Assembly (NCBI GenBank): GCA_000310025.1
Contig: FN649752.1
Location: 3,488,637 to 3,552,636 of the forward strand
Source of the DNA: Ectocarpus siliculosus
Taxonomy: Eukaryota > Sar > Phaeophyceae > Ectocarpales > Ectocarpaceae
Length of the DNA stretch: 64,000 bases
Direction of reading: 5' to 3'
Below are positions 1 through 64,000 of the stretch, piece by piece (within the stretch, counting starts at the first letter, position 1; every line of letters starts with the position of its first letter). A program made the translations under genes and the position numbers. The notes under the pieces were generated by a model. It was not told the origin of the DNA, did no database searches, and was given only the letters and a program-made list of their open reading frames with translations.

Positions 1-724
1 TCCTGCTGAAACTCAAGGCTCGAACATGTATTTCTGTACGCACTTCCTCCGCCAAACCTGCGCCTGCCGCTGAGAAAGCTCCCGCAACTGACCCCCCTAT
101 CTTGCCAGCCACGGCCCCTGTTAGCGTTCGGATGATTTGCTGCCGACTGTAGGGATTGTTGAGAGGATTCCTGCACTCGATGATTTACGCAACTCCATCG
201 ACATTTCCCGAGAACAAAATTCCAAGAATTTCGAGCGGTAGTAGAGATTCCACAGATTCTTGGTCCAATCGTCCACGGTGATCACCCATGTTAATGCTTG
301 GGGCCCAACAGCCTCGGTGCAAGTTACCTACGGCATCGAGGACGAACCGACTCCCCTCTTCTCTCCACCTCTGTCTTCACACAGCACCACAAGTATGCCA
401 CAATATAGTATACCACAGGGCCCAAATGGCAGGCCCAGGTAAACTTTCTACTGCCCCCCATAGCGAACGTGCTGCAGTCCATCGTTTCCCATGACCCTGG
501 CACGTACACGGCACCGTGCTATTATTGTGCAGCTGGCGGATGAAGATATGCACTGAGCAGAGAAAACCAACAACAACAGATGTAGGCTAGCGAGGAGTAG
601 CGTGGTGCTTGGAGAAGAACAGGTACTACCCTTCCGGCGTTTGCGCGAAGAATCATCCCGACTTGTGAACCGTTCCCTCCGTACCCGTGACGATGCCTGT
701 ACTCTCGGTTTCTGCCGGACACAG
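1..724. other. Upstream/5' region of the M16 peptidase, no exon assigned
   Basis: No exon could be joined with confidence to the first recognised M16 exon at 725. The first 150 bases contain an open Pro/Ala-rich frame on the + strand that looks mildly coding and could be an N-terminal exon (targeting or linker region). No donor there has the phase needed by the acceptor at 723-724. The remaining ORFs in this stretch lack recognisable motifs. The gene may start outside the window. Confidence 0.4.
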
Positions 725-3700
725 GCGAGCTCGCCAACGGCATGGAGTACTACGTCCGAGCCAACCGGCACCCGCGAGAGCGAGCTGAGCTCCGCATCGT
801 CATCAAGGTATAAAAGTCGCGCTCAAAGGGGTTTAGCGAATGAGGTCCAACCGAAGCCTCGATACTGGTAGCTCGGCCGAGACCTCTGTCGAGATTGTAT
901 AATGTTGACCATATCCATGCACGATGCCAGGTCAGGGCTATCATGATGACGGGATTAGTGGTTTTGCTCTGGCTGGCTTTAGACGACAACGGTCGTAACA
1001 TTTGGTCCAGCTCTCGAGACACCCGCACTCGCAAGGCAGTACAGAACAAGCAAACTGGCCATGCATTGGTTGCCATACACGCGGAGAACGAAAAGAGGAA
1101 CTCCTTCGCAAGCGCTCGTCGCACATGGTCGGCTTATGTTTTCGATTGTCATAACTCCCTCGCGCCCATCTCAAATACTGGGAGGGGGGGGGGGGGGATT
1201 GCTTAATCCATCTCCGGCGTCCACTGTGAAGGCGTGTTTCTTGACATGGCTCCTCCTTGTTCTTCTTCTTTTTTTAATTATCGACTTTTGCATCGCCCAC
1301 TGGTTTAAGTTCGTCTCGGGCGCTGATCAAGAAAGAGGTTGAATCCCGCCACGATAATCAGATGGAATCATCCCGTCATGAGCATCATCCCGTCATGGAA
1401 ATCAGATGGAATCGTCCCGTCATAAATATCAGATGGAATCACCCCGTCCTTTGAATCAGATGGAATCATCCCGGCATGAAGAGCAGGCAGCCTCTGGTCA
1501 CGAAAACACAAATGGAGTCCGGTCTCGATAATCATGAGGAATCCCCGTGATGAAGACAGCCGGGAAGGTCTTCCTTTGTTCGCCTCCCCCCCCCCCCCCC
1601 CTCTCCTTCTCTCTTGCATCGCGCTGGTTGAAAGTAGAGGGCTAAGTCTTGCGCGTCGATTGCAACATCACACAGGTGGGGTCCGTGATGGAGACGGAGC
1701 AAGAGCGGGGGGTTGCGCACCTGATCGAGCACCTGGCGTTTCGCGCCAGCAGGACCTGTCCGCAGGAGTTCGACCTAGTCAAGGAGGCAAGTTTTTCGGA
1801 AGGTTTTCTATTGCCGTGATGGGGGTGTGCGGTTCGTGATGTAACGGGCGTTAGCGTCCCTCTACAGCTGACCGAACGACCAAGCCGGTCCGGACAGAGA
1901 CCAAACCGAGTGCGAAACATGGGCAAACAAGAACGCCGATCCGACCTGACCTTTTTGGCTATGCACACCGATACATGTTCATACGATGTCGAAATGTTCC
2001 TCTTTACTTTGCTCTTCGCCTCCTGCTCCTCCCCCTCCTCCTCCTCTGATACCCCAAGTTGGAGTCGCACGGCATCAAGTTCGGAGCGCACCAGAACGCC
2101 TACACGTCTTTCGAGGAGACGGTTTACGAGCTGCACGTCCCAGCCGACCAGCCGGTGCTGCTGGAGAGGAGCCTCCGGGTTCTCCGACAACTCGCGCTCG
2201 AGGTGTGAGGCAGGCGGGGAGGGAGGGAGGGGGGCACAAGTCGGGGTGGGTGGGGGGTGGGGGGGTACAAATCAGGGGGGGGGGAGGGGGGGGGTACAAG
2301 TCAGGGGCGTACTCTTACTCATATGTTTTGCATGCCTTAGCGGTTAGACCATTGACCACGCGTCCTCGAGAGTCAGGGGGAGGGTTCTTGGATAGAAGTC
2401 TCTAGTAGAATCGGGATCGCTGGCGTGTTGCCGCAAGAGGTGCGGGAAGGCGTGTCGGAGATGGGGGGGAGGCGATTCAGGGGAGGGGAGAGGGTGGCTG
2501 GGCCAGAGAGCATGGCACAGCGGCAGACTTGTGGAGTTAAGTTATGCTGCTGGAGAGGACCTTCAGGGTGCCACCTTCAGGGTGCCACGCCAGCTCGTAA
2601 GTGGGCGATTTTTCGACAACGGGGCGAGGGTCGAGAAGCAAGGCTGAGACAGGGGAGGGTGTTGGCACTCCTGGTTCCGGTAATCATTCCCAGCACAACA
2701 CCGACAAGTGCTACGCAAAGTGACCACTTGGCATGGCATGCGATACCCTTTGTCGCAAGTAGAGGGGCACGCGTGCTGTTGCCAATACTCCATTGTAAAG
2801 CACATGAGAACTTGTTTCCCGTCACTTACTGGAGCCTTGATCTTGCTGTGCGGTGTCTTCGTTTGAGCTGTGCTATGCGCTTTCTGTTACAACCAGACGC
2901 TGCACCAGTCCACGATTTTCGTCGTCACATCTTCGCTTCCACGTTGCAACGTCTGTGGGCTACCGGACCTGTTTGCGCACAGCGACCACAATCTAGATGG
3001 CTGAGCGTCGCATCCCTCGGTTGTGGTGATTGTTTAAGGTGCGCCTGTCTGACGACGACGTCGAGAGAGAGAGGTCGATCGTCGTGGAGGAGTGGAGGCA
3101 GGGAAGGGGTTGCGCTCAGCGAGCTACCGAGGACTTCTTCAAGCTGGTCGTCAAAGGGAGGTAGGTACATATGCATGCGTGCAGGTTATGCGAGCTCGTG
3201 CGCATGTAGGAGACGCGCACGCTTGGCTCTTATGTGTGTATGGGGTCAGGAAGACCTGCACACGAAATGTTTTTCACATGCTTGCCTATTCGTTCTTTAT
3301 CATTTTTCGTCCTGTAGTCGAGTCGAGTCCAGCCTCTTCGAAGAACCCATGCCTGCAAGGGCTACTGCTATTACTGGGTTGGAAACATCTGTCCGGTCCC
3401 TTCTTGCTACGAATTTCCACGTTTCGGGGTCCCAAGAATCGATTTGAAAAATGAGATAAAACGAAACTGGCGCGACTGTTCGAAGAAACCGACACACAGC
3501 CGATTTGCGCGTCTTGGTGACGGCAGAGCTCACCACCATCGAACTGTTGTTGTTTCCTGGTACATCAGCCCCCCTTACGCTGTCTTTTGGTGCCGTCCGT
3601 GTTGCCCAACAAAACGCCAAACACACGGCAAACGAAAGCCTATTCGAGGAACGGCTGCCCATTGGGCTAATGTCGGTGATCAGGACAGTCCCGCCCGAGA

Positions 3701-6700
3701 CTGTGCGGGCCTTCTACGCGAGGCACTACCACCCGGAGCGCATGGCGGTGGTGGCCGTTGGGGACTTCGAAGACGGGGGGAAGGGAGTGGTGAGAGGAGA
3801 AAGCACGCGGCGCCGTCGTCCGGCCTTGTTCATGTTGGTGTTTCTCGTTCATGTTGGTGTTTCTTGTTCATGTTGGTGCTGCTGCTGTTATTTGTTGTTG
3901 TGGTCTTGTCTTGTTGTGCTTGTTCGCGTTCTTGTTCATGTCTTGTTCATCTTCACGTTCTTTGTCGTTCTTTTTGTCTCAGTGTTGCTGTTGTTGATGT
4001 GGCTGCTGTTCTTGTCGGCGTTGTCGCCTTCGTTGCTGGTTTTTCTGGCGCGTATTTATGCATGCCTGTGTCCGTACCTTCGGAAGCAGGATCGCTACGT
4101 ATCCAGTAGGTGGTCACTTCCCTGTACACCGAGTAGAGGGTGGTCGATGTGTGACCTTCAGTAGCACCTGTTTTTTTTTTTTAGTGAATCCTTGCGCGAA
4201 CGACCACTCATTGCTTGGTTGTCGAAAACGCCACCTCCCGTTTTTCTTCTTCTGGGCGAAGGTGGAGCTGGTGAAGGGCGTGTTTGAGGGGTGCTCGAGA
4301 GGGGACACCAAGGAAGCACCCCCTGTGGGAGTTCCATCGCACTACGACGTGCGAGCGGCGGTGTTCGCGGACAGCGAGGCCACTTCCAGCAGTATGGTCC
4401 TCGAGGTTAAGCAGGCAAGAAACCATTTATTTTGTTATTGTTTAGCCGCTGCGCCCTTTCCTGTCTTGCTGTTTTGTTGGGGTTTGCTCTTGGAATTATG
4501 GTGTACAATATAGTGTTTTTCTGTGTTGCGCTAAACACCGGCAGTAGAACGAGGGGAAGAGTTGGGAGGGTGTTTATCTGTTGTTTCTTGTTCTCGTTCC
4601 AGCATGGCAGTGGCATTCGTTGTTTTTCGGTTGGTCTCGGCTCCTAAACGGGGGCACCGTAGATAAGTTGTTTCGAGGGGGGGGGGGGGTCAACAGCATG
4701 GCTCTCACGGTCTTCCTACAGATGAGGAAGTGTGTCCGTCCGTCTCTGTTGGGAGGGGGGATTCGGGGTTCGCCTCGACGTCTGGAAGGCAGACCGGGAG
4801 AATCAGGTGGTTGCCATGTGTTTCCCTGGCTGACGCGTGGTGTAGTCGTCGTAGTTCTTCTCAACAGGTGACTCGAAACTTGCCGTCTTATTGCGTGTGC
4901 AGGTCGTCGTCTCGCCTCGTCCTCCCTCGATACCCCTTCCTCCTCCCATACCGTGGCCGTCGATCACGCCTTGACAAGCTGCTGGCATCACTGATAAAAG
5001 AATTTAGTGTATGGGCTTCAATAGACTCTAAGTAAGCCAAGGATCCAGCCGGTGTTTTCTTCCCACTCACTGTAAAGACTAAGACTTGAACACATCCCCT
5101 CCTTTCGTCTGGATGCCCCCCCCCCCCCCCCCCTCATCCGGCGCGGGTCGTACCTATCGCAATATATCCACGCCGTGCGCGCAGCCCGCTCTGCCGCTGA
5201 CGACCCACGACCACTACCGGCGCGAGGTGACGGAGGACCTGTTCCACGCCTGCCTCAACGCCCGTCTGTCCAAGACGGCCATGCGGGACCGACCGCCGTT
5301 CCTCACGGCTTCCTCCAGGTGCGTACACACGTGCTCTAGAAATCAGTTTGTCATGCGGAGGAAGCGTCTTTTTCTTTTGGAGTGGGTGCACGCGGGGAGG
5401 GCATCCGGCCGAGGGGGGGGTGGTAGTTGGTTGCTGTAGCGTTTTTGTCCGCATTTTGCCGTGCACCTCGACGGACACTGGTTTTTGTGTGCCTGTGGGT
5501 AGGGGGACGGGTCGGGAGTGCTTCTGAGGAGTCGCTGTAGTGACAAGACTGATGAGTGTAAGTGTCGCTACGTGGTGATGGGTGGTCCTGGGACAAGAAG
5601 GCTCTCTTCGCTTAATAAATGGTGTATGTGTTGGTACCAACTGTAGGGGTGGTTGTTGTTGGTGGGAGGATAGCCGATGTCCGGCTCGGGTGTTTGTTAT
5701 CCGCAAGTGTGCCGGGGTAGACCCTCTTTCACTCTCACTCCCTCCCCCCCTCCCTCCCGCCCTACGTACCCCCCCCCCCCTCCCTCCCCCCTACCTTCCT
5801 CCCTCTCTCTCCTGCCCGACACCCGCAACCCGTCCCGTGATTGGACTCCTCTATCTGCCGAAACGCGGGTGTTTTTTTCCGTCGGGTGCGGTAATGGCAA
5901 CGAAACCATCGCCGGGGCTGTGGGGTATTTGGGATTTACTCGGCCTCACGGTCTGTAAACAACTATCTACGTTCGTTCGTCGGAACCTTACCAACGCATG
6001 TGCTTGTGTGGAACACCAATGAATAACAACGCCAGCACTCCGGTGACAGTTGCCACCTTGTCTACGGTGCAGCTCATGGTGACGGCCCTGGATGGGGCGT
6101 TGCCGCGAGCCATGCGAGCCGTGCTCACCGAGGTAAGTTGGGCTTTTCGGCTGCGTGGTGCGTAGACATACAATGCCCCCCTTCGGTCCTTTGGCTTGTC
6201 GGTCTACCGTCGGCACTTCTTCTTTGGGCTGTTGATAAGAATAGCTGAGTGCGGATGCGTTCCACGGAGTGGAATCGTTACCGCGTGCCCGTGGTGCTTG
6301 CGTGTGTGTGGATCCGATCGTGTATGTCCGTACGTCTATCCATTCCCCCCCCCCAACCTGTACTCTCGCTCTCGTGACCGTTTCGCGCATCCCTACGGTA
6401 ACGTCCAGGTCCATCGCATCAAGGTGCATGGCTTCAGTGACCGAGAGGTGAGCCAGGAGCGAAAACAGCAGTAGTGCTACCGTCGATCTCCGCGGTAACG
6501 ATATCCACCCTCAACGATCCTCGACGCCAACGTTCGACCCGTGACGTTCTGAGAAAGAGGTCGGACGCGACGGCAGACGACAGACACACAGTGCTCGGTC
6601 TGTGTACCTCTGCCGAACCGGAACAAAGGCGGGCGGCGGCACAGCCTCTGCTGCCTCGTACTTGCCGGTCGTTGCTACTGTAGGCTGATTGGTGATCTTG

Positions 6701-9700
6701 TTTCGGTCGTTGATCAATCGAGCCGTCCAACCTCTGTCCCGCGTTCGGGCCCCGCGGCGTGGGGGTATTGTGCGGGTGCAACTGGCGCACTACCCTGCAC
6801 CACTGTGTGCGAACCTAACAGAAATTTCTAGAGTGCCACACCCTGTACCAGAGTCTGGTGCCTAGCAAGCGGGGAGTCAAGTTCCCTCGATGCTTGATGG
6901 AAGCCTTGGAAGTAGTCAATAGTTGTCGATACCGAAGGTTAAGGACGCCGGGCTGTAGGCGTGCGTTGGATTAGAGTCGTCGCAAGGAGCCGGGATGGTC
7001 TCCGGCAAGAAGTAGAGAGAGAACACAGGATGCTCCTTGACGTTTAATTTTTCAGGCAGACGTTTCTTTGTGGGTTATTCCGTGTGCATCTTCGGGTGAA
7101 ACTGTCGAGGGCAGCACGAACGCCTTTCCTTTGCCGCCGACGAGCGTTGAAGAGCATCGAAGGAGAAGGGCGATAAAGTAGCGCGTGTTGGTAACATTGG
7201 CACCATGTCAGAACGACTTTGAAGATGAAGATAACATCAACATCAACATCATCATCCTCATCACCAACAGCAACCGCAACAGCAACAGCAACAGCAGTAG
7301 CAGCATACGGGAAGATCGCGAATGGCGGGAGGATCGCGAGACCCCAGAGACAGCCCGCAGGACTCGACGGATTTGGAAATCAAACCACACACATAATGCA
7401 GCAGTAAATATGTAGCATTAGGCGCCGACCGGTTGAGTGCACACCAAGCGCCAAGTGATTCGTGTTTGATGTGGACAGGTAAAGAACAAATGTAGTAATT
7501 TTTGTTTCGTTTGGTCAACAGGTGTCGATAGCGAAGAAGAACCACCTCGCGGAGATCAGAGGAGAGTGGGTGGCGCGGGATCAGACGGACTCGAACAACC
7601 TCTGCAGCGACTACGTGGAACACTTCCTGAGGCGCAACCCGGCCCCGGGTATAGACTGGGAGGCCGGTGTGCTGGCGCCGCTGCTGGAGACGGTGGGAAC
7701 AGGGGACGTCAACGAAGTCGCGGAGAGGTACGTAGGGTGATTGATCGAAAATATATTACCACAGGAAAGCTCTTGGTCGAACAGACGTAAATATCTAGGG
7801 TTGATTGGTGTAACGGTCGAATTGTAGCCTCGTTGTAGTTCGGAAAACTTGGGGGATCACGAGTAGAAGAAATTTGAACACCCTCCTGTCTCTGTCATTG
7901 ATTCATTCCGTGGAGGAGAGCACGTAGTGGCTGTAGCAAGTTGCGCAAAGAGCGGAAGCGAAAGGTGAATATTTTTTATTTTTCGCCTAGAGGTGATCCT
8001 AGTTTGGTCTATTTATTGACCATTTTTTTTTTTTGTCGCTGCGAGGTCCGAAGTATGCATACCCCGAGGGATCTTTTGTGGCGAAGCTGAATTTCCCCGC
8101 AGGACCGGGAAGGAAAGCAACGTCTTTGTTGTCAAAAGACTGGCGTCTTATCATCGGTCTAAGTTCAAGAGACGCAATACGGTTGTTTTTTTGTCGTTTG
8201 GTTATCTTTTCGCATCGAAAGATGTTGCAGAATGCCTCGGAATGTGTTCACGACAGCTCTTCTTTTTCATTGCATGAACGATGTCGGCATCTGGATCACG
8301 CTGGGAAGTGGATCTGGCATTCGAAATATCCCCTTTCATGGCTCCAACTTGAAGCGGGACTCCAATACCACACTTCGTTCGATATACTGGCTGGCAGCAC
8401 CGGGCACACGTTATCTCAAGCACGCAGGCAACATATTTTGTCCTTTCGTTTGTCCCCCCCCCCCCAGATTCTCTTGGGGCAAGAACACCGTCGTGTTCGC
8501 GACCTGCCCCACCCCCGGCAGGCTAGCATGCCTCCAGAACTGGCTCTCGGAAACCCTGCCCCAGTCGCTGTCCTCGGCAGCGGCGGCGTCGCCGTTTCGA
8601 GGATCGTTCTTGGGATCGGTCTTCCCGTTCCTAGAAGGGAAGAAGAGAATACGGTTCGGCGGTGACAGCCCCGCCAGAGGCGGCGATGGGGCGACGGCTA
8701 CGCTGCCGGCAGCGGGAGGGGGTACCGGGGGGGTGCCCACGAAGGAGGACCTGCTGGAGGTGATGGGGAGGTTCGAGGAAAGGTGAGGGTAGGGGAGATA
8801 CGAAAGAATATCGTTTGCTCTTTTTCGTTTGCTCTTTTTGGCCCCCGGGGGTGACCGGAAATGGTATTGCCGCCTAGACCACCCTGGCATACTAACACCT
8901 ATTGTACCTAGAGCTTTGTTGTTAGCTTGAAGATTTTCTCGAGATGAAACATGGCGAATGTTGGGGGGGGGGGGGGGGCAGGGAGGCGGTGAAGCGCCGC
9001 CTCATCTTGGCCTCTTGTCGGAACACTTGTAAGGGCCGTTCTTCCGTGCCGATGACGGTGTGGGTGATTATTGGTGCAAGTGGTTGTAGTCGTTGCGCGC
9101 GCTTTGCCTTTCCCCGGGCCCGTGCAGTACCCCTTACCTTTGTTCTGTTGCTTTATTCTTCTTTGCAATAAAAACGAAACGAGCTCATTTCATCCATCCA
9201 TAGACATGTACATCCATTCCAGGGTACTACAACAAGTAGCGATGAAGTCACCATGTTATTTTTTACCCACCTGCACCCGTCTACTCTTGTTTTTGGAACA
9301 CCCGTGTACGCGCGAAAGGGTTGTAGTTGTGCCGCAAGACCAGGAGAAATGGCCGTGTGGCACAGTTACCATTGGTCTTGTGCCCGTGTTTGACGTGCTT
9401 GCGCCGTCCCGTCGTGTGACTGCCAGCTCATCAGACGACATCAGACACTGTGCGCCTTGTAGTCGGTTCCGCGGTAACTTGTGAAACGTGTTGCAATGCC
9501 TCGCCTGGCAGGGGGGGCGGCGGCGGGGTGGGGCGGGGTCGGATGGGCAGCTGGGAGCGAGTCCGGGAGTGGTCGCACGATCGCTGGGGGGAACCGCTGG
9601 AGGTTGAGGACCTGCTTCCGGACTACCTGGCCGTGGGTAAGTTATTTCGCTGCATCTCGAACCAGGTTCTCTTCGTGAAATGCCTCTCCGATAAGTGGAC

Positions 9701-12700
9701 CCGCATTGGCACGTATTTCCTTTTTTTTCGCAATCCTTACCAAGAAACACCCGTTTGCCCCCAGTCGGCCACTGCCACATACCCCCGAGCACGGCTGTCA
9801 GTAAACCAAAAGCCGCTCACCCCGATCCCCCACTCATCACCAGTGCGGGTCCAAAACGAGAGAGCGACACCCGCCGCGTTTGTTTCCCCCCGCTGCACCG
9901 CAGGGGATAGGCCGGCCGAGCCGGCAGCGGGATGGTCGCCGGTGAAGGTGTTGGGGCCCGGTGACGGCGAGATACAAGTGCACGAGATCATTCTACCCAA
10001 CGGGATGCAGGTACGGCAGGACCGTAGAAAGTGATCCCTGTGTGTTACATAATTGCCAAGGGATTTGGCCGGCCTTTGTACCTGGGCACCTGCGCTATTC
10101 AGGGTTGTACCATGGACATGAGGCAACTTGAATATCAGTATTTGTTTGTGTCACGCGATTTTCGCTGACCTTGTTCAAGTACAGGGCAACTGGTCTTGGT
10201 TGTGCGGCCCTAAACAGCGACCATTACTGACTGTATGTTGTTGTTGGTAGCGGTGGTAGTGTTCCTGACTAGCTGTGTGTTGGTGTTTCTGTTGTTGTAC
10301 ATCGCTGTTGGTGTTGTTGCTAATGCTGAAGGTGGTCTACTTTTTTTTTACGCAAGACGCTGTTGAGTTGTTGTGGTCGCTGGCGTTATTCGATTTTCTT
10401 CATCGCCGCGCGTCCCCGAACCCCTCACTAGTCGAATCACGCCGAAACGCTTCGTGTGAACCTTCCCCCGCTCCATCACCCCCCGTCTGCCTGACCGGCG
10501 ATGTGCCGGCTTGCAGAGCCCCGTCTTTATTCGTAGTCCTTCTAGGGTCTACGGCAGTGCGGAAACGTACGTTGGTCGTGGATGATGATGACCACACACC
10601 CACCCAAGACTGTTTCCGTCCTCAAAAGTTTTGCTGAAACTGGCGTGTTTCTCGTTGACCGGCCAGGCGATTCACGCGCGTCGGTCTATGTTTTTTTCCC
10701 CACAATACCCACAGTTAGGGTTACATAGTAGACAAACACCTAAGGGTTACGCATAGTTAAATAGTAGACACCACAACCCCCCGCCTATATCACTCTTCGC
10801 GGTTGCAGAGAAGTACCCCTCCCCTCCTCCGGCAAATACACCGATTTTGCCCCCCCCCCCTTGCTTGTGCCGACAGAGAAGAACAGAATCTAAGGAAAGA
10901 ACCCAAGGATAAGGAGGGTCTAGAAGTGTACGGAATGTTGAAAGAAGGAATAGGGTTCAAGGATTACCTACATGGACCAATGGATGCAGGGACAAAGCTT
11001 AAGGTCAAATTCAGGACCGGGGACATAGGCCTTCGCGAACGTCGACGAAGACATAGGACGGTAGACGACGAAGACGACAAGTTCAAATGCGATTGCGGCT
11101 TCGAATGCGAAGACAGTGTTCATGTAGTCGCGGAATGTCCGTGGTACGAAAAGGAGAGGGAAGTGTACATGACTGAGCTGGGAAGAATACAAGGGACGTA
11201 CAGGGAGATGTTTGAGGCATGGAATAGAGAGGAGAGGACGGTAGCGGTACTGGGGAGTAGAAAGTGGTTTGAAAAGGCGGGAAGTGACATCGGTAGGATA
11301 GACAGACTAGGGAAGACATTTTTGAGCCACCTTTGGCAAAGTAGGAAGGAACGATTGGCCATCGGTGATCGGTCCTGTGGGAACAATGCTCCGTCCTCTC
11401 GAGGACGCGTGGTCAATGGTCTAACCGCTAAGGCATGCAAAACATAAGAGTACGCCCCCTCCCCCGCCCCCTCGGTGTTTGCCATCGGGATTGGGTTTTC
11501 GTCGCTTGCCAACGACGTTGTAAAACAAGCCAATTCACTTCGTGAGCTTGGCAACCAGGTTACCGTTTTTTTTACCGCTGTTTGTTTTTTTGGCGGTAAC
11601 CATAATGGGGGTCGAGTAGATCATGTTGTGCGGGGTCGAGAACCCTCACTCCGCGCAAGGGGGATGATCGCACCACGTTGTGTTATAATGGTCAAGCATC
11701 CTCGAGGCAATTACACAGTGCTTATAACTGTCTCTGGAAGTGAAAGCACCAGAAAATAAATTAAGTCATACGCAGCTGTCATCCGCGCAAGGCAGTAAGC
11801 ACAAGATGCCGAACACCCTTAGCAGGATGCAGCTCACAACCCGGCGTGCTCCGTCCCGGCTTTGTAGGGATGCGAGGTCAATGGTCACGACTACGGCATG
11901 CACGACTATGAGTACCCCCCCCCCTCCCCCGCCCCCCGAATAGGTATCGTACAAGGTAACCGACTTCTGCGACGACGAGGTGCTATTTTCGGGCATCGCT
12001 CACGGCGGTCGAACAGAGCTCTGCGCGGACAGGGCGCCTTCGGCCCTCATGTCCGTCACCGTCGCCGAGGAGCTAGGCATCTTCGGGGTAAAGCCTTCCA
12101 AGGCCATGGACATGCTCACCGGGAAGAGGGTCAGCCTGGGGCTCAGCATAGAGGCCTACGACCGAGAGGTACAGGGAGGGAGAACAACACCTCCTCGTGG
12201 ATCTATTTATTTTTCGTACTTGCACGAATCTATCTCGGTCCACAGCCAACAAATAATCCAGGATATAATCAGCCATGATTCGTGTTCTTTTTTTCTTGAT
12301 GAGGACGAAGAACGCGGAGTGAGTCGCGATTATGGTGAAACCGGGAAACACGCGTCCTCGGGTTTTGGTTTCTTGACGGGGATGAAGAAAGCGGGAGTCG
12401 CCATACCAGATGAAACTCAAGGTTTAAAGTTAGTGTATGTGAGGTAGTTCGCTGATATTTGTGCTCATGTTAAATCTAAAACCAACTGAAGAGGGCAGAG
12501 TGCGACCCCATTTCTTTGTGGGTGGAGTCTCGTTCCTTGGCCGGCGGGCGTATATTTTTTTTAGCTCTGGGAAGCTGTCCTCATTACTACCCCCTTTGAG
12601 AACAGCGAGCTGTGGCTGCAGAAATCGCGGGCTGCATACAAGAGAGTTTGGCGAATTTCAGTGGAAGTAGTTGGAGATGAATATTGCTGTTGAGGCAACG

Positions 12701-15700
12701 GGCGGCCGGGTAGAGTGCTTGTGGTCTGGCTCTCTCGTGTTGCATTTCACGGCTCTGGTTGTGGAGCTGGGTTTTTGCTGCCATTCTAGATGCTTTTTGG
12801 GTGCTGCCGTGTGTGTCCCAAAAGTTCCCACGTGCGGCGAAGGTGGTGGGTCTATTGGTTCTCGGCGTCGCGCGTTACACAACCAATAGAGATGTGTTGA
12901 CTGTACAAAAAAAAATAACAAAGGACAAACGCGCAGAAACGAAAAACGCAGAAACGAAAAGTGAGAGGTTCGATGAAAGTCGGACGCCTTTTGGCGGAGA
13001 CCGGCATCACGCGACGACGGGTGTCAACCATCGACAGCCGCCCGTGAAATGTTCGAACTGATTCCTCGCCGTGCGTTTACATTACTTACTCCGACGTCCG
13101 CATCAGTTTCGTATGCGTGTGTCTTTTTGTTGGTTGAGGTTTTGGCGATTCGCCGTACACAGAAGACGGTACCGGCGTTTAAAAATATGCCGCCATTGTA
13201 CCCGCCGCTCACGAGCGTGCACCAACCACGACGCGACTCCAGCAACGAGTTACCATGTTCAGCGAAAAGGTCCAGGAGTTTCGGAATCTGCCGCCATGTA
13301 TCTGCCGCTCACGCGCGTGCGCCGCACCAACCACATCAACCCCGTTTGTGTGTGTGTGTGTGTGTGTGACTTTACGGCACAACGTTCTCATCGCCGCCAG
13401 GCGAGCGGGTCGTGCGCGGCGGCGGACCTCGAGGCGGCGCTGCAGCTGCTGCACCTCCTGTTCGTGGCGGAGCTGAGGTGGGACGAGGGGCGTCTCGAGA
13501 CGGTGCTGTCGTACGTGGAGGAGCACGTCAGGAACCAGGACAAGGACCCGCAGGAGAGGCTCATGGGCCTCATCAACCAAGTCAACACGCAGGTAGGTTG
13601 GTTGGTGGCGGGCGTGTTTGGCGGGGGGGGACGTGTCGTGGTGGTTGCGGCCGCGTTGTTGTCCTTGTTTTTTTTTTTTTTGCAGGTAGTGGTGGTGGTG
13701 GTGGTGGTGGTAGGGGTGTGGGTTTGGTTGCTGTTGTTGTTGCTGACATGCTTGTCAGGCCTCCAGTGAGATGTTTGTACAAGTATCCTGACCGCAGCAC
13801 GACCAATCCCGATCGTGTCAGTCTTGTTTTCCTCGTTCCCCTGGATGCAGACGTGGTCAGTGCTTTACTTCGTTCTCTGTTCACTCCTTGCTTGTTTGTT
13901 GAAGTCGCGCGGAATGCGAAGGCCCAGGGTACTTGTCAGCACGGCGGTACAGCAGTAACACCGATGAAGACGGCAGCAGTGACAGCACAAACAAATTCGA
14001 AGGGCCATGATCATTTATCTGGTGCAGCGGTAGAACCCGACAGACAGCCAAGCAACAAGATGCTACGTCAGATAAACGAAGACTTGCGTAATGATTGGCT
14101 TAAGTATGCATAGGGGAACAATGATCGGGGTAGAATCTACCAAATTCCAAAAGGGTCACGGGTTTGTATTCTCGTTGGTCTTTTTATGACATGGTCCTAA
14201 TACCTCCAGAAGTCCACCAATATACCGCCTTTTTTTTTTTTTCGCCAGGGCCACCCGTTCTACGCGCCTCCAAGCCTGTCTTTGCTGTCGAAGGTGGACC
14301 CGCGGTGGGCCGCGGCGTACTTCAAGAGCCAGTTCAGGCACCCGGAGGCGTTTCGGTTCGTGTTCGTGGGGACGCTGGACCCGGCAGAGGCAGTCCCTCT
14401 CATGCACAAGTGAGACCCTCTTGTTGTCGATGCTGTTCGTTTGTTGTCTGTAAATGTTGTCCCTTGTCATTGTTGTTGGTGTTGTTATTGTTGGGTTTGT
14501 CTGTTGCTGCTGTCGGTTGTCGTTGTCGAGCTGTGTGGTGTCGTGGTGTGTTGGATTTCTTGGCTCTCCCGGCTCTCCCGGTCATTTTGTGTTTGTTGCA
14601 TTCGTGGGAATTGACCTGTGTATGAGTTTTTAGTTTGGTGTGTAAGGGGGGGGGGGGGAGTGCTGGACCAGCGGTGGCGGCGAAACCATTGCTGCGAAAA
14701 TACGTGGCCTGACAACTATAGTAGCTTGTTGGCATTGGGAGATGCAGCGAAGTTGTGCTGTGTCACATTCCCTTTCCTTCTTCAGGCCATGCGAAACCTT
14801 GCATTTTGATCGACAACCTCCCGAGCCACCGGGGCTTCACAAGCATGTAAACTCAACCGGTGCCAGATGAAAGGAGTCTGGAACCATTCCGACTCCCCCG
14901 CCCCCGGTCTCCTGTTGCAGGTACCTGGGCAGCATCCCGGTCCCGAAGAGCTGGGCAGCAAATGGTGGTGTTCCCGCTGATCCCTTGACTTCCCAGCATG
15001 TCGCTGGGGCTCCTCAACCGCCGGTGGGGAGCGCGGCGGAAGGCCACGACAGCAGCAGGGGACCATCCGTGGTGCGGCCGTGGGAAGAGCCGATCAGAAC
15101 CAGGCGCGACGTCACGACGCTCGACGTGCAATTCCCTCCCAACAAGGTGGGTTGGCGGCACATGTGGTTGTTTTATTCCTTTTTGTAGCAGCGTCGTCCG
15201 CTCGCATCGATTGCAAGGGGGTCGTCAGTCTGACGGGGTCAAGAAACGAAAGAAACACCTGGTTGCTCGTGCACGAGGGGGGGGAGGGGTCGCAGAGGAA
15301 AAACCTGTGTGTGTATACATCTGTGTTTCGTTACATTTGATTCGACCGCGCCCAACGGCTTACCAATGACAAGACGTCGGTCTGTACCGTGCGTAGTGGT
15401 ACAGATGCAAGATTCGTAGACAGAGTCTCAATAGAATCTCCGGGTAGATGTAAGGGGGCAAGGAATCCGTTACGGTGTTATCTCATTTTTGTAGGCTTTG
15501 CCACTGAACACACGCGTAGCTGTAAATAATGGAAATATGTATAAACAGAAGGTTTTGCTGAACAGCACAGGAACTATTTTCTTGTGGGGATAAAATTCTC
15601 TGCACCGCAGTTTGAATGGAATGAGTGATTCCGGCCGGGGTCTTGGGAAACGCATGTGGTTGCCCCTTCCGTGGTCATTGTTGATGTCGGTGTGGTTCTA

Positions 15701-18700
15701 ATCTTGATGTAGTCGTCCTACGTGTGCGGTGTGGTTCTAATCTTGATGTAGTCGTCCTACGTGTGTGGGTGCCTCCCTCCAATAGATGGTATAATAGCGG
15801 CACAGCAGCTCAAATCCCACCACACGTTGTCGCTGCGTCTATTGTACGCGCCACGCCAATACCGCGCCGCACCGCCTCGTCCCATCCCCGAAATGACATA
15901 AATCAACACCCTTCGTGGCGCAGGTGGTGAAGGTGGTACGCGTCCCGATGGGCGACCCGTACGCGGTGTCGACCATGACCTTTCCGGTGGCCTTGGGAGG
16001 GCCTCGACACCCCACCCACGCGGAGAGGCTCAGGGACAACATCCTCATACAGGTATCTAGGGCGTCGCCGTAGGCAGGTGCAGCGCAAGACGGAAAGCCG
16101 TTGTTCGGGCCGCCGCCATGGCGTGTTACCACGGTTGGCTGTTGGGTTTTTCCGCGTTGAAGTGACCGATGAGAGGACCGCCCGTGGACATCGTGGGCGA
16201 CAGACGGGCACTGGGAGAGCGATCGTCGCGCGGTTGTACGCAGATGACACACATGCATCATGTTGTCCGATGCCACGTGATGATTTGTAGTATATTATTG
16301 TAAGCAGCAAAAAAGAACTGATTTAGGGGATATGGGATCGTTTTCGGGTTTAGAATGCTTTCCTGTTCGAAATTGTACGGGAATGGCTGATAGATCGACA
16401 AGAAGCATGCAAACCAGACATTTATCATGGGTTTACTGGAATGAGTCCCTTGACCACCAAGTACCACTGCACCAGGCCCCCTCCTCCCGCCGCGTCGCTC
16501 CTCGTATCCCCCCTCGACACACAACAGTTCGCCTCGTCTGTCCTGGAGACCCGGCTGAACGAGGTGCTCCGCTTTACCCTGGGTCGAACGTACGGCGTGT
16601 CGGTACAGGACAGCTTCCTCTCCGCGCCACCCATGCTGAGGGAAGATCAACCCCTCCCCGGCACCGTCATGGTGCGTGGTATTATTCCGCGTCACAGCAG
16701 TCTCGCGGTTGTCGTAAGGCACCGTTTCCACCATCGCTCTGTTATTTGTGAGCGGGTGTTTTATTGCGCTCATTTTTGCGCATTTTTTGCGTGTGATGGC
16801 ACGGGCTTGCGTCGCCCGGCGCACCCGTTATCAGAGCACAGGCAATGCTTCCAAGAAAAACTGGAGCCCCCCGAACGAGTGAGGCGTTGCCACGCTTTTT
16901 TCCGCCTTCACAAAAACCGAGAATAAAAAGAAGGTTTGATTAAGTCTACGTACCACGGAAGTCCCCTAAAACCGATGCGCACTCGTCCTTGACGCGCGGT
17001 CGGCAGATCACCCTCTCTTGCGAGCCCCAAGAGCTCCCCCTCCTTCGAGCGACCACCCTGTCGGAGATCAAGAGGCTCCAGCAGTCGGGGCCCCGCGAGG
17101 ACGAGATAAGGGGCGCCGTGGAAGCGGACAGGAGGGACAGCGAGACCGCGGAGAGAACGAACGCCTACTGGCTGCACACGTGCGTGAATGCCACCGTCGT
17201 TACCGTCGTTTTGTTTTTGCTATGGTGGTTATTTTCTCGTTTCTTGGTGATTTGTTCTTCGGCTGCATGCGTTCGTACCCTCGAGATTTTTTGCTGTACA
17301 CCCACGCGCGGGTAGGCGTCGTGCGTTGTTTTTTTTCGGTTTTGTTAAGCATTCTCCATCGAATAAGCATCATGTTTCTTTAGTTAGAATCACCTGTGTC
17401 GTCATTTTCGCGAATCTGTTCGTCCTTGCATGTGCCCATAGGAATCACCTCGTACGTGTGCATCGCTACAGTTCTGTCAGCCTCGTGATCGTTCGGCGAT
17501 TATGAGTGTATCAAGACGCCGCGTGTTTTTAAGCTCTACCCCTCCGAAACCTAAACAACAGAATGATGCAGTTGACATTTGGTTGGGTCTCCTGTTGGGT
17601 TGCCCTCATGTCCTTTTAAACTAGAGTACGACCGAGGTCATCGATGCAGGACCGTCGATGTCACGCACTGGAAACGAGGAATCTCCGGGTGTGTATGCCT
17701 CCCCTGCTGACAACATTAGGGGCATGGGGATCCAGGGTAGTATATCATACCACGTGCTGGTAACAAGTACCTCGGCTGATACTGGTGCATATGTAAGTCA
17801 TCGTATCCCTCTTACACTCATCTACCTCTGCTGCTGCTCCTGCTGATGAATGCGGGCGCTGCTGACTGTGGCTGTCTCTTGGCCCCCACGGCCTTCTCAA
17901 AACGACGCAAAAATAGGCTCTCGATGCAGTACCACACGCCCAGGTACCAGGGCGACATCAGCAAGGCCTACACGCAGCTGATGGCGTGTCGCACGGAAGT
18001 GCGAGCGTCGCTGTCGCCGGAAGTCCTCCGGGAGGCTTACGTGCACTTCTTCGGGGACCTCCAGCGCAGGACGGAAGTCTCATTGGTGAGAGAGGTGTTA
18101 TTGTTATCGTCGGTGTTGTTGTTCTTCTTCAATTTGCCCAAACCGTTCCTGCCTTCACGTATTTCCTTCAATATTTTCCTGATCTTTTTTTACTGCTGTA
18201 GATGGACAGGTGTTTTTCTGCCGCTTGCAGACTGACAGTATTCCACAAAACCAATCAAGCCTTGTAAGACTCAAAGTTCACTCGTCTCGTGTCATTGGTT
18301 TCGCCCTCGGTACGAGTGTTGCTGTCTCAATAGGCGTCAACACGCATGATGTTGCCGTGTTACTTGTTTGGCAGGGATCTTCCTTGTAAGAGTTTTCCTC
18401 TATGGGATAGAGGTAGCTATCACTTTGCTTGTTGCGCTGGTGGAGTCGTGCTGAAGGGTAGCAGCACGCGAGCAGAGTTGCTATGCTGTAGGGTGGGAAG
18501 GACTTCTCTCGGATGTTCAGAGTTTACTTATATTTGTTATGTGATCGTTCAGGGCGACGTTGACGCAGTATCGTACGTGTCGATGTCGGGATGGAGATCA
18601 AAGCAGGCCCGCGGATAGCAATTTCTCTACCTTGAAGTATCGTACTGATGAACAGCCGCAAACTGATGCTGTCGCACCCTATCTGTTGCGCTGAAATGGA

Positions 18701-19328
18701 AGTTTGACTGGGCGAGAAATATGGCGCCTGTTTGCTTGTTGATGTTGCCGCGCCCTATCTCTGGCGCGGAAATGGAGTTTGTCTGAGCGAGAAAGTTGGC
18801 GTCGGTTTGATTGTCGAGTCCTTCGCGAAGGAAGCAGCTTCGCAAAGGAGATTTTCGGTGCTTGCGGGGGTTGCGCTTTCCACCTCGTTCTTATCTAAAT
18901 CTGCATTTCTTTAAAGTTTCAGAGGGGACAGGTGTGTAGTAGGGCGAGGTGGTGCGGTTGAGACCAACACAACCAACGACCGGGAATGAGCGTTACCGAA
19001 TGTACCGTTGGCAGCTGCACTTGTAGGTTTTGGTTCGACTATTAGTCCACCGAAAATCGTTGTCGACTGCTCCGCAGCCATCGCTTCATCTCATCCACGT
19101 GTACTCTGGGTCGCCCTTTTCCCATACCAACACTGCCCCGTTGCCCCGGATCGAACCGAATTTTTGACACCGTCGGCTCCGGGCGCAATACAGCTTCCCC
19201 AGCGGAGATGGAAAACCGCCGGGCGCTACGCGGCCGTGGGCGCGCTCGCCGCAGGCGTTGTTGCAGTGGGTGCCATGGCCGTCACCCAGTCTGGTAGAAG
19301 GGCTGCCGGCTCCCGGACAACACGCTAG
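725..19328 (+). CDS. M16 family zinc metallopeptidase (PqqL/insulinase-like), 22 exons, 5' partial
   Basis: Predicted zinc endopeptidase of the pitrilysin/insulinase clan. Exons: 725-807, 1676-1786, 2059-2202, 3039-3160, 3639-3789, 4262-4414, 5185-5318, 6036-6132, 6409-6447, 7522-7727, 8468-8782, 9551-9636, 9904-10010, 11944-12168, 13401-13592, 14249-14409, 14921-15146, 15924-16052, 16528-16671, 17007-17179, 17917-18085, 19194-19328. Phases match at every junction and give about 1,100 codons, usual for two-lobed M16 proteins. Exon 1 has the family opening (ELANGMEYYVRANRHPRERAE). Exon 2 has the zinc motif HLIEH, with the third-ligand Glu about 80 residues later in ERSIVVEEWR (exon 4). Exon 5 carries LPIG and the FYARHYHPERMAVVAVGDF segment. 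The second lobe starts at EIILPNGMQ (exon 13), and GRTYG in exon 19 is the usual Arg/Tyr site. The last exon continues a typical SLLP ending into a hydrophobic Ala/Val/Gly segment of about 20 residues and a basic tail, so it may be membrane-anchored. Two introns use GC donors (1787, 4415). Family assignment is firm; substrate and location are unknown. Confidence 0.9.
1358..1479. repeat. Minisatellite of about 30 bp, 4 copies, intronic
   Basis: Four imperfect copies of a unit beginning CAGATGGAATC and containing CCCGTCAT lie in the first recognised intron of the M16 gene. Spacing is about 29-35 bp. No coding role is apparent. Confidence 0.8.
2307..2372 (-). mobile_element. 3'-tail fragment of the LINE found at 11.4 kb, inverted
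   Basis: This stretch is nearly identical to the reverse complement of 11,396-11,456, including the segment around GGTCAATGGTCTAACCGC and the terminal AGAGTACGCCCC. It differs mainly by a 6-bp insertion. It is a short, truncated copy lying in an intron of the M16 gene beside G-rich sequence that corresponds to the C-rich tail of the element. Confidence 0.75.
7215..7305. repeat. Imperfect trinucleotide-rich tract, intronic
   Basis: AACATC/CATCAT units grade into CAACAG units within the intron between exons 9 and 10 of the M16 gene. Overlapping ORFs here encode only low-complexity runs, so I treat them as non-coding. Confidence 0.6.
10868..11446 (+). mobile_element. Truncated non-LTR retrotransposon (LINE), ORF2 C-terminus
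   Basis: An open frame of roughly 190 residues ends at 11,446. It includes the segment FRTGDIGLRERRRRHR followed by a Cys/His cluster (CDCGFECED then H-x5-C-P). This resembles the zinc-binding segment found near the C-terminus of many LINE reverse-transcriptase proteins, where spacing is typically CxxxC/CxxC, H and C. There are no reverse-transcriptase or endonuclease domains upstream, so it is a 5'-truncated, dead copy. It is in the same orientation as the host gene, inside the 1.9 kb intron between M16 exons 13 and 14. The 3' end continues past the stop into AGAGTACGCCCCC and C-rich sequence; the same tail recurs inverted at 2.3 kb. Confidence 0.7.
11590..11943 (+). mobile_element. SINE-like interspersed element, copy 1
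   Basis: This element starts at GCGGTAACC just after a T-rich run and ends in GAGTAC followed by a C-rich tail. A second copy is inverted at 32.5-32.9 kb and aligns along nearly its whole length, apart from an internal deletion of about 65 bp here. No ORF is shared between copies. The C-rich tail runs directly into GAATAG, the acceptor of M16 exon 14 at 11,944, so the element appears to supply the pyrimidine tract of that splice site. Its 3' end resembles the LINE tail immediately upstream, suggesting mobilisation by that LINE family. I infer SINE-like status from length, C-tail and absence of coding; no RNA polymerase III promoter was confirmed. Confidence 0.65.
13346..13368. repeat. GT dinucleotide microsatellite, intronic
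   Basis: An uninterrupted run of about ten GT units lies roughly 30 bp upstream of the M16 exon 15 acceptor at 13,401. A GGT-repeat tract follows after the same exon near 13,687-13,712. Confidence 0.8.
15688..15765. repeat. Perfect 39-bp tandem duplication, intronic
   Basis: Two adjacent copies begin CGGTGTGGTTCTAATC and end CCTACGTGTG, at 15,688 and 15,727. They lie in the intron between M16 exons 17 and 18. Near-identity suggests a very recent slippage or duplication event. Confidence 0.9.
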
Positions 19329-20922
19329 CAACGCTGGTTGCTCTCGTTTTGGAGGATTACGCGTCAAAAGTGTCGCTATTATGCATCCCACACCGTGCGG
19401 ATGGAGGCTTTCGCTGTTTAATTGTTGGTGTCCCCCAGTTAGGGTGGTACTCTGGGGGCAAGGCATCGATCGAGGGCACCGCTTTTGAGGAGAGGCCAAA
19501 GTGCCAGCTGCGAGGATGGGGAGTTTGAGCTCCAGATGACTGTAGAATGGGCGAGAAGTCTGGAGGAATGACAAGCGCAATAGTCTTACCGAGATACCCC
19601 GGTAGGGAGGTTTGAAGCTGTTGCTGGTAAAAGTTGCTCGTGAAATGTGCATGGCAAGGGTGAAGGTTTGGGGGAAGGGCGAGTAGGTTTTGGTTCCCAG
19701 TTGCTATTGAATGCAATAGAACGTTTGACGAAATAAAGACCAGCAAGGCGACAGTTGTAGCCAACCCATGGAGGAATATCAGGATGGAGGTTGTGTCACT
19801 GTTTTTGAAGAGAGGCCGGATTGCCAAATGCCAAGATAGACAGTTGGGAGCACCAAGTGGCTGTAGAAATGGGATGCCAACATATCTAGAGGAATGTCAA
19901 GCAGTTACCCTGGTACCCCGGTAGAGGGGCTTGAAGCTGTTGTTGGAAAACACTTACCCAAGAACTGTGACTATGTATGGCAAGCGTGAAGGTAGGGGGA
20001 AGGGCGAGTAGGTTTTGGGTCCCAGTTGCCAATGAAACGAAAGGTCACGTTCTTGAGGAAATGAAGACCAGGCGATGGATGAAGGCAACCCATGGAACAG
20101 TTTCACGATGGAGCTGGTTTTCCTCAAGAGTTTGGAGTTCAGCCCGGGATTGCAGGGATTCGTGTCTAACCTTGGAGTGCAGAGGGCGTACAGTGCAGAG
20201 GTCAGTAACGGTTTACAGCAGTGCGAAGACACTAAGAGCGGTTCACATGGGTTCGGTTCACTCCATTTATATCTACGCAGCGCCCTTCGGTCATTGTCGA
20301 GACAAGTCTCCTCAGTACATTGATGCTGGGTTTGGACTGGATAGAGGAGGGTTATTAGCTACGGAAAATAAGACAATACAACCCTACGGGACTGTCGCAG
20401 TCAATAGACTTAGCCTTTGCCAGCTGCAACTATTCCAATGGCCACTATATTTTTGCAAGGTGCTTTCAGTGCTGTACAATCCCATCTACCAGGCTACGTC
20501 GTACACGCGGGCGGTTGTTTCCAAGCCACGGCCGTTCGTGCTGTGAAAGAAGTTTCGGCGATTTGGGGGCATCCACCAATGTTCTCCTCTTCTTCCATGT
20601 TTTTTATGCCACATCGAAGGCGACCTGAAGCCCGTGCAACGCGAAAACGGGCGAGGACATGGGCAACAGACAACGTGAGCATCAGGCCGCAAGCATTCAG
20701 GTTCAGGTGTCCGGCGGCAGCAGAAGCGTCGTGGAATGAAATCGTGAACGTCGGCGTGGACGGTAGGCCGCTTACACGAAAACGGCACTCATTCCGCAGA
20801 CTCTCTCCGTGCGAGTTCGTCGGTGAACCCACTTCAGTCGATGGGATGCTATCGGAGACTGGTCAAGTTTGGTCTGCAAACCCTATCTTTGCAAGGAACA
20901 CCTGCCCACCGTCTATGCAAAT
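19329..20922. other. Convergent intergenic spacer
   Basis: This lies between the stop of the + strand M16 gene and the proposed stop of the - strand giant gene, and should hold both 3' UTRs. A tandem duplication fills much of it. ORFs on both strands here show no recognisable domain. A minus-strand frame at 20,494-20,832 is open but could not be joined to the giant gene in phase. Confidence 0.55.
19480..20145. repeat. Diverged tandem duplication, period about 326 bp
   Basis: Two copies of a unit can be followed by the shared segment AGGGCGAGTAGGTTTTGG, which occurs near 19,676 and 20,002. Other shared landmarks are TACCCCGGTAG and CAACCCATGGA. Identity is moderate, with indels, so the duplication is older than the 39-bp one at 15.7 kb. 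It sits between two converging genes. Confidence 0.75.
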
Positions 20923-23900
20923 TCAAGAACTTGCCTCTTTCAGTGTGAATGCGACCATCACGCGACCTTCCTGTGAAACGGCGGAAGAGAAAGCACTGCC
21001 GCCGCCGTTGCCTCGTCTACCTCCTTCTCCCCTGTTCGCGGCCTTCGTTGGCGTATCGCTATGGAAGGAGTCAGTGCTGTCGAGGATCTGTCGGATGCGC
21101 TGGCCTCTGCTCTCTAGCTCCTCGTACGATTCAGCTCCTGAGGAGTTTTGATCATCATCGGTCGGTGGTGACGGACTTCATGAAGTCGTCAGTGGTTCGC
21201 TTCGGGTGACCGAGCCATCTTCGCAGCGAAGGCGATATCTTGTCCTTACCAGATTCTTGCGACGGGATATTCGGCAAAGACGAAGCACACGCGACAAGTT
21301 TTGACCGCTGACGCGTAGCATCGGCGGGTTTTGTCGCTCCGCCCGCTGCGGCGTTTCTTCCCACCGTTGGTGTGTGCCCAAACCACTGGTCATGGTAAGA
21401 CCGCCACACAACTACAAGCAGTCCCCGTTTTCATTCAGAACGTTCGCATCAGGTCCTGCGGTATTGTGTTTCATTGCGATGGAGTTTCTAGTACAGAGAT
21501 CGCGGGTTAACAACATTGCCGCCGCCAGATTACTAGTCAATCAGGTATTTGTACGTTGGCTGCTTCCTCTCTTACCGATATTCCCGCCCGAAGCCCGCCC
21601 CCTCTGGGCGTCGATGTGGCAGAAAGCTGGCCACAGGCGCAATACGGCCTTCTCGAAGGCAGAAAGCAGGCGCGCCTCCCTCGCGGCTCCGGTAACCCCC
21701 ACCAGCCCGCCACCCAAGCCGCCCCCGCCCCCGCCCATCGCCAGGCCGGCGAGTTTGTTGGAGATGGTGGCCCCGAGCCTGCCGTCGACATGAGTCTTGC
21801 GCATTTCCGTTTCCCACTGGTTCTTGAGGGCCTGGATTTATTTTGTTGTCGGGAATAGCTTCGGTAGATTTATCGCCACCACGTGAGATTCATGCGACAT
21901 GGGCCGGCGGGATACAAGCCTATTCTCTCATCCTCGCCGCCGCTATAGAAATCGGCCCACACTCTGCGTTTTACAGTATTACTGTTGCCTGGATGGACCT
22001 CCTGCAGTCTGCCCCCATGCCAGGAAATCAACGTCGGAAGCACAGCTCGCACAAATTCTTCTAGGATATGCTTTTGTCCAAGATCACGATTGTGTCGCGC
22101 GACACGAGCATAGTCTATAAGGTTGTCGCCAAACATTCCCTCTCTGCGTACCAAGTACTTTCGCTATGAACGCCCACCATCATCAACGCGGGGTCTCCCG
22201 CCAGGCGGGGGAACAGCGCCAGAACGGGCTCCGATGATGCCGAGCCGGCCCCGAACCCGACGTTTCCCATGCCCCTGGCGCTGCGCTTGGCCAGGCTGTT
22301 GGCGGCGTACTCCCGGTAGTGCCGCACCAGAGACACGAAGGTATCCGACAGAATAACATTTCTAGGGAGTCGGAAGATGTCCTCCTGGTGTGAAAAAAAT
22401 GGATACGGCGCAGAGGTTGCAGAATTCATATATTGCTCATGCTTCCAGAGATCTTCGTACCCCTAGCATCTGCCCACGATTTCGCGAAACCATGAACGAC
22501 GAAGCGCTGCGTCGGGGAAGGCAAACGGAAGATCCGTACAGCCTCTATACGCTCGGCGTTGCCAGCAAAAGCGAAGACGAAGTGAAAAAAATCAATAGAT
22601 CTATATTACTTATCGAAATCGAATCTTTGGCACATGCCGGTAATAATTCTTGGGTGCCGGCTGAAGGAGTGTGACTTCGGATTGTGGGAAGCCTAATTTC
22701 AGCCTAATTGCGGGCCCAACAAGCAAAAGTGCCGCCTATTCACCTCAACAGAGGTCTGAAAACGGTGCAGTCAGGGCCGTCCATCCGAATTCATTTCAAA
22801 AGCGAGTGAACTTAGATCTGCGCATCGTTTTCACTTTTTTGCGTGTAGCAGACGTTGATGGTCCGAAGGATACAATCGGACGGGCCATCCATACCATCCG
22901 GTTGTCGTTAGAGTGGGACAAGGCAAACCTCTGGAAGGCAAACTTCTGACGGTTTCTGGTTCTTGGATAAAACGTTAGCCAACACCTTACGTCCCTATTC
23001 AACGACCTGTATGAATAAAATAAAGGACGACCGGTGTGCAACTGCCAGTGTTTGCTGAAGGGGGTAAACGCTACCTGAGCCACAAATTCATTCCAACCGA
23101 ATGTCATTCGACGCCCACAGCAAGGTTGAGTCCAGAATGACAATCTTTGGACAACAATGAGTAAGTGGATTGAGACCTGATTGAGTGGATTGAAACCCAC
23201 ATCGGGCGCCTGCATGCATTCAAGCAAAGGTGTCTAGGCTACGGTAGACAGAGGTCGGTCAAACAAATTTCAGGTCGGCCTTTTCCAGCCAGGCCCACAG
23301 AAAACTTGGCTTTGTGACGGCGGTTTCAGGCCTTGGTGGTGATCCAATCGGTTGATCTTAGGCTCACAACCCCTGACTTCAGGTTCACCATAACCTTCGC
23401 CTCAAAAAGATGAGGCTAGGTTGGGAAATACTAATAAGCTCACGATTTCATGTCTCAGGCGGATGGATTTACGCCTGCCAAATGTTCAAATACAGGCACT
23501 CGGAGGGTAGGTTCAGGGCTCAAACAATAAAAAAAAAGCAGGTCCCGGGATGATCAATTCAGGCACACACCTGATTCCACTGTACGATCTCTACGTTTGG
23601 GTTCGAAGGAAGTGAACTCTGGTAACAGGTGAAAGAATCTATCTCCAAGCTAGGAGGACTCACGCTAGCTGCCGACTTGCCTGCTTGGCCTTGCTGAGGG
23701 CGTTGACGGGGAGTATTTTTATCTCTACCTCGGACCCCTTGTGCAGCCCCTCGATCTTCATGGCCTTCAGAACAGCTCGCCAACCGTACCGCCGTGTCAT
23801 TACTTCGTCCTGCCCCGTGGAGAACCCGACCACGGGTTTTTCAGTGACACGCAGTCAGACAAAACACGCGGGACTACTTGGCGTCAAACGCATAATGAAG

Positions 23901-26900
23901 TGGGCTTCGGAGGTCTTGGTGGATTGTAAACACGCCCCGTGCACACGTTCTGTTGCACGTTCACCCGTAATTCACAACTCATCTGAGATATCAGTAGGAT
24001 TACGGGCCGCCCACTGCTTCATTCGCTACGTTTGAGTGTCTCCACCGTTTCAGTACCACCACGACACCACGCCCTACCTCGTTGATATCCGTCTTGGCGA
24101 ACGGCGTGCCCCCCAGCAGCTTATACCGCACCTTCTTCACCTCGTGGGATTCCACCAGCTCCAAGAAAGGGATCTGATGTGGTTTGATTGTTTCAATATT
24201 TAGCAAACCCGCATGGAATTAAGGAGAGGTGCTTGATGGGCCCTATCGTCTGTTCCAGCGGTGCCTCTGTATACTCGGATCTTCTACGAGGTAAGATATA
24301 CCGGAAGCTCCCTTTTCTTCTCGCAAGGATTCTACGCCGTGCTCAATGCTCGGGATTCTGGTAGGGGAGTGAGACGGAGGAATATGCTTCCGTATCGTGT
24401 ATGATACCTGCACCAACTACAGACAAAGGTGCATGGTTGTGGGGGTCTCTTACACCACCCCGCGAGCCATGGTGGCACAAACTTCTCACCAACACCCAGC
24501 CGCAGGACATCTCAACCTCCACCGTCCCATCCCCATCGTCCCTTCCCCCTTCGGCCGCTTGTGAGCTATCACTGCCCCTTCGCCGTGGCCCTCCACTCCT
24601 TCCTTCTCCTCCTCCTCCTCTTCCTCCTCCATCGCTGCCGCGCAAGGCCCTTCCCGTGCCCCCCCCGTTTCCCGCCTTCTTGCCGCCCCTCTTCCTCCCA
24701 GAAAAGGAAGAATCGCTCTCCCCGGAGTGGGAGCTATCGCCATCATTCGACTCCCCGTCGCTGCCGCCGCTGCTGCTGCTGCTGCTTCTTCCCGCGTGAC
24801 GGCCTTGACGGCGGCGTTTCCCCCCTGGCCCCTCGCTACGCACGCCGTTTCTACGGTGTCCGGAACGCCGACCGCCGCCTCTCCGAGGAGGCGGCGCGCT
24901 GCTGGTCTTCTTTTCTCGGCGGTTGCCGCCCGGCGCCTTTCGCCGCCCGCGCGCTTTTCTGTTCTTCTGTGCATTGCTGCTGCTGCTGCTGCTGTCGCTG
25001 TTGCTCCCGGTATCGCTGCTTGTTGCGCTCGCCGTAACGGAGCCCTCGCCCTGAGCGTGTTGAAATTCCAGACAAAAAGGCAGAGGCGGACGGGAGAGAC
25101 AAAACGATACGCTTGGATGTCAGGGGTGGACCTTGATGCGCCAGGACGTGCGCGCCTACAGACAGAGATGCTTTGCTAGGTTACACGAGGTCGATGTTGT
25201 CGATGGCGACGCCACCCGTAACGTAGTAGCGTACGGGAGGAGGGGGCTGCGCCATACTATGGAAGGGAAAGGGAGACATGACGTAAATATATCTGAGGAA
25301 GTTAATTAACGTCCTGATCGACCGGCAAGCTATGCACACGCTTTGTCGCAGCGAGGGTCTTGAACCTCCATTTCGCAAGCAGATGTTAAAGAGTATTCGT
25401 ACAGATCCTGATGGCTCTCGTAAGACGGAGATGCAGATAGGCGTTCGTTGTGGAAACGGACGTCAATAAACGAACAACGCTACGCTCATTCAACGTTTGG
25501 GTGATCATCCGTCCTATACATGTAGCTGCGTACGCTTTCGAAAAACGTCGTCAGTTTCGGCGTTGACGTCTTCACGAAAGTCCCGCTGACGTACGCACGA
25601 CAACTGCGGAAAAATAACGAGCAACTCATGTGAACGGCCAATGTACACGGATGTAACTCACGTGCACGACCATTGCACACGGATATAACCACCGCAAAAG
25701 TGAGGCAAGTTCACACACAGTGGTAGCTGATACCGTTGCTTACAAGCTCAAGGTGCGTCGTGCGGTTCTGTGCGGTGGGACCGGCTCACCTGCGAGCCCC
25801 CGTCCGAGTATTCGTTCCCCGAGCCCCCTTCACCAGAGTTCGAGTCCTCGCCCCCCCCACGCTTCTCTCGTATGCCGCCCACCCGCCCCCTGCTCTTGCC
25901 GCGACGACCGCCCGCGGTCGACGATGACCCCGCGCGGAAGTTCTTGAGCGGCCCTCTTACCCCTCCCCCGTCCATCTTCGCCGGGGTCGCCTCGTCCTTG
26001 GCGGTCTGCACCGTGCACGTGAGCTCCACCAGCAGGAACAGTCTCTTTCGGTCCCCTCGAGAGTGAGCCGAGGAGGGGTTGGTGTCTCGTGTCCCCTGTC
26101 GGCTACTGCTGCTGTTGCCGCTGCTGCTGCCGAAGTCTGTTCGGACGAGGAATTTCCGCTCCCCTTCGGAGGAATCGGGGAACAGCCACTGGGTTGCATT
26201 GGGAGAAGCGTCCGGGTGGATTCAGAGGAAGTAAAGGAGGCCGCCGGCAGCGGCGTGTGGCTCATCGTGTGAGTGTTGTAGCAGTAACAGCGGCATCGCC
26301 AAAGGACCATGTGATTTGTATACTCCTTGCGCTCGTCTTCAACGGTTTCTCCAGAAATACCAAAGGCCCCCGCTTGTTGGAGGGGGCTTTCGGGTGGCTA
26401 GGAAGCGGACCATTGGGCGAGTCTTGAGAAAGTGCAGGCCGACCGTCACGCCGAAGACGAAACATGGGCGGAATCCAACCTAACCCTACGTGAATGGCCG
26501 TGTATTGGGCGGAAAGGAAAACATGGGGCCGAACTCATCGTGCAAGAGGCCTTTAGCTTAACCAAATGACAAGTCCTTCTGTCCCATATCCACCACGCCC
26601 CTGCTCTATCTCTCGTTCTGGCACACACCTGCTCTTCCTTCTGAGGGTGCTGAATCGCCAGAGTCTTGTAGGTGTTGCACAGGAAGTGCTCGTTGTACTC
26701 CGAACTGGCCTCACCCGTGTCCCTGCCGACGGCCGAGGTGTGGAGACAGCGTAAGCATACGCTCGAGCATCGTCGGCCGTCTCGTTTTGTGGTAGCGGTT
26801 CGGAAGGCGTGTGCACGGTTCTTCTGCGATAAGCTACACAAGCTGGCGATCGTCCTCGCCGAACGCTTCCTCTAGAAAACTGTAGAACACCCCTTTTGAT

Positions 26901-27669
26901 GACGCAATTACCTGTCTACGTCCCTGCCAGCGTCGTAAAAGAGGCACGCGCGCATCCCCCGCTGGCGTATATCGCCCATCTTGGAGTCTCTGGCTACCGG
27001 AATCCCGAAGGCGTGCTTGACGGACAACTCCACCTTGAGTATCACGGATTTTATTGTTGCCGAACAACGAGGTTTACACCCCGTCAAGCGTGTGGGGTGC
27101 TGTTGGTGTTGTTCTGCGTGTGCGGCAAAAGAGGGACTCTACCGGGTGTGGATGCGCATGGTATTGCCGGCCAAGAGCACAAGAGCGACCATCAGCGTCC
27201 GCGGAGCGGTCGTGGTAGTTTGTTCCAGGCACGGCAGCGCCAAAGTTGTCGCAAGACAAAGGCTACATGGCGGATAGAAAAAGGCTTGTGTTGTAGTAGT
27301 GCCAGAGAAACTACGTACGTGCTAAACACTAACCACCAACTGTCCTAGGACGCCCTAAGCTATGATGATCCTCTTCAGGGCCTTCCAACAAAGGTCTCCG
27401 CAGTTGCACAGAGACCTCGTACCTGGTGACCCCCCAAGCACGTTCCTCAAGCAGTCTCGTCGAACCCCCGCCAACCAAGACTAAAACAGGGTGCAGGCAA
27501 AATGACAGGCATGCATACCTGCATCACCCCGCCGCCGCCACCTGAGCCGTCTCTCCGACCGCCGCCGCCGCCGCCGCCTTCCTCGGTGGACGCCCCGACC
27601 TCCTGCAGCGTCGCGCGCTTCATCACGGTCGTCGTGGTCTCCATCAGGCCGGCTCCGAGGATCGAGGAC
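20923..27669 (-). other. Nephrocystin-4-like C-terminal region of the giant gene (exons 29-39)
   Basis: Joined exons 30-38 show an ordered set of segments similar to the N-terminal half of nephrocystin-4 as I remember it. A strand-rich C2-like stretch (YNEHFL, then LAIQHP, then RLFLLVELTC) is followed by a MSCGWVL turn and a LLGGTPFA motif. Then comes a G-x-EIKILPVN strand, LPRNVILSDTFVSLVRHYRE, and an ALFPRL segment followed by a tryptophan. Human NPHP4 has a comparable order (SCGFGIL, then YHGTPRALL, then LLPENLLVSG, then LYPSL). A long Ser/Gly/Arg insert (24,490-25,050) interrupts the C2-like part. The C-terminal MSP/Ig-like half of NPHP4 is absent. In animals and algae NPHP4 acts at the ciliary transition zone. 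The match is from memory and needs a profile search. Confidence 0.55.
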
Positions 27670-30600
27670 CTGCCCGCGATCCGGGCAAGAAGGGCAAGAC
27701 GTACGGCGGTAGAGATTTACGTTGTTGGTAATCCGGTCTACAGTTATGGATACGTATGTATAGCACGGATTGGTCTTTTGCCGTATCGCAAGCAAAAATC
27801 AGGTCAACGCCTTTACGTCAATTCTTATTCGGTAATCAAGCTTTTGGTTATGAGTTCACAACATATCTATTCACCTGAGTATCAGCCTTGAATAAACGTG
27901 CTTAGGCGGGCTTGGCACGTATAGGCTATGGATAGGTAGCACGGATTGGTCTTTTGCCAGAACACAAAGCAAAAATCAGGTCAACACCTATACGTACAAC
28001 CTCATCTTACTCTGGTAATCAAGTTTTTAGTCATGAGTTCACGACATATCTATTCACTTGAGTATCAGACTTGAACAAACGTACCTAGGCGGGCTTGGCA
28101 CGGATGAGCTATGGATAGGTATAATAGCACGGATTGGTCTTTTGCCAGAACATACCAACAAATATCAGTTAGTTCACGAAACACCCATCCGTACAGGCCG
28201 TTTCTTAATCTGGCATTCAAGTTTGTAGTTCTGAATTCACAACTGTTCAATTCACTTTGTGTTATTGGCTGAAAACACTTGTACTTATGCAGCCTCGGCC
28301 TCGAAACCGAAGAGAACCTTGTTAGAACGCTTGGAAAACTCTAGCAAACATGTCAGAGAATCATGTAACAAAGGGTACGACAGCAACATACCGTCGGCTG
28401 CCCCTTTAAGCAGTCGCAACTCGGACAACATCTCGTGTGAACCCCAAAAGACAAGGACGACAACACGAAGTTGATGATCACCTTGGGCACGATCAACTTA
28501 CATTAACGATTTATTGATACCTAACATGGAAAACATCAAGAAAATGGAGTCCGATAGTTGTGTTTACCTTCGGCGTGTCTTGGTGCCTTTCGATTCGGTA
28601 ATCGCAGGAGGAGGTGATTTTTCCCTGTCCCTTCTTCCGAAGCCTAGAGTCGCCGCCAGGGACTTGGATGGGGATTTTTTGTTACTATTGCTGCCGCTGC
28701 CGCTTCCCCTGTCGGCCAGATTGGCCGTTTTCACCAGCACCTGAGGGCAAAACGAAACCCGTACAGAAGATATGTTGAGGTCTGTCACATCCGAACAATT
28801 CGCTGATTCTACATAAACAAGGAACGGATGAAGTGGTACTGTTTCTTTCTCTGTCTGTGTTCGAGGGTTTTAACTGAACCCCAGGGTCGACCACGTGCAT
28901 GGGTAGGGAGAGGATGGAAATGGTGGGCAACGTTCTCCTATACGGCGAATGTTAGATGCACCCCTGCGCTCTTTCGAAAAAATATAAGCTCAACCTAGAA
29001 ACAGGAGCCGTATCGTGTGTGTTTTGCCGCCATCGGCTGGTTGTACGCTTCTGCAAGAAAGTACAGAGTGAAAGAACAAGAGCGTGTGTGTGTGGGGACG
29101 CCATCGGTTTATTGCTCGTGTGTACATGTGGTTTCAATCCTCTTACCTGCCCCTGCGCGTCTGGCGGAGCCTTGCTGGCCTCCACTTCAGCTACCTCCGT
29201 CGTCACTTTCACGGACATGTCTTGCAGCTGTTTGAGACACAAGGGAGGAGTGAGTCAAGCGGTGTTGAAGACGAAAAGTGCGTCTGGTTGTAAAGTATGG
29301 CTCAGGGCTCACGCTTCATATTAGGCGCCAAGTATCACTTGTTGCACGAAAAATGTACTTTGGGTTGCACACCCCGTTATTGGAAGCAAGAGCCATGCTG
29401 CATTAGTTCGTCCCGCCTCTTACGTTCTGTAGACAATACCTGGATGCAGCCGCGGCTGTCGAGCTTGGGCATGAGCACCCACTGCAGGCTGAGCTCCTTG
29501 ATGTTGTCCAACGGCGCAAGCACGCTCTTGCGGCAGGATGAAGGCATCCCCAGGAAAGAAGACAGCTGCCCCTCCACGTCAGGCATCGCGCCCATTTGGA
29601 GCTTGCGCAAGGCTACCGCCACAACCTTTTGCAACATATATTGGTGGCGGTATTGATTGAATCGTGGATTCAGAATCGGAATTCTCAGCTGGAAAAACAC
29701 TAAGACCGTCGAGGGCTAGCTCAAAACAAGCAAGCGGACTTTGGCACTGGGGCTTGCAGGGGCAATTGCAGAAAAACACGCAAAGGGGGGAGGAGCGGGC
29801 TAGTGGGGCGGGAGGGACATGACCATCTACCCATCCCTTCACCGTGTTATAACTTGTACCACGATGCAGTAGATGAAAGATTGAAGAGTGAGCAGGTGGA
29901 CGAGCAGTTTCCTGTGTGTACCTCCTTCATGTCTGCAGGCAGCGCTGCGATACCCCCGCTCCCTGTCTCGTCGCCCACGAGCTCGAACAGCTTGACGAAC
30001 TCCACCCACGATACCTGCCCGCTCTGGTGTCTAGAGGAGTGGCCGCACAATCGGAGCGAACCGCACAGAACCAACAGCGGCACCAAAGCCAGGAACGGAG
30101 AACGCAAAGAAAAATGAAAGGGTGAGTAAAGGGACGAGGGATATCAAGAAGAATCGCCGGACGAGAAAGCGTATTTAGTCATTCTACAGGTCTAGCGCGC
30201 AGAACCTCGCGGACCTTGGTTGCTTTTGCGAGGGTTGGCGTGGTGGGCCTCAAGAAGACGGGAAAACCTAAGATTATCTTCGTCCCGACCGCCAAACCAG
30301 CTTGGTTAAACTCAAGAGGACAGAGTGAAATACACCCATCGTCCTCGGCGGTTCGTGAATGTTTGCCTTTGAATCACTTTGAGAGCAGCGGAATCAGGGT
30401 CACTTTGTGAGCAGCGGAAGCACCAGCGGCAGCTATATTTTCCACGGTACGCAATTTGTGTACACATATCGCAACATACACGATACCGTAAGACTCTCCC
30501 GCATGGCAGATATCCCGGGTTTTTCTTCACGACATTGCGCAGTTTTATAGTTTTATGCGCTGTTGAGGCGGGGGGGGGCTTTGCCTGTGAACCAAGGCAA

Positions 30601-33600
30601 TTCTGTCATATCCCGAGTACCTAGTGACGTAATTAGAGGCGAGGGTCATTCTATGCACGCATTCGCTCCACAGGTTAGGGGCGGGTGACCGTTGCCTTGC
30701 CTCCTGCTTGCATTGCGACTATCTAGAATAAGCGCGCTCTCTCTTCGGGGATTTTCCTTTCCTGACGTCCTTGGAAACGTTGCAACACCGCTTCACACCT
30801 GTCCAGAATTCCGAGAAGTGCTTCGGCTTCCTCGTGTGACAAGAGTCGCAGCTTGCTGCAGAAGAGGTAGGAAAACTCCTTCCTTTTGATGGAGCCGGAC
30901 CTGTATTGAGAGGGGCACCATTGCCAACACGAGTGGAGAATTGTGTTAATCGTAATGAACACAGACGGAAACTGTGGAATGTGCATCAGTCGGGAGAAGA
31001 GCGAATCGATGGGTGCCAAGACGAACAGCGAAGAAAACACTACGGAGTCAAAGAGGAGAGCGAACAGTCATGCATAAGAATGAATCGTTAGCAGCGTTCC
31101 ACTGAAAGTTGCGATTTTAGAGAATGACGCACGCGTATTAGGAAAAAACCCTGATAAAGATTGTCCATAGGGAGACGCAAGAGGCGTTAGGTACAGTCAG
31201 ACCAAACACATACCCAGATGTTGTAGTGAGGAGCGAGCAAGGGGGAAGATTGGAGCCATCCATAAACGCATGGCAAGTGGTTAACAGAGAAAACGAGTAT
31301 CATGGTAGCAGCTGAGGAAATGAAACACATAAGTGGTGGAGACGTGGAGACTGAGCTGAAGCTCAATCCCGCACCAGCAGAGAGTGAATAGAACGCATAG
31401 AACATTATCGATAGAGCAAGGAAATAAGGACGGTAATGTATTGAAATAAATATGGAGGTATCAAACGACGTCTGTCATGAACGATATGTGGAGTCAACGT
31501 TAATTATCGTTCGCCTCGACCATGGCTCCGAGGTGCTTGTAGTACAAATATTATGCTCAAGATTATCGAGACTTCATTAGAGTTTTCGTTGCTTTGTCAA
31601 GCCAATTCATCGCACCAAAGACTATACCGACCTGAAACCGCCTAGCAATCAGTTCATTCACGCCCAGACAAAGCACCAGGCCTCCGACACCGAATCATGC
31701 CCAAGTATCCGAGGTGGCTCAAATCGAAATGAGATATTGATCGCGTACCTTCGGCATTCATTCAAAAGCCAACTCTTTTTATTCGTACCTGTTGGTGTCA
31801 ATCTCGTCGAACATGGCTCGCATCTCTCCCTCCGTAAGCTTTTTGGACTTCGTGCGCTCGAGCAGAAAGGGCATGACTGCCTCCTGGAAACCGTCGAACT
31901 GCGTAGTCGTTGAGCGGCGATCAGGTCGTGCATACCGGTGCAACAAAGGGGGTAGATCGCATAATGATGATAGTTCGTTTGGTGTCGACTACGAACCGCA
32001 CCTGGAAAACGTTACGAATACGGATTCAGAAAGAAAGGCAGGTACTCAACCTTTAAACTCAAAGCGAAAATCCTTGTCGGGCATGTTCGGCCCGCCTCAT
32101 GAAACCATAAATCTTACACCAGTGTTGAACACCCTGCGCCGTCCCCGAAACATTACAATCTCCCTATGTTTGTGTGTCCTTGGCCCGTATGCGTATCCAT
32201 CGTTCATTCCCCCCCGAACGACCATCCGTATACCCACCTCCACCCCGCCGTTCCGATCCACGTTGGCCTTCCGCAGCAGCGCTCGAGACTCCCCCCGGGT
32301 GGGGTCGTGGCCAAGGGCTCTGAGAATGCTCACCACCTCGGTGGCATCGATGCTGTTCGAGTTGTCCTGGTCATAGAAAGCGAAAGCTCGCTCCACCGTT
32401 TCCAGGAGACTGGACCGGATCTGGGGGGAGGGGCATAGATCATGTGGTTTGCAGCCGGGCTGATCAGAATCTGGGATTTGTCCACGTTTTACCCGACCTG
32501 GGGACAAGGGGTGGGTGTGGGGGGGTGTACTCATAGTCGTGCATGCCGTAGTCGCCAGGCCATTGACGTCGCATCCCTACAAAGCCGGGACGGAGCACGC
32601 CGGGTTCTCACCGGACCAGGCTCTCACATCACCAAGCGCGAAGCGCCGTGAGGTATTCGGCGAGTCGCATGGAGGGTGCGCTGCATCCTGCTAAGGGTGT
32701 TCGGCATCTTGTGCTTACTTCCTTGCGTATGGATGACAGCTGCGTGTGACTTAATTTATTTTCTGGTGCTTTCACGTCCAGAGACAGTTGTAGGCACTGT
32801 GTAACTGCCTCGAGGATGCTTGACCAATTTAACACAACGTGGTGCGATTATCCCCTTTACGCGGAGTGAGGGTTCTCGACCCCGCACAATACAGTCAACC
32901 CTCGACCACCATTACGGTTACCGCAAAAAAGGGGTGGGTTGGGGCAAAGGGCCATGATGGCCCCAATGCTCTTGAGTGTTTGGATATCATGCAAAATGCA
33001 AGGGTCCCCTGCGGGACGTTGGTTTCGGGCTCCCCGAGGGTGATGCAAGACGACGTGTCGAACGGCTTTTCGTCGGTTATTGAGGCTTAGAGTTCGATAG
33101 CAGAGCTCCTTGTCGTACACAGCATTTCATGAATCATTCGGCGGCCGATTAAGTGCCAGCACGGAAGTGTGCACGTGAAGGTTGGTTGTGATTGACTCGG
33201 CGGCCTATGTCCAAACGAATCAGTGATGCGGGGCGGCCAATGCGAAAAAACAAACGAAGCAATTTCCTCGTTAAGAAATGATGTGTTGCTCCGATACACC
33301 AAGCAGATGCGAGGACATAAGCTCCAGATAAGCACCACGAATAGGATTGCGGGTCCGTACGATCAGCGCCATCTGCAGTTATTAATAGTTTCATTGGCGA
33401 TGGGAGACGTATTTGAAGCGAGCATGCGGGGTTTTCTTGTCCATTGTAATGAGATTCAATTGACCCCCCGGGGCTTGTTTTCTCGAAAAAGCATTCCCGG
33501 GACATAGAGCCATTGCTCTTCTGCCATTTTTCGTCGAGCAAACGTGCCATGGACACCTGGTGAGCTCCAAACAAGCGCAGTATTGAGCCTTTGGTGTGCG

Positions 33601-36600
33601 CCACAAACGGAATCGCGAATGAAAGTTTATTGACTTCGGAGATACCGGCGAAATCAGCCAAAATCATCGAAATTGTACAAGAATGTATACGCCAGAACAG
33701 ACTAAACGGGCCAGCTATCATTCGCTGGACACAGAAAGAGGGAGAGAAAGTGAGAGAGCTGTCAGAAATTTCTACTGTGTCCAACTGAACGCCCCCGTTC
33801 CCTGCTTCGTTTCGGTTGAAAAAATACGCATTCACAAGGGCACTCGGCCCATGTACACTCCAGACAACCGAGCTCCTCCCTTCGGGTGCTGTGAAATTTC
33901 TTCTCGTCTCACCTGCTCATCGAGGGTTCCCGACTGTCCACCACCCCTCGCCCCCAGCACAGCGGAAGCCCCCTTCAGGAGGCCTTCGCAGTTAACCATG
34001 CGATGGAAGTCGGCGTAGGACAGCACCGGGTGGTGTCGATGTCGCCCTCTGCCACTCCGCCGCCCGCCCCCTCCCCCGGAAGTGGAAAACGCCGCCACGA
34101 GGAGGCTTACCAAACCCCGATCGAGGGGCAGGCCGGCGTGCCGGAGGCCGCGCGCTAGGGACGAGGTGGAGAGCGTCGTCTCCGTTCCCCTCTTTTCGTT
34201 GCTGGTGCTGTGTCGTTTGTCGCGGCCGCCGCCGCCGCCGCCTCCGCCCCCGCTGCTGCTACTGTCATCGCACATCTCGGTGAACAGCGCCCGGAGGTCC
34301 ATTGCCCTGACAGGTTTCGAATTCAATTACCGGTGTTTTTCGTTTCATCGGTTCTTGGGGCATAGGGGAGAGAAGGAGTAAAGTTGTGGCTTTTTGTTGA
34401 TTCCCCTGCGGAAGAAAAAAGCAAGAGATTGTGCTACGACAATATTTTGTTGTGCCTGTCTCACTTGCTGAGGCGAGCTTTGAGGTGCCGTTGAACCTTC
34501 CCCAACAGTGCGTCATCCAGCCCGCCTCCTTCCGACAGCCACCGCACGAATGCGTCGTAGTCCATTGCGGCAGCAGCTGGTGACGACGATGACACCTCGC
34601 TATCTCCCTCCTCTCTTTCGTCGGCTTGGGCACGGCCACCCTTGCCAGAAGGCACTGCGAACTTGGACATCAAGATGGTCACGTCCTCCTCGGACATCTT
34701 GACGTCACCCTACAGTTGCGCAGGGAAAACACGCAGAGAGGCGGCCAGGGCTCGTTGTGAAAAGCACACAGGGAAATCGCCATCGAGTCTAAATACTTTC
34801 TAGCCAACGGTCGTCGCGAAGTACCTATTCTCACAGAAATAAACGAAAACATCCGGAAATCTCCCTCCCTCCCTCCCTCCCTCCCTCCCTCCCTCCCTCC
34901 CTCCCTCACCAATCCTTTGGCGCCTGCCGCATTTCAGGCTTCGAGGAAGCTCACCTCCTCGAATACCGCCCTCAGGTCTTCCACGGTGGCCTTGCCCGTC
35001 CCGGCACGATCTCTGGACTCGAACATCGCCGTCCACTTCGCGGTCACGGCGGCGGGGCTGCTGAAGGTGGCCGTGCTGCTGCTGCTGCTGCTGATGCCGC
35101 TTCGTTCCCCGCCGCCGCCGCCGTCGTCTTGTTTCCCGTCTTCGTTGCCTCTCTCCTCGGCCGCCGCCGCCGCTGCTGCCGCTGCGGACTGCTGGATGAT
35201 TGACACCCGCAGCCCCATCAGTCTGCTTTCAAGCCTGCGTCGTTGTTGGTCCGGTTCGGTCTTTGGTGTTGTCCGTTTCGGCGAGGGCGGGCAGCAACGG
35301 TTGTTCGTCTCCGAGCCTTGATCACGCCTCAGGGGGAACTTGCCAACACATTTAGGTGGGCTGGAGCCGTCGAGCTCGGCAAGCTCTGACTACCTATTTC
35401 CACCGACGGAAGTGGTATGGGACCATCTGTAGTTTTCGTGCGAGACTGTGTGAGATATGGTTTTCAAGCAGACACTCATGCACTCATCTGAGCGCGGAGT
35501 CTTCGCAAAAGGGAAAAACTCAGTGCTCGTGTATGGTGAGGAGGATGACATATCGAAGACGAGAAGTCTCTGTTCGAGCGACTCCCGATCAATCAATTCC
35601 GACAACGTGCACAGAAAGGAGAACTGCTAGCGCAAGTATGCCATATCCCTCGTACCTCGCTCCCTTGACTGTGCCGGTTCTTCGACCAACACGATCACGA
35701 TCGCTGCTCCCTCTGCCTTGATTGTTCTTGGCCTTTTCTTTTTCCTCCTTGCTCTTCTTCTTTTCCTTCTTCTTTTCCTTCTTCTTGTCCTTGAGATGCT
35801 TCTTTTTCCTGCCCCTTCCCTCCATCTCTGCGTCCCCGCCCTCGCTATCTTCGTCTTTGCTAGCGTCAGTCTCGCTGTCTCGCTCCTGGCTGCTGCCGTC
35901 GCCCCCGTGCCGTTTCGAGCTCTTTCCAGACGCACCCCCCTTGACAATGGCGGACCCCTGAGAGACCGACACCATCAGCAGACACATACGGCAAGAGTAC
36001 AGTACTCGTTAGGCTAAATCTGGAGGCGTTCTCTAGCCTCAAACAGCGTGACTTCTGCAATACATTCCGTTTGAAGTCAACAAAGATCGACGCGCTTTAT
36101 GCCTGGCTGGCATCATGAGGAAACTCGGCACTCGGGCAGCAGCACCCACAACCTATAATAGTTAATGTTGGGTTGCGACCACCTGCGTGGTGCCGCAGAA
36201 CACCAAACCAGTGAGACCTTCCTTGATACCGTGGCAGGAGCAACAGACGCGGGTGGACCAGCACCCACGAGGGTCAACCCCACAATCCTGACTATTTCCA
36301 TCTGCAAACGAACCCAGGTTCCAGCTGATGCAAACTCCGAAGCTGCCTAAATTACCTCCGGGCAGAAATTACTCTGGGTCAAGCCCCTTCTCTTTGAGCG
36401 ATTCGCACGGCTGCGTAGTCGTTTACAAAAATGGGCTTGGCTTCGCCTCGAGCACGATAGACACCGCCATTACCCAACTTATCTACGTACAACGTGCGGG
36501 ATTTTCTGCATGAGGTTGAAGCGCAGATCGGTAGGGTTAGGGTTAGTATCACGCACGCAGCCTTGAAACATGCCCATCCCGGCCTCACCTTGTCCTTGAG

Positions 36601-39600
36601 CTTTGACAGGATGCCGCTTCCACTCCGTTTGATGCCGCTGCGTGCGCCACCCCTGTCCCTTTTCGACGCTAGCGCCAGGAGCTCTTCGTAGTCTAGCATG
36701 CCATCTCCGTCCTTCACAACGGAACGGAAAGAACGGACAATGGTGCCGGAGGTGGCCGTGCTACTGATTGACTCTCCCGTAACAAAGTTCGACACACGTA
36801 CCGCCGATGATAATGGAGGCTGTGAGGATAGAGCCGTAAATTTCTGCACCGTATTGCGGGAGGGTTGTATACGACTTATCGACGAAAGCGCGCTCCCATT
36901 CGCCCCCCCACCTTGAGCCGGCTCATCACATTGTGGACGCTTCCTCTGCATTCAGTCAAAGTGGGCACACTCGTTTCGCACGTTTCACAGGTGCTTGACA
37001 CGCATTCTCCAGCGCTCTCCAACGCCAACGATGGCGGAGTTTCATGAATTTTTCCCATGGATAAGACACCTGAACTCAAACACTACACACACCTTGTCCA
37101 GGCGCGCGAAAAGTGCTCTCAAATCCCCCTCTGTGAGCGGCAGCCCCAGCGTTCGTCTCAGCACAACCTGCGGAAGCAGTATCGCGAATAAGTTCACTCT
37201 CATGCGGTCGAGCACTACAGCATTCTACTTGGGTTTGGGAGATGTCCATAGATCACCCTTATGTGCCTCCGCCTATGTTCATGCACAGTTTCCCACAAAA
37301 AAGGAGATCGAACATCGACGTTAATGCGCACTAGCACGGCTAAAGAACGGCGAAGTTCTGCCAGAAATCCCAAGTGATACAGCCGGAACGTGGACAGGTA
37401 AAAGAAACGTTCAAATACCACAGTTTGTCAGGTAAAAAAAACACTCAAGAGTGAAATCGAGACAAAAAACAACGTCGGAGGAGTCATTTTTTTTTTTCAT
37501 CCTAGAGAAGTTTGTCCATCCTTGTCGGTGCGTCTCCTATTCTATATACCTTCTCCTATTCTATATACCTTCATGTCATGCCGGCTGACCGTTCCCACGC
37601 CGTCCTCGTCGAACCCCTCGAACAGCCCTCGCACGCCGCCCGGCAGCCTCTTCTTGATGGCTCTGTCCCTCGCCCCATTATTGTCCGCGGTCTTCCCCTT
37701 CTTCTTCTCCCCGCCAGAGCGAGTCTGCCGGCCGGTCAGCTGTCCCAGGAGCCGGCCAAGCTTGACCGTGAGGCGATCCGGGTCGAGACCGGACGACAGC
37801 CACGCCGCGAACACCTCATAGGTGATCTGCCGTTTCGTTCAGTGCAAAAAATGTGCTACACTTTCACTGTCTTGAGGACGGCCAGACAGGAATGCCCGTC
37901 GGCAGCGCGTCATGAAAACGGTGCGAACGTCCGCTGCTTCGAACTCCTCGCGCTGGAAAACAACGGGGGAAAACAGTATAGTACGAAATGAGTGAAAAAA
38001 TGACGGTTGCTATGGCACTCACCGTGCCCTCTTCGACCGGGTCGAAACGCCTCACGAGAAGCGACTTCTCCGCGGCGCTAAGCCCGCCGAACCCAAGTCT
38101 TTCCAGGCTTCGCTTGAAGTCCGAAGCCTGTTGGGACGGTTGCACAGGTAAGAGAAAGCGGTGATTACTACGCGAGTGGAAGCTTCTACTGAAATTGATA
38201 CTTTGAACCAGCTGGCTCGTTCGGACGCATCTCGCAGGCAAGTTGTCCGTCCGCCCAAGCGGGCTTAAGTAATGCACGGCAATATATTGTGCGGAAACGA
38301 GCACTACCTTTCGGGAAGAATCCATGACAAAACGTTCGGCATGTCATCTTTCGTCACCCCCGGCAGGCCCGGTACCAACGCCCCGAAGGGGGAGGGGGGG
38401 AGACTGTATATATATTTTGATGAGTTTTATGCCGGTATGCCGGTATGCCGGTCTGCAGTTGTTTTCCATGGCAAGCACCGCGGCGCGCTGAGGCGTCAGC
38501 CGAGACAGTGCGTGCTATGGAAGACCGCAACGAAGCCGGAGACCCCAACGCATCAAGGCCTCTCAGTTGCTCGGCCGTCGATCAATTTCGTTCAGACGCC
38601 GAAAACCCGCCCGAACCACGGCTGGCAACTGCAGTACCCTAGACTTCGTACTCTGATTCAACCCACCTTGATGTAGCCCAGCCCTTCCGCGTCCTGTTTG
38701 GACAAGGCTTTGACGACCAAGGCAAAGGGGCAGGCTGATTGCTTGCTGCCCCTGCTGCGGTCTGCCGCCCGCGCCAGGTCCTTCGACATCCGCCCGTGGA
38801 TCTTGGACACCTCCTTCGATTCCTGTTCACGCATGCCGCACCGAAACGGGTACGAGCAGGACCGGTCATGGCGTGTCGTGGGGGTGGGCTAGCTTCGTGT
38901 GCCTGCGGTAGGCCGCGCCGACTACCGCCGCCGTCGGAAACGACCGCAAGAGTAGAGACCAAGATGTTGTGCAATTTACCAAACCATATCCACAAACACA
39001 GAATGTTTATACGGATGTTGCGTGACCCGGCGGAAAAGACCGCACGGGTAGGGCCAAAATGTTGTGCAATGTAGCAAACCATATCCACAAAACAAAGAAT
39101 GTTTGGGCGGATGTCGCGTGACCCTGCCGCACGCTTGTGTGTGTTCAGCAAACTGCCAAGAATGTTCCTTGGACGGTAGCGCCGTTCCGTGAAGATCATC
39201 GGCCGAAAACGAAGACGATATTTGACAAATATGTATCTATGCCTCAGTTGTTCTACAGGTGGAAATCAGCCATCATCGCGCGTGGCCCTAGTTTTTCTCG
39301 CACACCCTCAAACCGGACACAACACGCAGGGGCTTCGCCGACCGCGCGGGGGCTCAGCAGACCAACATCTTCTTGAGACGGACGCGAAGCGGCGGAGTTA
39401 GCCACGCCACGCTCTTCTGTACCTGTTCTGCCAACACCAGCTCTAGGAAGTCCCTGTACGAAACCAGGCCATCGCCGCCCCCATCGTCGGGCTTGGTGCG
39501 TTTCTTGCGCCCCCCGTCACTCTCGAAGCTCACGCCCTTCTCGCCCGAAGCTCGGCCATCTTCGCCATCACCCACGGACGTGCCAGGGGGGGGCGCGAGC

Positions 39601-42600
39601 GCGTCGAGGAGAGCAGCACGGTCGTCGTCGGGTGCATCAAGCTTGAGCCTCCGCAGGAAGCGCCGTGTCTGCGGTTTTCGGTTTGAGTTTTTCGATGGAA
39701 GCGGCGCCAAAGGGAAGGAACCAAAATTGGCTACCATGTGGTTGTGCCGACGTTGTCCGTCATACAAGGATATGCAGAGACAGGTTTTGATTGATTGAGA
39801 GGTGCAACGCGTGCATGGTTTGTGCCCTGCATCGTGTTCAACAGTTCTTCACACACGCCTAGGTCAACGATGTTCTCTCCCGTCCGGCGCGTTAGCGAAT
39901 TCGTGGTATACAAATTGTGCGGTCTTGCCTCGGATGTTCAGGCACCTCCCAGATCCTCACCCGTGGTCCCAAAAACAAACAAATACTCCATGAGTTCGAA
40001 ACCGCGCGGCAGCGTGAGCAACGTGAGAAACCACATAAGAAATTCCTCATGTGCAACTGCTCGGTCGAGTCGGACCGCATGATTCTATTCCGAACGGTGC
40101 GCCTCCTGTTTCTACCCAAGCGTAGCTTTCAATCGGATATTGGAGAGCCCATGGCGCGCCTGAGCAATCAACATAGAAGCGCCTCGAGGAGGTGTCTTGG
40201 GCTGCTGCGTGTACCTGCTCCCGATCGAGTAGCGCCCCTTGACCGCTCGCCGTGTCCACGTCCCTGCCGCCGTTGCTCCTGCTATGCCCTCCTCCGGCCG
40301 CCGAGCAGAAAATATCCTGCACGCCCCCGGTGGCGCTACACGCGCGCTCGAAGGCATCGCGCAGAGCCACCCTGAATGTGGGCACCGTTGTTTTTTTTTG
40401 TACGGTAGAGGAAGGTGGCGGTAGAGAGGTAAAGAGGTAAAGGGGGTCAGGGTGAAATACGTAGGTAGTTGTGTTTGGGCCAAGCACCATTCACTCGCAG
40501 CGGGCTGACGACGAGAGATTCTGGCTTGCGCTGGAATTCTCTGCTGCGCGGAGGTCTCGTGTTGGCGTCCTAGAACCTTCTCCGTTTGTCACAAAAGAAC
40601 GGTGTCGCCATGTTCCACAGCATTCCACTTGCGAAACACTAAGAAATAACAAACAACATCGCATTCATTGGGTGGCTCGAACTTTCGGGTCATTGTATTC
40701 CACCGTTTGCTTGCCCGACACGCACCTGGCCCTCTTCCCCAACAGTATTCCATCGTATTCATCCTCCGCTTTGTCCTCGCCTTCCTCCCCATCCTCGCTA
40801 GATCCAGATGTGAGCGGCCGGTCGCCGTCATCGGACGACCCCCCTTCGCCGCCGGACCCACGGCCAGTTCCACCTTTTCTTCTGCTGCTGTTCCTGCTCC
40901 TGCTTCTGCTGTTTGTATTGCTGCCGCCTCTTCGCCTCCCTATGTTCTTAATCCAACTTTTCCCCTTTGGCCCTCGGTCGGTATCGCTTCCACTGTCGTC
41001 CGACCTCTCGGAGACTGCACCCTGCTGGATGAGAGAAGAAGAAAACAGAGTCTTCGCTGAATAGTAGAATGTACGAGCACCGGTTTACACAGAGTATCCT
41101 TGGGGCCTGGGGTGGTCCACGTTGAGGATGGCTAGAAATTCATCGGTCAACACGACCTTCAGTCACCAAAAAACAGCATGCACTGATGTGGGGTTGTCGG
41201 ACGGGCAACGCTCTCTCTCCCGGTCAGCGACAACAAAGGTTAATTCGGCGTGGAAAACCCTTCAAGGGCATGACGCAGGCAACGCTTCATGAAGACGTGT
41301 ACACGACCACTGGTATTGTGTGTGCCATCGGCCCAATAGTACAAGCTTGTCGGGATGGGTCCAGCACGAAATTATTTTCCGGCTCTTGGCTAGGTGAGGG
41401 GAACTGTGGTTCTCCGCAACCTTGGTCAGAAGCGGTTTACGTCGTTCTTAATCGTGCAATGCTCGACGACTGAGGAAGATAGACCTCCTCTGTTTCAGAC
41501 TACCCTTACCCCCCACCATCCTGTTGCACGCCATACATCGCATTATGCAACGCCACCTGTCTACCGCTCATCCCTGCAACGTCGGTCTGTGAGAGCGATC
41601 GCTGATCTCCGCCCCGGCGCAGTGGGGATACGTATCTACCTTAGGTAACGCAAGATACCGTACCCCCTGGACCAATTTTCAAAGCTCGACTACGTTCACG
41701 ACGAAGAGGATGCCAAAATCAAAGGACCTGCTATCGGAACGAAACGCTTCCAACGCCGTCATTTTCGGCACCGCCGCTCTGCTGCTGTGGAGTAAATCGA
41801 GCTATAAAAACCGATCCAGGGGGTGTGACACATGTTGTGTCGCCTAAGGTACTGCTGTGTGACAAGGGCTCCTCGCCCTAGTTCTATCCTCACCTCCGGC
41901 AAGCGTGTAGGATCTGCTAGCGTGGCCAAGAAACCCTCGTAGTCCCCGTGGTGCTTGGCAGCGAGGGCGGTTGCTTGTCCGTGCGTGAGTACGAGGCCCA
42001 GCCTTCCGAGGGCGAGGACGAAGTCGGTCTTCCTCACCTTGTTTCGAAATATTTTGTTCTGGACATTGAAATGGTGACATTTTAGTTGAGGGCCGTTTTG
42101 CGACGGGTGCTGTGTACTCGAACTGGAAGGGTCGCTCCATTTTGTTTATTAGCTTTCCACAGAATAATTAAAAACCCTAACCCACAGTCGAACGCTTGTC
42201 TTGTCTGAACAAGACTATCGAAAAGCCGGTAGTCAACACTAATATCCTCTCTGAATTGTTGTCACCTTTACCCCAGTATCGCGGGAATGTTTTCTTTTTC
42301 GTCTTCCGAGAACCTCGGTTCACGTGTTTGGCACACAATAAACGCTGAGCTCGACAACGGAGAAAACGGAGTTTTGAGTAGCACATGGACATGACCATGC
42401 CATTTTCGCAGTACCATATACGGCATGGAATATGTACTGGAAGAATCTGCTCGGAGCATCTGTGGGCTCTAAAATGAATGTGCGACTCTCCAAGCGGAGA
42501 AAATTGCTCTCTCTCATTCGCCTTACACACATGAAACACCGTTGAATCCCAATCAGGCTTAGATTTTGAGAAAATATTGTGCAATCATCGCCCACGCCTT

Positions 42601-45600
42601 GGAACAGTGGCAGTTTTTCCCTATGTCCCCTCCCTCAGAATGACTAATTTAGACACATTAAATCGCAGTTGAACAGGGCCACGAAATACACGCAAACAAC
42701 GAGTTGGGCTCGAATGCGCCAACACGATCTTGACCGAGTTCTGCTTTTATCCCCCCGTTGCCCCTGCGATTAAGGACACTCAAAAAACGATTTCTCACTT
42801 CCCCCTGGCGGTCGACATCGAACTCCCTGAACGCCTTCTCGGGCTTGCTAGCCTTCTTCTTCGCTTTCAGCAGACACAGCTGACCCGACGCCCGAGACTC
42901 CGCCTGCGAAGCACGCAAAAAAAGGAGGCAATCGCGTTCAAATACGTGGCGACGAAAGTGGAATATTTCGGAGGCTTCGTTCGGGGAGTGTAGCTGCGTG
43001 CATATTTTTTTTCGGGTCCACCAAAAACTTTCCCAATCTGGCGCAGCCACGATATCTCGAATGGTGGGGCGTAGTGGCAGGGAGAAATGACCCGTATTCC
43101 TTGCGAGATCCTGCAATGTTCGGAATGGGCAATGCACAAACAACTATTATACGACAACAACAGCCGTAGTAGTCTATTTATTGTATTAGACGTATTTCGA
43201 AAATAATCGCCAAAACGCGAGCGAGGACATGGTGACCGTATTCATGTCGGGTCTGGAGCCGCACTTCCCGGGGCCCTGCACGTAGAGAACGAATTCCTTA
43301 CATCCTTACATACAAAGAATTATTAGACTTAGGCAGTACAAGCGCTGTCGTAATGCTACATGTCATGATCCACTCTCACATCCCATGCCACACCATCCAG
43401 GGATCAGGCGGCAGCACATACATCTCTCACCGTCAACAAGCTTGATTTACCCGTAAACTTTTGGAGAGACATGTATGTTCGAGAACCACACAAATGTAAC
43501 GGGTGTTGTGACACAGCAACTTTTGCTACATGTACACCATCAACATCCGAAGATCCGTTCTTCGCAGTCCACTGCTGTACTACATGACCTGGTGCAGCAG
43601 TTCGGCGGTGCACTGCTAAAGATATAGTGGTAGAGCACACCAGCAATCCGTGCATATTATCCGTTCGAACTCGAAATATTTACCGTGCGTACAATACAAC
43701 AACACGAGTTGTATGTTCCGCGATACAACATCTAGAAAGCACCTCTTACCTTCCACCCAAATCGCAAGCACAACGGGACTACGTGCGGTGCCTGCTGCTG
43801 TGTAAGTGCGGCATGATTGTTGTGCCGCAAAACTACATTGAAATGTACTTATATATACGAGTACATCATGTTTTTTTTTTCTGCGTCTCCCCTTTGTTGC
43901 CTCGCAGTCTAATTGGCCAGCCGTGCACAGTACGAGGCACAGGAGAAGGCGGGAAAGACTGAGAGCTTTGGACACGAACACAGACACAGATTTCGGGATC
44001 TGCTGAATCCATGGAGCTCTCTGATGATGAGCGTATCGGTCTGGTCGGGTTTCTGAGCGAGCACGTGAGCAAGAAGCAGCTCGAGATGGTGGAACACAAA
44101 GCCTGGAACTGCCTAAAAGACGATGCTGATCACAAGATTCTCAAAGGCATCCGGAAGTTGGTGTTCGTGCGCATGGACAGGTGAATATAGCAAAGCCAAT
44201 GCTACGGTTGTAACTGGCATGTGCATGGGTGCCCCTTGAACGTTCCAGCGTCACGCTCTGCTCCCCTTTCCTCCCCCCCTCTCTCTTGAAAAGCGCGGGG
44301 GATTGCTGGCGTGCACGTGTGTGTGTACAAAGTTTTTTTTTTTTTTGTCCTACAAAATCAGAGAGATACAATTGTATTGCATCAACAGCATTTGTGCCGA
44401 TTACTCCAGCCCGTGGTCGCACAGAGGGTTCCTCTCCCTGAGGCCCCCTACCCACCCCTCCTACGGTGCTGTTGCCTTCGATTTTTGTGCGAGAAAGAGT
44501 GCAGTACTCTATTCCCTGTGTGCAAACGAACTATCGCTTTCCACCCAGGCCAGGAACGGAAGCGAGAAAAAACCTTGCTATTTATCTATTTATGAGGTTT
44601 TCCCCTCTGACATAGACGAGTAAAACGGCTGAAGAGTTGGTGGTGACCCATAGTCGCCCTCATCCGTTGGATTCGCACATCATTCTAGTTCCCACGCGTG
44701 CCTGCCGTGTGTATATGTGCTGTTTGGCCACCAAAGCTTGCCTACGGCAGCAGCAGCACACGACACCTACCTAAAGCACATGCTGCGAGGGTACAGTACA
44801 AGCCGGGAGCCCGCCCCCCAACCAGAGGATCCTACAATACCGCAACGGCCTTCCTATGCACATGTGCCTACCAAAGGCCCTGAATGGTATCACGAGGGTG
44901 TCGTTTAATGTTTCACGTGCCGTGCCCAACAACTTCCTGCCTTGTGTCTTCGTCCCAGCCCCGAGAGCATGTCTCAGTCCAACTTCAACACCCTAATCAA
45001 CAGACGCTTGGGGATACCTCCGGGGCAGCAACAGCAACAGGTGCGCATGAAAGTGATCTCTTATGCAATGCTCGCCCTGAAACGCAGCATTCGAGCATAC
45101 GAGCAATCAATTGTTTGTCATAGACCGATTTCTGCACCCGTGCCCACCCTGAACACTTGACTTGATCAGCCAATGTGGCGAGGGCACACATGTATCCGGG
45201 GGGGTATTCCACCGCCCGGCGCACTCGACAGGATCTATCCAGTACGCACATCTGTGCAAGGCAGGATGTGATAAGCACGGCCTTAGTGCGCTCTCCTTAG
45301 CCTCTGCTCTGGCGTTGTGTGGTGTGTGGGCCTGGTGTGTCGGCGCCATGCGTCCCTTGCTTCACGTAAGACCTATCGTGATCCCTCCTGTTTTCTTCGT
45401 CGGTGTCACACAACGGGTGTTACGACGGTGGCGCTAAAGTTTTCTTCCAACATTAATAAAGCAGTCGTCCTCGCGACATTACTCGTTTGTTCTCCTGAGC
45501 CGTCGAGCTTCGGTTCGCTTTGGACGACAGGCTCGAAGCCAAAGCTGACCTCTGTCGCGGTGTCTTTCTCCTCAGGGTGGTTCTGCCAATGCAGCGAATA

Positions 45601-48600
45601 GCAGCACTCCCAACCATGCGGGTCGTGCCAGCGGGGGCGGCGGCGGATCCAGAGGAGGCCCTGCTCAAGGGGCCAACCATGTGAGGACGCCATATTGCGC
45701 CTTCTACAGCAGAGCGTGCATGCTGTCAGCTTCCACCAGCATATAGTACTTGGCAGCCCGAATCAAAACTAGCGACGCCTCCTGAACACGCATTTTTGTT
45801 CGTGCCCCAAACGCCAACCTTTGCCTGCCTGCTTAGAGTGGCGCCGTAAACGGCAGCCCCAACCCTGCCAGTGGCGGTTCCGGGGGCGGAGGTGGATCTG
45901 GATCTGGACAAGGCTCTGCTCAAGGGGCCAGCCGTGTGAGCAAAGTGTTGAACCTGCCCCGAGCGTGGTACCGCACAGCACTTCCTCCGTCTTGTTCTTT
46001 TCCTTCTGCAAACCATGGCTGCCGCGCGTGGCACGAGTTGCTCGTCCACCCGAAACAAAACCAGCGGCACCTGTTCTCCGTAGTCCCTTTCCGCTCCCAA
46101 CGCTGACCTTCGTTTCCCCCGCTACAATAACAATGTCTCAGGTTGGCGCTTCTAACGGCAGCCCCAGCCCTGCGGGTGGTGGTTCCCGGAGTCGCGGAGG
46201 CGATTCTGCTCAAGCGCCCATCCATGTGAGCACAGGGTTTCCGCCCCCGCGCCTGGACTTTTTCGTGCATGCATGATTTAGGGGTGCAACAGGTCCACGC
46301 GGTTGTCGTTCGGCGACCCATCTGGAAAAATAATGAAAAGGTCCATTTTCTCGGGGCTACCGGTGGGCGCCTAGGAGAATCGGACAGTCCGCGTATTTGA
46401 CAGCCGCTTTCGCTCCGTACTGAACCCTTTTACATGTTGAGACGAGATGCCGTAGACAAGGTCACCGCTCATGCAAAAATAGAAAGACGTGCGCGGAGCG
46501 GCTTGTGTATCTTTAGACCACACGCCCCGTAGATCACCCGAAACGTCGCTGCACGCGAGGGTGGAAGCAGCAGGTGGTACGGATGTAGTGGGAGATATTT
46601 GATCGCCCGTCAAACCCATTTTTTTAGTTAGCGACTTGCTGGTTTACGTCTGCCTTTGTTCGTTGTGTGCAGGTGTCTGCGGTAGAGTTGGAAGACACCG
46701 ACGACGAAGAAGAAGGAGACACCGTGTCTGAGCACGACCAGAACGACGACAACGGGGGAGATTCGGACGGGGGAGATACCGACCTCGAGGACACCCCCGC
46801 CGCGAAATATGAAGAGCATAAATGCGGCTTCCTTCAGCGCCGCAGATGGAAGGTGAAGGAGTTCGAGCCTCCGGGAGAGCCGCCAGGGAACGGGTACTGG
46901 GTCGATGCAAGTAGCGAGGATGACGGAATAGTGCTGTTTCGGATGTCGAAACCGGGCGACCTGGAGCGGGCGAAACCCCGGCCGGCGCCGACCTACATCA
47001 CCAATAACCCTTACTGCACGGATGCGCCTAAGGCGGCGTACGTTAAGAGGCTCACGATGTACGGCCTCTTAAAAGTCGTGGGTGTTTCTTCCCAGGGCGG
47101 GATCTGGCGGGCTCCCGACGCAGAGATCGAGAGGGTCCTGAAAAAGGACCCTCGCGTACCATCCGACATGTTTGGCATGTCTGGTGATGCGTACGTCAAG
47201 GTCATGGGGGAGGCTTTCCGTCGCCACCAGGAAGAAAGAGATGAGATCCAAAGGGAGGCTGAAGAAGAGAGCGAGGATGAAGTCGCTGCCCCACAGGGGA
47301 AGCGCTGTCGAGTAGATTTCAACTCTTGATTTTGCAGGGCACGGTGCACGGCCAACCGTAGACCGCGTGCGACCCCATGAATTTTGGTTTGGTTTAGGTC
47401 TCGAGGCCATGAATTTTGTTTCGAGGGGGGATTCTGTGCCGGAAAAAGGTACAGTATTGAGTTTTTTCAGCCGGACCCGCCGCCGACCGAGGCAGCCCGC
47501 CAAAGTCTCATGTAGCTGTTCTATGTAGGTCGTGTTTTCACAGTTGATTCCTGAGCATGGTAGCAACCGGGGGTTACATCCCTTGTGGTCTTGCCCGAGC
47601 ACTAGTCTTTTGTTGCACACCACCAGCGAGCGTACGTAAGTCTTGTGGGCTTGCATGTTTGGTTGAAAGGGCGCAAGATGCCGCAGCTGATCTCTTTATG
47701 TCTCATGTGAAGAGCTAATTTATTGTTGGCTGCCAAGCCAGTACTCAGCCACCCACAACAAACTACAACGACATTTGACTTTGCCAAGTAACTTCCCCAA
47801 CAGCCCGCCGTGGCACAGCCACCGACAAACGTAGGATCACCTGGATGCTTGCTGAATGTGCCACAGTGGCAGCTGGTCGGGGGGGGGGGGATGCCGCGGG
47901 CGTAGCGAACTGAAAAGCGTTTCGTACTGGTTGGGTTTATATGCTATGGCGTAAATATGGACCTCGTTGTTTTTGAAGTATGTATATACGCTGTATACTT
48001 CGCAATAATGTTGAGGCATGTTTCGAAAATAGTAACCTGGAGCCCTTTAAGGTTTTGTGGTCTGTTGCAACCGTGCAAGGAAAACCGGCTGAACGATGCG
48101 ACTCGCTGCAGATTCTCCGACCGCGGGGTAGAAGGGTTTGTCTCCAAGCGTGTGCTACAAAATGTACTGCGTAGTATCAGGGATCTACTCCTATTTGATT
48201 CAGCCGGGGTCCAAACGATGATAAAAGAAGAGAAAAATGCGCAATAGGTGACAAGGCTTCCATTAGTTATACGGCGCATACGGCTTCGGTTTCTCCGCGA
48301 GAGACGCCAGCAGGTTCTCTCGTAGAGTAGTCCAAAGTTGCTCATATTATTGTTATCTCTCACGAAATAGTAGGCTGGCATCAAACAACAACACCGAAGC
48401 ACTCGCCTGGGTAACATCGAAGCCCGATGTCAGCCACACAACGAGCCCTTCTCGGTCCACCTTGCCGCGATCGGCGGGATCTAGCCTCTCCGCCAGAAGT
48501 TCGGCGTCTTCGCTAGACACTCTAGCACCCACCCTTTGGAGCTTCAAGTACAGGAGGGGGGGGGGGAGGGGACAACAGGAATATTCGTCGGTGGAAGACA

Positions 48601-51600
48601 GGGCATCGTGAATGTACCGGAAGCCCAATTTGAAACTGACAAGATATACTGTACGCTATTAATAGTACCTTGTTTGGCGAGTTATTCCATCTCGTCATGA
48701 AAATCTCAAGCAACTGTCTATACTGTTCTTCGCGAGCTGAAGAGGTTGGCATGTGCCCAGGCAAACCTGCGAGACCGCAAGGACAACCCGCAATTTGGAT
48801 GGAGTATGTCACAATTGTAGGGAAAACGTAGATTATTTTTGGCACAAGCCAACGTGTTCGCAAAATATCCTCAACCACGGGCGTCATTTCGATGTCCGCA
48901 TTGGATTCTAGACAACGGTTGACCAGAGGGCATGTGACGCGCCTTCAACAAGTTATTACGAGAACAGCGGTGCAACTTTGAACCATAAACGCAATATCTG
49001 TGGTATTCGTTACCCGCCGGAAACGAGTTCGGTTCCTGAGTGGGATGCCCTCTACATACAGTCAGCAACCCACGGTGTACTACCGAACTGCCCTTCTCGA
49101 ATCACCGGGAGCCGGGTGCTAGCTATACACCCCGACAGCACCCCATACAGTCTATGCAGGCGGTCAGTTCTCTGTCGTTTCCACGCTACCATCGCTCCAT
49201 ATTACAGTACTGCCATCGCCTTTTATTAAAGACGGTTGCCCTGCTCACCAGTTTCTTCAAGTCCCCCGTTGTGAGCAACCCCGATCCCTTAGGGTGCTCC
49301 AGCTTGGAAAGCGTTTTAGACACGGCCGCACTGGCGGCCTCGGCTTCCTGGCTCTCTTTACGTCCTTTTCGACCTCGACCATTCGTGGGCTTAAAAAGCT
49401 GTTCGCAGACGCTGCTGTAAACCTTGGATACCTGGAAACACGGCAAGAATATAGACTAAACTTCAATAATGCACGTGTTTTGTACTTAATTTCCAACGCG
49501 ATTGTGTAACCCTCTCAATCGACGGTCGCTGGTGCGCTTGTCCCAGCAGCAGCGAGGGAGAACGAGAAGTCCTGCTTCTTGAGGTGGGTGGTGCTTCATG
49601 AGGCGGGCGGCCTCTCATTGGTTGCTGACACGAGACCGGCGCTCCCGAAACGAATCTGCATCGTATATTAATCTACAAAGCAGTGACGCTGAGGCAAGGT
49701 AACTCGCTTCTTGTACCTTCTTATCCTCAAACGTGGACAGCGCCACCTCAAGTAGTCCTTGAAGAGAGAACGAACCAAGGCCATCAGGGTCCACGACGAC
49801 CATCACCTCGGCGAGGGACGACTCCTCGAGCTTCACCCTAACGTGTCGAAGCAACCTGCTTCGGTCGGGTGTAAGCAACAGCAGACTAAGATCAGCAGCA
49901 ATAAGCTCAGCCGTACAGGAAATACGATGAACGGAGATATCGCAAAGAGTTGGCACAGCAAGTGTGAGACGCACTTGGATTCATCGAAGACAAGCTTCAG
50001 GTGCCGTTGTTTCTAAACGTATCCTCGATGTGATGGAATTTACATCATTTTAACTTCATCGCCATAGCAATGTACAGCTGCCCGACTCAGTTGTTTCGTC
50101 AAGGCGTTCATCACGGACCGTGCTTGTATCAGCAGGAATTTGTCGTGCGTGTAGGACACCCGCCACCATTTACCCGAAATTTTCATGGTTTGCGGTGCTA
50201 CAATGTGCCTCAAACACGCACCCACCGGTGAGTACAATGTTCGACAGGTAATGGGCGCTCTGCATGTTCACTCACGGTTTTAGGCTCGAAATCGGCAGGA
50301 CTCGACGCCTCCCGCTGCCGTTCAGCTTGTCGAACTCCTGCCGCAGACTCCCGTCGAAAGCCGAGCCTCCTAGCTTTCTCAGCGCCCTCGAGCCCTTGTT
50401 GCCGATAAGTGCGCCTCCCATGCCTTGCCCGTCAGACGAGGTGTCGCCACCAAGTTCGCTTCCGCTGCCAGTATCCAGCTTTTTCCGCTGCGTTGGAGAG
50501 CGACGTTCTGGTGCGGCCTTGGCCTTTGCATGGTGGTGGCGGCGGTGGAGGCGCCCGCCGCCGCTACTACCGCTGCTGATTCTACTGTCCAACGAGGAGC
50601 TAGAGCCACGCACCCGTCCTCTCCGTGCCACCGACGCCGGTCCCTTGATGGCGGACTCCGACTCCGACTGGTCCGATGCCAGTTCCGATATCGAAGCATG
50701 ACGGCGGCCACCACGGGTGGCGGAGCCGGACGATCGCCTTCGCTTGATCGGAGATTTATTTCTTCCTGACACCAAACCTGCAAGGGCAGAAGGAGCAACA
50801 CAGCCGTGGTTATCGACGTCCGGGCAGCAGCGCCGGAGCGCTCGGGCTTCGCGAGTTGAGATCTCGATGCCAACCCTTGCTAGCACACGCCCCAAGGTGT
50901 TTTCGTCGATACCACCGGTCGACCGCCGCAACCGCTCGAGCTTCCGCACGAGGTCGTCCACGGTTTTCCCGGCGTGGCGGAGGGAGCGCCGCACTTTCGT
51001 CGCTGCCGCTTCCGCATCCTCGCTCGCGGTTTCTTGAGGGATAGGCGACCTTTCCTTGCGACGGCCTCTCTCCGTCCCTCGGTAGGATCCTTCGTCGCTC
51101 GAAGTGTCCGCACCACCACTCCTCCCGCGATTGCTTGTTCGGGGGCTGCCTGCTCGCACAGTACCATCAGGGTAGTGCGGCAGACGGACGAGGCGAGGCT
51201 CGATCCCCTTCTCCAGTTCGCCGTCTCTGCTGTAGCGGACGTCATACGTACCGTCAGAATGTACTCTGGTTACCTTGCCGCTATGCCAGGTAGACCCCCC
51301 CCGGAGACGCGCCTCCACTTGGTCGCCCTCCGCGATCGCGACCGTTTGACTTCTTTTCGTGGTGTCTCTGTACCTGCTCTTGCGGTCGCTGTCGCTGTCG
51401 CCGCTGCGGGAATCTTTTTTCATCAAGGACCGGACGTGGCTAGCCGGTACGTTCCTCTCGCTCTTTCCACCGCCGTACTCGACGTCGTAGGAGCCATCGC
51501 GATGGACGCGAGCGACCCTGCCCAGCCGCCACATCGAACTGCCTCGCAACCGGGCTTCAACGTCGTCCCCAGCACGAGGAAGGTCCGCCCTCCTTTCCAG

Positions 51601-54600
51601 ACTCCGAGTTTCACCTCGGTCGTGGACCTTTCTCTCTTCGCCCTGGTCGACGTCGGTTCCGGTCTCGGAACCAGCCCGGGACACACCCCTTCTCGCACCG
51701 CCTCGACCGCTGCTTTCTGCTGTCTTCCCGCCGGCGCGGTCGCCTTCGACCTTCCGGATATGGTCCCGCTCCACAGCCGTTTCAAAGTCTCCGTCGTCGT
51801 ACGACAAGCTGAAAGTCCCATCCCTGTTTTTTCCTTCTACCGTCGCCTTGAACCAACGTGACCCCGCCCGGAATCTTGCCTCAACCTTGTCTCCCACTGC
51901 CAAGCCGCCGGGGGACTCTCCGGCTGCACTCCCCCCGATCGGCCGCACGAACGCTGCCTCGACGTCGCGCTCTGAGTCTCCGTCTAAGTACCTGATGTCG
52001 TAGCTTCCGTTCGCGTTTACCGCCCGAACCTTTCCCGGATACCACTTGCGCCCGCGTTTGTACCTCGCCTCGATCTCGTCGCCGATGCGGTGCGCCGCGG
52101 ACACCTCCGTCGCGTATTTCTCGTCCCTCTTTGTTTCACCGCTAGGCCTGGCCAGGCTCCTGATTAGCTTCTTGTCAACGGACCTTTCTACGTCTCCATC
52201 GTCGTACAACAAACAATACGTCCCGTCCCTGTTCTTTCCCTCTACGGCGGCCCTGAACCAGCGCGAACGGCCTCCAAACCTAGCCTCCACCTTGTCGCCT
52301 ACCGCAAAGTCGTTGCTGCGGCCGCCACCGCCACGCGCGGTGTCGCTTGTGTTGGTACTGGTCGCCAGCGAATCAACACTGACGGCCCCCTTGCTGCGAA
52401 CGAGCGATGGATCTACGTCGCGCTCGGAGTCGCCGTCCTTGTATGTAATGTCCATCGTTCCGTCTCGGTTTACCCTCCTCACCACGCCCGGGTACCACTT
52501 TCGACCCCTCTTGTACCTCGCTTCCACTTCGTCGCCGACTCGAAAAGCCTTACCCGCCGCACTATCGGTCTCGGAATCTACTCCGGACACCACACGCCGC
52601 CCGGGGCTCCTGTTCCCGGCCGTGGGGGACGTGCTCGCTCCGACCCTACGAATCAGATGTTTCTCAACGGCCCTCTCCTCGTCTCCGTCCACATACAATA
52701 GATGATAGGTACCGTCCCTGTTCTCCCTCTCAATTGTGGCCTTGAACCAGCGAGACCGACCTCCGAACCTGGCTTCCACCTTGTCGCCCCGAGAGAAGCT
52801 AGCGTTGAACGCGGATGAAGCCAGCGAATCAACGCTGATACCCCCCTTGCTGCGGACGAGTGTTGGGTCTACATCACGCTCGGAGTCGCCGTCCTTGTAT
52901 GTAATGTCCATTGAACCATCTCGGTTTACCCTCCTCACCACGCCCGGGTACCACTTTCGACCCCTCTTGTACCTCGCTTCCACGTCATCTCCGACTCGAA
53001 AAGCCTTACCCGCCGCACTATCGGTCTCGGAATCTACTCCGGACACCACACGCCGCCCGGGGCTCCTGTTCCCGGCCGTGGGGGACGTGCTCGCTCCGAC
53101 CCTACGAATCAGATGTTTCTCAACGGCCCTCTCCTCGTCTCCGTCCACGTACAATAGGTGATAGGTACCGTCTCTGTTCTCCCTCTCAATTGTGGCCTTG
53201 AACCAGCGAGACCGACCTCCGAACCTGGCCTCCACCTTGTCGCCCCGAGAGAAGCCGGTGTCTGCAGAAGACGAAGCCAGCGAATCAACGCTGATACCCC
53301 CCTTGCTGCGGACGAGCGATGGATCTACGTCGCGCTCGGAGTCGCCATCCTTGTATGTAATGTCCATCGTTCCGTCTCGGTTTACCCTCCTCACCACGCC
53401 CGGGTACCACTTGCGGCCCCTCTTGTACCTCGCTTCCACGTCATCTCCGACTCGAAAAGCCTTACCCGCCGCACTATCGGTCTCGGAATCTACTCCGGAC
53501 ACCACACGCCGCCCGGGGCTCCTGTTCCCGGCCGTGGGGGACGTGCTCGCTCCGACCCTGCGAATCAGATGTTTCTCAACGGCCCTCTCCTCGTCTCCGT
53601 CCACGTACAATAGGTGATAGGTACCGTCCCTGTTCTCCCTCTCAATTGTGGCCTTGAACCAGCGAGACCGACCACCGAACCTGGCTTCCACCTTGTCGCC
53701 CACCGCAAAGTCTCTGTCGGCGGGTACAGAGTCCAGCGAGACCGTGCTGGCACCTGCATGACGTGCCCTTGCGTACCCGTCGGCCGCGTCCTCGGCCCTA
53801 CCGCCGCCGCCCCTGCCGCGCTCGCGCGCTGCACTAGCGTCCCGGACGGAACCGGTGCTTAAACTACGGACTAGCCTTGCGTCGACATCGTACTCTCGGT
53901 CACCATCGTCGTACTTGACGTCGAAACTCCCGTCTCTGTTGGCCGCTACAACGATTCCGGCGTACCAATTTTGACCCCCTTTGAATCTCGCCTCGATCCT
54001 GTCGTTGGCACGGATCGCCGTTTTCCTGGCGTTGCCCACGTCTGAACCACTATCCAAGTTGGACGCTCCTCGTCTGTCAGCGACTGCGCTACTTGGTCGT
54101 CGCGGGCTGCTGCCGCTGCCACCATTGTCACCGCCGCTCCCGAGTGCTCGTATCAGACGGCTCTCTGCCTCCCGCTCTTCGTTGCCATCCGCGTACACCA
54201 GTCTATACGTACCGTTCCTGTTCTTCCGCTCGACCGTTGCCCTGGACCAGCGTGATCTGCCACCGAAACGCGCCTCGACCCTCTCGCCCTCCGCGAACTC
54301 CTCCCTCCCCGCCACGTCGTCCCTCGCGCGACGATCCGCGGGGCTCCTGCTCCGTGACGCCGCCCTTCCGTCCGCAGTCGAGGAGCCTACACCCTCGATT
54401 CTGCGAATCAAGTGCTTCTCAACGGCCCTCTCCTCGTCCCCGTCCACGTACAACAGGTGGTAGGTGCCGTCCCTGTTCTCCCTCTCTACGGTGGCCTTGA
54501 ACCAGCGAGAGCGCCCGCCAAACCTGGCTTCCACCTTGTCGCCCCGAGAGAAGCCGGTGTCCGCAGAAGACGAAGCCAGCGAATCAACGCTGACGCCCCC

Positions 54601-56731
54601 CTTGCTGCGAACGAGCGATGGGTCTACGTCACGCTCGGAGTCGCCGTCCTTGTAGGTTATGTCCATCGTCCCGTCTCGGTTTACCCTCCTCACCACGCCC
54701 GGGTACCACTTTCGGCCTCTCTTGTACCTCGCTTCCACGGCATCTCCAACTCGACAATTCTTGCCCGTAGCGCTGCCTGTTTCTGACTCAACGCCCGACA
54801 CAACCCGTCGCCCGGGGCTCCTGCTTCCCGACCTTGGTAGCTCTCCGCCGTTGCCGATCCTACGCATGAGAGACTTGTCTACCGCTCTTTCCTCGTCCCC
54901 GTCTGCGTAGATCAGCCAGTAGGTCCCATCCCTATTCTTCCGCTCGACCGTGGCCTTGTACCATCGCGATCGGCCACCGAACCGCGCCTCCACCCTGTCG
55001 CCCTCGGCGAATTCCATGGAGTCGACACTGTCGCGGCCGTTGCCTCTGCGTTCCCCGTCGTCCTCTTCCAGCGGCCGAACCATGCTTGGGTCGAGCCGTC
55101 TCTCCTCGGTGCCATCCCGGAAACGGACATCCAGTGTACCGTTTCGGTTTTCGCCGACGACAGTGACTCGCTGCCACCGGTTCGTCCCTGGCGCCCTAGC
55201 CTCCGCCCTGTCTCCGAGGCGGTAAGCAGGGGCGCGCCCTGCTTCTGTTCCCCCACGGCGCTCTTCATCGCGCCTATCGATGTTGCCCCCTCCACGGCCG
55301 CTGTCTCTGGCTTCCTCCGACCTGATGGCGGAGGCATCTAGGCCGAGGTCCTCGTCGCCATCATCATAGCGCACATCGTACGTTCCTCCGGCGTTGACTC
55401 CTACAATACGGCCCTTGTACCACCGCCCTTTTCCGCGAAAACGGCCTTCGACCTTCTGCCCCAGACGGTACTTGCCCGTGTCAGACCCGCTGCATGTAGG
55501 TGCGGTGGGCGGGGAAACTGAGCAGATGTGGAAAACGTGCAAGAGATGCATCGCGTTGTTGTTTGCAACCTGCGTTTAACACATTTTGTGCATCCTTGTT
55601 TGGCTATACTAGAGCAAGGAGTGGCGCGTCTCTGCTATGTACCGATAAGGAAGAACAGAGTCCACGAATTCTTGGAGCCGGTGAAAAGAAAGCGAGTGCA
55701 CGCGACTCTCACCGAAGTTAGGCTTTGTAGTGCTCTCTGACAGTAGACCTACAGCGCAGCAGGAACGTTCAAGTCTATGCTTAAAACCTGTATCACCCGC
55801 TGAAGAATGCTACACACAAGTACAGACGAATCGACGAGTATTTAATACAAGATCTCAAGCACCAGGCGCTTTTTCTACCGTAGATATTTTGCTGCTGGTC
55901 GAATACGAACCCCAGAAGCTAGTTGTGGCAGAAATAAAGATGTGACCGAACCCACATACCTGGCAGCGTCGCTCCCATTTCGGTCGGCTCTCCCATATCC
56001 CATGGGAGAATCGGTTCTTCTTCGAGCCATGGACTTGGCCGCGGCCTCGTCGTCTGAAGACCCGCGTGCACGCCTAGAATCCCTTTCGCGTGTCCGAACT
56101 GAGTCTGTAGAATCGACGCTGGGTCTCCTGGCCGCGACTCTTGAGTCTGTTGCCTTTGCATCTGCTCTACTGCAAATGTTTACGCCAAAAAGGATGGAAG
56201 TCTTTTTTCAGTTATTGTGTACGCGCAGTGAGCTAGAATTTATTGGAGCACCGGTTGGGTGTGATCTCTGTATGTACGCTCGGTCTATGTGGCCGTCGAG
56301 CTCCATGACCGAGGTCGCACAAGCATCTAACAGACCCTCTTCTGCAGTGGTGCATCAGAAGTATATCTATTGTGTTTGGATTAATGGCGACGGACGTGTG
56401 GCTGGAAGTCGTCACACCGCGATACAGATACATAGAGTACATTGTAGGGTGATCAGTTCATCATGCAAAGATCTCTTACGCTCACGACGCGAAAGAGACA
56501 ACTTGGCCTCGGGAACAACTGATGTCCCAACTGTACTGCACAGCAGCCACCACACGCAAGGCACATGTGATGCTTCACATACCCTGACGGCGGCCGCGCC
56601 CGAATAGGTCCGTCCGTCGACCTGGCCCCGCTACTTCGCCTCCCAGCTGCAAGCCTTGATGCAATTCTTGGTGGAGGCCGACCCCTGCTGCCCCCATTGT
56701 TGCTCATGTCGAATTCCATGACATCCCCCAT
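20923..56731 (-). CDS. Giant Tudor-repeat / EF-hand-array / nephrocystin-4-like protein, 39 exons
   Basis: Proposed single gene, about 4,010 residues. Exons in transcript order: 56731-56583, 56169-55960, 55489-50276, 49855-49717, 49431-49249, 48713-48669 (tentative), 48541-48407, 42903-42799, 42037-41894, 41021-40726, 40371-40215, 39668-39423, 38822-38667, 38127-38023, 37826-37569, 37167-37093, 36711-36589, 35957-35656, 35234-34955, 34709-34465, 34306-33913, 32420-32238, 31898-31789, 30900-30799, 30030-29922, 29625-29440, 29227-29147, 28740-28568, 27669-27519, 27033-26912, 26722-26629, 26044-25790, 25246-25187, 25050-24490, 24173-24078, 23809-23681, 22384-22178, 21816-21576, 21137-20923. All junctions agree in phase. 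The start is the Met of MGDVMEFDMSNN. Residues about 120-1555 are 18 Tudor/Agenet-like repeats, about 1620-3300 are EF-hand modules with charged linkers, and about 3300-4010 resemble the NPHP4 N-terminus. Two introns use GC donors (48406, 23680). The 3' end is uncertain: I read through a possible GC donor at 20,934 to TGA. It could instead be two or three adjacent genes. The EF-hand and NPHP4 content suggests a ciliary, Ca-responsive scaffold; this is inference. Confidence 0.72.
27741..28262. repeat. Intronic tandem repeat of about 176-188 bp, three copies
   Basis: AGCACGGATTGGTCTTTTGC occurs at 27,762, 27,938 and 28,126, and each copy continues through AAATATCAG/AAAATCAGGTCAA and GAGTTCAC. 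Copy 3 is the most diverged. The array fills most of the intron between exons 28 and 29 of the giant gene. No ORF spans the copies. Confidence 0.85.
32527..32931 (-). mobile_element. SINE-like interspersed element, copy 2
   Basis: Reverse-strand counterpart of the element at 11,590-11,943, running from GCGGTAACC (near 32,931) to GAGTACACCCCC (near 32,527). Diagnostic shared blocks include AATAAATTAAGTCA and CCGAACACCCTTAGCAGG. It contains about 65 bp missing from copy 1 and so is probably nearer full length. It lies in the intron between exons 21 and 22 of the giant gene, in the same orientation as that gene. Confidence 0.75.
33149..33835 (-). other. Unassigned 228-codon open frame in an intron
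   Basis: A single uninterrupted minus-strand frame lies in the intron between exons 21 and 22 of the giant gene, next to the SINE-like element. It has no recognisable domain, a mixed composition unlike the neighbouring exons, and no obvious splice-site pairing with them. It is either chance or a relic of a mobile element. I do not call it a gene. Confidence 0.2.
34861..34907. repeat. CCCT tetranucleotide microsatellite, intronic
   Basis: About twelve perfect CCCT units lie in the intron between exons 19 and 20 of the giant gene, upstream of exon 20 of the - strand transcript. Confidence 0.9.
38941..39128. repeat. Direct repeat of about 91 bp, two copies, intronic
   Basis: Two copies spaced about 97 bp apart share ATGTTGTGCAAT, AAACCATATCCACAAA and GAATGTTT blocks and end with CGCGTGACCC or GCGTGACCC. 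They lie in the intron between exons 12 and 13 of the giant gene. Divergence is about one position in eight. Confidence 0.8.
44011..47329 (+). CDS. Hypothetical nuclear-type protein, nested gene, 6 exons
   Basis: Exons 44011-44180, 44959-45040, 45576-45680, 45837-45935, 46142-46225 and 46673-47329 join in phase to 398 residues. I chose the Met of MELSDDERIGLVGF as start; no better upstream start is visible. The N-terminal 65 residues look helical. Residues about 85-180 are three related Gly/Ser/Asn-rich segments, one per exon. The last exon begins with a strongly acidic stretch (ELEDTDDEEEGD), then a folded-looking region of about 130 residues with many aromatics (RRRWKVKEFEPPG, YWVDASSEDDG, YGLLKVVGV). 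It ends in a charged helix and a basic GKRCRVDF tail that could act in nuclear import. I recognise no family. The gene lies wholly within the intron 42,904-48,406 of the giant gene, on the opposite strand. Confidence 0.7.
45576..46225 (+). repeat. Tandemly duplicated Gly/Ser-rich exons
   Basis: Exons 3, 4 and 5 of the nested gene are phase 0 at both ends and encode related peptides (NGSPNPASGGS and NGSPSPAGGGS; AQGANH, AQGASR and AQAPIH). The introns after exons 3 and 4 also align in part: CCCGAATCAAAACTAGCG matches CCCGAAACAAAACCAGCG. So the unit duplicated was exon plus intron, with spacings of about 261 and 305 bp. Confidence 0.75.
51180..55480 (-). repeat. Array of 18 Tudor/Agenet-like repeats in one giant exon
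   Basis: Each unit is about 50 residues with the pattern VGDxVEARFxxxxRWYxxxV, then RDGTYxxxYxDGD, then a basic LIRR-type end. This is the five-strand Tudor/Agenet/chromo-like barrel signature with conserved aromatic and acidic positions. Two subtypes alternate: A (RFGGRSRWFKATIERENRDG, ending AVEKHLIRR) and B (YKRGRKWYPGVVRRVNRDG, ending DVDPSLVRS). Linkers between units are Ser/Arg/Asp-rich. Tudor-type barrels usually bind methylated Lys/Arg or act as assembly modules; which applies here is unknown. The exon (50,276-55,489) is far longer than any other in the window. Confidence 0.85.
52290..53660 (-). repeat. Near-identical 456-bp tandem units within the Tudor array
   Basis: One A+B pair of Tudor-like repeats plus linkers (152 codons) recurs three times at a strict 456-bp spacing. 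For example, the segment starting ACCCGCCGCACTATCGG occurs at about 52,552, 53,008 and 53,464. The copies differ at only scattered positions, including silent ones. Flanking pairs, such as the one near 54.4-54.8 kb, are clearly more diverged. This indicates recent in-frame expansion or gene conversion. Confidence 0.9.
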
Positions 56732-57061
56732 GGCTGCGTCGCTTTGTGCGCCTCGCGTGTACGCTGATGTGCTTTATCAGCATTCTCGGAGGTGTCCGTT
56801 TTACGTGAGTCCTTGATGAAAAAATAATGTAATTCCACGCTCGTCGACTGTCTTCTTCGTCGGTTGGTGAAGCCGTTTTTCACTCAGACCGTGACCTATT
56901 TCGCCGCCTTTTTGGCTTCTCCTATTCGCCAAAATGCCAAAATGTGCCGTTGCTATTCCGCCGCAAAAAATCCTTCCGCAATTTTCGCCATGACATTCTC
57001 TCACCTTCGTACTGCATCATGGAGGAGAAGCCATCTCTCTTCTCCCTCTCTCGTAACGAGG
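56732..57061. promoter_or_regulatory. Short divergent intergenic region, probable bidirectional promoter
   Basis: This is the interval between the start codon of the giant - strand gene (56,731) and the proposed start of the + strand SHIPPO gene (57,062). At about 330 bp it must hold both 5' UTRs and both promoters if both starts are right. The sequence is T/C-rich with no clear TATA box and no complete X-box. An in-frame extension of the SHIPPO ORF upstream to 56,864 exists but lacks the repeat pattern. Confidence 0.5.
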
Positions 57062-60000
57062 ATGGCTGCTAGTATCGACTCCCCGGCCTGGACCTTCGGC
57101 CTGAATCCCACGGTTCCAGGACCTCGTGTGCCCGGACCGGGAACATACAACGTTGCGGGGAGCCTCGATGGAGGCTCAGCGGGAACCTTTTTCTCTCCCA
57201 TTGGGGCGAAGCCGACGTGCCCTCGAACGGACGTCAAGCGATTAGTTTTCGGCATAGGTGTGTGTTGGTGTGTGCAATCAAAAAGTCTTTGTGCACAACT
57301 AGTCGAAACAAGAATTTGGCTATATTTATTTGTCCCGACAGCAGTACGGACGAGCGATAGCCCATTATGCGCTGTGCGCCCCAGCACAGAAAAATCTCGA
57401 TTGTGAAATAAATTATCAATTGAGACTACTGTACGTGTACGTAGACGGTAAATGTAGACTGACTGGCACGTTTACCACCTACACTATCCATTGGACACGA
57501 AGTGGTGCACCACCATTCATTGTCGTGGACGTGTTTTTTTAGTTTTATTGCTGTACAGCCTGCCTCTCTCTCTAACTGAACAGCCAAACAGCCTTTTTCC
57601 TATGAAGTTACTATCTCCTCCATCCTCCAATCAATCTACTGTAGACGACGCACGGGAAAAGAGCGACCTCATGCAATGGAATACCAATTTGTGCGTGTTG
57701 GCTCGTTCTTGGCTATCCAACCGAAATTGTTCAGAACGGGAAGGCAGGGACAAACCAGGACCTGGAGCATACGACGTCACCAAGAATCGGCCACTTAGAT
57801 GGAACGTGTCTCCTAGAGGTAAGGTCCACTGTGAGAGGTATGACGAATGTACACTGCTGTTCTCCCTGCTGCATTTTCCAGATATCCGCCTACCATTCGG
57901 AATCTACAGTGTATGTGCAGTACTTCTCGTGCACAACATCAACTTTACGCGTCCTGTGCTGCGAATGCCACTGGAGGAGTGCACAAGGGGTTTTCTTCAA
58001 TCACAGGTTCATTTTCTTCACTCAGTGTGATACAAGAAGAGTCAACAAAGCAAGGTGTTCTGTGTCCAGTACAACTGGTGCGATATTGCACATAGACGAT
58101 GTTTGACCTCGGAGACAAGAAATTACCTCGAGATAAACTGGACCGAAGCAAGTCACGCAGGAGCGGGTGAAAGCCTCTCTCGACCTTGTAGTTGTAGCGC
58201 CTCGCTACTTGCCTGCTGCCCAGATTCGAGTCATTTCCTTGTTCCGAGAGGAACGAGGTGTCCAGCAGTAGCAGCAACCGCCTCATTGATTGCACAATCG
58301 ACGTGTTGTCCATGCCCTTACTAGACAGCACCTCGTACTCTGAGAGACAAAAAGTGCAGAACACAATCACTTGCTGATAGACCTGGATGATCCAAGCGCT
58401 CCATTTGACTGGATCCCTGGGGCGGCCTTCCACTTCAACCCGCAGATCGAAAGCACCAAACCCCACGGTTCCCGGTCTCAAGCCCGGCAACAGATGCGGG
58501 TCCTGGCGCGTACATATCTTCAGAGTTTGCTGGCAAGGGCCCAGCATACTCCATGCCCTCGAGGTCGCCTACGACCCTCGACACGCCGGAGAGCCCCGGG
58601 CCTGGTCAATACGTCCACGTCCAGCTAAGCGTCGGGCGAGGGGAGAATGGCGCGGGGGAAGGATTTGGCAAGCGGGACAGCCCAAGGTTTGCCACCGGTA
58701 AGGACATGAGTCGTGCAGCTCTCTGGGTTTGCGCGCGGATCGACGTCTGTCTGCGTGTGACCCTTGGTGTTTACGCGGCGCTAGCCACAACAACAGTCCA
58801 GGGTTCGTCATAGAGCACTTTTTTTGTTTCCACGAGCTACATAGTTCATTCAGCCCCCAAGGGAGATGTTGGGAGGCACAACAAGCACGGAGCCAACCAC
58901 CGAAAAAAAAAACTAGAAATGTCCGCACTTTCCAAAGCGCTGTATGGCGATCCGGAATCTTCGAGAAGGCAAGCGTACTGCACCATCTTCCGATGGCTAC
59001 GTTGCTTTCCTATTACAGATTTCACCACATAGATAGACCGAGGTGTTGGATTTCCGGCGCTCTAGAGATTGCCGGCAGCTACTGCTCGTCCTACTGCGAC
59101 GCTGGATAACGTTAAGTGTCGGTCTCGCGACAACACACACAAGTCCACACCCTCTCCACACACAACCCCCCCTCCCTGTGACTGTCCTCTTGCTCAAGTG
59201 CCAGCTCCAAAATATAATTGACAAGACGACCCTTTTAATGTTACGCGCTTGAACCGTCGCGTTGCCCATCGCACGTGTGGATATCCAGAAGCAACGCCCA
59301 CCCCGGGTCCTGGAGAGTACCAGTCCCCCGCCTTCAACCCTCAGCTGGGCAAGAACATCACGTTCGGCAGAAACCTTCGACCCGCTGGCTGGTCCGCCCG
59401 AATCAAGGAGATCACGCGGTTCGCGTGCGAGCTTGACGGCGACAACGACGACGACGACGACTGTGACGGTGATCAACAATGGAGCGGCGGTTGGCGGCGG
59501 GTGGGGCGTTTCCGGGCGCCGCTGCATCACCACCGTCGAGAGTCGGCGGAGCGGGAGACGATCATCGCCCGCCTCCGCCGCCGCCCTTCGTCGGCCCCGC
59601 CTTCGTCCCGCTTCCGCCGCGCCTGCGCGCGAGGGAGGAGACTCGACCGCACGGCCGACGGCGGCGGCGGCGGCGGCGATAGGACAGAAAAGAAACAACA
59701 ACGTGGTGGGACCGCCAACGGCAGCAGCAGCAGCAGTAGCACGTGCCGCCGCCCGCGTTTCATCGCGGACGTGGTGAAAGAGGCCGGGCGCAGGAAACGG
59801 GCTAAATCGGCGGCGGCAATGTCTGCGAAGATAACCGGGGTCGGGGCATCACCGTCGAAGAGACGGAGCCGCGAGACCGCCACCGGCAGGGGGTCGTCGA
59901 TGGGGACCGCCCCGCAGAGACCGCCGGACGCGGCGCCGAGCCCCGGCCCGTCGTCGTACCTCCCCGCCACCCTCGACGAGACCGCTCGCGATGGCAAGGT

Positions 60001-60101
60001 CGTCGGCATCGGCGGCAGATCGAAGCGGGAGCTATTCCCGCCCTCGCCAGACACGCCGGGGCCCGAGCAGTACGCCCCCGAGGTAGTCCAGGGCGGCCCG
60101 G

Positions 60102-60143
<42 letters not shown>

Positions 60144-60949
60144 AAGAGCCGCCAAGACGAGTAGCACCACCTAGACGGGCGGCTGCCGCAAGAGCTCCTT
60201 CGAGCCGAGAGAACGTGCCCCCGCCGCCTTCGACGAACCCCAAGCCAAGGAACAGCTGGCGGCGACCACTGCGGTCCACCTCCAGCCCGACCAACGCACC
60301 CGGGGCGTCGCCCGCGGCAGCAGCCCTAGTAGCAGCGGCTGCCGGCACTTTCGGGTCTTCCGAACGGTTTCCCAGGGACTCGGCCCCGAGGCCCGGCGTC
60401 GGGGACTACGACCTCAGGGCAGCCGAGGCCGCCGCCGCCGGCTCGTCGACGGCCGTCCCCCCGACCCTCGGGCGCAAGCCCACGGGGGCCCCGTACGACC
60501 CGGCTCTCAGCCGCTACCTCTTCCGCGACGACGGCCGCGTCACCCCCAGTGCCCACGCCTACCGCCCGGAGTCCGCCACGGGGGGCGGCGGCGACGGCGG
60601 ATTGGCCGGTCAGGCGGCGGCGCCCCCGGCGTGGTCGTTCGGGGGCAAGCGGCCGACTCCCAGACCCCCGGACGGCCCCGGACCGGGCAAGTTCAGGCCT
60701 CCTTACAACAACGAGACCGATCCCTGCTGCTCGTCTTCTCCGGCTGGGGTGAGGTTTGGGGCCGGACGCGAGGACATGTCCGGCAGCGTTTCGGGAGTTC
60801 CGTGGGTGGAGGCGGAGGAGAGGGCGGCGCGGGGGGAGGCGGGCGGCCGGAGCGCGAGGCTGTACCTCCCCGAGAGGGACCGCATGGGCTCGAGAGCGTT
60901 CATGCGCTCGAGGCAATTGCCAAGGCCAGGGACCCGAGGGCCTCGGTAG
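57062..60949 (+). CDS. SHIPPO/ODF3-like STPGR-repeat protein, 4 exons
   Basis: Exons 57062-57257, 57735-57818, 58446-58697 and 59289-60949 join in phase (each junction phase 1) to 730 residues. The protein carries at least nine Pro-Gly-rich sperm-tail repeats (STPGR): VPGPGTYNV, KPGPGAYDV, DAGPGAY, GPAYSMPSRS, SPGPGQYV, TPGPGEYQSPAF, SPGPSSYLPA, TPGPEQYAPE and RPGVGDYDL, and a final GPGKFRPPY. Spacer motifs such as TFG and FGRN follow family habit. Repeats are dense in the first 150 residues; the remainder is Arg/Ser/Ala-rich and low complexity, with an alanine run encoded by GCT repeats at 60,101. Family members associate with axonemal microtubules or sperm flagella, so a role in zoid flagella is likely. 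The start at 57,062 is chosen because the repeats begin there. Confidence 0.85.
60101..60142 (+). repeat. GCT trinucleotide repeat coding for polyalanine
   Basis: A near-uninterrupted run of GCT codons, with one ACT near the start, encodes about 13 consecutive alanines within the SHIPPO-like protein. Length variation between individuals is likely. Confidence 0.9.
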
Positions 60950-63900
60950 CAGTTAGTCGTTCGTTTGTGACGTGTACGTGTGTGTGTCTTGTATTTGTTT
61001 TTCATCGACCGCAATAACCGGCTAACCATCGGGAAAAAATGACGTCCGTCTCCAGCGAAGCCGGAACAGAAAGAGTTGTTTGTCTGCTGGGACCTTCTGC
61101 GCCAAAAACTCATCCACTGTGAGGCGCGTCTCTTACGAAAGTAGCTGCACCGCGTAGGTTCTCCTTGACACAACTGACTGCAGTGTGTCCTACGACGTGA
61201 TTGTTGTTGTGGATGCAGCAAAGTTGGGGAGCACCTCTTGGCAAACGTCACCCGCACTTGTAATGTTACGTCATCTGCAAGGCTCACAACAACGAACGTA
61301 AACTTCTCCGGCGGAGCAAGTCCAATATGTCACGGCTGAACGGCCATAGGTGACACCACCCGTCACCCAAGGATCTTCGGTGTTCCCGTTCGTTTTGGTT
61401 CGGCCCAAGTTTGTTCTTTGCCAACAACTGTGTAGCTAAAAGATGTGTGCGTTGAGTCATCTCATCTAATCTGAACGTCAGTTTCCCAGTTTCGGGCAAA
61501 TATTTGGACGCGGAAATCAGGGTCACACAGAAGGAGTCCGCACAGGAGTTGTCTTGTTCTCCTGCGGAGGTGCTGGCAGTTATGCAAACAGATTTTCGTC
61601 ATGCGCACAGAGCCGAATAGAACATGCTTGATGAGGCCTTGCAGAACGGCCACACACAGTGAGTAAAAGAGACAGCGAACCTCGAAAAGGGGGCAAGAGT
61701 TTGGCGCGGACATCTACTCTGACATTATGGTCCATGCACAGTTGTGCCATTCACCTTTTTGTGCGACAACGTTTGAAAGAAACATGAAACAACGACAGGT
61801 ATTCGTGATCGCCTCGTCGAGCTACTATGTCGTCGATAGCTCCAGCGTTTTTCGGGTTTCAGAAAATGCACCGTTTTTGGCCGAGAAACGATCCACGGTG
61901 CCCCATTGACCACCAAGGAGCCCCCTCTGATACCCCCCCCGCATCGGCATCACTTGTTGTTTGTGTTATGAATATATTTGGAGCCAAAGCAATAATATGT
62001 ACCACGTAGCGTTTCTCGCGAAAAAATAGTTTTCTCCTCAAAGCAAGAAAACCTCAAGTGGCGATTGACGAGAAGAATAGTTTGCAGCATTTCTTCTTTG
62101 AAAACGCCACATGCAAGAGGATCTCCCACATTGAACGATAGAAAACGGCTTGCCAGATCCGTTTTTTTTCAACATCTCGCCCTGAGAACGTACGTAATCA
62201 ATCGAGAAAAAATCTTAAGGCATTCATTAATGGGTAGGTGTTTGTTGATGTTTTAATATTCCGGCCGGCGGAACCTTCACCGCTTTTGTAAGGACTTTTC
62301 AAGTTCGGTCGACTCACGCGTCCCGGGTGGGTGGGTGGCTACGATGTTTGAATTCAACGTTTTTTTGTTTTGTTTTTTAGTATTCTGTGCCATAGGCAGA
62401 GAGTGCAGAGGGCGCCAGACAGGGAGACAAAACTCTCACAAAAACAAAAACAAAAAACAGTCTAGACACACCCGACGGATGCTGTAACAGCAGTGAAGGG
62501 TGAAACCGACCGTGTCCGGTGGCCGAAAGAAGACGCGGAACGGTTCCCCCCTCCCTTTCCTGTTTATTCATTCGCCGTCGCCCCCTTCACCTCCGCCACA
62601 GGTGGTGCGAGCCCGCCCGACCATCCACCCAACCACCCATATTCACTCGCTGATGATCAGATCACACTCTTAAAACAAGACAAAAAATAGCGTATGTACA
62701 TGTGCCTGCAGACGGAGCAATCAAAACTCGACACAAGATTTCGGTATCTATCACACGTCGTGTCATAAAAAAACCCCAACCGTGCCCCCCACCACGAATT
62801 CCGCACAAATCCTCGGAGAAAAACAGCTCGAGCGTAAAGAGAAGCCACATCTATCTTCACTACCTCCACCCCGCGTCCTCCACAAAAGCCCCTGTTGCAT
62901 TCCCCCATGACGCCTCTGCTTGCCTTGTTTGCCGACCATTGGGGAAGCATCTCATGACCTGACCGAAGGTTGGCTTGTCAGGGGGAGGGGCCCCGACACA
63001 TGCAAAGAGGCAAAACGAAACGTTCAGCCCGGGATCCCGGCTCGACCTCTGGATACGTCCCACCTTCTTCATCGCTTTCTTCGCGCCCGTTCGACCCCTT
63101 GCTCAAGACAAAAAAAAAAACGTAAAACCATCGGAACATCGCAACCCCCCCCCCAGACGTTTGACATTCAAGAAAGGAAGAAAACAGCGAAGCAGCAGCA
63201 TCGATCGACACAGCAAGCGCTGTCCCCTGTGCCAGTCGATCACACCTCAAAACCAGCCGAAGACACCCCAAAATCAGCCTCCGCCTGCAGCAGTAAAACA
63301 GCAGCAGTCAAAGTCGCGCAAAACAACCAAAAAAAAAATCCCGCAAAAGGAAACAACAAGCGATGAGAGGCATAGTCAATAGTTTCAAACGATTGTTCTC
63401 CTTCTCGTCCCCACGGGATTGTCAACGGCGGCGGGACTGTCGTCCCCGCGGGACTGTCGTCCCCGCGGGACTGTTACGGGCGGCGGGCCTCTGTCACCGG
63501 CGGCGGGGTGATCGTTGGCCAGCTGCGTAGCAATCAATCCGTGTAGAGCTAGATGCCGGGGGGGGTGCCGAACAAGGGGAGAACACAAACACGGGAGCTG
63601 CGCCCCCCCCCCCCCAAAGCGGTTCCCAGCTGCCGGGCGAGGGAAGAGCTCTTTCCGTAAGATGCGTGCACCAAAAGCACAAGCCTGGCGCTCACACACA
63701 CCCCCGAACGCGTGTGTATGCGGGCGGCATCCAGGTGTGTACTGCTGGTTGGCTATGCCGCACAATCCCACGCCCATCTCGGCCAACACGCAACAGTCAA
63801 ATAACCCTTCAAAACCTCTATTGCCGCGGGGAACCCGTTGGACCCCGTGCAAAATACAAGCTACTTCATCATTGCTCCCACCTTTGTTCCCTCCCTATCA

Positions 63901-64000
63901 CACGACATCCCCCTACTACATAATCACTACCCGCGTTCTTCGGCTGCTGCAAGATTTCGGGAAAAATAGCGATGAAAACACACAGCTAACGCCTTCCATG
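60950..64000. other. Non-coding region downstream of the SHIPPO gene
   Basis: No convincing exon was found on either strand. Frames here are short, low complexity, or change frame without splice support. The first several hundred bases are probably 3' UTR of the SHIPPO gene. The part after 62.3 kb contains A-rich runs, poly-C and poly-G runs, and the short tandem repeat at 63,431; it could be upstream sequence of a gene outside the window. Confidence 0.5.
63431..63473. repeat. 17-bp tandem repeat, 2.5 copies
   Basis: Unit GCGGGACTGTCGTCCCC starts at 63,431 and 63,448, with a partial third copy. GCGGGAC and GTCGTCCCCGC are partly complementary, so each unit can form a small hairpin. Confidence 0.85.

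Follow-up and report, generated by a model that had tools for sequence, protein, structure and literature searches.

An Ectocarpus gene model joining a Tudor repeat array, EF-hands and a nephrocystin-1-like C-terminal region in one predicted protein

The window analyzed here, a 64,000-nucleotide stretch of the Ectocarpus siliculosus genome, carries on its minus strand a gene model that extends over positions 20604 to 56731 and joins 38 exons (x1 to x38) into a frame of 4033 amino acids. The model was curated by hand, then corrected using the proteins of relatives, and contains no in-frame stop. An earlier note on this DNA had proposed 39 exons chained in phase down to a 3' end at 20923; the single in-phase minus-strand chain holds, with 38 exons as its number, and the end lies at 20604. 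The stop at 20923 was replaced by a GC-AG intron and a last exon (x38, 20604 to 20624) that encodes VAFDVA and the stop, the evidence being a GC donor at 20935 and the C-termini of relatives, which read KEVAFDVA in Tribonema, KEVAFDAA in the EukProt protein g8289.t1 (P0004) and EVAFGVSSV in Heterosigma. Every one of the 37 introns ends in AG. The donor is GT in 34 of them and GC in the other three, namely CAG/GCGAGT after 48407, CAG/GCAAGT after 23681 and GAG/GCAAGT after 20935 (the slash marks the exon edge). Three GC donors would be many for a gene of 37 introns, provided that the model holds. Tandem repeats also occur within introns, at 27760-28152 (183 bp, 2.2 copies) and 38931-39124 (96 bp, 2.0 copies).

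Relatives of the predicted protein came from three protein searches, which gave three matches among 7999 scored candidates, six among 1927 (including the query itself) and six among 6046. P0001, a Pylaiella littoralis protein of 3825 aa that is marked partial, and P0004 (4031 aa) both contain the Tudor, EF-hand and nephrocystin-1 (NPHP1)-like parts, in the same order as in this gene. The Hapterophycus protein (P0005) spans the Tudor array into the EF-hand array; that of Ectocarpus sp. 12 (P0006), which comes from a contig of 26.8 kb and may be cut, spans the Tudor array to x12; and that of Ectocarpus sp. 4 (P0009) spans x21 to x34. P0001 is 59% identical to this gene over a BLAST segment of 3502 columns, and per-exon identity is about 89-100% in P0006 over x3-x12 and in P0009 over x21-x34. 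Thirty-four of the 37 exon junctions are matched (no gap, at least 40% identity, about 16 residues) in at least one of eight relatives, all of which are listed gene predictions or sequences without a stated origin rather than cDNA. These junctions, together with the P0001 and P0004 models, bear out the proposal that Tudor repeats, a large number of EF-hands and a nephrocystin domain belong to a single gene.

The three remaining junctions lie at the two ends of the gene. The x1-x2 and x2-x3 junctions are unmatched under this criterion, P0006 covering both and P0004 the second, and exons x1-x2 (55960 to 56731, aa 1-119), which were placed by an open frame and splice sites only, are the least certain part of the model. 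Read in this frame, x2 agrees by eye with the beginning of P0004 (MARR..SP.GYGR), and P0006 uses another frame in this region. The x37-x38 junction is too close to the end for the criterion, and VAFD agrees there by eye with P0004 and Tribonema. Within the gene, the exact start of x8 is in doubt, with extra residues in P0006 and P0001 and an acceptor score of only 0.1; over x26-x27, P0001 is at odds with the model (26% and 21% identity) and P0009 in agreement with it (27/27 and 53/57). Several alternative models were rejected. Automatic exon chaining with low penalties broke the region into far more than 100 small exons, and stricter chaining cut the region into three genes, at points where the relatives run on continuously. 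An exon at 23618-23571 was initially included and then dropped; it is absent from P0001, P0002, P0003 and P0004.

Exon x3 (50276 to 55489; 5214 bases, with a 1767-aa open frame) contains the entire Tudor array and a degenerate EF-hand-like stretch. A profile built from the repeats themselves counts exactly 18 Tudor repeats (51172 to 55464, aa 129-1559), each with an i-E of 1.6e-22 or better, as the earlier note had counted. Pfam Agenet matches the array with an E of 2.5e-62, and one alignment column is Trp and another Tyr or Phe in all 18 repeats, positions that we take to be those of the cage. Inside the exon lies a 456-bp tandem array (52364 to 53701; TRF, 2.9 copies), each 152-aa unit of which corresponds to two Tudor repeats. 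The synonymous/non-synonymous codon differences between its three copies are 14/8, 13/12 and 15/13, the pattern that selection on the protein would leave. At this tandem array P0006 lacks 152 aligned residues and two repeats, and the total number of Tudor repeats is 19 in P0001, 22 in P0004 and 18 here. A Tudor exon whose repeat number differs among related species offers a natural test of repeat-driven protein growth.

When a Tudor unit was searched against the genome (G000, 189.5 Mb in 492 contigs), its 39 matches fell at this locus, on contig C11 and at the start of contig C153. The C11 locus (G000:C11:3641161-3646644) is a second Tudor array, in which a single 1990-aa open frame contains 25 repeats of this family, with a run of 100 N inside. 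The array of P0004 carries, by eye, the repeat subtype that this genome shows at C11, which suggests either that modules moved between loci or that both arrays derive from an older common source. Two metagenome proteins, P0007 and P0008, were matched as Tudor only.

The EF-hand array runs from the tail of x3 to x25 (29440 to 50340, about aa 1836-3203). Pfam finds seven EF-hand_7 stretches (2+2+3) over three segments from x3 to x26, with E values up to 3.8e-28. The whole protein has three strict EF loops, whereas 500 shuffles of aa 1601-3300 averaged 0.064 and never gave more than 2; two further near-canonical loops, DQDNSNSIDATE and DRHQSGQVSWVE, were found by eye, and the other EF units are degenerate. 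Four loops become complete only by splicing (DVDRQGE/VRKTD, LDK/DGDGMLDYEE, DTNR/SGSIKRKE and LDR/HQSGQVSWVE, the slash marking the junction), as had been proposed from the joining of neighboring exons, and the two homologous modules that had been singled out are present as LDPADRGKVDREGLVVWLTSG in x6 and FDPVEEGT/ITYEVFAAWLSSG across x13-x14. About five loops keep near-canonical ligands, and the protein may be calcium responsive. Strict loops number five in Heterosigma, three in Tribonema, one in P0001 and none in P0004, so the calcium ligands are better kept in the relatives that lack Tudor repeats. The possible EF-hand-like stretch within exon x3 (50749 to 50943, aa 1636-1700) is weak: Pfam gives no EF-hand match for the version in the window or in P0001, and for that of P0004 an EF-hand_7 match at E 0.011, below the cut-off. 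The occurrence of Tudor repeats and EF-hands within one exon is therefore weakly shown. Matches of P0003 and P0009 to XopAW (NCBIfam) were set aside as EF-hand matches under the cut-off of that model.

The C-terminal region, encoded by x25-x38 (20604 to 29625, about aa 3142-4033) and containing low-complexity inserts in x31-x32, has no Pfam family, and its PDB matches are at chance level only. In hhalign, a family profile built from nine stramenopile sequences, of which the program kept eight, matches human NPHP1 from about aa 244 to the end with a probability of 99.1%, an E of 4.6e-18 and 26% identity over 386 collinear columns; the human sequence is a provisional one that agrees with PDB nephrocystin-1 chains over aa 1-115 and 146-212, both outside the part compared. 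Twenty shuffles reached at most 0.51% and the reversed sequence 0.06%. In hmmsearch the family profile scores 52.6 bits against this provisional NPHP1, the best of 500 shuffles reaching 2.3 among the 197 that were listed, and 51.5 bits when the sequence from the window is left out. Taken separately, the two halves reach 9.0 and 33.5 bits, where shuffles give no more than 4.8 and 4.1, and single sequences score 21.4 for Heterosigma, 24.8 for the window and 31.5 for Tribonema (best shuffles 6.4, 2.9 and 10.8). On these comparisons, the predicted protein is homologous, in its C-terminal part, to the C-terminal half of NPHP1, and the collinear region includes the stretch with GFRPS, SCGW, GGTP[FY] and ALxxxW of the provisional human sequence.

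A direct genome search with the provisional human NPHP1 was empty up to E 10, an answer that with this tool shows nothing; the link to NPHP1 thus rests on the stramenopile family. None of the six matches of the third protein search (profile A1) bears the name NPHP1. All genome matches of P0010 (7/7) and P0014 (2/2) lie in this gene, those of P0010 in the NPHP1-like region; two of these seven read through a stop, which is usual for matches that reach into an intron.

Nephrocystin-1 is a cilium gatekeeper that in humans is 732 residues long, and animal NPHP1 has an SH3 domain and coiled coils. Here, in contrast, the 4033-residue product has EF-hands and 18 Tudor repeats, and no SH3 domain was found among Pfam families in aa 120-1857, 1813-2094, 2190-2566, 2666-3230 and 3231 to near the end; the provisional human NPHP1 gave SH3_1 at E 8.2e-14. 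We therefore refer to the gene as an NPHP1-family member and not as a canonical NPHP1.

Proteins of Heterosigma akashiwo (P0003) and Tribonema minus (P0002), presumably a raphidophyte and a xanthophyte, are both called 'Calmodulin' in UniRef. They share with this gene the EF-hands, the same C-terminal domain and the EVAF C-terminus, but no Tudor repeat was found in them; P0002 begins inside the array, and its N-terminus could be cut short. Among proteins whose source is named, a Tudor array together with EF-hands was found only in brown algae (P0001, P0005 and P0006), in keeping with the suggestion of the earlier note that the full architecture is lineage-specific. At the sequence level, the EF-hand array precedes the NPHP1 domain, and a Tudor array of varying length stands before both in those brown-algal models that reach that far. 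Since Heterosigma and Tribonema have EF-hands and the NPHP1 domain without Tudor repeats, the simplest order of events would be that these two parts were combined first and that the Tudor fusion came later.

The same genome encodes other components that point to a ciliary setting. A provisional NPHP4 C-terminal sequence finds an NPHP4-like locus at C1:475871-476140 (E 6.2e-15) and C1:475414-475644 (E 1.6e-7, one stop inside). B9-C2 domains give eight matches on four contigs, Meckelin three on C9, two of them over the cut-off, and C2-C2_1, which we take to be a domain of RPGRIP1 proteins, two on C11. The transition-zone machinery thus appears to be encoded in this genome. The gene product most likely serves as a flagellar transition-zone scaffold, which may respond to calcium, and we consider it probable that the locus is a single brown-algal NPHP1-family gene of about 4030 residues whose product acts in this way, with EF-hands and multivalent Tudor contacts. 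The NPHP1 domain would anchor the protein, with NPHP4 and an RPGRIP1-type partner, at the transition zone of spore and gamete flagella, and the Tudor array would occupy the position at which animal NPHP1 has its SH3 domain and coiled coils. A rise in calcium may then alter, through the EF-hands, the shape or the partners of the protein, and the many Tudor barrels may provide multivalent binding, perhaps to flagellar proteins that are methylated on arginine or lysine. An array of the calcium-sensor type, a Tudor array and a ciliary-gate domain would in this way be tied into one polypeptide.

Barker and colleagues reported NPHP1 as restricted to opisthokonts, the group of animals and fungi, and NPHP4 as more widespread, in a survey that used cut-offs of 1e-10 for PSI-BLAST and 1e-15 for HMM searches (PMC4092220). 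A stramenopile NPHP1-family gene would widen the range that the survey gives for NPHP1, and these cut-offs could be too strict for a relative this distant. The presence of such a gene in a genome that also has NPHP4-like, B9, Meckelin and C2-C2_1 domains makes an early NPHP1, later lost or overlooked, a testable idea. A wider scenario, which we put forward tentatively and as the less probable part of our reading, is that the NPHP module, with NPHP1 and NPHP4 both present in a stramenopile, is older than the opisthokonts, that ochrophytes have an NPHP1 with a built-in EF-hand array, and that the brown-algal fusion of a growing Tudor array turned it into a calcium-tuned, methyl-reading flagellar gate.

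Chromatin proteins are the best-known carriers of Tudor repeats, and a different reading is that the product is a nuclear chromatin reader, with the Tudor array recognizing methyl marks on histones and the NPHP1-like domain taken over from a former ciliary role. The best Pfam matches of the array (Agenet, SGF29 and other Tudor-type domains), its conserved Trp and Tyr/Phe columns and the basic low-complexity stretches of the protein fit such a role. However, the matches to the NPHP1-like region fall at one locus, and the transition-zone domains described above are encoded in the same genome, and a Tudor-less form exists in relatives of two other classes. We regard the nuclear role as unlikely, and a flagellar scaffold as the better account.

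Considerably less probable is the view that the earlier note and annotation pipelines wrongly joined two neighbors, one gene with the Tudor array (x1-x6) and another with the EF-hands and the NPHP1 domain (x7-x38). The intron between x6 and x7 (42904 to 48406) is 5.5 kb long, has a GC donor (CAG/GCGAGT) and contains a nested open frame on the plus strand. A division at this point would also agree with the proteins of Tribonema and Heterosigma, which are without Tudor repeats; with P0004, which lacks x6 and x7, and the P0006 model, which ends after x12; and with the C11 locus, where a Tudor array exists separately and no EF-hand or NPHP1 open frame was recognized by eye after its stop. Against this, the x6-x7 junction is matched ungapped in Pylaiella (P0001, 0.81) and Hapterophycus (P0005, 0.69), though it is unmatched in P0006; P0004 has both sides in one protein; EF units are already present in x4-x6, upstream of the intron; and the P0006 model, which ends after x12, may be cut. 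P0004 is short of five exons in all (x6, x7, x15, x26 and x33), and these are found elsewhere, x26 and x33 in P0009 and x6, x7, x15 and x33 in P0001. The x27-x28 junction, near 27.7 kb, is crossed by P0001, P0004, P0009 and P0002. The two signs of separate genes that the earlier note had named, an end near 48.35 kb and an independent start near 27.7 kb, are thus contradicted by the relatives' models over x6-x7 and x27-x28, and we retain the single gene.

The open frame nested opposite this intron (46676-47329, plus strand) encodes 217 residues with an acidic start and is preceded by repeated exon-like units rich in Gly, Ser and Asn. It has no Pfam match, and its two weak relatives lie on the same contig.

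An NPHP4-type C2 region, the least credible of the alternatives for the C-terminal domain, can appeal to an SCG[WF] motif region that we take to be shared by both proteins and to a score of 1.4 bits for the Tribonema sequence alone against NPHP4 (E 0.0063 for one sequence), but hhalign gives NPHP4 0.1% compared with the 99.1% of NPHP1, the family profile leaves NPHP4 unlisted, sub-profiles reach at most -2.1 bits and the NPHP4-like locus lies on another contig. The NPHP4-type N-terminus of the earlier note is accordingly replaced by a C-terminal domain that resembles the C-terminal half of NPHP1.

Our search of open-access journal papers found no report of a stramenopile or oomycete NPHP1, of a protein combining Tudor repeats, EF-hands and NPHP1, or of a brown-algal protein with Tudor repeats and EF-hands; for nephrocystin together with Ectocarpus it returned only one paper, on diatoms, in which the mention is unrelated. 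On NPHP1 and the last eukaryotic common ancestor, the survey of Barker and colleagues and a Drosophila paper came up. NPHP1 is absent from the main text of a phylogenetic-profiling paper (PMC10425847). The gene is real, most likely single and very large, and has an architecture that we found described nowhere in the literature searched.

Two other genes were noticed in the window. At 57.1-60.7 kb, on the plus strand, a neighbor carries seven PGPxxY/F motifs of the SHIPPO (sperm-tail PG-rich) type and is possibly a second flagellar gene adjoining this one; Pfam SHIPPO-rpt (E 1.4e-7) matches only a rough join of its exons, and its open frame at 59222-60946 has no Pfam match by itself. From about 0.4 kb, also on the plus strand, lies a Peptidase M16 gene of the insulinase family, recognized on two predicted pieces by Peptidase_M16 (E 4.4e-12) and M16_C (E 6.9e-6).
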